NCBI GenBank assembly: GCA_013298845.1
Contig: JAAFJN010000040.1
Location: 1-44,404, forward strand
Reading direction: 5' to 3'
Length of the DNA: 44,404 nt
Source: Chitinophagales bacterium
GTDB lineage: Bacteria > Bacteroidota > Bacteroidia > Chitinophagales > Saprospiraceae
The notes under the pieces were generated by a model that worked only from the letters and a program-made list of their open reading frames with translations, did no database searches and had not been told where the DNA came from. Position numbers and translations under genes: made by a program. Below are positions 1 through 44,404 of the stretch, piece after piece (positions within the stretch are counted from its first letter, which is position 1; every line of letters begins with the position of its first letter).

Positions 1-999
1 CACCACGATATTGCGTTGGGAGAGGCGTTCGTAGTCGAACTGGCTGATATGGGTCGCCTGTGGCATGGCCACGGGCAGGTTGAGCATTTGGTTAAAATCG
101 CAGTCGTACATGTAGCCATCCCAACTGACAGAAATGGTGTTGCGGCACATGACATTGGCGACGGCAGACGGGTTAAAGGCATTGACCAATTCTGCCATGT
201 ATGATTCGTAGTTGCCCGATTCCAGCAAATATTCCAAAAAGCGGCTGATGGGCATATTGGTAATGGCAAAAAGCCGGTTAAACTCGATGTCGAAACGGCG
301 TTTCAACTGGCTTTTAAATTCGCGTTCCAGTCCGGCCTGATCACCTGGCAAAAAGGCACCCGTGGGGTTGTACACCAAATCGAGCAGTAAACCAGTGCCT
401 TCTTTACCGTAACCAACGGCGTTAAGTCGGCGCAATGCCTCGATGGAATCTTCAAAAACGCCGTCGCCGCGCTGGGCATCGGTGCGGGTTTTGCTAAAAT
501 AGGGGAGGGAGGACACAATTTGGACCTGGTGGGCGGCAAACCAATCGGGCAAATCGTGGTATTTTTTGTTGGCCATGATGATGGTCAGGTTACAACGATC
601 CATCACGGTTTTGCCCAATTTGCGGCATTCTTCCACGAACCAGCGGAAATGCGGGTTCATTTCGGGGGCACCACCGGTAATATCCACGGTGGGAATATCG
701 TAACGGGAAAGAATATCGAGGCAAATTTCGAGCGTTTCGCGGCTCATATTTTCCACCTTTTTATCCGGTCCGGCGTCCACGTGGCAGTGGGCGCACACCT
801 GGTTGCACAATTTCCCGATGTTGATCTGAAAAATCTCGATGCGCGATGGTTTGAGGGGCGCAAATCCCGCTTCGGCGGCTTTGAGGGCAAAAGGCGGAAA
901 ATTAATGTCGGCCAGTTCCTTGCCGTTCAGCACATCCAATTGGAAAAACGTATTTGATAACGCTGCACCGCGCGCAGAGAGTGATTTTGTTGTTAGCAC
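1..999 (-). CDS. arsS: Arsenosugar biosynthesis radical SAM protein ArsS (3' end cut by window)
   Basis: Open frame of 333 codons running off the left edge, so the C-terminus is missing. The radical SAM motif C-N-Q-V-C-A-H-C lies at residues 65-72 and is followed by HVDAGP and by DITGGAPEMN, the glycine-rich SAM-binding strand. Near the end sits WDGYMYDCDFNQML, typical of the C-terminal DUF3641-like part of the ArsS family. The family is linked to building arsenosugars from methylated arsenic using a 4Fe-4S cluster and SAM. I chose the GTG at 997-999 because it is the only good start after an in-frame TGA, and because it gives the family-like N-terminus TTKSLSARGAALSN. The AhpD-like partner lies 34 nt upstream on the same strand, so the two are probably cotranscribed. 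No arsM is visible; it could lie beyond the edge. Family assignment is confident, the exact start less so. Confidence 0.9.
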   Translation of the reverse strand, partial: MLTTKSLSARGAALSNTFFQLDVLNGKELADINFPPFALKAAEAGFAPLKPSRIEIFQINIGKLCNQVCAHCHVDAGPDKKVENMSRETLEICLDILSRYDIPTVDITGGAPEMNPHFRWFVEECRKLGKTVMDRCNLTIIMANKKYHDLPDWFAAHQVQIVSSLPYFSKTRTDAQRGDGVFEDSIEALRRLNAVGYGKEGTGLLLDLVYNPTGAFLPGDQAGLEREFKSQLKRRFDIEFNRLFAITNMPISRFLEYLLESGNYESYMAELVNAFNPSAVANVMCRNTISVSWDGYMYDCDFNQMLNLPVAMPQATHISQFDYERLSQRNIVV

Positions 1000-1033
1000 A
1001 ATTCAAATAATTAAAATAGTGATAAAGAGGAAG

Positions 1034-1375
1034 TTACATCGTCATTTTTTTGGTGTGTTTCATCATCTGAGTGGAATACACCAAGGTAATACCCGCTTTC
1101 ATGGCCGAAGCCACGTGCACGGCCTCCATCATTTGCTCTTCGTCCGAACCCGTTTTGAGGCAGGTCGAGGTGTAAGCATCAATGCAGTAGGGACATTGGA
1201 GGGCGTGGGATACAGCGAGGGCGATCAGGGCCTTTTCGCGGGCAGTGAGGGCGCCTTCTTTCATCACTTCTCCGTAGTAATCGAAGAATTTTTTTCCCAT
1301 TGGCTCCTGCCACTCGGTTACTTTGCCAAAATTCGCCAGGTCTTCTGGTTCAAAATAGATTTTTTCTTTGCTCAT
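1034..1375 (-). CDS. Arsenosugar-associated AhpD-like peroxidase-family protein
   Basis: A 113-residue protein of the carboxymuconolactone decarboxylase/AhpD fold. The redox motif C-P-Y-C at about residues 61-64 sits in ALQCPYCIDAYT, followed by the family pattern EEQMMEAVHVASAMKAG. The N-terminus (FEPEDLANFGKVTEWQEPMGKKFF) and its place directly upstream of arsS match the arsenosugar-associated peroxidase-like family, a small partner regularly encoded with ArsS. A thiol redox role supporting the radical SAM step is inferred from the CxxC motif and context; its true substrate is not shown here. It is the first gene of a two-gene minus-strand operon. A weak -7-like element (TACTTTTA) precedes the start. 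Confidence 0.88.
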   Translation of the reverse strand: MSKEKIYFEPEDLANFGKVTEWQEPMGKKFFDYYGEVMKEGALTAREKALIALAVSHALQCPYCIDAYTSTCLKTGSDEEQMMEAVHVASAMKAGITLVYSTQMMKHTKKMTM

Positions 1376-1631
1376 TTTCTTGAATGATTCTAATACAGAC
1401 AGTAAAAGTACGATGAAAACCAGAATTCGGTTTTCCCGAGTGTATAATATCTACAACTTGTCTTTGTACCGACATGTTCGGAGATGGGCGAGAATTATTT
1501 TGCGCACTTGCCCCGTGCGCGCCGTTGTTGACAACTTTTACACGTCTTTTACAACCTTTTACAAGCAAAAAGCATTCGGTGACCCGGCGGCCCATACTTT
1601 TGACCCATTATTTCACTAACACAACAATGCT
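1376..1631. promoter_or_regulatory. Divergent intergenic region with hairpin and CTTTTACA repeats
   Basis: This 256-nt gap separates the arsenosugar operon (minus) from the propeller lipoprotein (plus), so promoters for both should lie here. It contains a small hairpin, GCGCAC at 1502-1507 with GTGCGC at 1515-1520. Just beyond it are three copies of CTTTTACA spaced 10-11 nt apart between about 1534 and 1563. About one helical turn of spacing is what a regulator binding side by side would need, but no regulator is known. No convincing small gene was seen. Confidence 0.4.
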
Positions 1632-2651
1632 ATGAAAGGTATTCAAACGTTCGCTTTTTTTCTTCTTTTTCATTTGTTAGGAGCCTGTCAGTCAACGCCG
1701 GAAAACGGTCTTCCGCTGGCCACCGCCAATGTACAAAGCACCTCGGTTAATCCTCTGGATTTTATGACGCCCGCGTTTGCGGCCACGAACCTTATTTTTA
1801 AATCCACCAATATCGGCCAAACCTGGCAGGATATCAGCGCCGGGTTACCCGTGGACAAAGGCGTGGGTTGTGTGGTTCAAAATGGCGAAATCATCGTGAG
1901 TAATTCCGGCGACGGCGTGTTCCGCCGCCAAGGCACTTCGGCTACTACGACCTGGGAAAAAGAGATGTTGTTGCCAAATCCTGTATTTGGTATTTACGCT
2001 GGTCCGTCGGGGATGTACGCCTTGTTGGCTAACAATAATTTTTTGCAAAAAAACGCCACGGGTACGTGGGCACCGGTGTTTACGCCCCTCAAAAGCGAGC
2101 ACGTGCAAATGGTGTTTGAAGCCCTCAACGGAACAGTCTTCATCGGTACCGACAGCGGCCTGTTTAAATCGGTGGACCAGGGTAAAAACTGGAAACAAGT
2201 TCATTCCGATGGTTGGGTATATCGGATGGTGGAATCCAAAGGCGTGCTTTTGTGCACCAATCAACGCGGTATTTTGCGCTCTACCGACGGTGGCGAACAC
2301 TGGGATGTGGTCATTTCGGAAGGCGGCGTGGGTATTGACGTGGAGGTTATCGGCAACGGTTTTGCGGCCATTACCTACAACACGGAATCAGAAACGAGAA
2401 GGGTGCGTATTTCCACCGACGGCGGCATTACCTGGGAGGCGATTGACGCCAATCTCCCGCCGAGTGCGAATATTTCCTCGATTAAACAAGTGGGCCAGTA
2501 TTTCTTTTGTGGTCACCCGAACGGCGTTTACCGCTCTTCGGATGGCGGTGTTAACTGGGAACTGGTGTTTCCGGCCATTGGTGATAAGGTGTTTAGTTTG
2601 TTCGTTGCCGGTGATGTATTGTACGCGATCCCGAGGGTAGCGGGGTGCTAA
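1632..2651 (+). CDS. Asp-box (BNR/sortilin-like) beta-propeller lipoprotein
   Basis: A 339-residue exported lipoprotein. A hydrophobic signal segment ends in the lipobox L-L-G-A-C, with Cys19 as the likely lipidated residue. The body carries repeated Asp-box motifs (S-x-D-x-G-x-x-W): STNIGQTW, SVDQGKNW, STDGGEHW, STDGGITW and SSDGGVNW, about 40-50 residues apart. This is the hallmark of BNR/sortilin-type propellers, common in Bacteroidota envelope proteins. The predicted location is the periplasmic or outer face of the envelope, anchored by the acyl group. Asp boxes are structural and do not reveal a ligand, and no catalytic residues are recognisable, so function stays open. It stands alone between the arsenosugar pair and the CRISPR region. 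Confidence 0.82.
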   Translation: MKGIQTFAFFLLFHLLGACQSTPENGLPLATANVQSTSVNPLDFMTPAFAATNLIFKSTNIGQTWQDISAGLPVDKGVGCVVQNGEIIVSNSGDGVFRRQGTSATTTWEKEMLLPNPVFGIYAGPSGMYALLANNNFLQKNATGTWAPVFTPLKSEHVQMVFEALNGTVFIGTDSGLFKSVDQGKNWKQVHSDGWVYRMVESKGVLLCTNQRGILRSTDGGEHWDVVISEGGVGIDVEVIGNGFAAITYNTESETRRVRISTDGGITWEAIDANLPPSANISSIKQVGQYFFCGHPNGVYRSSDGGVNWELVFPAIGDKVFSLFVAGDVLYAIPRVAGC

Positions 2652-2669
2652 CTGGCTATCGCAATTAGG

Positions 2670-2782
2670 ATTTTCTTGATTTTTGAAGGATTTAAAGGAT
2701 TTTTTTATGGACACGTTGCCTTTGTTTTTTGGAAGAGTGCTATAAAAAATCCTTTAAATCCTTCTTTAATCCTGCCCATCCT
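2670..2782. repeat. Inverted pair of 9-mer (ATCCTTTAA-type) repeats
   Basis: Two perfect 23-nt arms at 2685-2707 and 2742-2764 are reverse complements separated by 34 nt. Looser copies of a 9-nt unit (ATCCTTTAA, ATCCTTCTT and similar) continue outward on both sides. As RNA it would form a long stem just after the lipoprotein gene, so it could act in transcript termination or stability. It abuts the CRISPR array on the side away from the presumed leader. Confidence 0.75.
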
Positions 2783-2790
2783 AATATTCT

Positions 2791-2977
2791 GTTTCAATCC
2801 TCATCATACTGGCGAATGGCTGAAAAGGTGAAAACGGGAACCAACACCTTTGTTGGTGCGACGATGTTTCAATCCTCATCATACTGGCGAATGGCTGAAA
2901 AGTCCGGGCAGGATTGTCCTAAGAGGCCGGGCAAATGGTGGTTTCAATCCTCATCATACTGGCGAATGGCTGAAAAG
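2791..2977 (-). CRISPR. Minimal CRISPR array: 3 identical 37-nt repeats, 2 spacers, no cas genes nearby
   Basis: Identical 37-nt repeats lie at 2791-2827, 2866-2902 and 2941-2977, separated by two unrelated 38-nt spacers (2828-2865, 2903-2940). On the plus strand each repeat begins GTTTCAATCC and ends GGCTGAAAAG. Read on the minus strand the repeat ends ATTGAAAC, the usual 5' handle of crRNAs in many type I-B and type III systems. I therefore orient the array on the minus strand, with the AT-rich leader on the high-coordinate side. No cas gene occurs in the window, so any processing proteins must act in trans. The identity of all three repeats, including the outer ones, argues against long decay. 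The type assignment is inferred from the handle only. Confidence 0.9.
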
Positions 2978-3200
2978 AGCAAATGCTGCGCAAAAGTATT
3001 GAAAGTCAAATAATTACAGTCCATTTTCCCCCGCAATTTTTGACCAAAAAATGTTAAAAAAATGTTAAAAAGTGCCGTTAAAAAGGCATTTTTATTAAAA
3101 AAAACAACTTCTCCCGCAAAAATAAAAAATTGATAATCAATGTGTTAGCCGTGTTTTTTCGAGTGGAAAAATGAAATAACCGGTTGGAATACTTTTTTTA
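2978..3200 (-). promoter_or_regulatory. Putative AT-rich CRISPR leader with promoter-like element
   Basis: The sequence next to the last repeat is strongly AT-rich with long A and T runs, as expected for a CRISPR leader on the upstream side of a minus-strand array. On the minus strand a Bacteroidota -7 element, TACTTTTGC, lies at 2990-2998, about 13 nt before the first repeat. No good -33 TTTG was found at the right distance. Leader function is inferred from position and composition. Confidence 0.5.
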
Positions 3201-3443
3201 GAACATCGAACACCGAACACCGAACAATCGAACAATCGAACACCTAACGACGAATATTTGAACATTGAAGTATCTGCTTATCGGACAGTATTATCGCATT
3301 CAATTATTAGCACTAAATGCCATGATTTTTAAATGCGGGACGGGACAAAGCCACATCGTACTCTTTACTTCGGTGTTCGGTGTTCGATGTTCAAATGTTC
3401 GATGTTCAAATGTTCGATGTTCAAATGTTCGATGTTCAAATGT
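3201..3443. repeat. Inverted pair of short tandem arrays (GAACACC family) around a 96-nt core
   Basis: The left arm (3201-3270) is built of units such as GAACACC, GAACATC and GAACAATC. The right arm (3367-3443) is the reverse-complement type, with GGTGTTC followed by a 15-nt period (ATGTTCGATGTTCAA) repeated about four times. The arms face each other across 96 nt of unrelated sequence. The inner ends share GAAGTA on the left and TACTTC on the right, as in the element at 22800-23160. The right arm ends just before the stop codon of the DUF1295 gene. No gene is apparent in the core. Confidence 0.75.
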
Positions 3444-3446
3444 TTG

Positions 3447-4211
3447 TCACCTTTTCCACCACGGGAAAAACGCACTTGTCCGCTTTTTATACGCCTGAAA
3501 CGCCGCGTTATCGGCGTATTTGGCCTCCAGCATCGGGATACCCGATACGTACAATAGCAGAAATGTAATGGTCAGCGGACTAATAATCGCCCAAATTCCG
3601 CCCGAAACGGGCAACACTACCCCAAAAAGCCCCCACCAAAGCACCACTTCGCCAAAATAATTCGGGTGCCGGGTGTAACGCCACAGACCGGTTTCCATAA
3701 TCGCATCGCGGTGTGGTTTGTTTTGGCTAAACACCAGAAGTTGGTAATCGCCAATGGTTTCAAACAAAAAACCAACGATCCACAACAATACACCGGGTAC
3801 GGAATAGATCGAAACCGTGGGCGGCGCGGCGGTCGTCGCCACCAAAATGGGCGCACTGATAACCAGCATAAAAAAGCCCTGCAACACGTACACCTGCAAA
3901 AACGAGCGCAAAACAAACCATTTTCCCCAGGTTTCGCGCCATTGGCGGTACCGGAAATCTTCGGGTTTGTGGCGGCTCCGCCAGGCAATGTGCCCCGATA
4001 ACCGCAACCCCCATAACGTTACCAAAACGTACACCAGCGTGGAAAGCGGGCTGTACGGCTTATTGACCCAACAATAGCCGCAAATCAGGATAAAACCCAA
4101 GCCCCAGGCAATATCCGCCACGTCGTTTCTTTTTCGGATTAACCCGATTACAAACCAAACGCTGGCGTACACCAGCAGCAACCCCGCAACCTGGGTGATG
4201 GTGTGCAGCAT
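3447..4211 (-). CDS. DUF1295 family integral membrane protein (steroid reductase/ICMT-like fold)
   Basis: A 254-residue protein with about six hydrophobic segments, starting at an ATG one nucleotide after the stop of the DUF2177 gene. The C-terminal region holds the family signature: [15 protein letters not shown], then a hydrophobic stretch, then [29 protein letters not shown]. This matches DUF1295, related to 3-oxo-5-alpha-steroid 4-dehydrogenase C-terminal domains and isoprenylcysteine methyltransferases. The RHPNYFGE motif is the likely cofactor or substrate-binding part. The substrate is unknown; a lipid-related role is inferred from the fold and from the partner gene. The 3' end lies beside a tandem-repeat arm. 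Confidence 0.87.
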
Positions 4212-4212
4212 A

Positions 4213-4620
4213 TCAGCGGAGCCATTTTACAATGAAAAAACCGGCGGTACTCACCGAGGCAGTCAGCACAAAACCCCAGATAATATCCACAAAAACGATA
4301 AAGATTGGCCAGTTTTTCAGGGTCGCCAAATTGGTAAGATCGTAGGTGGCGTAAGTAAAAAAGCCAAATAAACCACCCAAAATCAGCGCATTTCGCACGG
4401 AATCCTTTTCAACGGCGGGCAAAATGGCAAAAATGAAAACGCCCGCGACAAACAAAAAATAAAAGACAAATGCCGCCGGCCAATTCACCTGTTCACTCAA
4501 AAAAGCACTCAAGTGTTTTCGGTACAGGTCTTTGGCAATAAAACCGAGCCACGCCATATCAATGACAAAAAAGACGGCGAAGGTTAATAAATAACTAAGA
4601 ATAAGTTTTGAAAATGGCAT
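4213..4620 (-). CDS. DUF2177 family membrane protein
   Basis: A 135-residue, four-helix membrane protein. Family features are the N-terminal helix with [21 protein letters not shown] and the later motif [23 protein letters not shown], both characteristic of DUF2177. A longer frame extends upstream, but the ATG at 4618-4620 gives the family-like start [11 protein letters not shown]; the extension would translate a hairpin region. It lies one nucleotide upstream of the DUF1295 gene, so the pair is almost certainly one transcription unit. The function of DUF2177 is not established. The region 41-93 nt upstream of this start holds interlocking inverted repeats that could form a pseudoknot in its 5' leader. 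Confidence 0.85.
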
Positions 4621-4660
4621 ATTGTGCGGTTGTGTTATTGCAAACAAACACCCGGGGTTA

Positions 4661-4713
4661 TCATATTGTTCTACAATAAAATGTGCATCCCAACAATATG
4701 AAGGGATGCACAT
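4661..4713. promoter_or_regulatory. Interlocking inverted repeats with pseudoknot topology
   Basis: TCATATTGTT (4661-4670) is the exact reverse complement of AACAATATGA (4692-4701). ATGTGCATCCC (4681-4691) is the exact reverse complement of GGGATGCACAT (4703-4713). The order is A, B, A', B', so both stems can form together only as an H-type pseudoknot. The site lies between the GWxTD gene end (4805) and the DUF2177 start (4620), both on the minus strand. It could be the 3' hairpin of the first or a 5' leader control of the second. Confidence 0.7.
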
Positions 4714-4762
4714 CTCAGAAGTATTGCCGCACACCAACTTTTGAGCGCAGCGAAAAAGAAAA

Positions 4763-4798
4763 ATGTCTAAGGTCTAACGTCTAAAGTCTTCTGTCTCA
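4763..4798. repeat. Short GTCTAAR heptamer array
   Basis: Five consecutive 7-nt units of the type GTCTAAG, GTCTAAC, GTCTAAA, GTCTTCT and GTCTCAA lie just after the stop of the GWxTD gene. This is a single arm; no inverted partner was found next to it. It shares the 7-nt period, but not the unit sequence, with the other arrays in the window. Confidence 0.6.
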
Positions 4799-4804
4799 AA
4801 AAAA

Positions 4805-6268
4805 TTAATAATCCTCAAAATACACCCGTGCATTGCGGTTCGTATTGCGTTGCATGGACGTTGCATCCCAGTCGTTATCGCCGTCGTACTGGTTACCCGC
4901 GTTGCGTTTGTAGAGGGCAATTTCCCATTTGGGGTTATTGACTTCACCGCGTGCGTTGGAGTGCAATATGATGTAGTCTTCACCCGCTAAACTGGGGTTA
5001 TAAAACAAAAACTTGACGTTGCGCTGCTTGGTTTTGGGGAAATTATAATACACCCAAATCTCGTAGGGCGGCGCCGAAGGATCATCTTCCACGTGAATTA
5101 AATCGTCGGGGCGACCGTATTTCATGTACGTCCGGCCGCGGTCCGTTTCAAATCCGTAGCGGAAACCGCTGTGGAATTGTTTATCGGCGGCGTTGGCGGT
5201 TTCCATGTATTCGCGCCAAGCCTCTTCTGGTTTATTGGCATTTTGGCGGACAAAGTAGCGAAACAGGAAAAAACGCATTGCTTCGAGGTCGTTGCCCAGC
5301 ATAATATTTTTGAGTTCTTCCGGTTCGGTGCCGTACGAAATATTGGGCGTTAAAGCACTCAAACTGTACCGCAGTTCTTTTTCCTCGAGGTTATTGACAA
5401 ATTGTTTCGACATGGATTCTTTGCTCAGTGCCGCGTCCGAAATATTGAGGTAAGGGTTACTGCGCTGGAAATCAACCGTGCGTTTAGCCAATACTTCGTT
5501 GGCTTTGTTGCGCATTTCGAGGGTAACGCGGTAATTCCCCGTTTCCAACTGCGAAATGTCCATTTGTATCAAAGCCATGTCAATGGTTGACGGGCGTTTT
5601 CGTTGGTTACCCACCGAAATCAGATTCATGGTGCCATTGCCCATATCCCGTTCGACGGTAAAACGCATGGTGTACACCGGGTCATTAATCACCGTACTGG
5701 TGTAATACATTTCGGTGTAAAACGCCAGCGTTGTTGCGTTTCGGTCGTAAAATGCAAAGGGCATGGGTTCCAGGTATTGACCATTTTTGACAAATGGATT
5801 ATCCGAACTGTCCTCTTTAAATCCGCGCAACAGTTGCAATTCGGCCATGTACAACCGTGGCGTATTGTCCACGGTAATGGAACGCACAAAACGCGCGTTG
5901 TTTTTTTCTTGTAATCTATCCGTTGCGGTCACTTCCAAATCGTACACGCCATTGGGTACGGCGAGGCGTTTTACGTCCAATAAATTACCGTAATACTCTA
6001 AAACCGGGCTATTGAGGCTGTATTTTTCGTAAGCCACAATAACGTCGCCTTTTTTTACCAAAATCAATATATCCGCGCTGGATTGATAGTGGGTACTGTC
6101 TAATTTAGTCCACGAAATGGTGAGTGGATCAATTTCCAAATTGACTTCCACGTAACGTTCCGTAGGCGTTGCCATAATGGCGTATGATACGCCAAGATCG
6201 AGGGCTTTGAGTTGGTTGCCCAACAACAGGGCCAAAGCCAAAATGAGTAGTGTGGTTTTGTTTTTCAT
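4805..6268 (-). CDS. GWxTD domain-containing exported protein
   Basis: A 487-residue protein with a cleavable-type signal peptide (MKNKTTLLILALALLLGNQLKA). Its central part is beta-rich. The C-terminal third carries the conserved block KQFHSGFRYGFETDRGRTYM followed by KYGRPDD and, later, PYEIWVYYNF, diagnostic of the GWxTD family found in Bacteroidota. The name-giving GWxTD reads G-F-E-T-D here, a conservative Trp-to-Phe change. The family is exported and of unknown biochemical role. A -7 element TATCTTTG lies on the minus strand at 6291-6298, giving a short leader. The gene is separated from the upstream DUF2807 gene by a hairpin, so it probably has its own promoter. Confidence 0.85.
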   Translation of the reverse strand: MKNKTTLLILALALLLGNQLKALDLGVSYAIMATPTERYVEVNLEIDPLTISWTKLDSTHYQSSADILILVKKGDVIVAYEKYSLNSPVLEYYGNLLDVKRLAVPNGVYDLEVTATDRLQEKNNARFVRSITVDNTPRLYMAELQLLRGFKEDSSDNPFVKNGQYLEPMPFAFYDRNATTLAFYTEMYYTSTVINDPVYTMRFTVERDMGNGTMNLISVGNQRKRPSTIDMALIQMDISQLETGNYRVTLEMRNKANEVLAKRTVDFQRSNPYLNISDAALSKESMSKQFVNNLEEKELRYSLSALTPNISYGTEPEELKNIMLGNDLEAMRFFLFRYFVRQNANKPEEAWREYMETANAADKQFHSGFRYGFETDRGRTYMKYGRPDDLIHVEDDPSAPPYEIWVYYNFPKTKQRNVKFLFYNPSLAGEDYIILHSNARGEVNNPKWEIALYKRNAGNQYDGDNDWDATSMQRNTNRNARVYFEDY

Positions 6269-6290
6269 AAAAATATGATTTTATTGCAAC

Positions 6291-6298
6291 AAAGATAA
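6291..6298 (-). promoter_or_regulatory. -7 promoter element TATCTTTG of the GWxTD gene
   Basis: The octamer matches the Bacteroidota consensus TAnnTTTG and lies 23 nt before the ATG at 6268. No clear -33 TTTG was found at the expected distance, so only the -7 half is supported. Confidence 0.5.
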
Positions 6299-6360
6299 CC
6301 AAGTGCATGTACGCCTGCACGCCCATTGAGCGAATACCGTTTTAACGGGGCCGAATGGGG

Positions 6361-6409
6361 CATTTAAGCGCTTAAATGATCCGGCGAATAACGTGGGTCA
6401 TTCGCCGGA
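6361..6409. terminator. Palindrome plus hairpin after the DUF2807 gene
   Basis: A perfect 18-nt palindrome, CATTTAAGCGCTTAAATG, lies at 6361-6378. It is followed by a hairpin with a 10-bp stem (TCCGGCGAAT at 6380-6389, ATTCGCCGGA at 6400-6409) and a 10-nt loop. It sits directly after the DUF2807 stop on the minus strand. There is no T-run, so intrinsic termination is only possible; protein binding or 3' end protection are alternatives. Confidence 0.5.
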
Positions 6410-6421
6410 CGCGGCACTGGC

Positions 6422-7150
6422 TTACCCTTTTTTAACATCGCCGGAGCCTATTTTGTTGGTCTCGACCTTGGGGTTTCCGAAATAAAAAATATCACCGCTG
6501 CCCACCAGATTGGCCTCAAGTTGGTCGTCAACCCCGCAATAAATGGTGCCACTACCGGCCAAATTGGCTTCACAGCGCGCGCTGCGCAACTTTTTTCCTT
6601 CAAAAGTTCCACTACCACCCAGCGCAAGGGTTGTGTTGGTGCTTTTGCCCGAGAGACGGATGGTGCCGCTGCCGCCCAAATTAGCGTCGCAGTTTTCTAC
6701 CTCCAGGTCATCAACGGTGATACTGCCCGATCCGCCGAGGTTGGCGTCAAAATTGCTGCGCCGAATGGCCGATTTGGCCACAAAATCGCCGCTGCCCATC
6801 ATGTGTACTTTGCGCAAATCGGGGGATGTAATTCGGATAACAATGCGCTGATTTCCAATGGAAAAATCGTTTTCGGCGTTTATTTCCAACATATCGCCTT
6901 CCACCCGCGTCTGGATTTTTTCCATCACGTCGGAGGGGGCGTCAATTTGCACGGAATGGACTTCGCCCTTGCGCCATTCAATATCGGCACCGATGTGAGA
7001 GGCGATACCCGTAAAGGTGTTCAGGGAGCGATCTTCCTGCACCGAATTATGGCCGGTGACCTCCTGAATGGTGTACATGGTTTGGTCGTACACTTTTTTG
7101 CCATACCAGGCAATGCCGAGAACAACGGCCGCGATAAGTACGTTTTTCAT
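6422..7150 (-). CDS. Head GIN domain protein (DUF2807), envelope-anchored
   Basis: A 242-residue protein with an N-terminal membrane segment (MKNVLIAAVVLGIAWYG) that may be a signal anchor. The rest is a repetitive beta structure with the DUF2807 pattern: GSGDFVAK, LGGSGSITV, LGGSGTIRL, LGGSGTF, LAGSGTI, LVGSGDIFY and IGSGDVKKG. The short spacing of the G-S-G turns implies a right-handed beta-helix-like stack. The family is often labelled putative autotransporter adhesin, but no translocation domain is present, so that label is not supported here. The gene starts 11 nt after the M20 amidohydrolase stop and is probably cotranscribed with it. Confidence 0.87.
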   Translation of the reverse strand: MKNVLIAAVVLGIAWYGKKVYDQTMYTIQEVTGHNSVQEDRSLNTFTGIASHIGADIEWRKGEVHSVQIDAPSDVMEKIQTRVEGDMLEINAENDFSIGNQRIVIRITSPDLRKVHMMGSGDFVAKSAIRRSNFDANLGGSGSITVDDLEVENCDANLGGSGTIRLSGKSTNTTLALGGSGTFEGKKLRSARCEANLAGSGTIYCGVDDQLEANLVGSGDIFYFGNPKVETNKIGSGDVKKG

Positions 7151-7161
7151 AGACTGTAATT

Positions 7162-8457
7162 TTACTTTTTGGAAAAATATTCTAATACTAAGTGACTAAA
7201 TGTTTTTACGCCCAGTTTCATGCCGCTTTCATCAATGTAAAAATCGGGCGTGTGGTGCGCCGGGGCTTGTTCAACCGGCGTTCCTTTGGGCATACCGCCG
7301 AGGAAAAAGAAAAAAGAAGGTACTTTTTGGCCAAAACACCCAAAATCTTCGGCACCCGTGCGCGGGTTAATTTCTTTTACGTTGGCGACCCCGGCAGCCC
7401 CTTGCAACACGGGCAAAGCCCAGTTGGTTAAGGCGGGGTTATTGTAGGTAATGGGCGTTTTGTTTTCGATGGATACCTCGGCGCGGCCACCGGCGCTTTC
7501 GGCAATTTTTTCCACGGTGCGCGCAATTTTGGCGTGAATTTCGCGCTGCATGGCCGTATCCAGGGTGCGAATGGTGCCCGTGAGTTCGGCCAGTTCGGGG
7601 ATAATATTGGCGCGAATACCGCTTTCAAATTTGCCCACTGTAATCACCGCCGGATGCGCGGTGAGGTCGGTTTGGCGGCTAACAATGGTTTGTAAACCCT
7701 GGATAATTTGCGCCGAAATCACAATCGGATCAACGCCGGTCCAGGGCGTGGAACCGTGGGTTTGTTTGCCGTGAACGGTAATATAAAACCAATCGGACGA
7801 GGCCATAATTCCCCCGGAGCGATACGTGATATGGCCCACTTCGGTTTCCGAATTGATGTGCAACCCGAACATTGCTTCAATTTTGGGGTTATTCATCACA
7901 CCCTCTTTGATCATCAGGGCGGCACCGCCTTCTTCACCGGCGGGCGGACCTTCTTCGGCGGGTTGAAACACAAATACCACCGTGCCGGCGAGGTCGTTTT
8001 TCAACGCGGCAAGTACCTCCGCCACGCCCATGAGAATGGCCACGTGCGAATCGTGGCCACAGGCGTGCATGACACCCACTTCTTCGCCGTTGTAGGTGGA
8101 CTTGACGGTGGATTTAAACGGGATATTGACGCGTTCTACCACGGGCAGCGCGTCCATGTCGGCGCGTAAACCAATGACGGGGCCGGGTTTGCCCCCGCGC
8201 AAAATACCCACCACCCCGGTGTGCGCTACGCCGGTTTTGACCTCGATTTGGAGGCTGCGCAAATGAGCGGCAATTTTTTCCGCTGTTTTAAATTCGCGGT
8301 TGCCCAGTTCGGGGTGTTCGTGAATATCGCGGCGCCATTGAACCACTTTGGGTTCCACTTTTTCGGTGAGTGCATCCGCCTGTTTTTTTAAAGAAACCTG
8401 CGCCGGAAGCCCCCAAACGAACAAGAGCAAAGCGCACAATGTGGATATTTTTTGCAT
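7162..8457 (-). CDS. Secreted M20 family amidohydrolase/metallopeptidase
   Basis: A 431-residue enzyme with a signal peptide (MQKISTLCALLLFVWGLPAQ). Motifs of the M20D subfamily are present in order: HEHPELGNREF, GLRADMDALPV with the metal-binding Asp, MHACGHDSHVA with metal-binding His/Cys-type ligands, FVFQPAEEGPPAGEEGGA with the catalytic and metal-binding Glu pair, and LHINSE. Near the C-terminus RTGAEDFGCFGQKVPSFFFFLG supplies the last ligand region. The family hydrolyses N-acyl amino acids or similar amides using two metal ions; the signal peptide places it in the periplasm or outside. It is the promoter-proximal gene of a probable two-gene unit with DUF2807. The exact substrate cannot be read from sequence. 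Confidence 0.92.
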   Translation of the reverse strand: MQKISTLCALLLFVWGLPAQVSLKKQADALTEKVEPKVVQWRRDIHEHPELGNREFKTAEKIAAHLRSLQIEVKTGVAHTGVVGILRGGKPGPVIGLRADMDALPVVERVNIPFKSTVKSTYNGEEVGVMHACGHDSHVAILMGVAEVLAALKNDLAGTVVFVFQPAEEGPPAGEEGGAALMIKEGVMNNPKIEAMFGLHINSETEVGHITYRSGGIMASSDWFYITVHGKQTHGSTPWTGVDPIVISAQIIQGLQTIVSRQTDLTAHPAVITVGKFESGIRANIIPELAELTGTIRTLDTAMQREIHAKIARTVEKIAESAGGRAEVSIENKTPITYNNPALTNWALPVLQGAAGVANVKEINPRTGAEDFGCFGQKVPSFFFFLGGMPKGTPVEQAPAHHTPDFYIDESGMKLGVKTFSHLVLEYFSKK

Positions 8458-8631
8458 GATTTAAAACAATTGTTATTAATGATGAAATAATTAGGCCCTT
8501 TTTTGGGCAAAATCACCGTTTCATCCTTACTTACGGGCAAAGAAAGTTATTATTTTTAAGTTTTGGCGATTCTGGAGCATAATTTAAAACAAATTTCGTT
8601 CTTTTGCCCTTTGATAAAGTAAAACAACTGC

Positions 8632-11600
8632 ATGGTATATAACGACCTTCAACACACCCCATCACTGATTGATTTAAAAGGCGCGCCCTTAGCCTGGTTA
8701 CAAGCGCATTCCAATCCATCTAATGTGGCCGATCTTTTTGATTTAAACGACGATGATTTTGCCGTAAAGTGCATCCACGCATTGATGGAGGGAAAACCTT
8801 TTGAAATGCCATTACAGGTCCAACACTTGGAAGCAGGGGAGCGGTTTGCGCACTTTTATTTTGAGTCCCGAAACCTCGAAAAAGTATTTGGTACCAAAAA
8901 TCTCGTGGTGGGTTATCCGATGGTGATGACCCAACTGAACAATGTACCCATTACCGCACCGTTGTTTTTGTGGCAGGTTCAACTGGAACCCCACGCGACC
9001 AATACCGATATTTGGATTGTGCAACGCACCGAAAACCACGTGGTGCAACCCAACTACCCGTTGTTTTACCTGATTGACAGCATAAATAGTTCTGAATTGT
9101 CGCAAAAAGCGCGTTCATTGGCCGAATCAAGGCAGGTGACGGGCCGCAACCTGACCGAAATGGCCGAAGCCGTGCGGTTGTTGCTAAAGGTGCAAGAAGA
9201 GGGGCTGCCGCTGGGCGTACAACCCCTGCCGCAAGGCTCCCAGGGCGAATATTTCCGCTTGTCGGGTACCTTGTGCTGGTCGGCCCTGATGGGTATTTTC
9301 CCGTCGCTGCCCAAAACAACGCGCACCGATAGCCCGGTCGTTATTCCCGATTTGGCGGCGGATGCCGATTGGCACAGCGAATTGAGTTTATTGCCGCTCG
9401 ACCCGTCCCAACGAAAAGTATTGCAGGCCGTACAAAAGGCCGCCATTAATATCGTGGAAGGGGCCAGTGGTAGTGGCAAAACGTACACCATTTCGGCCAT
9501 TATTATCAATGCCCTGATGAGTGGCAAAAAATGCTTAGTGGTTTCGCCCAGCATTAGTGCCTTGCGCCGCGCCCAAAAATACATTGTAGATAAAGGTTTT
9601 GGTGATTTGTCGTTTGTATTGCGCGACCTCACGGGCGATCAACTCATGCTCGCCGATATGCTGCGCGCCGCCGCCGACGCTAAAAACAAACCGGCCAGCG
9701 ATCAGCAATTGATGAATACCGTTATGCAGCAGTGCATTCGGGAGATGGATAAAATGGACGAAGGCTGGCGGTTGTTGCACACCCCCGTTTTTGGTGATTT
9801 AAATTACAGCGAAACCGTGGGGCTGTTTATGCGCGCCAACCGCAAGGAGGCCAAGGATTTATTGCTTACTCAGTTGAATCCTTCTGATTTTGAGTTTTCC
9901 AAAAAAGAATACGACGCCATCGTGGAGGCCATTCAGGAAAGTGAACCGCTGTTTGCCCGCTTTCCCACGCTCGAACACCCGTTGGGCCGTTTGCAGGGAA
10001 AAATTTTCCTCGAACAAAACAGCAGCCAAAGTTTTGAGTGGACCATTCTCACCGTGAATGGCCTTTTGGAAAAAGCCACGGCGCTGCACCATCTATTCAT
10101 TACCCGCACCAATGAATACGCCGAAACCCTCAACGACCGCTACGAACAACATTACCTCGAACTGGCTTCCCTCACTAAAAAAGTGCAGGTGGCCATCACC
10201 GATGGTACCAACCGCTACGGTGCGGAGTTCGCAACCCCCATTTCGGCGTTGGAAAAACTGTACGGCAAACTATCCGACAAGTACAAGGCCATGACCGCCG
10301 ATAAAGAAAAAGTGGGCGTGGCTTTCGAAAATCTGCGGAAAACGTATAATTTGGTCAAGTATTTTGACTTTGATTTCCCTACCCAATACGATGTGCGGGA
10401 TCTTCCGCGGATTGCCGAAATCACCAAAACATTTGATACGGCGCTGGAACAATGGCAACGCAAAATTCCCGGAATTGTACGCGAGGAGGTAAAGCGCCTC
10501 AACGCTCGCACCATTCACCAAGGTATTGATTTCCGCGATTCGGTGAAGGAACTGGAGGCGCACCTCGACTATTTTGTGGAAGATTTTAACCGTTCTGGCT
10601 TGTATTCGGCACCGTTAAAACACGAAATGCTCACGATTCCAAAACGCCAGGAGTTTTTGGAAGAAATGATTGCCCGCCTCGAAGAAACGCAATTCAGTTT
10701 ACGCGATTTTAATGATTTTTACATTTGGCAAAAACACTGGTTGTCGCTGTTGCCCGCCGAACAAAAAGTAGTGCGGGCATTGTGCAAAGTAAAACCCCGC
10801 GACTGGGTAGCGGCTTTTGACAGTTGGTATTTGTACCATTTTTTGCAAAATCGCTATTCGCCCATTTTGTTGTGGGATAAAGATACGATGGAAGCGTACA
10901 GCAAAGGTTTTGTGGAATTGCGCCGCCATTTGCCCGGCCATTTGAGTTACACCTGGCAACAACGCAAAAATGCGGCCCTCAAGTCGCTCAAATCAAAAGA
11001 TTCCAAGGCGTACAAAACGTGGTTTGGAAAAGATAACCGCGCCTTATCGGCCGGTAAAGACATTGCCGAACTCTTTAGTAACCACATTGAGGCATTAACG
11101 GAAACCATTCCGGTGTTGCTGGTTAGCCCACACGTAGCCAACGACGTGGTAAAACACTCCAATATGTTGTTCGACGTGGTGTTGGTGGACGAGGCGCACA
11201 ATATTTCCAAACAACAATGTTATACGTTGTTTGACCAGGCCAAACACCTCGTGGTTTTTGGTGATTCCAAACAAGATATGACGCCGCAGGCCGAGGATGA
11301 CTTCCTCGAATATTGCAAAACCCTCGGGGTCTTGTCGCACACCCTCGATTATCAGCACTCCGATGCACCAGAGGAATGGGTTGACTTCAACCGCGTGGCA
11401 TTTAATACGCCGTTCAAACGTTTGCCTTCCGGTCGTTCCGCCGAGGACATTACCGTGGTGAGCAATGTAGAAGGCCGTTACGACGAAACCACCCAAACCA
11501 ACGAAGCCGAAGCCCGCCAAATCATTGACTGGCTGAATTTGATTGAACAAACCCCGGCAAAAACCTATCCGGTGGTGGGTATTGCCTGCGCGACGATTCA

Positions 11601-12369
11601 ACAACGCGACTTAATTGCCAGCCAACTCTTGCGGGTGCGCCAACGCAAGGCACCCGGTTTCGAAAAAATCCAGCAACTGCAACTCAACGGATTGGGCGTG
11701 TACCAGTTCTCCGAATTGCAGGGTTTACACGTGGATATTTTGTTGTTATCGCTGGTGCACGGCATTACCGATGCCAGCGGAACACTCACCCGCCACCTGC
11801 ATTTCTGGAACTCGCAGGAAGGGATTAACCAATTGCACGTGGCGCTCACCCGCGCCAGCCAAAAAATGTTTATTGCCCACTCCATTCCGCCGGGTTTGCA
11901 CTCGGTATTGGCCGCCGATAAAAACTTTTTGGGGACGTGCATTTTGTCGCATTTGGTAACGTACGCCGAATTAATTCAGCAGGGCGATCCGAAAAAAGCG
12001 CAGGAACAACTCCAAAAAATGCGCGATTTGCTCAATTATCCCGAACACGTGTTTGAACCTACGTTGTTTATGCAGGAAGTAGAACATTTGTTGTTGCCGT
12101 TTTTTGAACCCGGCAGTGTGCAGCGCAATGTTAAGTTGTCGAACAACATGCGCGTGCCCTTTGCCATCAAAACGGAAGGTCAGGTGCTGGTGCCGCTGTT
12201 CGACGGTGTATTGGCCTATACCAACGCACCATCGCACGAGTGGGAGGAAAAAATCCGCCATTATTTTAACAAAAACGACATTAAATACCTCCCGATTTTG
12301 TCGGCCCAATGGTGGAAAAGTCCCCGTCAGGAAGCGCGTCGAATTGCGGCGGGGTTGGTGAGCCAATAA
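8632..12369 (+). CDS. Large superfamily 1 (UPF1-like) helicase/ATPase with degenerate nuclease-like C-terminus
   Basis: A 1245-residue cytoplasmic protein without signal peptide. The N-terminal 240 residues resemble the leading region of DUF4011-type helicases. Walker A is GASGSGKT at 277-284, Walker B/DEAH is VDEAHN at 852-857, a motif III-like FGDSKQDMTPQ follows, and a motif VI-like QLHVALTRASQ lies at about 1067-1077. A long helical insert (about 350-830) separates motifs I and II. The last 110 residues have the layout of a Vsr/DUF559-type nuclease (EEKIRHYFNKNDIKYLPILSAQWW, then a helical end), but I do not see the acidic catalytic set, so it may be inactive. Such helicases occur in DNA repair and antiphage systems; neither role is shown here. 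The gene stands alone, and its stop codon lies inside a 20-bp palindrome arm. Confidence 0.8.
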   Translation: MVYNDLQHTPSLIDLKGAPLAWLQAHSNPSNVADLFDLNDDDFAVKCIHALMEGKPFEMPLQVQHLEAGERFAHFYFESRNLEKVFGTKNLVVGYPMVMTQLNNVPITAPLFLWQVQLEPHATNTDIWIVQRTENHVVQPNYPLFYLIDSINSSELSQKARSLAESRQVTGRNLTEMAEAVRLLLKVQEEGLPLGVQPLPQGSQGEYFRLSGTLCWSALMGIFPSLPKTTRTDSPVVIPDLAADADWHSELSLLPLDPSQRKVLQAVQKAAINIVEGASGSGKTYTISAIIINALMSGKKCLVVSPSISALRRAQKYIVDKGFGDLSFVLRDLTGDQLMLADMLRAAADAKNKPASDQQLMNTVMQQCIREMDKMDEGWRLLHTPVFGDLNYSETVGLFMRANRKEAKDLLLTQLNPSDFEFSKKEYDAIVEAIQESEPLFARFPTLEHPLGRLQGKIFLEQNSSQSFEWTILTVNGLLEKATALHHLFITRTNEYAETLNDRYEQHYLELASLTKKVQVAITDGTNRYGAEFATPISALEKLYGKLSDKYKAMTADKEKVGVAFENLRKTYNLVKYFDFDFPTQYDVRDLPRIAEITKTFDTALEQWQRKIPGIVREEVKRLNARTIHQGIDFRDSVKELEAHLDYFVEDFNRSGLYSAPLKHEMLTIPKRQEFLEEMIARLEETQFSLRDFNDFYIWQKHWLSLLPAEQKVVRALCKVKPRDWVAAFDSWYLYHFLQNRYSPILLWDKDTMEAYSKGFVELRRHLPGHLSYTWQQRKNAALKSLKSKDSKAYKTWFGKDNRALSAGKDIAELFSNHIEALTETIPVLLVSPHVANDVVKHSNMLFDVVLVDEAHNISKQQCYTLFDQAKHLVVFGDSKQDMTPQAEDDFLEYCKTLGVLSHTLDYQHSDAPEEWVDFNRVAFNTPFKRLPSGRSAEDITVVSNVEGRYDETTQTNEAEARQIIDWLNLIEQTPAKTYPVVGIACATIQQRDLIASQLLRVRQRKAPGFEKIQQLQLNGLGVYQFSELQGLHVDILLLSLVHGITDASGTLTRHLHFWNSQEGINQLHVALTRASQKMFIAHSIPPGLHSVLAADKNFLGTCILSHLVTYAELIQQGDPKKAQEQLQKMRDLLNYPEHVFEPTLFMQEVEHLLLPFFEPGSVQRNVKLSNNMRVPFAIKTEGQVLVPLFDGVLAYTNAPSHEWEEKIRHYFNKNDIKYLPILSAQWWKSPRQEARRIAAGLVSQ

Positions 12370-12412
12370 AAATGTGCGTTTCGACTTCGCTCAACGCACA
12401 TTTTTATTGGCT
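12361..12412. terminator. Perfect 20-bp hairpin with loop TCGACTTCGCTC, overlapping the helicase stop codon
   Basis: The arms 12361-12380 and 12393-12412 are perfect reverse complements enclosing the 12-nt loop TCGACTTCGCTC. The left arm begins with the last two sense codons and the TAA of the helicase gene, so the right arm is an inverted copy of coding sequence. The outer stem carries a T-run (ATTTTTATT), so it can serve as a terminator. A small hairpin (GCACATT at 12422-12428, AATGTGC at 12432-12438) follows. Confidence 0.8.
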
Positions 12413-12465
12413 TTGCTTGACGCACATTTTCAATGTGCTCGACGCATACATGACGTATATGTTTA

Positions 12466-12541
12466 TTGATTTTGCAAAATGCACAAAAACGTGCGTTGAG
12501 CGAAGTCGAAACGCACGTTTTTGTGCATTTTGCAAAATCAA
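12466..12541. repeat. Perfect 32-bp hairpin with the same loop (inverted orientation)
   Basis: Arms 12466-12497 and 12510-12541 are perfect reverse complements around GAGCGAAGTCGA, the reverse complement of the loop of the neighbouring hairpin. The innermost stem (GTGCGTT/AACGCAC) is shared with that hairpin, but the outer stem differs. It lies 36 nt before the PruA start, in its probable 5' leader or promoter region. Confidence 0.8.
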
Positions 12542-12576
12542 AACAAGCAATAAACAAATAAAAAATTTAACATAAA

Positions 12577-14133
12577 ATGCCCGACGCAATTTTTACCATT
12601 CCACCACCATACAACGAACCAATTTATAACTACGGTCCGGGATCACCGGAAAAAATCGCGCTGAAAAAGGCGCTTGCCGAGGCCAAAGCCCAACAAAAAG
12701 ACATTCCCATGTACATCGGGGGGGAACACGTGTTTACAGCCGAAAAAGGGACCATGCACCCGCCCCACGAAACGGCACACACGTTGGGACAGTATTCAAA
12801 AGGTTCCGCCGAGCACGTAAACGCCGCCATTCAGGCCGCTTTAAAGGCCAAACCCACCTGGGAAGCCATGGCTTGGGAAGAACGCGCCGCCATTTTTCTG
12901 CGCGCCGCCGACCTGCTCACCGGCCCGTACCGCGCGCGCATGAGCGCCGCAACCATGCTTTGTCAAAGTAAAAATGCCTACCAGGCGGAAATTGACTGCA
13001 TTTGTGAATTGGCCGATTTTTGGCGCTACAACGTGCATTTTATGCAGGAAATTTACAAACAGCAACCCGTGAGTAGCAAAACGGTGTGGAACCGTACCGA
13101 CTGGCGTCCGCTCGAAGGTTTTGTGTTTGCTCTGACACCGTTCAACTTTACGGCCATTGCCGGTAACCTGCCCTCGGCACCGGCGATGTTGGGTAACGTT
13201 GCGGTGTGGAAACCCGCTGAATCGCAAATTTATTCGGCGGCCCTGATTATGGAAATTTTGGAAGAAGCCGGCTTGCCCGCGGGCGTCATTAACCTCATTT
13301 ACGTGGATGGCCCAACGGTGGGTAATATCGTGTTTGAGCACCCCGAATTTGCCGGTTTGCATTTTACGGGTAGCACGGGTGTATTCCAGCATTTGTGGAA
13401 AACCATTGGTGCCAACATTGCCAAATACAAATCGTACCCGCGCATTGTGGGCGAAACGGGCGGCAAAGACTTTGTTTTGGCCCACGCTACCGCCGATCCG
13501 AAAGCCGTCGCTGTGGCCCTCGGACGGGGTGCTTTTGAATACCAGGGCCAAAAATGCTCCGCTGCCTCGCGAGCGTACGTTGCGAAAAGCATTTGGTCCC
13601 AAGTGCAGGAATACCTGCTGGAAGACCTTCGCCACATGAAAATGGGCACCACCGAAGATTTTACCAATTTTATCAACGCCGTTATTGACGAACGCGCTTT
13701 TGATAAAATCAGTAAATACATTGACAGCGCCAAACAATCCGACAAAGTGCAGGTGTTGGCCGGTGGTCATTACGATAAATCCAAGGGTTATTTTATCGAG
13801 CCAACGGTGTTGCTCACCAGCGATCCGAACTATACCACCATGTGTGAGGAGATTTTTGGCCCGGTGTTGACCATTTTTGTGTACGATGACGCTGATTTTG
13901 ACAAAACCCTCGACATTCTCGACCGCACGTCGCCGTATGCGCTCACGGGTGCATTTTTGGCCAAAGACCGCCAGGTTATTCAGTATGTGAACGACCGCCT
14001 GCGCCACAGCGCCGGTAACTACTATATCAACGATTCCATGCTGAACATGTACCGCTGGTTGTCGCCGCGTACCATGAAAGAAAACATGGTGCCACCAACG
14101 GATTTCCGTTATCCGTTTTTGATGGAGGAATAG
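12577..14133 (+). CDS. pruA: L-glutamate gamma-semialdehyde (P5C) dehydrogenase PruA with an in-frame internal deletion
   Basis: A 518-residue aldehyde dehydrogenase of the 1-pyrroline-5-carboxylate dehydrogenase family, which oxidises glutamate semialdehyde to glutamate with NAD+ in proline catabolism. The sequence follows the family closely: GFVFALTPFNFTAIAGNLPSA, GLHFTGSTGVF, VGETGGKDF with the general-base Glu293, and YQGQKCSAASRAY with the catalytic Cys327. Near the end, AGNYYIND (to Asp486) runs straight into SMLNMYRWLSPRTMKE. Family members have about 25 more residues at this junction, including the QPFGGARASGTNDK motif that forms the aldehyde-anchor loop. The protein is shorter than the usual 540-545 residues by just that amount and the frame is intact. 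Identity is confident; activity is doubtful unless the gap is an assembly error. No proline dehydrogenase gene is adjacent. Confidence 0.93.
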   Translation: MPDAIFTIPPPYNEPIYNYGPGSPEKIALKKALAEAKAQQKDIPMYIGGEHVFTAEKGTMHPPHETAHTLGQYSKGSAEHVNAAIQAALKAKPTWEAMAWEERAAIFLRAADLLTGPYRARMSAATMLCQSKNAYQAEIDCICELADFWRYNVHFMQEIYKQQPVSSKTVWNRTDWRPLEGFVFALTPFNFTAIAGNLPSAPAMLGNVAVWKPAESQIYSAALIMEILEEAGLPAGVINLIYVDGPTVGNIVFEHPEFAGLHFTGSTGVFQHLWKTIGANIAKYKSYPRIVGETGGKDFVLAHATADPKAVAVALGRGAFEYQGQKCSAASRAYVAKSIWSQVQEYLLEDLRHMKMGTTEDFTNFINAVIDERAFDKISKYIDSAKQSDKVQVLAGGHYDKSKGYFIEPTVLLTSDPNYTTMCEEIFGPVLTIFVYDDADFDKTLDILDRTSPYALTGAFLAKDRQVIQYVNDRLRHSAGNYYINDSMLNMYRWLSPRTMKENMVPPTDFRYPFLMEE

Positions 14134-14140
14134 TTTTTTA

Positions 14141-14333
14141 GTGATGAGTTAGGAGAGATGAGAGATAAGAGATGAGTGGGTTTGTTTTTATTATTTAAAG
14201 TCTTTAAAATTAAAATATTGAACGTAATGACTTTTTTTAAATCAATAAATAAAGCACGCGCGGTGACATCCTCTAAATCACTCATCTCTCATCACTCCTC
14301 ACTTATCACTCCTCACTCCTCACTTATCACTTT
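14141..14333. repeat. Inverted pair of heptamer arrays (GATGAGA/CTCATCA type) around a 100-nt core
   Basis: The left arm (about 14141-14178) reads as 7-nt units such as GATGAGT, GATGAGA and GATAAGA. The right arm (about 14279-14333) has the complementary type: CTCATCT, CTCATCA, CTCCTCA, CTTATCA. The core between them is 100 nt. The right arm lies inside the predicted signal region of the following lipoprotein, so the array appears to have been captured as coding sequence. Confidence 0.72.
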
Positions 14334-15297
14334 TTTTACTTTCTTTTTGTTCGCTTGCGGTAGCCCTGAAACCCACTACGTTGATACGGCTACCTGCTCT
14401 CCGAATTCGGAACAAGACACGGCGGCCGTGGGCACTACCACTGTTCGCGGTGCTTTATTGGGTACCCGATTTTCCTCCCTGGAAGATTTAAAAAAAGTCA
14501 TTCGAATCGAATACGAAAATGGCGTTGACCCCACCGACAGCACCGCGCCGGTGAGCCGGGTAGTGCGAGTGCGTCATTGCAGCAGCGGCCGCGAGGTGGT
14601 GAGTGTTTTGGAAACGGGTACGAGCCAGGGCGATTTTATCAAAGCGCGGTACAACGGTGCTTTTATGGATAAGTTGTCGATATTGACAGGTTGCCCGTAT
14701 GCCGTGATGAACCGGCGGGACTTAGATAAAATTTATGCACTTTTGCGGTTTAGACCCGAATGGTTTGGGTTAAGTGATGTGGCTTTTTTTGAAATGGCCC
14801 GAACGATGGTTACTCATATCAATACCCCCGATTTGGCTTTTATAAATCCCCGCGACAGTACCGAAAAAGGGTATCTGAATACCTTTAACCACATGACCGC
14901 GCAGGCTTTTATTACGTCCTGCTTTTCGGAAGATTTGGCCGATTTTATTGCCGATGTACACGAACGTTACCGCCAGCCGGAGTTGATTTCCGGGAAGTTC
15001 ACAGCGGCGCAATTGGCCGATTTAAACGAAGGCCCCGTGGATAATTACGTGGATATTATTAACAATGAATGGGGACAGGAATTAGGCAAACAACTCCAAC
15101 AAAAATACCACATCTGCCAAAACACCCACTGGACGCCCCAACTACTCGCTGTTTACCTGAATGATCTGCAAGCCTATTTCAGTTGGGCTTTGCAAATTGG
15201 GTTTGTCCCTTTTACTCCTGAAGATCCAAAGGTTGTTCGGTTTGCCCAAAAAATAAATACGGTGATAAATGGCCGTCTTAGTTTTGACCAAAAATAA
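14227..15297 (+). CDS. Hypothetical lipoprotein whose signal region is encoded by a heptamer array
   Basis: A 356-residue protein from the ATG at 14227; the frame also allows an ATG at 14176. A hydrophobic stretch ending FFTFFLFAC with a Cys after Ala is a plausible lipobox, so an envelope lipoprotein is predicted. The 20 or so residues before it (SLISHHSSLITPHSSLIT) are the translation of the CTCATCA-type heptamer array, which lengthens the n-region well beyond normal. The mature part has two cysteine-containing segments (VRVRHCSSGREV, TGCPYAVMNRRD) and a helical C-terminus. I recognise no domain. It is convergent with the pentapeptide-repeat gene, and a shared hairpin lies between them. The start is uncertain because the array may have displaced an older one. 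Confidence 0.68.
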   Translation: MTFFKSINKARAVTSSKSLISHHSSLITPHSSLITFFTFFLFACGSPETHYVDTATCSPNSEQDTAAVGTTTVRGALLGTRFSSLEDLKKVIRIEYENGVDPTDSTAPVSRVVRVRHCSSGREVVSVLETGTSQGDFIKARYNGAFMDKLSILTGCPYAVMNRRDLDKIYALLRFRPEWFGLSDVAFFEMARTMVTHINTPDLAFINPRDSTEKGYLNTFNHMTAQAFITSCFSEDLADFIADVHERYRQPELISGKFTAAQLADLNEGPVDNYVDIINNEWGQELGKQLQQKYHICQNTHWTPQLLAVYLNDLQAYFSWALQIGFVPFTPEDPKVVRFAQKINTVINGRLSFDQK

Positions 15298-15337
15298 CCA
15301 ACACCGGTAAGAGCGGTGCCGCAAATCGGTTATTTTT
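15290..15337. terminator. Bidirectional terminator between convergent genes
   Basis: AAAAATAACC (15290-15299) pairs with GGTTATTTTT (15328-15337), and CACCG (15302-15306) pairs with CGGTG (15314-15318) inside it. The A/T-rich ends give a U-run in either direction. It overlaps the last codons of both flanking genes. Confidence 0.65.
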
Positions 15338-16544
15338 TGAATAACCGGTACAAGGGTTTATTCAACTTATCTACCGTATCACTGACAAATGTGTATTGAC
15401 TCAATAATTCCTTTTCTCCTAAAGATTGCCACGTTGCTACTTCCTCCAACCAGCGTTTATTAACCAAACATCGGTTGAATTCAACCCCAACAATATCCGC
15501 GTGGCTCAACACTATACTTCGCAGGTCGGAGTTGGCCATGTTCACGTTACGAAAATTGGCGTTGGTGGCGTTTGTACTGACCAAATCAATACTTTCCATG
15601 TTGGCTTCACTAAAAATAGTACCTACTGCCTGTGTCCATTGAACACTGGCATCGTAGAATAGCGCCTTTCGAAATTGGGCATTACTCAAATTGGCTTCAT
15701 TTAAATTGGCCTCCGTTAAATCAGCATTATTCAGTTGCGCCCACCGTAAATCGGCTTTTTTTAAATTAATTTGGTTCAAATTGGCCTCGTTCAGCAGCGC
15801 CCCCCACAAATTCGCTCCTTCCAGATGGGCACTTTTGAGGTTGGCACCGGTGAGGTTGGTCTGTTCCAATTGTGCTCCCGACAGCCGGATACCGCTCAAA
15901 TCCAGACCTTTTAAATCGGCGTGGCGCAGATCGGCTTCGTCAAAAATCGTTTGTTGTTTGATTTTTGCAAAACTGTAGGGATGAATATTCAGCAACAACA
16001 ACGCCTGCAATAATTGCCCCCGACCGGGATTGTTTTTTCGGGTGGAAAGGGTATCATGTTCGATAAATGGGGCCGAGGGGAAAGCAAAACTCACAGCGGC
16101 AATTCGGATTATCATGGTATCACTGAGTGTACGGCCCGGGCTTTTTTTGAGTTCGTGGCCAATATCCTCCAATACGCTGCGGAGCAACGGTTCGGGGTTG
16201 ATTTTTTGCCCAAATTCCAGTAATTCGGTCATTTTTTGGATTTTTTGATCCCGTTCGTGCAATGTCGTCCGCTGTTTTTCAAAATGTTGGTACAAGGCAA
16301 CACCAATAAGGCCACTGCCCAGCAGTATTGTCCCCGTTACCCCTGCCCGGAGACGTTGGTGGGCAGGGTAGGGGAGTTGCTCCCGAAAGACGAGCCACAG
16401 AAGTGCCAGCAGCGTACACGCCGACAGCGCCCCCAGCGCAAACGAGCCATCGGGTGCTAAGTAGGGGATTCGCAAAAATCCTAAAGCCCAGCCCAAGATC
16501 AGTCCCAAAACCAAACCAACCAAGAGGAATCTTTTCCCTTTCAT
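15330..16544 (-). CDS. Membrane-anchored pentapeptide-repeat protein
   Basis: A 404-residue protein. Three hydrophobic segments occupy about residues 5-90 (FLLVGLVLGLILGWALGFL, LGALSACTLLALLWLVF, GVTGTILLGSGLIGVALYQ), followed by a short coiled region. From about residue 205 a pentapeptide array runs with the A-(D/N)-L-x-x pattern: ADLRHADLKGLDLSG, LTGANLKSAHLEGANLWGA, EANLNQINLKKADLRWAQL and so on to about 345. These form a right-handed quadrilateral beta-helix, here expected on the cytoplasmic side or in the periplasm depending on topology. The ATG at 16544 was preferred over an upstream TTG because a good promoter lies just before it. No enzymatic function is implied by the repeat; partner binding is the usual assumption. 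Confidence 0.85.
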   Translation of the reverse strand: MKGKRFLLVGLVLGLILGWALGFLRIPYLAPDGSFALGALSACTLLALLWLVFREQLPYPAHQRLRAGVTGTILLGSGLIGVALYQHFEKQRTTLHERDQKIQKMTELLEFGQKINPEPLLRSVLEDIGHELKKSPGRTLSDTMIIRIAAVSFAFPSAPFIEHDTLSTRKNNPGRGQLLQALLLLNIHPYSFAKIKQQTIFDEADLRHADLKGLDLSGIRLSGAQLEQTNLTGANLKSAHLEGANLWGALLNEANLNQINLKKADLRWAQLNNADLTEANLNEANLSNAQFRKALFYDASVQWTQAVGTIFSEANMESIDLVSTNATNANFRNVNMANSDLRSIVLSHADIVGVEFNRCLVNKRWLEEVATWQSLGEKELLSQYTFVSDTVDKLNKPLYRLFKK

Positions 16545-16556
16545 ACCTTTTTTGCG

Positions 16557-16590
16557 CAAAAATAGATAAACTGCGCGTTTTAGCGCCAAA
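16557..16590 (-). promoter_or_regulatory. Promoter of the pentapeptide-repeat gene (TTTG-N22-TATTTTTG)
   Basis: On the minus strand TTTG (16590-16587) is followed after 22 nt by TATTTTTG (16564-16557), matching the Bacteroidota primary sigma consensus. The ATG at 16544 lies 12 nt downstream, giving a very short leader. Confidence 0.6.
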
Positions 16591-16617
16591 AAGGTGCGGC
16601 GGTAGCGTGATATTATC

Positions 16618-16625
16618 TACTTTTG
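16618..16625 (+). promoter_or_regulatory. -7 element TACTTTTG of the U32 gene
   Basis: TACTTTTG fits TAnnTTTG and lies 29 nt before the ATG at 16655. It is arranged divergently with the pentapeptide gene promoter. No clear -33 partner was found. Confidence 0.5.
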
Positions 16626-16654
16626 CGGCCGTAAATCTGAGGTTTACGCATTCC

Positions 16655-18520
16655 ATGAGAAGAAAAATTGAAATTCTGGCTCCGGCCAAAAATTTGTATC
16701 AGGGTATGGCTGCGGTAAATGCCGGGGCCGATGCCGTTTATATTGGCGCGCCTTTGTTTGGTGCCCGCACCAACGCCACCAATTCGGTGGAGGATATTGC
16801 CGAAATGGTGCGTTATGCGCATTTGTTTAAAGCAAAAGTGCTGGTGACGCTCAATACCATTTTGTACGATAATGAATTGGAGCCCTGCCGCAAACTGATT
16901 TGGGAACTCTACCACATCGGGGTAGATGCCATCATTATTCAGGATATGGGTATTTTGGAAATGGATTTGCCACCCATTGCCCTTCACGCCAGTACGCAGG
17001 CCAATAACCGCGACGCCGGTCACGTGAAATTTTTGGGCGATGCAGGTTTTAAACGGGTGGTTTTGGCCCGCGAACTGAACCTCGATCAAATAAAAGACAT
17101 CCACGCAGCTACCGGCGTGGAACTGGAGTTTTTTGTCTCTGGTGCTCTGTGCGTGTCGTTCAGCGGTAATTGTTACATGAGTATTGCCAACGGCGAACGT
17201 TCGGCCAATCGCGGCTCCTGTGCCCAAAACTGCCGTTTGCCTTACCAACTCATTGACGGTAAAGGCGAAACGCTGATCGAAAGCAGCCACCTGCTTTCCA
17301 TTAAAGATTTGGATTTGAGCGACGAATTGCCCAATCTCATCAACGCCGGTATTAGTTCTTTTAAAATTGAAGGCCGTTTGAAAGACATTGTTTACGTTAA
17401 AAATAATACTTCTTATTTGCGCAAAAAATTGGATGCCTTTTTGGAAGCCAATGCCGACCGGTACGAAAAAGCGTCGTCGGGGCGGACTTTTTACAATTTT
17501 GAACCCGAATTGGACCGCAGTTTTAACCGGGGATATACTGACTATTTTGTTAACCACCGACGCGAAAAAATTGGCTCTTGGGAAAGTCCCAAATCAAAAG
17601 GCCAATACATCGGGAAATTATTGGAAATAAAGGCCAATGGCTATTGCATCGAAAATTACGAGCAATTGAACAACGGCGATGGCCTGTATTTTATCAATGA
17701 AAAAGGTATTGCCGATGGTACCCTCGTAAACATCATCGTCAACGATTTGGTGGTGCCCAATGAACTAAAACCGCTGCCCATTGGTACCGAAATTTACCGC
17801 AACCTCGACGCCGAATTCAACCGCATGATTGAAAACGAAAACAGCGCCGTGCGAAAAATTGGAGTAAATATGTTGTTCGGCGAAACCGAAACCGGGTTTA
17901 GTTTGCAGGTCACCGATGAAGACGGTCACACGTACACCGCCTACCTCGACACCCCCAAAGAACCTGCTAAAAATACGGAAGGCGTCATCGAAAATATCAC
18001 CAATAATCTGGCCAAAACGGGTAACACGCCGTTTATGTCCGGCGAAATCGTGGTGGAATTGTCGCAGCCCTGGTTTTTGCCCAATTCAAAAGTCAACGAA
18101 ATTCGCCGCACTGCCCTGGAGCAATTGGCCGAAGTACGCATCCGGGAATACCACCGCGAAGAACAGCCGATTGTACCCACCGAACACCCATATCCGGTGC
18201 AATCCCTCGATTTTACCTATAATGTATCCAATAAACTGGCGCGGGCATTCTACAAACGCCACGGCGTTACCGACATTGAAAAAGCCTTTGAGTTACAATG
18301 GGACCCCGGAAAATCTCGGGTAATGGTGACCAAATATTGCGTTAAATACGAATTGGGTAAATGTCCTCGCTACCAACGCAGCACAATGGGCGAAAAATTG
18401 GCCGAGCCACTCACCCTTAAACACGGCGAAGTAGAGTACAAACTCAAATTCAATTGCAAACCTTGCGAAATGGAAATTTGGGAAAAAGACGCCGAGTTGG
18501 TTTTGGAAGATGAAGATTGA
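16655..18520 (+). CDS. U32 family peptidase-like RNA hydroxylation protein (RlhA/TrhP type)
   Basis: A 621-residue protein. The U32 core is clear: IEILAPAKNLYQGMAAVNAGADAVYIGAP at the N-terminus, ALHASTQANNRD, then the cysteine signature SGALCVSFSGNCYMSIANGERSANRGSCAQNCRLPY, and KIEGRLKD. The C-terminus (KYCVKYELGKCPRY, then FNCKPCEMEIW) adds further conserved cysteines typical of the longer members. U32 proteins with this layout are known to hydroxylate RNA (23S rRNA C2501 by RlhA, tRNA uridine-34 by TrhP) and probably carry an iron-sulfur cluster; the old peptidase label is doubtful. The length is closer to RlhA. The frame is open upstream, but the ATG at 16655 gives the family start and follows a promoter element. 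A heptamer array begins right after the stop. Confidence 0.88.
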   Translation: MRRKIEILAPAKNLYQGMAAVNAGADAVYIGAPLFGARTNATNSVEDIAEMVRYAHLFKAKVLVTLNTILYDNELEPCRKLIWELYHIGVDAIIIQDMGILEMDLPPIALHASTQANNRDAGHVKFLGDAGFKRVVLARELNLDQIKDIHAATGVELEFFVSGALCVSFSGNCYMSIANGERSANRGSCAQNCRLPYQLIDGKGETLIESSHLLSIKDLDLSDELPNLINAGISSFKIEGRLKDIVYVKNNTSYLRKKLDAFLEANADRYEKASSGRTFYNFEPELDRSFNRGYTDYFVNHRREKIGSWESPKSKGQYIGKLLEIKANGYCIENYEQLNNGDGLYFINEKGIADGTLVNIIVNDLVVPNELKPLPIGTEIYRNLDAEFNRMIENENSAVRKIGVNMLFGETETGFSLQVTDEDGHTYTAYLDTPKEPAKNTEGVIENITNNLAKTGNTPFMSGEIVVELSQPWFLPNSKVNEIRRTALEQLAEVRIREYHREEQPIVPTEHPYPVQSLDFTYNVSNKLARAFYKRHGVTDIEKAFELQWDPGKSRVMVTKYCVKYELGKCPRYQRSTMGEKLAEPLTLKHGEVEYKLKFNCKPCEMEIWEKDAELVLEDED

Positions 18521-18521
18521 A

Positions 18522-18636
18522 TTAGTGAATAGTGAATAGTGAATAGTGAATAGTGAATAGTGAAAAATCAACTTTTCACTTTTCACTATTCACTATTCAC
18601 TCTTCACTTTTCACTCTTCACTTTTCACTCTTCACT
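18522..18636. repeat. Back-to-back inverted heptamer arrays (GTGAATA / CTATTCA, CTTTTCA)
   Basis: The left arm (18522-18566) has about six GTGAATA units. After a spacer of about 6 nt the right arm (18573-18636) has about nine units of CTTTTCA, CTATTCA and CTCTTCA. The period is 7 nt throughout. The array starts 2 nt after the stop of the U32 gene and can fold into a long hairpin, so it may end that transcript. Confidence 0.8.
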
Positions 18637-18791
18637 AAAAAAAATCGTTTTCGCACGGGGAATTGTCCGAAAATGAACAAGTGGCACTTTTTAAAGTTGT
18701 TGATTATCAATGGTTTATCGGGTGGCATTAAAATTGTCTGAGTAAAAGAAAGGATTGGCATGGTTCAGTCCTTATCTTTAAATACGACGTT

Positions 18792-21170
18792 ATGCTCCAC
18801 CATCATTTCAACATTACGCTGCGCAAATTAGCCCGCCAAAAAAACTTTACCCTGCTGAATGTTTTAGGTTTAGGCCTGAGCGTGGGGTGCTGTCTGATGA
18901 TTTTTACCTTGTTGCGGTACCATTTTAGTTTCGATCACCACCACAGCAAGGCCGAACGTATTGTACGGGTGGTGATGGACATCAAATCGGATGATGCGTT
19001 TCCTTTTCCCGGTGCGCCCATGCCCATGAGTAAGGCTTTGCGCGACGAGGCCGCTTTTGTGGAGAAATCAGCCATGCGTTCGGCTTTGGGTGAAGTTTTA
19101 GTGATGCCCCAAACCCCGGCGCAACATAAGTTTCTCGAAAAAAACGATGCATTTGCCTGGGTTGAACCCGATTATTTCGATATTTTGGATTTGCCCTTTG
19201 TGGCGGGCGATGCTTCGGTGCTGCATGAACCCAACACCGTGGTGCTGACCGAAAAAATAGCCGTTAAATACTTCGGCCACACCAATGTCATTGGGCAATC
19301 GCTGCGGATAGACAATAAAGTGGATTTGCGCGTGGGCGGGGTTTTGCGGGATATTCCGGTGAATACCGATTACCCGCAGGAATTATTGGCCTCGTGGGTG
19401 ACCTTAAAAAACCTGCCCGAATCAAAAACGTATTACGATGCGTGGAACGGTGCGCGAGGCAGCAATTATTGTTTTGCGCTGCTGCGGCCGGGGCATACGC
19501 AGGCGGAAATGGACAACCTTTTGTTGCAATTTCGCAAAACCCACCCGCACCCGGAACTTGCCGATTTGTTCCAGTATAAATCTTTGCCGTTTCTGGGAAT
19601 GCACTTCGACACCGATTACGGCTTTGCCACCAACAAAAAATACCTGTATGCGTTGGGTATTATCGGTTTGTTTTTGCTGCTGACGGCCTGCGTTAATTTT
19701 ATCAATATGGCCACCGCGCAGGCGCTCACGCGTATCCGGGAGGTGGGCGTGCGCAAGGCTTTGGGCAGTACCAAAAGCCAGTTGTTTTGGCAGTTTTTAA
19801 CCGAAACCGGCCTGATTGTATTGGGGGCTATGCTCGTCGGGTGGTTGTTGGCTAAGGTTAGCCTTCCTTACCTGAACCAATGGTTAAAAATTACCCTTTC
19901 GCTCCGCAGTGGCGGGGTGGCAATGGCGGGTTTTATGGCAATTTTAGCGGTGTTGTTGACCTTTTTGGCCGGTTTTTACCCGGGTTGGGTACAAGCGCGG
20001 ATTCATCCGGTGTACTCCATGAAAGGCGCCACCGATGCCAGCGGAAAAGGTGGTTTTCAGGTGAGGCGGTTCTTGGTGGGTACCCAATTTGCTATTTCTC
20101 AATTGCTGATTATTTGCGCCGCCATTGTAACGGCCCAACTCCAGTACGCACAGGATTCCGATTGGGGTTTCAGGCCCGGGGCCATTGTTTTATTAAAAGT
20201 GCCCGAAACCGAAAAATCGGCCAATTTGCAGCAACAAATTCAAAAAATAGCCGGGGTACAGCGGGTGACGCGTTGTTATCAGCCACCTGCATCCACCACC
20301 AACAACCAAAACGGGGTCACTTTTGACAATCGTCCCGACCCCGAACCTTTTATGATTACCGATAAACCGGCCGATGAGCACTACCTCGAAACATTTGGCC
20401 TGAAACTGGTGGCGGGGCGTAATCTTTTTCCCGCCGATTCGGCACGGGAGTTTATTGTCAACGAAACATTTGTCAAAAAACTTAACCTCGCCTCCAACGA
20501 AGATATTTTGAATAAAACCATTCAGGTAGGAGCGCTAAAAGGACCGGTAATCGGGGTAGTGAAAGATTTTCACAACTGGAGTTTACAGGGAGCCATTGCG
20601 CCAATGGTGCTGAATACCCAACCCCGTAACTACATCACCTGTGCCGTACTGCTGCACCAAGGCAACCCCGAACCGGCATTGGCGCAAATGAAAGCGGCCT
20701 GGGAAACGCAATTTCCCAACTACTATTACGAGTACGAATTTATGGATAACCGCTTTCAGGAATTTGTGGAAAGCGAAGCCACTACCATGCGGTTGGTGCG
20801 CACGTTTGCGGCGGTTGCGGTATTTATTGGTTGCATGGGTTTGTTTGGTCTTTCGACCTTTCTGATTGCCCGTAAACGCAAAGAAATTGGTATTCGGAAA
20901 ACGTTAGGTGCCAATATTGCCGGTATTTTATGGTTATTTGGCAAAGAATACGCCCGTTTAATTGGTATTGCGTTTGTGGTGGCCGCGCCATTTGCGTGGT
21001 GGGTGATGAACGGCTGGTTAGATGATTACGTGTATCGGGTCTCGGTCGGAGCCGGTGTATTTTTACTGGCTTTGTTATCGTCGGTGGTGATTGCGGTATT
21101 CACCATTGGGTTTCAAAGTGTAAAAGCAGCCCTGGTCAATCCGGTGCAAAGTTTGCGCAGCGACGAATAA
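18792..21170 (+). CDS. ABC transporter permease, FtsX/MacB type with two permease modules
   Basis: A 792-residue protein of the common Bacteroidota putative permease class. The N-terminus (HHFNITLRKLARQKNFTLLNVLGLGLSVGCCLMIF) gives the first membrane helix and the conserved lead-in. A periplasmic MacB-like core follows (about 45-280). Three helices at about 285-415 contain the FtsX signature TRIREVGVRKALGSTKSQLFWQFLTE. A second periplasmic domain (about 440-665) is followed by three more helices with the matching signature RKRKEIGIRKTLGANIAGILW. Such proteins couple an ATPase to periplasmic work, in export or signalling. No ATP-binding subunit is adjacent, so its partner must be elsewhere. 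A convergent terminator hairpin follows the stop. Confidence 0.9.
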   Translation: MLHHHFNITLRKLARQKNFTLLNVLGLGLSVGCCLMIFTLLRYHFSFDHHHSKAERIVRVVMDIKSDDAFPFPGAPMPMSKALRDEAAFVEKSAMRSALGEVLVMPQTPAQHKFLEKNDAFAWVEPDYFDILDLPFVAGDASVLHEPNTVVLTEKIAVKYFGHTNVIGQSLRIDNKVDLRVGGVLRDIPVNTDYPQELLASWVTLKNLPESKTYYDAWNGARGSNYCFALLRPGHTQAEMDNLLLQFRKTHPHPELADLFQYKSLPFLGMHFDTDYGFATNKKYLYALGIIGLFLLLTACVNFINMATAQALTRIREVGVRKALGSTKSQLFWQFLTETGLIVLGAMLVGWLLAKVSLPYLNQWLKITLSLRSGGVAMAGFMAILAVLLTFLAGFYPGWVQARIHPVYSMKGATDASGKGGFQVRRFLVGTQFAISQLLIICAAIVTAQLQYAQDSDWGFRPGAIVLLKVPETEKSANLQQQIQKIAGVQRVTRCYQPPASTTNNQNGVTFDNRPDPEPFMITDKPADEHYLETFGLKLVAGRNLFPADSAREFIVNETFVKKLNLASNEDILNKTIQVGALKGPVIGVVKDFHNWSLQGAIAPMVLNTQPRNYITCAVLLHQGNPEPALAQMKAAWETQFPNYYYEYEFMDNRFQEFVESEATTMRLVRTFAAVAVFIGCMGLFGLSTFLIARKRKEIGIRKTLGANIAGILWLFGKEYARLIGIAFVVAAPFAWWVMNGWLDDYVYRVSVGAGVFLLALLSSVVIAVFTIGFQSVKAALVNPVQSLRSDE

Positions 21171-21183
21171 TTAGTCAATTCAA

Positions 21184-21243
21184 CCAAAAATAAAAACCCC
21201 GACCATTTCGACTTCGCTCAATGGTCGGGGTTTTTATTTTTGG
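21184..21243. terminator. Perfect 24-bp bidirectional terminator with loop TCGACTTCGCTC
   Basis: Arms 21184-21207 and 21220-21243 are perfect reverse complements around the 12-nt loop TCGACTTCGCTC. The stem holds CCCCGACCATT next to an A/T tract, giving a strong intrinsic terminator in both directions between the convergent permease gene and the acidic-tailed gene. The loop is identical to that of the hairpins at 12361-12412 and (inverted) 12466-12541, though this stem is unrelated. Confidence 0.85.
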
Positions 21244-21251
21244 AATAGTTT

Positions 21252-22010
21252 TTACACTTCTACTTCAATATCCACTTCTACCACTTCTTCCGGCTCTACC
21301 ACAACGGCCTCCACGGGTGCGGAGCAACCGGTATTGCCATTGGTGGTTTCTACCACAAACGATTGGATGATGTGTGGTCCCAACGCACGGGGCGTCCAGG
21401 TACCCGAAAAAGTAGCGGCACTGCTCCACGTGAGCGGGATACTCGCCACTTGCTGGCCCTCTTCGTTGGTAATAACAGCGCGGACCTTAAAGTTTTTACC
21501 CGGCCAAAATTCGTTGTCAATTTCGCAACCGCACATCATGTAAACGTTGACCGATAATGCGCCGGGTTGCTGGTTATAAAAAAACAGGGGCGATTCGGGT
21601 TCAACGACATTGGTGAGCAAACCGGGCACTACCACCACCACCGATGTTGGCCCCATCAGGACAATGCCCGGCCATATCATTTGTTGTTGACTGGCGGTGG
21701 CCATCAGGATACCGTTGTGGTAAACGTCAACGGTAAATGTGAGTTGGACGGGTGTGTCTGGGTTGAAACTGAACGTGTAAGAATAGGCGTTGGTTTTATC
21801 AACGGGCGTACCCCAGGGGACGCTTTTCATAATTTTGTCGGTATCGCCCGAACCATCGCCGGTAACTGTTCCCTGATTAATCGGAGCATTTACTACTCCG
21901 GCAACGATATTACCTTCGGGATCGGTAACCGTTAAATAGGCGACGCCGTTTTGGCCCTGACCGATAAATTTGCCACCCCAGGCAATGGCATAAACTTTAA
22001 TTGTTGACAT
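21252..22010 (-). CDS. Hypothetical protein, beta-sandwich-like with acidic tail
   Basis: A 252-residue protein that I cannot place in a family. It has no signal peptide: the start MSTIKVYAIAWGGKFIGQGQNG is polar. The body is rich in alternating beta-type segments (QLTFTVDVYHNGILMATAS, FKVRAVITNEEGQQVASIPLTW, GPHIIQSFVVETTNG) and looks like two immunoglobulin-like domains. It ends in a markedly acidic tail (VVEPEEVVEVDIEVEV). A short CGCEIDNEFWPG segment contains two cysteines. It lies 60 nt after the DUF4291 gene and may share its transcript. A cytoplasmic or non-classically exported structural protein fits what is seen, but this is a guess. Confidence 0.7.
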   Translation of the reverse strand: MSTIKVYAIAWGGKFIGQGQNGVAYLTVTDPEGNIVAGVVNAPINQGTVTGDGSGDTDKIMKSVPWGTPVDKTNAYSYTFSFNPDTPVQLTFTVDVYHNGILMATASQQQMIWPGIVLMGPTSVVVVVPGLLTNVVEPESPLFFYNQQPGALSVNVYMMCGCEIDNEFWPGKNFKVRAVITNEEGQQVASIPLTWSSAATFSGTWTPRALGPHIIQSFVVETTNGNTGCSAPVEAVVVEPEEVVEVDIEVEV

Positions 22011-22070
22011 AATTTAATTCTCTCTGTTTTTAAACATGCTGGGCGTTTTCTGTTAAAAGTAAGGAAAACC

Positions 22071-22724
22071 CTACACATGCTCGTTGTTGGTTAAACCAAT
22101 TCTTGTTCTAATGCGCGCATCACGTGGTTCGTATATCCATTCTTGGGGGACCTGTAATTGCGTAATGTTCTTTTGTAGAATCAATTTCTTTTGTTCCTGC
22201 GCAAAGGTAGTAAGATCAATGATTTCGAGGGCCATTTCTTGCGCGAATTGTTCGAGTAATTTGCCTTTAATTCCCAACTGAATGGCTTTTCGAACCTGCG
22301 GAGCACCGTAAATATCGTGGTCGGGGTCCCATTGCAGGCGCACCGGGTGCTTTTCTAAGGCCGCTTTCCATTCGGCTACATCTGTATAATGGTCGGGTTG
22401 AAAGGAACTGAAGACAGATTCACTCAAGATATGATCAAAATCGCTTTTTTTGAGCCAAATGCCCAATACGCGTTGCTGATTTTCTTTATCAGCCCATCCG
22501 CAACGGTGCATCATCCACAAAAAATTGGGTTTGATCCACGACATCCGACTAAAACTGTACGCGCTGCCACCAAACTGTTGGTGCTCCAGGGCGTAGTTGG
22601 CAATGGCGTGGTTAAATGCTTGATAAACAAGGATTTGTTCGTCGGTTTGTTGGGCTAAAATATGTTTCCCACTGGTCGGAATTGTTTCTAAATATTGAAA
22701 GTAAGGAATTGTTTCCGGGTGCAT
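22071..22724 (-). CDS. DUF4291 domain-containing protein
   Basis: A 217-residue cytoplasmic protein. Family landmarks are present in order: QTDEQILVYQAFNHAIANYAL, SFSRMSWIKPNFLWMMHRCGWADK, RVLGIWLKKSDFDHIL and VRLQWDPDHDIYGAPQVRKAIQLGIKG. These match DUF4291, a widespread family without established function. The frame stays open 58 codons upstream, but that extension is the translation of the GAACACC-type array (repeated VRCSMFDV-like residues), so I place the start at the ATG at 22722-22724, which gives the expected MHPETIPYFQYL. An unrelated beta-rich gene follows 60 nt downstream. Confidence 0.88.
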   Translation of the reverse strand: MHPETIPYFQYLETIPTSGKHILAQQTDEQILVYQAFNHAIANYALEHQQFGGSAYSFSRMSWIKPNFLWMMHRCGWADKENQQRVLGIWLKKSDFDHILSESVFSSFQPDHYTDVAEWKAALEKHPVRLQWDPDHDIYGAPQVRKAIQLGIKGKLLEQFAQEMALEIIDLTTFAQEQKKLILQKNITQLQVPQEWIYEPRDARIRTRIGLTNNEHV

Positions 22725-22799
22725 TTTGAGTTGTTTTTTTGGTTTAAAAATAAATTGCGTACGAATAACGCATAATTGTGGCGCACAGTTCCCGTCTCC

Positions 22800-23160
22800 G
22801 AACATTTGAACATCGAACACCGAACACCGAACATCGAACATCGAACACCGAACACCGAACATCGAATTTTGAACTGCGAATTTTTTAATGTCGAACACCG
22901 AACACCGAATGTCGAACGCCGAAGTAATGTTTAATTGAATAAATTTAAAGTGTTCCTCGGTGTGTTACACGAAATTATCCAAGATTCCGGTGCTGATGAT
23001 GGAGGGTGGCAAAACTGTCTCATCAGCGAATACTTCGGTGTTCGGTGTTCGACATTCGGTGTTCGACATTAAAAAATTCGGTGTTCGGTGTTCGACATTA
23101 AAAAAATCGCAGTTCAAAATTCAAAATTCGGCGTTCGATGTTCGGCGTTCGATGTTCAAA
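22800..23160. repeat. Large inverted pair of GAACACC-family heptamer arrays around a 106-nt core
   Basis: The left arm (22800-22924) is a run of 7-nt units (GAACACC, GAACATC, GAATTTT, GAACTGC). The right arm (23031-23160) is its imperfect reverse complement, with the same order of variant units, including TTTTTTAATGTCGAACACC-like segments on both arms. The core is 106 nt. The inner ends are GAAGTA and TACTTC, identical to those of the element at 3201-3443. It fills the gap between the DUF4291 start and the TonB receptor stop; I see no gene in it, although its lack of stops lets long spurious frames run through. Confidence 0.82.
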
Positions 23161-23166
23161 CCCTCC

Positions 23167-25473
23167 TTACCACTGCACCGTCATACTCAAACTCGGCAGG
23201 ATGGGCAATTGGTTCACGCGGGCGTAACGCACGCGGTCGAAATAAAAGATATTCGGACGGTCGTAAATATTGGTTGCCGATGCCACAATTTCGGTTTGAC
23301 CGTATTTGCCAAATTTAATGACCCGTTTGAGCGAAATATCCATACGGTGGTAATAAGGCAAACGACCGGTGTTACGCTGGTCATCGTACAAAATACCCAA
23401 GTCCGCGTCGCCAAAATTGCCGCCCAACACATCGGTTCCGATGCCGTCGTTGAAGTTGTAATTGGTGTAAAAGCCTTGGGTTTTGGTAAATGGAAAGCCA
23501 GAACCAAGGTTCCAACGCGCTCCAAACTCCCATTCTTTTTTCTTACCCAACTGGAATGTGCTCACGAGGTTCATGTTGTGGCGACGGTCGAATACCGGCG
23601 GATACTCCTGAACACCGTCGAAGCGGGTAACAAAACCGTAAGAATAGGCACCCCAGATGTAATAACGTTTGCCTTCGTATTTGCCCGAAAAGTCAATACC
23701 GTACGCTTTACCGGTTTCAATGACGTAATCCGGGGCGGCTTTATCGGTTTTGTTGCGGTTAAGAGCCAGCAACTGCGTGAAATTTTTGTAATAACCCTCT
23801 ACGTTAAGGTCGAAGTTTTCGAACACGTCAAATTCAAAACCACCCACCGTATGCCATGATTTTTGCAAACGGCTACTGGCTTTTTTAGCGCCGGGTTGGT
23901 TATACACTTCGCCCAATTCGTACACGGTTGATTCGGGACCCGACAAGAAACCCACGAACAGGTTTACAATATCGCGTTCGTTTACCGTAGAAAGCAGGTT
24001 TTGCGAATACAAACCACCGGCGGCTTTGAAGCGCACGCGGTCCGAAATATTGTACTTTAAACCCAAACGCGGTTCGGGTGAAATTTCACCCAACGACTGG
24101 TAGTACTGCACGCGGAAACCCGGTTCAATCACCAAACCACCTAATTTGCGTTTCCAACGGATATAAGAGGCAATTTCCGTGGTATTTTCGTTCTGAAGGA
24201 TATCAATTCCTTTAAAGTTGGTGAATTGGAATTTGGTATTAAAACCGGTGAGTTCCAAACCGTATTTCACTTCGTCGTTGCGACCAAAATTGGTAAAATT
24301 CAAACCGGCGTAAAAACCATTGATACCGCTGGTACGGGGCGAACGATCGGCTTCTTCACTTTTGGAATCATAACCGGAATAAGTAAGGGTGCCACTCAAA
24401 ATGGTGTTGGAGTTTTGCGGAACAACCGTAAAATCCATACCGCCACCCTGGCTGGTCCAACCAAAATCAATGAGGCGGGAATCTACTTTATCGTCGTAAT
24501 TGAAGCCAAAAACGTTAAATTTACTACCGTTACCCGACATAAAGGAGACTTTACCGTACACATCCTGGTAATCGAATGGAACACCCTCGCCGTTGTTCAC
24601 GTAGTTGTACAACGCGTTGTCGGTACGGTTAATCAAAGCCGTTTTGCCCGTTAATACAAAGGAAACGCTACCGCCGCCTTCTTTTTTTAAGGGGATAATG
24701 GGGCCTTCAATGAGTGCTTTGGCCTGGAACGGACTGGCCGATACCAAACCAGACAACCGTTTGCGGTTGCCTTCGCGGGTTTTTACATCCACAATCGCCG
24801 AAATACGGCCACCGTAATCGGAGTTAAAACCGCCCGTTAATACATCCACGTTACGGATCAATTCGGTTTCAAACACCGAGAAAAAACCAATGCTGTGGAA
24901 GGGGTTATAAATGGTCATACCATCGAGCAGAATCCGGTTTTGCACCGGCGAACCACCGCGAATGTACAATTGGCCACCCTGGTCACCGGTGAAAATAACG
25001 CCGGGCAGTACCGTCAGGTATTGCGCAATATCGGCCTGGCCACCGGCCGAGGGCAACGACCGGATTTGTTTGGGGGTTACCTGCAATTTGGAAACCTGTA
25101 CTTCGGTTTTCGCCTGTTGTTTTTTACCCGAAATCACCACCTCGCCAATATTGGTGATATTTTCGCTGATATAAACGTTCAGAAACTGAATGTCACCTTT
25201 TGCAAGGGTAACCTGTGATTTAAAGTCTTCGTAACCGAGGTACGATACCACCACCGAATAAGTGCCGGGGGGAATATCCGCCAAAGAGAAAAATCCGTTG
25301 ATGTCCGAAGAGGTACCCAACGATGCACCTTCCAGTTTAATCGTGGCGAATGAAATGGGTTGTGTGGTCACCTTGTCATATACCGTTCCGCGCAAGGTGG
25401 CTTTAGTGGACTTTTGTGCCAGCAGGAAGAAGGGTGTCAGGATGAGCACAAAAAGTGGCAAAAATTTCTTCAT
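23167..25473 (-). CDS. TonB-dependent outer membrane receptor with carboxypeptidase-like N-terminal domain
   Basis: A 768-residue outer membrane protein. The signal peptide is MKKFLPLFVLILTPFFLLAQ. Residues of about 28-110 form a carboxypeptidase-D regulatory-like domain (ATLRGTVYDKVTTQPISFATIKLEG, then GFFSLADIPPGTYSVVVSYLGYE). The plug domain follows (about 120-235; DIAQYLTVLPGVIFTGDQGGQLYIRGGSPVQNRILLDGMTIYNP, GGFNSDYGGRISAIVDVKTREG). The rest is a beta-barrel with paired aromatic strands, ending in LSMTVQW with a C-terminal aromatic, as required for barrel insertion. It should import a ligand using TonB energy. No SusD partner lies beside it, so it is not of the SusCD type. A -7 element TATCTTTG is at 25500-25507. 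Confidence 0.93.
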   Translation of the reverse strand: MKKFLPLFVLILTPFFLLAQKSTKATLRGTVYDKVTTQPISFATIKLEGASLGTSSDINGFFSLADIPPGTYSVVVSYLGYEDFKSQVTLAKGDIQFLNVYISENITNIGEVVISGKKQQAKTEVQVSKLQVTPKQIRSLPSAGGQADIAQYLTVLPGVIFTGDQGGQLYIRGGSPVQNRILLDGMTIYNPFHSIGFFSVFETELIRNVDVLTGGFNSDYGGRISAIVDVKTREGNRKRLSGLVSASPFQAKALIEGPIIPLKKEGGGSVSFVLTGKTALINRTDNALYNYVNNGEGVPFDYQDVYGKVSFMSGNGSKFNVFGFNYDDKVDSRLIDFGWTSQGGGMDFTVVPQNSNTILSGTLTYSGYDSKSEEADRSPRTSGINGFYAGLNFTNFGRNDEVKYGLELTGFNTKFQFTNFKGIDILQNENTTEIASYIRWKRKLGGLVIEPGFRVQYYQSLGEISPEPRLGLKYNISDRVRFKAAGGLYSQNLLSTVNERDIVNLFVGFLSGPESTVYELGEVYNQPGAKKASSRLQKSWHTVGGFEFDVFENFDLNVEGYYKNFTQLLALNRNKTDKAAPDYVIETGKAYGIDFSGKYEGKRYYIWGAYSYGFVTRFDGVQEYPPVFDRRHNMNLVSTFQLGKKKEWEFGARWNLGSGFPFTKTQGFYTNYNFNDGIGTDVLGGNFGDADLGILYDDQRNTGRLPYYHRMDISLKRVIKFGKYGQTEIVASATNIYDRPNIFYFDRVRYARVNQLPILPSLSMTVQW

Positions 25474-25499
25474 ATCTGTGTTTAAATGTTTGAACGGCG

Positions 25500-25507
25500 C
25501 AAAGATA
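25500..25507 (-). promoter_or_regulatory. -7 element TATCTTTG of the TonB receptor gene
   Basis: TATCTTTG on the minus strand fits TAnnTTTG and lies 26 nt before the ATG at 25473. No -33 TTTG was seen at 17-23 nt. The region is shared with the divergent element at 25553-25560. Confidence 0.5.
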
Positions 25508-25552
25508 GAAAGGCTTTTGAATTACGCTCAGTGTAAATCGCGCAAAACCCGC

Positions 25553-25560
25553 TAACTTTG
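25553..25560 (+). promoter_or_regulatory. -7 element TAACTTTG of the 25635 operon
   Basis: TAACTTTG fits TAnnTTTG and would begin a transcript with a leader of about 65 nt for the three-gene operon starting at 25635. The -33 half is not evident. Confidence 0.42.
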
Positions 25561-25634
25561 TCCTGTTTTTTCAAAATGAGGTTAAACTTGGTATTTCACA
25601 AAATTTCGGGGCCTGAAACGCGTTTTGTGCCGCT

Positions 25635-26609
25635 ATGTTAAAGAATATTTTTCCCGTTTTTTTATTGGCGATCCTGTTTTCGACGGTCGCTGTGGCGCAA
25701 ACCAAACTAAAACCCGCCGGAAAACTCTCCGAGGATAATTTCAAAAAGATGAAATTGTGCGAAGATACCCTCGGTATTTTGGCCTACGCCGTGATCAATG
25801 ACTCCATCGAAGCCGAGCGTTTTGCGGCGTGCAGGCAACTGATTACGGGGCTTGTGCGTTCTTTAAAAACTGAAAATTCGTACAAATATCCCTTCGAGCG
25901 CCTCAAAAGTATGTCTATTTTGTCGCCGCCCGACAGCAGTTTTCGGATTTTTACCTGGCAGTTGTTTGTCAACGATTCCACGTACCGCTATTACGGGGCG
26001 ATTCAGCGCAATTCGGGTGAATTGTCGTTGTTTCCGCTCATTGACCGCAGCGGCGACATGGAATATCCCAAACCGACCCACGAAACCCTCACGCCGGAGC
26101 GTTGGTACGGGGCGTTGTACTATAATTTGATCCAATTCGACACCAAACAGGGGCGCCGTTATTTGTTGTTGGGCTACGATGCGTTTGAGTTTTTTCAAAA
26201 AAGAAAAATCGTGGACGTGCTGTCGTTTAACGCCGAGGGCAAACCGGAATTTGGCGCGGAGGTTTTCCAACGCGAAACTCCATTACCCAAGGGCCCCGAA
26301 AAACGGATCTTTTTGGAGTATTCCGCCGAGGCTTCGGTCAAATGCAATTGGGACGAACTCTACGGGATGATTTTATTTGAACACCTCATTCCCATGGGCA
26401 GCCCCTTCGGTCGCGGCGTAACCTACGTCCCCGATGGCAGTTACGATGGCCTGAAACAGGAAAAAGGCAAGTGGAAATACATCGAAAAGGTATTTAACGA
26501 CGTGCAGGCCGAACCACCCAGCATCGAAGCACCCACCCAAAAAGACAAAGAAGTGGACGTATTCGGGAAACCGAAAAAAAAGGCCAAAAAAGAGCAGGAT
26601 AGACCATAA
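25635..26609 (+). CDS. Conserved exported protein of unknown function, first gene of LptE operon
   Basis: A 324-residue exported protein with signal peptide MLKNIFPVFLLAILFSTVAVAQ. The body is a mixed fold with aromatic-rich stretches (SSFRIFTWQLFVNDSTYRYYGAI, RRYLLLGYDAFEFFQKRKIVDVLSF, GSPFGRGVTYVPDGSYDGL). The C-terminus is a lysine-rich tail (GKPKKKAKKEQDRP). I do not recognise the family; similar proteins of unknown role occur in Bacteroidota. It is followed after 14 nt by lptE and then a membrane protein, so an envelope-related role is inferred from context and signal peptide only. Confidence 0.75.
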   Translation: MLKNIFPVFLLAILFSTVAVAQTKLKPAGKLSEDNFKKMKLCEDTLGILAYAVINDSIEAERFAACRQLITGLVRSLKTENSYKYPFERLKSMSILSPPDSSFRIFTWQLFVNDSTYRYYGAIQRNSGELSLFPLIDRSGDMEYPKPTHETLTPERWYGALYYNLIQFDTKQGRRYLLLGYDAFEFFQKRKIVDVLSFNAEGKPEFGAEVFQRETPLPKGPEKRIFLEYSAEASVKCNWDELYGMILFEHLIPMGSPFGRGVTYVPDGSYDGLKQEKGKWKYIEKVFNDVQAEPPSIEAPTQKDKEVDVFGKPKKKAKKEQDRP

Positions 26610-26623
26610 ATACACACGGAACA

Positions 26624-27154
26624 ATGACAAAATTTAACCTCGCCGCCGGATTGCTGCTGGCGCTACTCGCCGGACTATTGACAGCGGTACAAACGGGTTG
26701 TTACTCGTTCAAAGGGATTTCAATTGATCCCAACATCAAAACATTTGCCGTGCGCACCTTCGAAACCTCGGCTCCCAACGCGCCCCCGACCCTGGCGGTG
26801 GATTTTTCGGAAAAATTAAAAGATAAAGTCCGAACGGAAACGCCGTTGAACCTGAAAAACGAAGAACCGGATTGTGAATTTAGTGGGCGGATCTCCGGTT
26901 TTTCCGTTGTACCTTTGGCCCCAAAACCCGGCGAAACCGTGGCCCGCAACCAATTGAAGATTGATGTGTTTGTTAACTACATCATCAACAAAGAGGGCCT
27001 CAAAACGGAATATCCGGAAGCGGGCCGGACGTTTAGTTTTTTCTCCGAATTTCCCAACGACGCTGATTTATCCGCCGTTCAGGATCAGTTAATCGAAGAA
27101 ATTACCAAACAATTGCTGGAGGATATATTTAACGCTGCTTTTAACAACTGGTAG
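26624..27154 (+). CDS. lptE: LptE family lipoprotein (LPS transport)
   Basis: A 176-residue lipoprotein. The signal region ends TAVQTGC with Cys26 as the lipidation site. The mature part begins YSFKGISIDPNIKTFAVRTFETSAPNAPPTLAVDFSEKLKDKV, the typical Bacteroidota LptE pattern, then ECEFSGRISGF-like beta segments and a C-terminal helix EEITKQLLEDIFNAAFNNW. LptE forms the outer-membrane plug complex with LptD that inserts lipopolysaccharide. No lptD is present in the window. The next gene starts one nucleotide after its stop, so they are coupled. Confidence 0.85.
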   Translation: MTKFNLAAGLLLALLAGLLTAVQTGCYSFKGISIDPNIKTFAVRTFETSAPNAPPTLAVDFSEKLKDKVRTETPLNLKNEEPDCEFSGRISGFSVVPLAPKPGETVARNQLKIDVFVNYIINKEGLKTEYPEAGRTFSFFSEFPNDADLSAVQDQLIEEITKQLLEDIFNAAFNNW

Positions 27155-27155
27155 A

Positions 27156-27641
27156 ATGCAAAATAAACTGTACGTACTTATTGAACTTTTGTGGTGGGCC
27201 ATTACGGCCATTGTGGTGATCGTAGTACAATATCCCATCTGGAACGCGGGCATTGACTGGATTTTTCAGGTGTCCAATACACTTTTTATCGTTACTTTAA
27301 TTACGCTGGCGCGCCATATTTTTACCCTGCAATACAGCCTGATTGGCCGATTGCAAATCGTAAAAGCGGTCATTATGGTGGCCATGATCCCCTTTACTTT
27401 TTTCCTGATTTCGGACCTCAACGCTTTTCAAACGTACATTGGCGAACAGTTGTGGGACAAACTGACCGGCCACCTGGCCTACGCTTCCCGCCGACCCATG
27501 GAGTCGTACATGTGGAACGAAATGTTGTTTTTTGCGGCGGGTAGTATTATTGCCGCGCCCGCTTTGTCGGTGCGGTTGTTTATTTCCATTTGGCGCCAAT
27601 ACAACGCCGAAAAACACAAAGTATACCAAACGCGGGGTTAG
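27156..27641 (+). CDS. Four-helix inner membrane protein, unknown
   Basis: A 161-residue protein with four hydrophobic helices: LLWWAITAIVVIVVQYP, VSNTLFIVTLITLARHIF, IVKAVIMVAMIPFTFFLIS and EMLFFAAGSIIAAPALSVRLF. No signal peptide or known motif is recognised. The start codon comes one nucleotide after the lptE stop, so translation is probably coupled to lptE. The C-terminus is polar and likely cytoplasmic. It is convergent with the sterol-desaturase gene. Its role may relate to the envelope through the operon, but nothing in the sequence proves it. Confidence 0.75.
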   Translation: MQNKLYVLIELLWWAITAIVVIVVQYPIWNAGIDWIFQVSNTLFIVTLITLARHIFTLQYSLIGRLQIVKAVIMVAMIPFTFFLISDLNAFQTYIGEQLWDKLTGHLAYASRRPMESYMWNEMLFFAAGSIIAAPALSVRLFISIWRQYNAEKHKVYQTRG

Positions 27642-27675
27642 TTATTTTTTCTTTTTGCCAAAAGAAAATACCCCG
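27633..27675. terminator. Convergent terminator hairpin
   Basis: CGGGGT (27633-27638) pairs with ACCCCG (27670-27675). Inside, TTTTCTTTT (27647-27655) pairs with AAAAGAAAA (27660-27668). It overlaps the ends of both convergent genes. Confidence 0.5.
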
Positions 27676-28523
27676 ATTTGTTGGCCAATAAAATCGCCGG
27701 GGACTTTTTGTTCTTCGGGTAAACCCACGGGCAAATGCGCGTCTTCGTGGGGAAAATGGTCGGTTTTAAACAAATAATCCCATACACTCAACGTAATGCC
27801 GTAATTAAATCCGCGCGGGTGCGTCGCCGGAAATTCCTTGGCGTGGTGCCAAAGGTGCATCTGCGGGCCGTTTAAAATGTACTTGAGTTTGCCCAGCGGC
27901 AGGTACAAATTGGCGTGCCCCAATTGCCCGGTAATAAAGGTAAACAGGTGCACAATGAAAAAATCCTGGATGCCGAAACCCAGCATGGCCAGCGGCAAAT
28001 ACTCCAGTGAACGGTAAAAAAAGTGTTCCATAAAATGGTAGCGCATCAACGCGCCGTAGCCCATTTCTTCCACGCTGTGGTGCACCCGGTGAAAATTCCA
28101 CATCCACGGAACATGGTGCAATAACCGGTGGATATTGTATTGCATAAAATCCCGAAAGACAAAAATAAACAGCAATTGCGCCCAACCCGGCCACGAACCC
28201 AAATAAACCGCCACTGTATTGGTAATGCCAAATAACCCCAAAAAGCGGTTAAATATATCCACAAACACGTTCGAAATGCCCGTGTACAACACCAGCGAAA
28301 ACAAAAAGTAGTTCCAGAAAATGTAAAAAGTATCCAGCCAAAAATCGTTTCGGATGGCCGGTTGGTCCTTGCGCCACGGAAAAAATACCTCACACAGCAG
28401 GATCACCACCGACGAACCCAATACCCAATAAAAATAATTGTGCCAGCCGGGATGCAGTATTTCGTGCCATAAAAATGCGCTGTACGCGCGCTGACTTTCT
28501 AAAAAAAGGTCAATGTAATGCAT
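27642..28523 (-). CDS. Sterol desaturase/fatty acid hydroxylase superfamily protein
   Basis: A 293-residue membrane di-iron enzyme. The superfamily histidine boxes are present: QYNIHRLLHH, then WNFHRVHHSVEEM, and near the end PQMHLWHHAKEFP with the following HPRGFNYGITLSVWDYLFKT. Several hydrophobic helices (WVLGSSVVILLCEVFF, FWNYFLFSLVLYTGISNVF, WAQLLFIFVFRDFM) embed it in the membrane. Members hydroxylate or desaturate sterols, fatty acids or carotenoids using O2; the substrate cannot be inferred here. I use the ATG at 28523 rather than an in-frame TTG five codons upstream because a -7 element TACCTTTG overlaps that region. Confidence 0.9.
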   Translation of the reverse strand: MHYIDLFLESQRAYSAFLWHEILHPGWHNYFYWVLGSSVVILLCEVFFPWRKDQPAIRNDFWLDTFYIFWNYFLFSLVLYTGISNVFVDIFNRFLGLFGITNTVAVYLGSWPGWAQLLFIFVFRDFMQYNIHRLLHHVPWMWNFHRVHHSVEEMGYGALMRYHFMEHFFYRSLEYLPLAMLGFGIQDFFIVHLFTFITGQLGHANLYLPLGKLKYILNGPQMHLWHHAKEFPATHPRGFNYGITLSVWDYLFKTDHFPHEDAHLPVGLPEEQKVPGDFIGQQIGVFSFGKKKK

Positions 28524-28535
28524 ATCTGAAGGCGA

Positions 28536-28543
28536 CAAAGGTA
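28536..28543 (-). promoter_or_regulatory. -7 element TACCTTTG of the sterol desaturase gene
   Basis: TACCTTTG on the minus strand fits TAnnTTTG and lies 12 nt before the ATG at 28523. This supports the ATG start over the upstream TTG. Confidence 0.5.
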
Positions 28544-28616
28544 AAATTTATCCGGCGAAAAAGCGCGCTTATCTTCCTATTACCGCTAATATTGCACCTG
28601 AATTCGGTATAAATAT

Positions 28617-29027
28617 ATGAACAGACGAAATTTTCACAAAATGAGTTTATTAAACCTATTAGCGCTCCCGTTTTTGGGCATGGCCCTCGACCTGAAACCC
28701 AAACGGAAATTAAAAAATGTCTTGGTGCACCACGTTTATTTTTGGTTGAAAAACCCGGACAGCAAAGAAGACCTCGAAAAATTATTGGAGGGCCTCGACG
28801 GACTTTCCAAAGTGGAGGAGATCAAAACGTTTCACATCGGGAAACCCGCCGCAACCCGCCGCGAAGTCATTGACAGTTCGTACGCCGTGTCGTGGTTTAC
28901 CATGTTCGAATCGGCCAAAGACCAGGATATTTATCAGGTGCATCCCATTCACCTTGATTTTGTCAAAAATTACAGCCATTTGTGGTCAAAAGTCATCGTG
29001 TACGATTCGGTGGATGCCCATTCGTAG
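28617..29027 (+). CDS. Dabb (stress-responsive A/B barrel) family protein
   Basis: A 136-residue protein. The Dabb domain begins at about residue 35 (KNVLVHHVYFWLKNPDSKEDLEKLLEGLDGL) and continues through FHIGKPAATRREVIDSSYAVSWFTMFES to YQVHPIHLDFVKNYSHLWSKVIVYDS. The H-x-V-x-F-W-L start and H-P-x-H-L-x-F-V pattern are typical of this dimeric ferredoxin-like barrel. The N-terminus MNRRNFHKMSLLNLLALPFLG has a twin-arginine-like RRNF followed by a hydrophobic stretch, so Tat export is possible. Dabb proteins act in varied oxidative or cyclase reactions, and no substrate is implied. It stands alone, divergent from the desaturase gene. Confidence 0.85.
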   Translation: MNRRNFHKMSLLNLLALPFLGMALDLKPKRKLKNVLVHHVYFWLKNPDSKEDLEKLLEGLDGLSKVEEIKTFHIGKPAATRREVIDSSYAVSWFTMFESAKDQDIYQVHPIHLDFVKNYSHLWSKVIVYDSVDAHS

Positions 29028-29155
29028 GGCTGAATTGGTAGGGAAATGTTGAATTTGTTGAATTGGTTTTGCTCGTTGTAGCGTACACGTTTCGCGGCAT
29101 CCTGCGGCGAGGTGCGCATACGGTAAGTACGTTTTTTTGTTTACTAAAAAATAAT

Positions 29156-29185
29156 TTTGGCAAAATAAAAAAAGGTCTACATTTG
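29156..29185 (+). promoter_or_regulatory. Strong consensus promoter (TTTG-N18-TACATTTG)
   Basis: TTTG at 29156-29159 and TACATTTG at 29178-29185 are separated by 18 nt, an excellent match to the Bacteroidota primary promoter. The transcript would start near 29192 with a leader of about 50 nt before the glycine-rich gene at 29241. It is the best promoter in the window by eye. Confidence 0.7.
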
Positions 29186-29240
29186 CGAAGCCGGATTTTA
29201 TACCAACTTTCATATTTTCACATCAAAACGAATTTTTATT

Positions 29241-29588
29241 ATGAACAACATGTTGATCTCTTCTTTGCTAACCGCAGCCGCCGGATTTATTGCCAGTAAA
29301 TTAGGAATTTCATCGGCTATTGTGGTGCCGATTGTGAGTGCTCTGGCGGGTTTTTTATTTAAACAAACCCCCGCTAACGGTGCTACTGCCGGTGCCTTGG
29401 GCGGTGGTATTCTCGGTGCCGCGTCTTCGGCAATGGGTATGCCCACGGAGTTGGGTAGTGTACTCACCGCTGTAATGGGCGAGGGGAGCAGCGGCCTTTT
29501 GGGATCTTTGCTGGGCGGTGGCCTTTTGGGCGGTGCCGGTGGTGGTCTCGGTGGTTTTTTGCAAGGTATGCTGAATAAAAAAGCGTAA
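29241..29588 (+). CDS. Small glycine-zipper hydrophobic protein
   Basis: A 115-residue hydrophobic protein with no classical cleavage site. It begins MNNMLISSLLTAAAGFIASKLGI, then SAIVVPIVSALAGFLFKQ, and continues with dense glycine-alanine segments (GATAGALGGGILGAASSAMG; LLGSLLGGGLLGGAGGGLGG) before a short basic end MLNKKA. G-x-x-x-G spacing is typical of glycine-zipper helices that pack in membranes or oligomerise, as in some bacteriocins and small envelope proteins. No leader or immunity gene is recognised next to it. A very good promoter suggests high expression. Function unknown; a membrane-active peptide or a membrane-associated structural protein are both possible. Confidence 0.72.
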   Translation: MNNMLISSLLTAAAGFIASKLGISSAIVVPIVSALAGFLFKQTPANGATAGALGGGILGAASSAMGMPTELGSVLTAVMGEGSSGLLGSLLGGGLLGGAGGGLGGFLQGMLNKKA

Positions 29589-29608
29589 AAAGCGCATTTT
29601 ACAAAAAA

Positions 29609-29642
29609 AGGAGCGTGGTGATGCCGGCAAAACCACGCTCCT
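29609..29642 (-). terminator. Terminator of the DUF1772-DUF5367 operon
   Basis: An 11-bp stem (29609-29619 with 29632-29642) encloses the loop GATGCCGGCAAA. On the minus strand it is followed by a run of seven T, so it is a textbook intrinsic terminator for the operon ending at 29687. It may also protect the end of the glycine-zipper transcript. It is a sequence relative of the hairpin at 31655-31690. Confidence 0.75.
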
Positions 29643-29686
29643 CTTCACAATAAAACTTTGGAATACGTTGGTGAATAACAATTGAT

Positions 29687-30079
29687 TTAGTAAATTGACT
29701 TAGCCTCAATCTTTAACCTCCAATAGATATAAACACTCAACACGTTTACCGCCGCCAGCAAATAAAGCAACGGATAGGTGAAAAAATGCTGGTACCCCCT
29801 TCCGTTGGGGATTTCTAAAAGCGGCACTGTTATCAAGGCATCGAGTGAAAAAGCAATGATTACCATAACCAAGCCGACCTTCAAACCGTGTCCCTTGTTT
29901 CCATTTTTATAATAAAGAGATGCCCCGAAAACGGCAAAAGGTACGAGCAGCACCGCTATAACCAGCGCCTGCTTATCCGGGTAATCTTTGATGCCCGGAA
30001 TAAAGGATAAAATGGTAAAGGCTGTAAAGACAAATACCCAAACCATTGCGCCCACTGAAATTGCTCTGAATCTGTTCAT
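29687..30079 (-). CDS. DUF5367 family membrane protein
   Basis: A 130-residue, four-helix membrane protein (AISVGAMVWVFVFTAFTILSF, ALVIAVLLVPFAVFGASLYY, GLKVGLVMVIIAFSLDALITVPLLE, YPLLYLLAAVNVLSVYIYWRL). The pattern of a small polytopic protein with DALITVPLLE in the third helix fits DUF5367, whose role is unknown. It starts 11 nt after the DUF1772 gene on the same strand, and an AraC regulator lies upstream of both, a grouping I know from other Bacteroidota. Its terminator lies at 29609-29642. Confidence 0.78.
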   Translation of the reverse strand: MNRFRAISVGAMVWVFVFTAFTILSFIPGIKDYPDKQALVIAVLLVPFAVFGASLYYKNGNKGHGLKVGLVMVIIAFSLDALITVPLLEIPNGRGYQHFFTYPLLYLLAAVNVLSVYIYWRLKIEAKSIY

Positions 30080-30090
30080 GTTGTGAATCG

Positions 30091-30663
30091 TTAAATGGAT
30101 TGGTGAATTATGTTTTTGTCATCGGTACCCGACAAGCAAGCCAAGATCAGCAGCAAAAAAGAAGCGGCCGAGGTGATCGTCCGGATGAGATGATAACCGT
30201 TCCAACGCTGTTCAAATGCTTTTCTGAGGTTGTTGGCGGCGTCCAAGCCGATGCTGTCCAATGGAGCCTTTTCCAGTAGGATATTTAATGGAATATTCCC
30301 AATCATTGTTACCGCGAAAACGCCCAAATAATAGAGTGTCGTTGCACCCAGCAAAGCCTGTCGGGTTGGGCGGTAGCTGCTTTTATACAGGTAAAATGTC
30401 CACGGCAACAAGAGCAATGGCCCGATTATCACTACATAAAACAATGGATTAATAATGGCTCTGTTCATGTTTTGGAAAGCCTTTAGATAACTCAAATCGT
30501 CCAGTCTTCCGATACCGGGCGTAACCGCATTGGTCCAGGTAAAAAAAATACCCGCCAAAAGGCCCGTTGTAAGTGTGGTTGCTGCCAAAAAAATGGCCCT
30601 GTTGTTTAAAAAAAACGGTTTGATCCTTGTGCCATCAAGAATCAAGATTTTTTTGTTTTTCAT
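30091..30663 (-). CDS. DUF1772 (anthrone oxygenase-like) membrane protein
   Basis: A 190-residue protein with four hydrophobic helices. Landmarks are LTTGLLAGIFFTWTNAVTPGIGRLDD, FQNMNRAIINPLFYVVIIGPLLLLPW, the NIPLNILLEKAP segment and the RWNGYHLIRTITSAASFLLLILA C-terminal helix with the conserved W-N-x-x-H-x-x-R. This matches DUF1772, which includes fungal anthrone oxygenases; the bacterial role is not defined. The first 20 residues (MKNKKILILDGTRIKPFFLNN) are polar. It is upstream of the DUF5367 gene in a two-gene unit, with an AraC-family gene 81 nt further upstream, so regulation by that protein is plausible. Confidence 0.83.
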   Translation of the reverse strand: MKNKKILILDGTRIKPFFLNNRAIFLAATTLTTGLLAGIFFTWTNAVTPGIGRLDDLSYLKAFQNMNRAIINPLFYVVIIGPLLLLPWTFYLYKSSYRPTRQALLGATTLYYLGVFAVTMIGNIPLNILLEKAPLDSIGLDAANNLRKAFEQRWNGYHLIRTITSAASFLLLILACLSGTDDKNIIHQSI

Positions 30664-30744
30664 AAATCAATTCTTCTGTTAAAATGCGTTTTTGATGGTG
30701 CAAAGATGCTGCCCCCATGCGTTACCACATTTGTCCGAAAAGAA

Positions 30745-31623
30745 CTATGATTTGTTTGAAAGGAACTGTTGTTTTATTTCATTGGGGCGGGCCCCAAATT
30801 TCTGCTGAAAAGCATTTGAAAAAGAACTTAAACTTTCATATCCGACAAACCATGCGATTTCCTGGACGCTCATATCGCTGCTGCTCAACAGAGAATATGC
30901 TTTGTTAAGGCGTTCTTCTTGCAAGAACTTAAATACGGGAATGCCAAAGATTTCCTTGAAGTTTTTTTTCAGTTTGTTGCTGTTTAACCCGATCAGTTTC
31001 GACAATTCGTTCAAAGACGGTGGCTTGGAAATATTGTTTGCGATGATTTCTTTGGCCTGAAAAATTTTGTCTTTATCGGTATCCCTGAGGCCGTTGCCTT
31101 TTTCCAGGGAGATACAACCAAAAAAGTGGGACAATAACTCGTTAATCTGGCTTTTTAGGAACATTAGTCTCATGCTACCGGTGTACTCGGTGGTCAGGAT
31201 TTTTTGAACCGCTTTTTGCATATCCGGGGTCATGTAAAAAGCGGGACCTTCTACAAAATTTGCGTTGGGGTTAATCAGTTGGGGCAAATACTCCTTAAAT
31301 AAGGTACGTTCTGCTTCGGGTAAAGTGTGAAAATGTTTGAGTTTGGAGAAAATACTAATGGATTGCAGGGGTTTATTGGGTTCTATTTTGTGGGAAAACT
31401 CAACTTTGCTATTTCCGAAAAATGAAATGGCAATGCCCGTTGTGTTGTTCACCGTTTTGGTTTTGTTTTCATAGGTTATTTCTAATTCTACATTCCCGGA
31501 ACCATAGAATGCAAAGCCAACAGCATCGCCGTCAATTTCGCATTTTTGTACAATCGTTTTTTCGGAATTTGATTGCTCAATTAAAACGATAAAGTTGTTG
31601 ATTTCTATGATGTCGGTTGTCAT
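30745..31623 (-). CDS. AraC family transcriptional regulator
   Basis: A 292-residue regulator from the ATG at 31621-31623 (an in-frame GTG seven codons upstream is less likely). The C-terminal 90 residues hold two helix-turn-helix units: IFQAKEIIANNISKPPSLNELSKLIGLNSNKLKKNFKEIFG and the AraC signature MSVQEIAWFVGYESLSSFSNAFQQKFGARPNEIK. The N-terminal part is a probable ligand-sensing beta region without recognised specificity. It is likely to control the adjacent DUF1772-DUF5367 pair on the same strand, which is inference from neighbourhood. Its start lies only about 30 nt after the terminator of the amidohydrolase gene, leaving little room for an independent promoter; no TAnnTTTG was seen there, so some readthrough may feed it. 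Confidence 0.9.
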   Translation of the reverse strand: MTTDIIEINNFIVLIEQSNSEKTIVQKCEIDGDAVGFAFYGSGNVELEITYENKTKTVNNTTGIAISFFGNSKVEFSHKIEPNKPLQSISIFSKLKHFHTLPEAERTLFKEYLPQLINPNANFVEGPAFYMTPDMQKAVQKILTTEYTGSMRLMFLKSQINELLSHFFGCISLEKGNGLRDTDKDKIFQAKEIIANNISKPPSLNELSKLIGLNSNKLKKNFKEIFGIPVFKFLQEERLNKAYSLLSSSDMSVQEIAWFVGYESLSSFSNAFQQKFGARPNEIKQQFLSNKS

Positions 31624-31654
31624 TATTTGTTGTTTTTGAGCCACTTACAAAAAA

Positions 31655-31690
31655 GCGGAGCGTGGTGACGCCAGCAAAACCACGCTCCGC
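31655..31690 (-). terminator. Terminator of the amidohydrolase gene
   Basis: A 12-bp perfect stem (31655-31666 with 31679-31690) encloses GACGCCAGCAAA and is followed on the minus strand by six T. The stem core GGAGCGTGGT and the loop are nearly the same as those of the hairpin at 29609-29642, so the two belong to one dispersed terminator family. Confidence 0.78.
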
Positions 31691-31706
31691 TGTGTTATTC
31701 TATTGG

Positions 31707-34700
31707 TTAGTGCCCACAAACACAACGCGAATGCGTGCAGGATTCGAGCATTTTGGCGTTGGCGAAATTGCTGCCGGGTTTTTCGAACCAAAACTGTCCC
31801 CGTTTGCGGTTGTTATTGCCCGTTTCGTTCAGGGTATTGGCGTCGAACAGACGGCCGTTGACCATAACCTGCGCAATTTTCTCCGAATTGCGGATATTCT
31901 CCAGCGGATTGGCGTTCAAGATCACCAAATCGGCCAATTTGCCCGTTTTTAATGAACCAATTTCTTTTTCCATGCCCAAATACAAAGCACCGTTGATGGT
32001 GGCGCATTTAAGGGCCTGCAAATTGGTCATGCCGCCCTGTTGCAACATCCAAAGTTCCCAGTGGGCGCCGAGGCCCTGCAATTGACCGTGGGAGCCGAGG
32101 TTGATATTGATGCCGTTGTCCTGCATTTTTTTCAGCGATTTACTCACCAAAATGTGCCCGTTGGTGTATTCTTCTTCGGGAATCATTTCGCGGTGGCGCG
32201 AACGGGCATCCAATACGTAACCGGGTGTAAACGTGCGCAAGGGTTGTTTTTTCCAAATATCTTCTTTTTGGAACCAATAGTATTCACCGTTCACCGCGCC
32301 GTAACAAACAATCAGCGTGGGCGTGTTGTGCGCTCGTGTGCGTTTCCAATACTGCACCACGTCTTCGTACACGGTAGCCACCGGAATATTGTGTTCCACG
32401 CCGGTGTGACCATCGGCCACCTGGTTGAGGTTGTGGTAAAAAAACGAACCACCCTCCGGCACCACCAACATATTGAGTTCGCGGGCGGCGGCAATCACCT
32501 GCTGGCGTTGTTCGCGGCGCGGCTGGTTGTAACTTTTTACCGAAATAGCACCCCAGGCTTTGGTGCGGCGCAGGGTGCTGCGCGCATCGTCGAGGCTGTT
32601 GATGGGGGCTTTAAAATCGCCGTCGGCACCGTACAAAATGGTACCGGTACTGAACAAACGCGGACCCGTCATGCGGCCCGATTTGAGCATTTCGGCGTTG
32701 GAAAACGCCATTTCGCTGTTCACCGAAGGATCGTGCATGGTCGTCACCCCGTAAGCGAGGTTGGCGTAATATTCCCACTGCTTTTGCGGATTCAGGCCGT
32801 AGCGGAAATTACCCGAATGGCTGTGTACATCCACGATGCCGGGCATAATGGTTTTGCCTTTGCAATCCACCACTTTGCCGGTTTTGCCCTTGTAATCGCT
32901 GGTTTTTCCCACAAAAGTGATGGTGTTATTGGTCACTTCGAGGGTGCCATTTTCGATCACCTGGTCACCTTCGCAGGTGATAATGCGGGCGTTTTTGAAC
33001 ACCAAAACACCCGTTGGGGTATCGTAATCGAGCATAAGGCCAATTTTCGCGCCCGTTTGGGGCAGTTCCGGCAGGGAATCGGGGGCACCGGGCAAAAACT
33101 TAAACCGGCTGGTGAGGTCAATGGAAAAATATTCGTCGCCGAGGGTGTACGCCACTTTTTTGCTGTCGCCGCTCCAGTGCAGGTTATAACCCGCGTCTTT
33201 GGCAATTTGGGCCACCGGGAACGCCTTGGTATCGGCACTGAGGTCAATGGTTTGTCCGGGCATGGGCATCGCGCAGATGTACGCTTTGTGCAACTCGCTG
33301 AATGCCAGCCATTTGCCATCGGGGGAAGGGGTCCATTGGTTGGCGTATTTGCTTTTGAACAAACTTTTTTTATCGTTGCCATTCAGGTCAAACGACAGGA
33401 GTTCTTTGTTAAAAGAGCCAAACAAATCGCCGCCAACGGTGGTATAAATGCGCGTTCCGTCGGGGCTGAACGACGGGTTATCGCCTTCGTCGGTCACGAA
33501 TTGGTTGGTTTTGGCGCTCAGATCGTAGCGGTAAATCCCCGGTTTTACCTGGCGCGAAGGCCCGGTTTGGTCGTCGCCGCTTTGGGTGTTATAAACGATG
33601 CTGCGGCCGTCGGGGGAGAACTGAGGGGTACGGAGCACACCCGTGGGCACAGCAATTTGCTGGAGGGCGCCGGAGGCCACGTTCATTTGCCAAATGGCAC
33701 CGCCCAATTCGTCGTTCCAGGTAACGAACAGCAGATCGCGGCCATTGACCGAAAAAGCGGGTTCAAATTCCAATAATTCGGGATTGGCCACGGTTTTGCC
33801 GTAAAAAACACCTTTTTCGTACCCTTTGGTCAGTAGTTCAGGTTTGCCATCGGGCAGATTTTTGCGGTAGAGTTTTCCGGCGGCGTTAAACACGAGTACT
33901 TTGCCGTCGGGGCTGGTAACGGCGTGGCGAATGGCGCGGGCCGTGAACTGTTTTTCGTACACCTTTTGTTCAAACTTGAGGGTTTCGCCCAATTTGGTGC
34001 TGACGTTGCAGGTAAACGGAATATCCTTAACGCTCACGGCCGATTCGGCGGTAGCGGCATCTTGCAATTTGGCGAGGTTAAACTGCACCATTTTGATTTT
34101 TCCGCCCGCCCAAATGGCTATGCTGCGGTCGTTGGTCGCGCCCGGTGCCCACGAAAAACCCGGATACACCCCAAAAACCGTCCAGGCTTCCTGTTGGTCT
34201 TTGTCCAATTTATCGTACAACGGATATTCCAGTCCGGTGGTCATATCGCGCACAAACAGCACCGATTTGGTGTCAATTCGGCGCACAAAAGCCAACCAAT
34301 TGCCGTCCGGGCTGATTTGCGGGCGGCAGGCCCCGCCGGAGCCACCGGTAATATCTTCTACTTTGCCCTCTTGGCGATCGTAGCGGCGCACGCCCGTAAT
34401 TTGTTTCAGCGGGTCTTTGTTGTATTGAAAAAAGCCGCCGGGGTACAGGTCTTCGCTAAAATACACGTACCGGCCATCTTTGCCCACCGAAGGTTCGTTC
34501 ACGTCCTGCTGGTCATTTTTGCGTTTGGTCAACTGCACGCCGTCGCCACCGCTGATGTGGTACATCCACATTTCACCCGCGCCCAAAGAGCGGGTACTGG
34601 TGAAGTGTTTGCGGGCGATAAAATACTGGCCGTCGGGCATCCAGACGGCATTGTTGAGCAGACGGAACTTTTCGGTGGTAATGGCGCGGGCTTTGGAGCC

Positions 34701-35045
34701 GTCTTTTTGCATCACCCAGATATTGTCGCCGCCCCCGCTGTCGGAGGTAAACAGGATTTGTTGGCCATCGGGTGAAAAGCGCGGTTGTACTTCCCAGGCC
34801 AATCCGCTGCGGATACAAGTGGCCGTGCCGCCGCCAATGGGCATGGTGTAAATATCGCCCAGCAGGTCAAAAGCGATGGTTTGGCCGTCGGGGGAAATAT
34901 CCACGTTGAGCCAGGTACCCTCCGAAACGGTGAATTGGTGTTCGGTGTAATTGGTACCGGAGGGGTTGTTGGTATCCCATTTTTTGTCCTGGGCACCCAA
35001 AGTAAACGCCAGCCCGAGGAGACCAGCGATCAATATTTGCTTCAT
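31707..35045 (-). CDS. Exported PD40 beta-propeller/amidohydrolase fusion protein
   Basis: A 1112-residue protein with signal peptide MKQILIAGLLGLAFTLGAQ. The first 690 residues are TolB/PD40-type propeller repeats with repeated SPDG motifs (DISPDGQTIAFD, FSPDGQQILFTSD, ISPDGNWLAFVR, FSPDGRSIVY, PSPDGKWLAFSE). From about 730 an amidohydrolase domain follows: KGKTIMPGIVDVHSHSGN with the H-x-H metal ligands, GVTTMHDPS, ADGHTGVEHN, then INLGSHGQLQGLGAHWEL and TGKLADLVILNANPLENIRNSE. Such fusions are common in Bacteroidota and are thought to hydrolyse peptides or cyclic amides outside the cytoplasm. The C-terminus is odd, ending CTHSRCVCGH. The ATG at 35045 was chosen because the signal peptide begins there; the frame continues upstream. 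A -7 element is at 35077-35084. Confidence 0.9.
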   Translation of the reverse strand: MKQILIAGLLGLAFTLGAQDKKWDTNNPSGTNYTEHQFTVSEGTWLNVDISPDGQTIAFDLLGDIYTMPIGGGTATCIRSGLAWEVQPRFSPDGQQILFTSDSGGGDNIWVMQKDGSKARAITTEKFRLLNNAVWMPDGQYFIARKHFTSTRSLGAGEMWMYHISGGDGVQLTKRKNDQQDVNEPSVGKDGRYVYFSEDLYPGGFFQYNKDPLKQITGVRRYDRQEGKVEDITGGSGGACRPQISPDGNWLAFVRRIDTKSVLFVRDMTTGLEYPLYDKLDKDQQEAWTVFGVYPGFSWAPGATNDRSIAIWAGGKIKMVQFNLAKLQDAATAESAVSVKDIPFTCNVSTKLGETLKFEQKVYEKQFTARAIRHAVTSPDGKVLVFNAAGKLYRKNLPDGKPELLTKGYEKGVFYGKTVANPELLEFEPAFSVNGRDLLFVTWNDELGGAIWQMNVASGALQQIAVPTGVLRTPQFSPDGRSIVYNTQSGDDQTGPSRQVKPGIYRYDLSAKTNQFVTDEGDNPSFSPDGTRIYTTVGGDLFGSFNKELLSFDLNGNDKKSLFKSKYANQWTPSPDGKWLAFSELHKAYICAMPMPGQTIDLSADTKAFPVAQIAKDAGYNLHWSGDSKKVAYTLGDEYFSIDLTSRFKFLPGAPDSLPELPQTGAKIGLMLDYDTPTGVLVFKNARIITCEGDQVIENGTLEVTNNTITFVGKTSDYKGKTGKVVDCKGKTIMPGIVDVHSHSGNFRYGLNPQKQWEYYANLAYGVTTMHDPSVNSEMAFSNAEMLKSGRMTGPRLFSTGTILYGADGDFKAPINSLDDARSTLRRTKAWGAISVKSYNQPRREQRQQVIAAARELNMLVVPEGGSFFYHNLNQVADGHTGVEHNIPVATVYEDVVQYWKRTRAHNTPTLIVCYGAVNGEYYWFQKEDIWKKQPLRTFTPGYVLDARSRHREMIPEEEYTNGHILVSKSLKKMQDNGININLGSHGQLQGLGAHWELWMLQQGGMTNLQALKCATINGALYLGMEKEIGSLKTGKLADLVILNANPLENIRNSEKIAQVMVNGRLFDANTLNETGNNNRKRGQFWFEKPGSNFANAKMLESCTHSRCVCGH

Positions 35046-35076
35046 ACAATAATACTGTGTTTTATTTGTGTAGGGG

Positions 35077-35084
35077 CAAATGTA
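35077..35084 (-). promoter_or_regulatory. -7 element TACATTTG of the amidohydrolase gene
   Basis: TACATTTG on the minus strand fits TAnnTTTG and lies 31 nt before the ATG at 35045, supporting that start. No -33 TTTG was seen at the usual distance. Confidence 0.5.
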
Positions 35085-35161
35085 CTTTGAAAAGAGGACT
35101 ATTTGTACGGGGTTTGTGCGGGTTGTTTTTTGGGGTTTTACATTTGTGAAAAAAAAACTTA

Positions 35162-35220
35162 GACGCCACAAATTTCACTCTAAAACTGCAACGCGGCGTT
35201 GCAGTTTTGACGTTGGCGTC
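35162..35220. terminator. Nested hairpin at the island edge
   Basis: Outer arms GACGCCA (35162-35168) and TGGCGTC (35214-35220) enclose an inner perfect hairpin with arms 35182-35193 and 35197-35208 (AAAACTGCAACG and its complement) around a CGG loop. The inner stem ends in TTTT, so it can terminate plus-strand readthrough. Its place at the composition boundary could also reflect an integration junction. Confidence 0.55.
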
Positions 35221-35326
35221 ATCATTTGTTTTACCACCAAAGATATTAGAAGCGATGATTGTAAATGAATTAAATCACTTTAACCAAGAAAAGGAGGCCG
35301 AAAATGAGTGAGTGGAAGCAAATAGC

Positions 35327-35384
35327 GTTTTCATCTTTTAAAACTTGATGTATCTTTGCGGAGGTCTATACACAAGTTGTGTAT
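35327..35384 (+). promoter_or_regulatory. Putative hsd promoter and palindromic operator
   Basis: TATCTTTG at 35351-35358 fits the -7 consensus, with a T-run (35328-35331) 19 nt upstream as a weak -33. Immediately downstream, across the likely transcription start, lies the palindrome ATACACAAGTTGTGTAT (35368-35384), two perfect 8-nt arms around one G. Its place suits a repressor that blocks initiation of the restriction operon. The leader to the hsdM start is about 150 nt. Confidence 0.5.
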
Positions 35385-35514
35385 GATGCTGGCAAGTATA
35401 AAAAGACTATGAGACTGTTGAATTCAGTTTGCCCGCAACATCATCTTGAAAGAGAACTATTCTTTGCGTGTGAAATAGACAATAATAATAATAACTAAAT
35501 TTTATACTATATAA

Positions 35515-38175
35515 GTGGCTAGTAAAATCTCATTATCTCGTTTAGAGACATTTCTTTTTGAGGCGTGTGATATCTTGCGTGGAAACATGGATGCTTCTGA
35601 ATACAAGGAATACATTATTTCCATGTTGTTTCTGAAACGGGTAAACGACCAATTTGAAGTTCACCGGGACAAACGAAGAAAAACATTGACAGAAGTTCGT
35701 GGCGTAAGCGAACCCGAAATGGTCTATAAAGAACTGGAAAGACAGAATGCACCGGAATACGATTTCTTTGTTCCACTTGCCGCACGCTGGAAACGGTTGG
35801 ACGGTGACCCAGAATTTTATATTGACGATGAAGGCAAACAACAAACTTGCAACTACATCAAAGACCTGCAAGAAGAGATTGGTGACCATCTGAACAAAGC
35901 ATTTGCCGCATTGCAGGAAGCCAACCTTGACAAGTTAGACGGCGTATTCAACCAGGACAATGTCAACTTCAATAAAACTTTTGGTAAGAACAACAAGCAA
36001 ATCAGTGATGAAGACTTACGGGAACTGATTAAGAAATTCAATAAAATCAGTTTGCGTGACGACAATCTGGAATTTCCCGACCTGATGGGTGCGGCTTATG
36101 AGTACCTGATAAAACATTTTGCCGACAGTGCCGGAAAGAAAGCAGGAGAATTCTATACACCCAACGAAATTGTAAAATTACTGGTAAATATACTCGAACC
36201 CGGCAAGGATGCCGAAATCTACGACCCTACGGTCGGAAGTGGGGGGATGCTGATTGAGTGTAAAAATTATGTGGAAAACCGTTACGGAACAGCAAAAAAT
36301 ATTTCACTTTACGGACAGGAAAAAAGTGGAACGGTTTGGGGCTTGTGCAAAATGAATATGCTGTTCCACAACATTTACGACAGCAAGATTCTGAATGGCG
36401 ACACTTTGCTCAATCCCTTACATCAGAATAACAACGAACTGCGAACCTTTGACATTATCCTTGCTAATCCACCCTTTTCGCAGGATTATTCCACTACTTC
36501 CATGAAGTTTAAGGAACGCTTTAGTTTTTGGATGCCCACCAAAGACAAAGCCGATTTTATGTTTGTACAGCACATGGTAGCTTCGCTGAACAATGCCGGA
36601 CGTATGGCCGTAGTCATGCCTCACGGTGTTTTGTATCGAGGTGGTGAGGAGAAAAAATTTCGTGAATGGCTGGTAAATCGTGGCTACCTGGAAGCGGTGA
36701 TTGGTTTGCCGTCTGCCTTGTTTTATGGAACAGGTATTGGGGCTTGCGTATTGGTGATTAATAAAGCCAATGCACATAAACGAGACCATGTGTTATTCAT
36801 TAATGCCGACAGAGAATTTAAAGAAGGCAAAAACCAAAATAAACTCCGTCCGGAAGATTTGGAGAAAATTGCCTTTACCTACCGACACAAAAAAGAAACG
36901 CTTAAATACAGCAAGTTGGTGGCAAAGAGTAAACCCATTGATGAACACAATAATCTGGAAAACGAAGATTTCAATTTCAACATCCGCAGGTTTGTGGACA
37001 ATGCTCCACCACCCGAACCGCAGGATGTGCACGCCCATTTGCAAGGCGGTATTCCTGAAAATGAGGTAAAAGTATTGAACGATTATTTCAATTGCTACGC
37101 AGGATTGGAAACCAAACTATTTGAGCCGTTAAAACCCAACTACCTGAAATTTTCGGAGAGCATTGCACACAAAGAAGACATCAAAAAACTGTTTGACGAA
37201 AGCGAGGAAATTAAAACCGCTTTTGCTCGATACAACCAAGCCATTGGCGAGTGGTGGCAACAACAATTGCCACTTTTGGAGCAATTACCCGAACAGAAAA
37301 CCAGTATATTCGACCTGTATCATACATTTTCTGCCACCCTTACCGAAAAACTGGTTGCCCTTCCCATTCTGGATGAGTTCAAAAGCCGTGGCTCCTTTGC
37401 GGCTTACTGGAACAGCGTTACCAACGACATTAAAAGTGTGGATGCCAGCGGATGGAATGCCGAATTGATACCCGATGATGAAATTTTGCAAAGCCAGTTC
37501 CCGGAAGTATTGAAAGAACTCAGAGATAACGAAGCAAGGCGCGACGAACTGCAAGCCATGTTTGACGAAGTAAACGAACTGGAAGACGACGTTTGGAACG
37601 AAGAAGATTACGGAGTGTGGCGAAGCAAGGAACTGAAAGAACACAAAGACGGCATTAAAGCACTAAAAGGCGAACGCAAGGAAGCCGATAAGGAATACAA
37701 GAATTTGCAAAAGCGGCTTAAAGCCAATGAAAAAGCATGGAATGCACAGCCTGAATTGGCCGATGAAATAGCAACGCTAAAAGCCGAAGCCGCAAAATAC
37801 CTGGCCGAAGTAGAACGCTACGATGCCGTGATTGAATACGATGAAGACCGCATGGCCAAACACACCGAACTGGAAGAAGAACTAAAAACCTGCAAGAAGA
37901 AAATAAAGGAGATAAAAGACCGTAAGCAGGCATTGGTTGACAAAGCCCGCCTGCTCATTACCCCCGAACAAGCCAAAGACCTGATTTTAAAACGCTGGCT
38001 CCGCACCTTGCAACAAACCGTGAACGATTATTTGCAAGCCCACCAACGCCAATTGTTGCAGGCGGTTGAGAATGTTTGGGAGAAATATACTGTTCCGCTA
38101 CACAGTATTTTGAAGGAGAGGGAAGAGCAAACCGAAATTTTAAATACTTTTTTGATTGAATTGGGATATGAGTAA
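35515..38175 (+). CDS. hsdM: Type I restriction-modification methyltransferase subunit HsdM
   Basis: An 886-residue N6-adenine methyltransferase, starting at a GTG. The N-terminal HsdM domain reads [44 protein letters not shown]-binding motif I is [13 protein letters not shown] (Asp237 region) and catalytic motif IV is N-P-P-F at 318-321 in [13 protein letters not shown]. After about residue 640 a long charged coiled-coil-like extension runs to the end ([68 protein letters not shown]). This makes it longer than the common 500-residue form; the extension probably contacts HsdS. It overlaps hsdS by 8 nt (ATGAGTAA), implying translational coupling. It methylates the host target and, with HsdS and HsdR, forms the restriction complex. 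Confidence 0.95.
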
Positions 38176-39364
38176 TCAACAAGAAGAAATACTGGGCAAT
38201 TACATTAGTGTTTCGAGTGGGGAGGGATTACCTGAATCAAGAATGAAGCCGGGAGGATATTTCGTTTATGGTGGAAACGGAGTTTCAGGGATGCACGACA
38301 CCTTCCTTTTTGAACAGCAACAGCTAATTATTGGCAGAGTTGGGGCCCACTGCGGTAACGTATATATTACTAAAGAAAAGAGCTGGATAACGGATAATGC
38401 TTTGATTGTATCTTTTAAAGAACCACAAAATGAAATAAATTTTTGGCTTTACTTTTTACAAAATTTAAAACTGAGAGAAAAAGCTTTTCAGAATGCTCAG
38501 CCAGTTATCACAGGCGGAATCATCAACCGAATTAAAATTTCAATTCCATCCTTTCTTGAACAACAACGCATCGCCAAAATCCTATCCACTGCCGATGCAG
38601 TGATAGAAAAAACCCAAGCCGCCATTGCCAAATACAAGGCCATTAAGCAAGGCATGTTGCAGGATTTGTTTACCCGTGGCATAGACCTAAATACCAACAA
38701 ACTCCGCCCCCGCTACGAAGATGCACCGGAATTGTATAAAGAGAGTAAGTTGGGGTGGATTCCGAGAGAGTGGGAGAATAAGGAAATTGGAGATGTTGGC
38801 GAAGTGAGAATGTGTAGGCGTGTTTTCAATTATGAAACAAAAGACCAAGGCGAAATTCCATTTTACAAAATTGGAACCTTTGGAAAAAAACCGGACGCTT
38901 ATGTTTCAAAAGACCTTTACGATAGTTATCTTCAGAGTTTTTCGTTTCCAAACAAAGGAGATATTTTGATTTCTGCCGCTGGAACAATTGGCAGAACTAT
39001 CATTTATGACGGAACGCCTTCATATTTTCAAGACTCAAACATTGTTTGGATTGAAAATAATGGTGCGTTGATTTCAAACCAATATTTATATCAAGTTTTT
39101 CAAGTCATAGAATACAAAACAGAAGGCGGAACAATACAACGGCTTTATAATAGCATTTTAAAGAGTGCAAACTTTCCTTGTCCTTCTAAACCTGAACAAG
39201 AGCTGATTACTGAACGGTTGGAAGCAATTGACAACAAACTCCAAACCGAACAAGCCTACTTACAAAAACTGCAAAGCCTTAAAAAGGGTTTGATGGAGGA
39301 TTTGCTGAGTGGCAAAAATCAAGTAAAAGTTGCAGAGGAATTAGTAACACAAAACGAGAATTAA
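38168..39364 (+). CDS. hsdS: Type I specificity subunit HsdS
   Basis: A 398-residue DNA-recognition subunit from the ATG at 38168. Two target-recognition domains are visible: the first at about 8-130 ([59 protein letters not shown]) and the second at about 205-345 ([36 protein letters not shown]). Each is followed by a helical conserved region ([56 protein letters not shown]), which set the spacing of the bipartite site. The first domain is short, and its beginning lacks the usual leading strand, but the frame is intact. The target sequence cannot be read off. It is coupled to hsdM and followed after 1 nt by the AlbA/ATPase gene. Confidence 0.93.
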
Positions 39365-39365
39365 A

Positions 39366-41198
39366 ATGGTAGACTATACCGCAGAAGAATTATTTGAAAT
39401 TCTGAATGATACAGACGAATGTCCGTGGATTGAAGCCAAGGGCATTGGAGATACTACGACTTCTATTATGGAAACAGTATGCTCTTATTCAAATGAACCC
39501 GGCTTGGGAGGTGGTTATATTTTAATGAGCATTAGCGCGGATGGTTCGGCCACTGCCACAACGCATTATAAAATTGACCCCATGCCCGACCCGGACAAAA
39601 TCCAAAGCGACATAGCGACCCAGTGTGCCGGCATGTTTAACCTACCGGTGCGGCCCAAAATGACGGTAGAAAAAATCAATGGATTGCCGGTGTTAAAAAT
39701 ATGGGTGGATGAGCTACCGTCGAAACAAAAACCGCTGTACTTCACCAAAAAAGGGTTGCCTTCCGGGGCCTTGCGCAGAATCGGCAGCACCGACCAGCAC
39801 TGCACCGATGATGATATGCACGTGTTTTACCAGGACTCTGGCAGTTACGACCAAACCCCCGTGAAAGGAACAACGCTTGCCGATGTAGACGAAAATGCAT
39901 TAAAGCGTTACCGGATGCTCCGTGAAAAAGTAAATCCTGCGGCCGAGGAACTCACCTACAACGACAGTGAATTGTTGGAAGCACTTGGTTGTGTGAACAA
40001 GGAGAATCCAAAAGAGTTGAATATTTCCGGTTTGCTGCTATTTGGCAGTTCAAAAATACAGCGGAGTACTTTTCCCATGCTGCGTGCCGATTACATTCGG
40101 GTGCCTGGCAATACGTGGGTGGAAAACCCTGACGAACGTTTTACCACCATTGATATGCGAGGGCCGCTCATTTTAGTGCTTTATCGCTTGGTTGAAGCAA
40201 TCAATGCCGATTTACCCAAAGGATTTTTGTTGCCGGAAGATGATGTACAGGCAACTTCTACGGGGCTTCCTACGAAAGCACTTCGGGAGGCAATAGTGAA
40301 TGCTTTGATGCACCGTTCGTACCGGGAGCATCGTCCAACACAAATCATTCGCTACGATAATCGTATCGAAATTATCAATCCGGGCTTCTCCTTAAAATCG
40401 GAGGATAAATTAGGGCAGCCGGGAAGTGAAACCCGGAACCCTTTCATTGCCGCTGTATTTCACGATACCAATCTGGCAGAAACAAAAGGCTCGGGTATCA
40501 GAGCGATGCGCAGGTTGATGGAAAAAGCCCATCTGGTACCTCCAACTTTTGAATCGAGCCGTGAGAATAATGAATTTACCTCCCGGTTGCTTTTACACCA
40601 TTTTCTGGATGCCAATGACCTGGAATGGCTCAAACAGTTTGAAAAATTTGACCTGGCGGACAGCCAAAAACAGGCGCTCATTTTTGTGAGGGAAGTCGGA
40701 GCCATTGATAATACCACATACCGTCAGATGGCTGATTGTGACACATTGAAAGCCAGTGCCGATTTGAGGGAATTAAAAGGGTATGAACTTCTGATTTCTA
40801 AAGGAAAGGGTAAGTCAACTTATTATATTGCGGGTAAAGCGCTGAGTACACCCCCTCCCGCAGTTAGTACACCACCTCTGGCGTTTAACACACCACCTTT
40901 TGACAATTTAAGCACACCACCTCCGGGTTTAAGCACACCACCTCCGGGAATTTTTGACCGGATAAGTATCTTAAACAAAAGGGAACGTGATAAAGCCAAA
41001 GTAGAAGCAATCATTATGGATTTGTGCGAATGGAGACCGCTTAAAGCATCTGAGATCGCAGGCTATTTTCAGAGAGAGGAATCCTACTTCAAACGGAAAT
41101 ATCTGAGTGACATGATTGCAGACAAAAAGTTAAAATACCTACATCCTGAAATGATAAATCATCCGGAACAAGCCTATTTAACCAATAATCGACCATAG
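39366..41198 (+). CDS. AlbA_2 (Schlafen-type) DNA/RNA-binding protein with HATPase domain and STPP repeats
   Basis: A 610-residue cytoplasmic protein. The N-terminal 150 residues form an AlbA_2/Schlafen-like domain (WIEAKGIGDTTTSIMETVCSYSNEPGLGGGYILMSIS). The middle (about 300-400) is a GHKL-type ATPase, HATPase_c_4, with LPTKALREAIVNALMHRSYREH, IRYDNRIEIINPGFSL and ETKGSGIRAMRRLMEKAHL. After a winged-helix-like segment, residues of about 495-530 are a proline-rich linker with five STPP or NTPP units. A C-terminal helical segment follows (KASEIAGYFQREESYFKRKYLSDMIADKKL). Such proteins are often embedded in type I RM operons; an accessory or defence-regulating role is inferred, not shown. It sits between hsdS and hsdR, 2 nt from the next start. 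Confidence 0.88.
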   Translation: MVDYTAEELFEILNDTDECPWIEAKGIGDTTTSIMETVCSYSNEPGLGGGYILMSISADGSATATTHYKIDPMPDPDKIQSDIATQCAGMFNLPVRPKMTVEKINGLPVLKIWVDELPSKQKPLYFTKKGLPSGALRRIGSTDQHCTDDDMHVFYQDSGSYDQTPVKGTTLADVDENALKRYRMLREKVNPAAEELTYNDSELLEALGCVNKENPKELNISGLLLFGSSKIQRSTFPMLRADYIRVPGNTWVENPDERFTTIDMRGPLILVLYRLVEAINADLPKGFLLPEDDVQATSTGLPTKALREAIVNALMHRSYREHRPTQIIRYDNRIEIINPGFSLKSEDKLGQPGSETRNPFIAAVFHDTNLAETKGSGIRAMRRLMEKAHLVPPTFESSRENNEFTSRLLLHHFLDANDLEWLKQFEKFDLADSQKQALIFVREVGAIDNTTYRQMADCDTLKASADLRELKGYELLISKGKGKSTYYIAGKALSTPPPAVSTPPLAFNTPPFDNLSTPPPGLSTPPPGIFDRISILNKRERDKAKVEAIIMDLCEWRPLKASEIAGYFQREESYFKRKYLSDMIADKKLKYLHPEMINHPEQAYLTNNRP

Positions 41199-41200
41199 TT

Positions 41201-44200
41201 ATGGCAGAATATACCAATGTAGAAAAACCGTTTTTAGATAAACTTCGCCAGTTGGGTTGGCAAGTGATAGACCAGGGCATTGGCGTTCCTCAAGAGCCAT
41301 CAAAAAGTTTGCGAGAAAATTTCAAACAGGTATTATTGTCACAGGTTTTTAAAGACAGCATCAAAGCCATCAATAGAATGCCGGATGGCACCGAGTGGCT
41401 GACTGATAAACAACTGACTGATCTACTTTTTGAAATTCAGAATTTCCCCGGCAAAGGTTTACACGAAGCCAACAAGGAAATTCATCGCTTGCTGCTAAAA
41501 GGAACAACGGTTAACAAAAATGAACTAACCGGCGAAGTGAACCCAACGGTGCGTTTGGTTGATTTTAGAAACTGGGACAGAAACAGTTTTATCGCCATTA
41601 ATCAATTTCGGTTACTTACTCCCGGTGCAAGTCGCCAAGGTATTATCCCCGATGTTGTATTATTCCTGAACGGTTTGCCTGTGGTAGTGGTAGAAGCCAA
41701 AGATTTTGATGTAGCAGAACCATTGAGTGAAGCGTATCTGCAAGTTACCAGATACGCCAACACAAGGCAAGACGATTACGGGGTAAAGGAAGGAGAAGAA
41801 AAACTATTTCATTACAATATTTTCAGCATCATTACGCACGGCAAAGAAGCAAGGGTGGGAACTATTAGTGCCGAGTTTGATTTTTACAATAATTGGGTTG
41901 ACATTTTTCCCGAAGAATATAAAACAGTTGCCTTTCCTCCGAATGAAGAACGGCAGGAAGTGTTGATTCATGGAATGTTGAACAAAGAAATTTTGGTGGA
42001 CATTCTGAAACACTATACCCTTTTTATGGAAATCAAGAAAGGTGTAGAAGTGAAAGTGGTGGCTCGTTACAATCAATACCGAGCCGTTGGTAAAATTATC
42101 AGTAATCTTCGTTTAGGTCATACGCCAAAAGAAAAAGGTGGTGTGGTCTGGCACACGCAAGGAAGCGGAAAGAGTTTAACAATGGTGTTTCTGGTTCGTA
42201 AACTTCGCAGCAGTGATGATTTAAAAGACCTGAAAATAATTTCCATTGTTGACCGTGTAGATTTAGAAGAGCAATTGGCCGATACACTGAAATATGGCAA
42301 CGAATCGCTTTCTATCATTGACAGTAAAGCCGACCTTGCCGAATTAAATGATGATACTGCCAATTTGAATATTGTGATGATTCACAAATTTTTGGCTGAC
42401 AACAATGTTTCTGCTCAATCGCTAATTGACGCAGGAATTGTTCCCACTTTTGAAAAGTTTGAAACCATCAATGCCAGCGACCGCATTTTATTAATGGTGG
42501 ACGAAGCCCACAGAACACAAGGTGGAGACATGGGCGATAATTTATTCAGTGCCTTTCCGCAAGCCGTAAGAATTGGTTTTACCGGCACACCATTGCTTAC
42601 CGAACGACACGAGATAAAAACCCACGAACGATTTGGCGGCAGATTGGATGAAAACGGGGAACCTTGGATTGATACTTACAAATTTGACAAAGCCGTTGCG
42701 GACAGAGCCACTGTTGAAATAAAATACATCGGCAAGGTTTCCAAAGATAAGATTGAAGATAAAGAACTTTTTGATGCCGAGTTTGAGGATATGTTCAAAC
42801 AGCGGACACAGGAAGAACGAGCAGAAATTCAAAGACGTTATGGTTCATTCACTGCTTACTTGGAAAGCAAAGACCGTATTGCCGAGATTGCCAAAGACAT
42901 CATTGAACATTACTACACCGATATTTTAATTAATGGTTTCAAAGCACAAGTTGTTGCTTCAAGCATTGTGGCAGCCGTGCGTTACAAGTATGAACTTGAA
43001 ATAGCCATTCTGAATAAAATTGCAGAGTTAAAAGCATTGCCAGATGAAGAACGGGATGATGAGCGAATCAAGCAACTTGAGTTTTTAAAAGTGCAAGCCA
43101 TTGTTTCCAGCATGGGAAATAATGAACCCGGCTATATCAGCAAAGCAAGACGTGAAGCATTGGACACCGATGCAAAAAACAGTTTCAAGAAAGATTTTGA
43201 TTACGAAAAGCCTGAATCAGGTATTGGTATTATTTGCGTTTGCGACCGATTAATTACAGGCTTTGATGCTCCGATTGAACAAGTAATGTATCTGGACAAA
43301 GGCATGAGAGAGCATGATTTGTTTCAGGCAATAACCCGTGTTAACAGAACAAAGAAAGGCAAATCATTTGGTTTGATTGTAGATTATTATGGAGTAACCA
43401 AGCACCTCGCCGAAGCATTGGCGATTTATACCGATAAGGACAAAGACAAACTGAAAAACTTCCTGAATGTATTCCGTGACATCAACAAGGAAATTCCGGT
43501 TTTGGAAGCCCGTTACAAACGCATTCTGAATTTGTTTACCGACAACAAACTGAATGAAATTGAAGACTTCCTGAAACAGAAATTCACCGACCAGGCGGGT
43601 GAATTTGAATTTGCAGAAAGTTGTATTGAACAGGCAAAGAATATCAAGTTCAGAGCCGAACTGTTGACTTACTCCAAGAGTTTCTTCGATAGTTTGGATT
43701 TGCTTTTTAATACACCGGCAGGTGGTGAATACTGGATACAGGCAAAGCGTTTAGGTTACTTGCTTTGGAGAATAAAAGACCGCTACAAAGATGAAACGAT
43801 GGACTTGAAATGGGCTTCTCAGAAAGTCCGTCAACTCATTGACAAGCATTTATTCTCACTGGGCATTGATACCAAAGTGCAGCAGGTCTCGATTCTTTCA
43901 GATGAATTCAAAACTAAAGTAGATTACTTCAACAAAACTCCAAAGTCAAAAGCGTCGGAAATGGAACATGCTATTCGCTGGCACATCAAAGTGAATCTGG
44001 AAAAAGACCCGACACTTTATAATCGTTTCAAAGATCGTTTGGAAATGATATTGAACTCATACAAGGAAAACTGGGAGGAAATAGTAAAACAGTTGACCGG
44101 ATTGAGGGATGAGATGGCCGAAGGACGGAAAGTTGAAACAGAAGGAATCTCAATATTTGAGGCTCCGTTTTATGATTTGCTGAAAGCAAGAACTACAAAG

Positions 44201-44314
44201 GAAAGTGAAGAAGAGATTGTCGAGGTTAAAAAACTGACACGTGCCCTCTTCCTAATACTGAAAGAAACAGCGGAAATCACTAGTGTCCGGTTAAGAAAAA
44301 CAAGGTCTTTGTAA
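41201..44314 (+). CDS. hsdR: Type I restriction endonuclease subunit HsdR
   Basis: A 1037-residue motor-nuclease. The N-terminal nuclease has the PD-ExK layout IIPDVVLFLNGLPVVVVEAK, with Asp151 and E165-A-K167. The SF2 translocase follows: Walker A TQGSGKS at 319-325, DEAH at 434-437 in LLMVDEAHRTQGG, FTGTPL, and later motifs VCDRLITGFDAP and FQAITRVNRTKKGKSFGLIVDYYG. A C-terminal helical region (about 780-1037) is expected to dock on HsdM/HsdS. The enzyme translocates DNA with ATP and cleaves when translocation stalls. All core motifs are intact, so the system appears functional. It is the last clear gene of the operon. Confidence 0.95.
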   Translation: MAEYTNVEKPFLDKLRQLGWQVIDQGIGVPQEPSKSLRENFKQVLLSQVFKDSIKAINRMPDGTEWLTDKQLTDLLFEIQNFPGKGLHEANKEIHRLLLKGTTVNKNELTGEVNPTVRLVDFRNWDRNSFIAINQFRLLTPGASRQGIIPDVVLFLNGLPVVVVEAKDFDVAEPLSEAYLQVTRYANTRQDDYGVKEGEEKLFHYNIFSIITHGKEARVGTISAEFDFYNNWVDIFPEEYKTVAFPPNEERQEVLIHGMLNKEILVDILKHYTLFMEIKKGVEVKVVARYNQYRAVGKIISNLRLGHTPKEKGGVVWHTQGSGKSLTMVFLVRKLRSSDDLKDLKIISIVDRVDLEEQLADTLKYGNESLSIIDSKADLAELNDDTANLNIVMIHKFLADNNVSAQSLIDAGIVPTFEKFETINASDRILLMVDEAHRTQGGDMGDNLFSAFPQAVRIGFTGTPLLTERHEIKTHERFGGRLDENGEPWIDTYKFDKAVADRATVEIKYIGKVSKDKIEDKELFDAEFEDMFKQRTQEERAEIQRRYGSFTAYLESKDRIAEIAKDIIEHYYTDILINGFKAQVVASSIVAAVRYKYELEIAILNKIAELKALPDEERDDERIKQLEFLKVQAIVSSMGNNEPGYISKARREALDTDAKNSFKKDFDYEKPESGIGIICVCDRLITGFDAPIEQVMYLDKGMREHDLFQAITRVNRTKKGKSFGLIVDYYGVTKHLAEALAIYTDKDKDKLKNFLNVFRDINKEIPVLEARYKRILNLFTDNKLNEIEDFLKQKFTDQAGEFEFAESCIEQAKNIKFRAELLTYSKSFFDSLDLLFNTPAGGEYWIQAKRLGYLLWRIKDRYKDETMDLKWASQKVRQLIDKHLFSLGIDTKVQQVSILSDEFKTKVDYFNKTPKSKASEMEHAIRWHIKVNLEKDPTLYNRFKDRLEMILNSYKENWEEIVKQLTGLRDEMAEGRKVETEGISIFEAPFYDLLKARTTKESEEEIVEVKKLTRALFLILKETAEITSVRLRKTRSL

Positions 44315-44404
44315 TGGTTTGATTTTAAAGCACTTACAAAGGATTTTGGTTCAAACGATTTCAAATGGAATATCTTGCTCAAAAGAGAGCAAGAATGAAT
44401 AAGG
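44315..44404. other. Window end after hsdR
   Basis: A 90-nt remainder. A hairpin with a 7-bp stem (CTTGCTC at 44374-44380, GAGCAAG at 44387-44393) and a 6-nt loop could end the operon, though no T-run follows. An ATG at 44397 begins a frame cut by the edge; whether it is a gene cannot be told. Confidence 0.4.

What the first reader, a model, noticed from the sequence alone, without database searches (positions are those of the whole stretch)
3201..23160. Inverted pairs of short-period tandem arrays with about 100-nt cores: a recurring element of unknown kind
Seen: at 3201-3443, 14141-14333 and 22800-23160 two tandem arrays face each other in inverse orientation across cores of 96, 100 and 106 nt. 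A fourth pair at 18522-18636 has almost no core, and a single arm lies at 4763-4798. The unit is mostly 7 nt, but its sequence differs by locus (GAACACC, GATGAGA, GTGAATA, GTCTAAR). A related inverted pair at 2670-2782 has a 9-nt unit. A shared period and architecture with unshared sequence suggests a common process (template switching, slippage or an enzyme copying short units) rather than one transposon. Most loci sit at gene 3' ends. Heptamer repeats are known from cyanobacteria; whether these Bacteroidota pairs have been described as a class I cannot tell.
Basis: seen in the sequence. Interest (0 to 1): 0.75.

Follow-up and report, generated by a model that had tools for sequence, protein, structure and literature searches.

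The report
Intergenic palindromes with short-repeat arms
Many gaps between genes in this Saprospiraceae bacterium hold a palindrome whose two arms are built of short tandem repeats, mostly 7 letters long, and related species show the same shape built from other repeat words, which points to a recurring genomic process as well as to spreading copies.

Summary
In 1.32 Mb sampled of the 6.37-Mb genome, 44 of 54 neighbouring array pairs are inverted, and in 42 of these 44 the left arm is the purine-rich one. Cores run from 4 to 303 nt (median about 88; 25 of 44 between 60 and 130), so "about 100" is a mode, not a rule. 0 of 44 pairs lie between divergent genes.

"Unshared sequence" is only half right: units fall into families shared across the genome, and many cores are related. 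Three copies with 96% identical cores carry both arms in different flanks, so at least one unit type disperses; no target duplication was found. Arms change fast in place (458 vs 48 nt at one site between species 95% identical). The two arms of one element resemble each other more than arms of other elements do, including a mirrored non-repeat stretch in the window. Related species hold pairs with other units and periods (7-10), once at the same gene junction.

Best reading: dispersed intergenic palindromes whose arms grow by slippage and are copied into each other by fold-back template switching, tolerated at gene ends. The mobiliser and any function are unknown.

The parts
2664..2705 (+). 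left arm of the 9-nt-unit pair (GGATTTAAA-like)
   Evidence: 81% identical to the reverse complement of 2744-2785 over 42 nt
2744..2785 (-). right arm of the 9-nt-unit pair
3198..3254 (+). left arm, family A (GAACAYC) with irregular units
3255..3368 (.). core, related to the dispersed family A core
   Evidence: BLAST to other cores of the genome; match G000:C35:3264-3316
3369..3444 (-). right arm, family A; ends 2 nt before the 3447-4211 minus-strand gene's stop
4762..4789 (+). single array, GTCTAAR unit, no partner found
14140..14176 (+). left arm (GATGAGT/GAGATGA), starts 6 nt after the stop of the aldehyde dehydrogenase gene
14177..14276 (.). core, 100 nt, no related core found in the sample
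14277..14332 (-). right arm
18511..18564 (+). left arm (GTGAATA), overlapping the end of the U32 peptidase gene
18571..18636 (-). right arm (GTGAARA read on the minus strand); core between the arms is 6 nt
22808..22923 (+). left arm, family A, with an irregular stretch at 22864-22892
22924..23033 (.). core, 110 nt, weak links to other family A cores (22- and 28-nt matches)
23034..23157 (-). right arm; 23094-23122 mirrors 22864-22892 at 28 of 29 positions

Best explanation
A class of intergenic palindromic repeats. One unit is a core (4-303 nt in the sample) between two inverted arms made of short tandem repeats, mostly 7 nt. SHOWN: at least one unit type (both arms plus core) has dispersed within the genome; arrays change length and unit order at fixed sites; the two arms of one element resemble each other more than arms of other elements of the same family. 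INFERRED: arms grow and shrink by replication slippage; when a strand folds back, polymerase copies one arm from the other, so that changes are mirrored and the palindrome persists while its sequence turns over. INFERRED: selection removes copies from coding and promoter DNA, leaving them at gene 3' ends; family B/C arms carry stop codons in all frames when read inwards, so they can sit right on a gene's last codons. UNKNOWN: how units spread, and whether the long hairpins do anything for transcript ends or mRNA.
For: Inverted pairing 44 of 54 and one polarity 42 of 44 (P 3e-6 and 1e-10). Three copies with cores 96% identical over 70-72 nt, arms on both sides, 60-nt flanks unlike by eye. Array lengths 458/48 and 250/78 nt at the same sites of two genomes 95% identical. 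Arm similarity within elements against permuted partners, 14-mers: family A 0.56 vs 0.29 (P 0.0005, n 18), family B 0.35 vs 0.24 (P 0.011, n 23). Mirrored non-heptamer stretch 22864-22892 / 23094-23122, 28 of 29 positions. Gene context: 0 of 44 divergent, 0 of 119 strong arrays deep inside genes, 103 of 119 with the purine strand pointing away from the nearest gene. Family B three-prime sides within -20..+8 nt of the stop codon in 29 of 29; 39 of 46 family B arms close all three frames within 24 nt read inwards. Template switching homogenises inverted-repeat arms in yeast (PMC8604942, abstract start in the listing) and converts imperfect to perfect palindromes (PMC4060949, passage).
Against: No mobilising enzyme found and no target duplication (P 0.64; PF01797 counts do not follow array abundance). 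Arm homogenisation is uneven: family B 18-mers P 0.07; wider alignments only P 0.011 and 0.030, and an element's own partner is the best match in just 3 of 18 and 1 of 23; of two sister elements on C6 one shares no 14-mer between its arms. Elements of different age with different units could also make arms look alike. The polarity seen in G000 fails in relatives: about 5 of 14 inverted pairs in the G008 and G015 loci have the opposite order with cores of 3-13 nt. In G009 inverted and direct pairs are 4 and 4.
Confidence: 0.5

Rival explanations
1. Ordinary non-autonomous transposons (MITE-like, or REP/BIME-like) moved in trans by a transposase; the arrays are merely slippage-prone terminal repeats, and arm resemblance reflects common descent of the ends.
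For: Dispersed units with related cores; family B outer ends often start at the same phase, AGTGAA; same-side left arms of the three sister copies share 0.44-0.52 of 14-mers.
Against: No target duplication; no transposase gene found between arms in the intervals looked at; RAYT-type PF01797 genes do not follow array abundance; related cores carry different arms, including a 9-nt unit; other species build the same shape with other units and periods.
Confidence: 0.3
2. The pairs arise in place, again and again, at gene junctions: slippage makes an array, fold-back copying mirrors it, and no transposition is needed. The shape is conserved, the words are not.
For: At the junction of C4:84985 G013 has a pair of other heptamers; beside the gene at C4:83541 four genomes each hold a different repeat-rich or hairpin sequence, by eye; pairs with periods 8 and 10 in G007 and G009.
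Against: Three copies with 96% identical cores and both arms at unrelated sites need dispersal; units are shared by many loci of one genome; at C4:87545 only G000 has a pair.
Confidence: 0.15
3. The pairs are functional 3'-end elements (terminators or mRNA-stabilising hairpins) kept by selection.
For: Stable hairpins (four of four whole elements, z -4.5 to -15.9); 18 of 44 pairs between convergent genes, 0 between divergent genes.
Against: Where T-runs occur (15 of 44 family B/C ends, counted by eye) they precede the left arm or, as A-runs, follow the right arm, the reverse of an intrinsic terminator; orthologous junctions lack pairs in G005 and G008 at two of three sites and in G013 at one; 12 of 17 family B five-prime sides lie within 30 nt of a start codon, odd for a terminator of the upstream gene alone.
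Confidence: 0.05

Closest known systems
TAACTGA heptamer direct repeats of Beggiatoaceae, Cyanobacteria and five Bacteroidetes (MacGregor 2015, PMC4679880; abstract and passages read)
   Same: Intergenic tandem heptamers, sporadic between related species, some long arrays in Bacteroidetes, stop codons in the repeats noted.
   Different: One heptamer only, described as direct repeats (one indirect repeat mentioned), mostly just upstream of start codons; no inverted pairs around a core in the passages read.
BrickBuilt MITE with an internal minisatellite, Porphyromonas gingivalis (PMC4596501; abstract and outline read)
   Same: Bacteroidota, intergenic, multi-copy, tandem repeats inside an element with inverted ends.
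   Different: 23-nt unit in one internal array between small inverted ends; here the arrays themselves are the inverted arms, with 7-10-nt units.
GTAG- and CGTC-tagged REP palindromes (PMC3733652; passages read)
   Same: Many-copy intergenic palindromes, mostly downstream of genes, some without a dedicated transposase, reported also from Bacteroidetes.
   Different: Short tagged stem-loops (8-9-nt stems for the CGTC type) without tandem-array arms. The GCCCGTCGTAG motif at many B/C core ends contains CGTC, but I saw no tagged short stem-loop; not formally tested.
Cyanobacterial short tandemly repeated repetitive (STRR) heptamers (recalled, not read here)
   Same: Heptamer arrays between genes.
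Template-switch correction of quasipalindromes (PMC8604942 and PMC7202029, abstract starts in the listing; PMC4060949, passage)
   Same: Homogenises the two arms of an imperfect inverted repeat.
   Different: As seen in those texts a mutational process at short inverted repeats, not a genome-wide class with tandem-array arms.

Membership tests
MITE | terminal inverted repeats | tested here: met
   44 inverted array pairs in the sample
MITE | target-site duplication | tested here: not met
   mean best flank match 0.95 vs 1.03 in permuted flanks, P 0.64, 44 pairs
MITE | many copies with a conserved interior | tested here: inconclusive
   14 of 18 family A cores and 11 B/C cores cluster, 17 of 44 cores single, two of them too short to compare; three 96% copies of one core
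MITE | related autonomous transposon with the same ends | tested here: inconclusive
   none in the few intervals examined; no genome-wide search by ends was made
REP/BIME | short tagged stem-loop (GTAG or CGTC at one end) | not tested
   no formal search; none seen by eye at arm ends
REP/BIME | intergenic, downstream of genes | tested here: met
   0 of 44 pairs divergent; 0 of 119 strong arrays deep inside a gene
REP/BIME | association with RAYT transposase genes | tested here: inconclusive
   PF01797 in 20 of 25 genomes including G000 (6 matches); G018, which has GTGAAAA arrays, has 0, and G019, with no family A hit, has 9
Intrinsic terminator | hairpin followed by a T-run in the gene's direction | tested here: not met
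   T-runs, where present, precede the left arm
Heptamer tandem arrays (STRR/TAACTGA type) | intergenic tandem arrays of period 7 | tested here: met
   other unit sequences and inverted arrangement
Known RNA family | match to an Rfam family | tested here: not met
   0 matches at gathering threshold in the window

The most novel reading that the evidence does not exclude
Gene junctions in Bacteroidota carry a self-sustaining palindrome engine: slippage plus arm-to-arm copying builds and rebuilds inverted short-period arrays from any word of 7-10 nt, so that related species hold the same architecture in unrelated sequence, while successful words also spread through a genome. What is inherited is the process and the shape, not the sequence.
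Probability: 0.3. Interest if true: 0.8.

Novelty: new variant of a known kind. Interest (0 to 1): 0.6.

Why it matters
Bacterial heptamer arrays have been described as isolated curiosities. Here they are the arms of an abundant palindrome class with a consistent polarity in this genome and a strict place at gene ends, and sister species use other words. If the arm-copying reading is right, these loci are a natural record of template switching and palindrome upkeep in bacteria. The arrays also reshape protein C-termini (one case by eye) and trouble assembly: nine G008 contigs in the listing begin within 30 bases of such an array.

Tried and rejected
One fixed transposon: rejected, because units, periods and cores vary and related cores carry different arms. 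A fixed core of 100 nt: rejected. Target-site duplications: none. RAYT as mobiliser: counts do not follow arrays. Autonomous version with a gene between arms: a 2-kb interval in G008 (L080:4858-6842) holds two small ORFs that did not look like transposases by eye (no family search was run on them); C7:18074-19471 holds a long ORF not identified further, and C7:67363-67838 no ORF above 240 nt. Empty-site test: relatives of G000 are too distant for aligning intergenic DNA, so only gene-anchored comparison was made. Of three gene-order probes, L065 gave three comparable genomes of seven searched (G023 had only scattered matches, three had none), L279 and L286 gave no usable junction. The dispersed 150-nt core of a G007 element has no period-7 array beside it in any of 6 G009 copies fetched, which speaks against that core always travelling with arms. 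The reversed-pattern control for family B is not clean, since a GTGAAAA array read backwards fits the pattern; 48 of 394 other phylum genomes with a hit is therefore a rough guide only. Rfam: nothing.

Literature: ten searches turned up no description of inverted heptamer pairs in the titles and abstract starts that I saw; six exact-sequence strings were in no paper. The library lacks most subscription papers, so absence is weak evidence. Opened: PMC4679880, PMC3733652, PMC4060949 (passages), PMC4596501 (abstract, outline).

Caveats of sampling: 75,961 of the 1,320,365 sampled bases and the window were taken because arrays were known there; the rest are consecutive stretches chosen by contig number. 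Loci of G008, G015, G018 were fetched because of array hits. Genes came from a crude script of mine (931 genes). The orientation rule (purine-rich strand) is mine and is ambiguous for GTCTAAR and AAAAATC units. Family names A-E are mine.
Full report
WHAT IS THERE. The window is contig C35 of a 6.37-Mb genome in 89 contigs. Relatives of its U32 peptidase gene at 83-90% identity are metagenome bins named mostly Saprospiraceae, also Saprospirales, Chitinophagales, Lewinellaceae. Every locus in the finding is real. The inverted arms of the four heptamer pairs and the 9-nt pair are 81-89% identical over their aligned parts. Whole elements fold far better than shuffled sequence: z -13.3 (18510-18645), -15.9 (22795-23165), -4.5 (14130-14345), -6.3 (3195-3450). 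Two 150-nt pieces that cut off most of the second arm do not (z 0.35 and -0.08).

MORE THAN CHANCE, AND GENOME-WIDE. In 844 kb, period-7 arrays number 67 at score 12 or more against 0 in a Markov control; the other periods from 4 to 12 give 0-8. The family A pattern GAACANCGAACANCGAA has 431 hits in the genome and 0 reversed. Family B, GTGAANAGTGAANAGTGAA, has 760, with 47 for the reversed pattern, a control that is not clean for this unit. In the 1.32-Mb sample there are 119 strong arrays (140 at the lower cut-off). Of 54 neighbouring pairs within 400 nt, 44 are inverted and 10 direct (P 3e-6); 8 of the 10 direct ones are at most 25 nt apart and may be one interrupted array. In 42 of 44 inverted pairs the left arm is the purine-rich one; the two exceptions have cores of 4 and 25 nt. 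81 of 119 strong arrays belong to an inverted pair. Cores run from 4 to 303 nt, median about 88, 25 of 44 between 60 and 130.

WHERE THEY SIT. With a crude gene caller, 18 pairs lie between convergent genes, 26 between co-directional genes and 0 between divergent genes; all non-overlapping junctions number 147, 523 and 167 (P 9e-5 by junctions, 3e-7 by intergenic bases). 0 of 119 strong arrays lie more than 60 nt inside a gene, and 103 of 119 have the purine strand pointing away from the nearest gene end; among unpaired arrays it is 30 of 38. Family B arms lie from -20 to +8 nt of the stop codon at 29 of 29 three-prime sides, family A arms at 0 to 549 nt (29 sides). The units explain this: 39 of 46 family B arms close all three frames within 24 nt read inwards, while 24 of 31 family A arms close none. 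At C4:84985 the gene ends inside the array, and by eye its protein lacks about 20 C-terminal residues present in G005 and G008. Family B arms lie within 30 nt of the start codon at 12 of 17 five-prime sides, in several cases with an A-run between (by eye). Bacteroidota lack Shine-Dalgarno sequences (PMC6847099, abstract start in the listing); that the A-run helps initiation here is my inference.

SHARED OR NOT. Units fall into families (my names): A GAACAYC, B GTGAARA/GTGAATA, C GATGAGT/GTTAGGA, D GTCTAAR, E AAAAATC. By BLAST, 14 of 18 family A cores join one cluster, though some links rest on array-like sequence; 11 B/C cores cluster, mainly through 18-22-nt ends of the GCTCTACGACGGGCA type; 2 form a pair and 17 are single, two of them too short to compare. 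A family A core probe gave 40 matches in the genome, 40 of 75 candidates having been scored, some only 25-50 nt long. In the window, the 3201 core belongs to this cluster, the 22892 core only by 22- and 28-nt matches, and the 14140 and 18523 cores are single. Cores with the GCCCGT(C/T)GTAG type of end are seen with B, C or D arms, with 9-nt TTGAATTTG arms, or with different arms on the two sides (by eye), so core and arms are modular.

DISPERSAL. A 73-nt core probe finds itself and two further copies at 96% identity. All three have family B arms on both sides; their 60-nt flanks look unrelated by eye. Two C6 elements also share a core at 98%. Over 44 pairs no target duplication is detectable.

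TURNOVER. G007 and G009 are near-complete genomes, 95% identical where aligned. Of 8 array sites in a 200-kb block of G007, the G009 site is occupied in 8 of 8: lengths differ hugely at two (458/48, 250/78), moderately at one (27/49), by 1 nt at four, and one has another arrangement. These genomes use GTTGTTC-type units and also have inverted pairs of period 8 and 10; inverted to direct pairs are 6 to 3 in G007 and 4 to 4 (1 ambiguous) in G009.

ARM-TO-ARM COPYING. The two arms of an element share more 14-mers than arms of different elements (A 0.56 vs 0.29, P 0.0005; B 0.35 vs 0.24, P 0.011). With 18-mers B gives P 0.07. Wider alignments give P 0.011 (A) and 0.030 (B), and the own partner is the single best match in only 3 of 18 and 1 of 23 elements. 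In the window, 22864-22892 is mirrored at 23094-23122 at 28 of 29 positions although it is not heptameric. Among the three sister copies, opposite arms of different copies share 0-0.21 of 14-mers, arms within a copy 0.15-0.79, left arms of different copies 0.44-0.52 and right arms 0.07-0.36: common descent and arm resemblance are both visible. The two C6 elements are mixed: one shares 0.40 between its arms, the other 0. Template switching is known to homogenise inverted-repeat arms (PMC8604942, abstract start; PMC4060949, passage).

OTHER SPECIES. Family A occurs in 12 of 39 relatives searched besides G000, abundantly only in G000 (431 hits; next 32). G008 has inverted pairs of AGTGATG- and GAATATCGAACACC-type units, G015 of GTTATTA- and AGAAGTG-type units; about 5 of these 14 pairs have the opposite polarity with cores of 3-13 nt. 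In 80 Bacteroidota loci period 7 is the commonest of 6-10 (20 of 35 arrays); pairs there are 4 inverted, 3 direct, 2 ambiguous, one of the inverted being G008's own, too few to test. At the C4:84985 junction G013 has another heptamer pair and G005 and G008 none; at C4:87545 only G000 has a pair; beside the gene at C4:83541 each of four genomes has its own repeat-rich or hairpin sequence, by eye, but the other neighbouring gene was found conserved only in G005.

JUDGEMENT. This is a class of intergenic palindromes whose arms are short-period arrays. Dispersal of at least one unit type and fast turnover in place are shown. Arm copying by fold-back template switching is supported, unevenly. Selection for gene ends is inferred from placement and stop codons. 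Mobiliser and function are open. It works like MITEs and REPs in being a dispersed intergenic palindrome, but the target duplication of MITEs was not found and the tagged stem-loop of REPs was not tested, so I file it under neither.

Noticed in passing
window 2792-2977: Short CRISPR-like array: three identical 36-nt repeats (starts 2792, 2867, 2942) with two 39-nt spacers, between the 9-nt pair and the 3201 element. Cas genes were not looked for.
   Followed up: partly
L293 (G008:C4, about 48,100-48,380): Tandem array of roughly 29-nt units, each holding an AGGTGACACCT-like palindrome, next to the gene that carries a heptamer pair in G000.
   Followed up: no
L292 (G005:C34, about 169,080-169,480): Inverted arrays of an 8-nt-like unit (GTGTTTTG) around a core that is itself an inverted repeat with TTTCACACAGATG ends; the same core sequence lies behind the U32 gene in L106.
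   Followed up: no
L222-L227 (G009): A dispersed repeat of about 150 nt (start near AATGGTTCGTGAAGAATTTGAGTAGTGACAAAATGACTTAA), six copies read, followed in several copies by other dispersed repeats nested into each other.
   Followed up: partly
L309, L310 (G000:C56 and C67): Period-9 TTGAATTTG arrays beside GCCCGTCGTAG-type core ends: on both sides in L310, on one side with a heptamer arm on the other in L309.
   Followed up: no
G189 and G331 (other family of the same order): Two genomes outside the family with many GTGAANA arrays (278 and 98 pattern hits): shared ancestry, transfer or convergence of the same heptamer is open.
   Followed up: no
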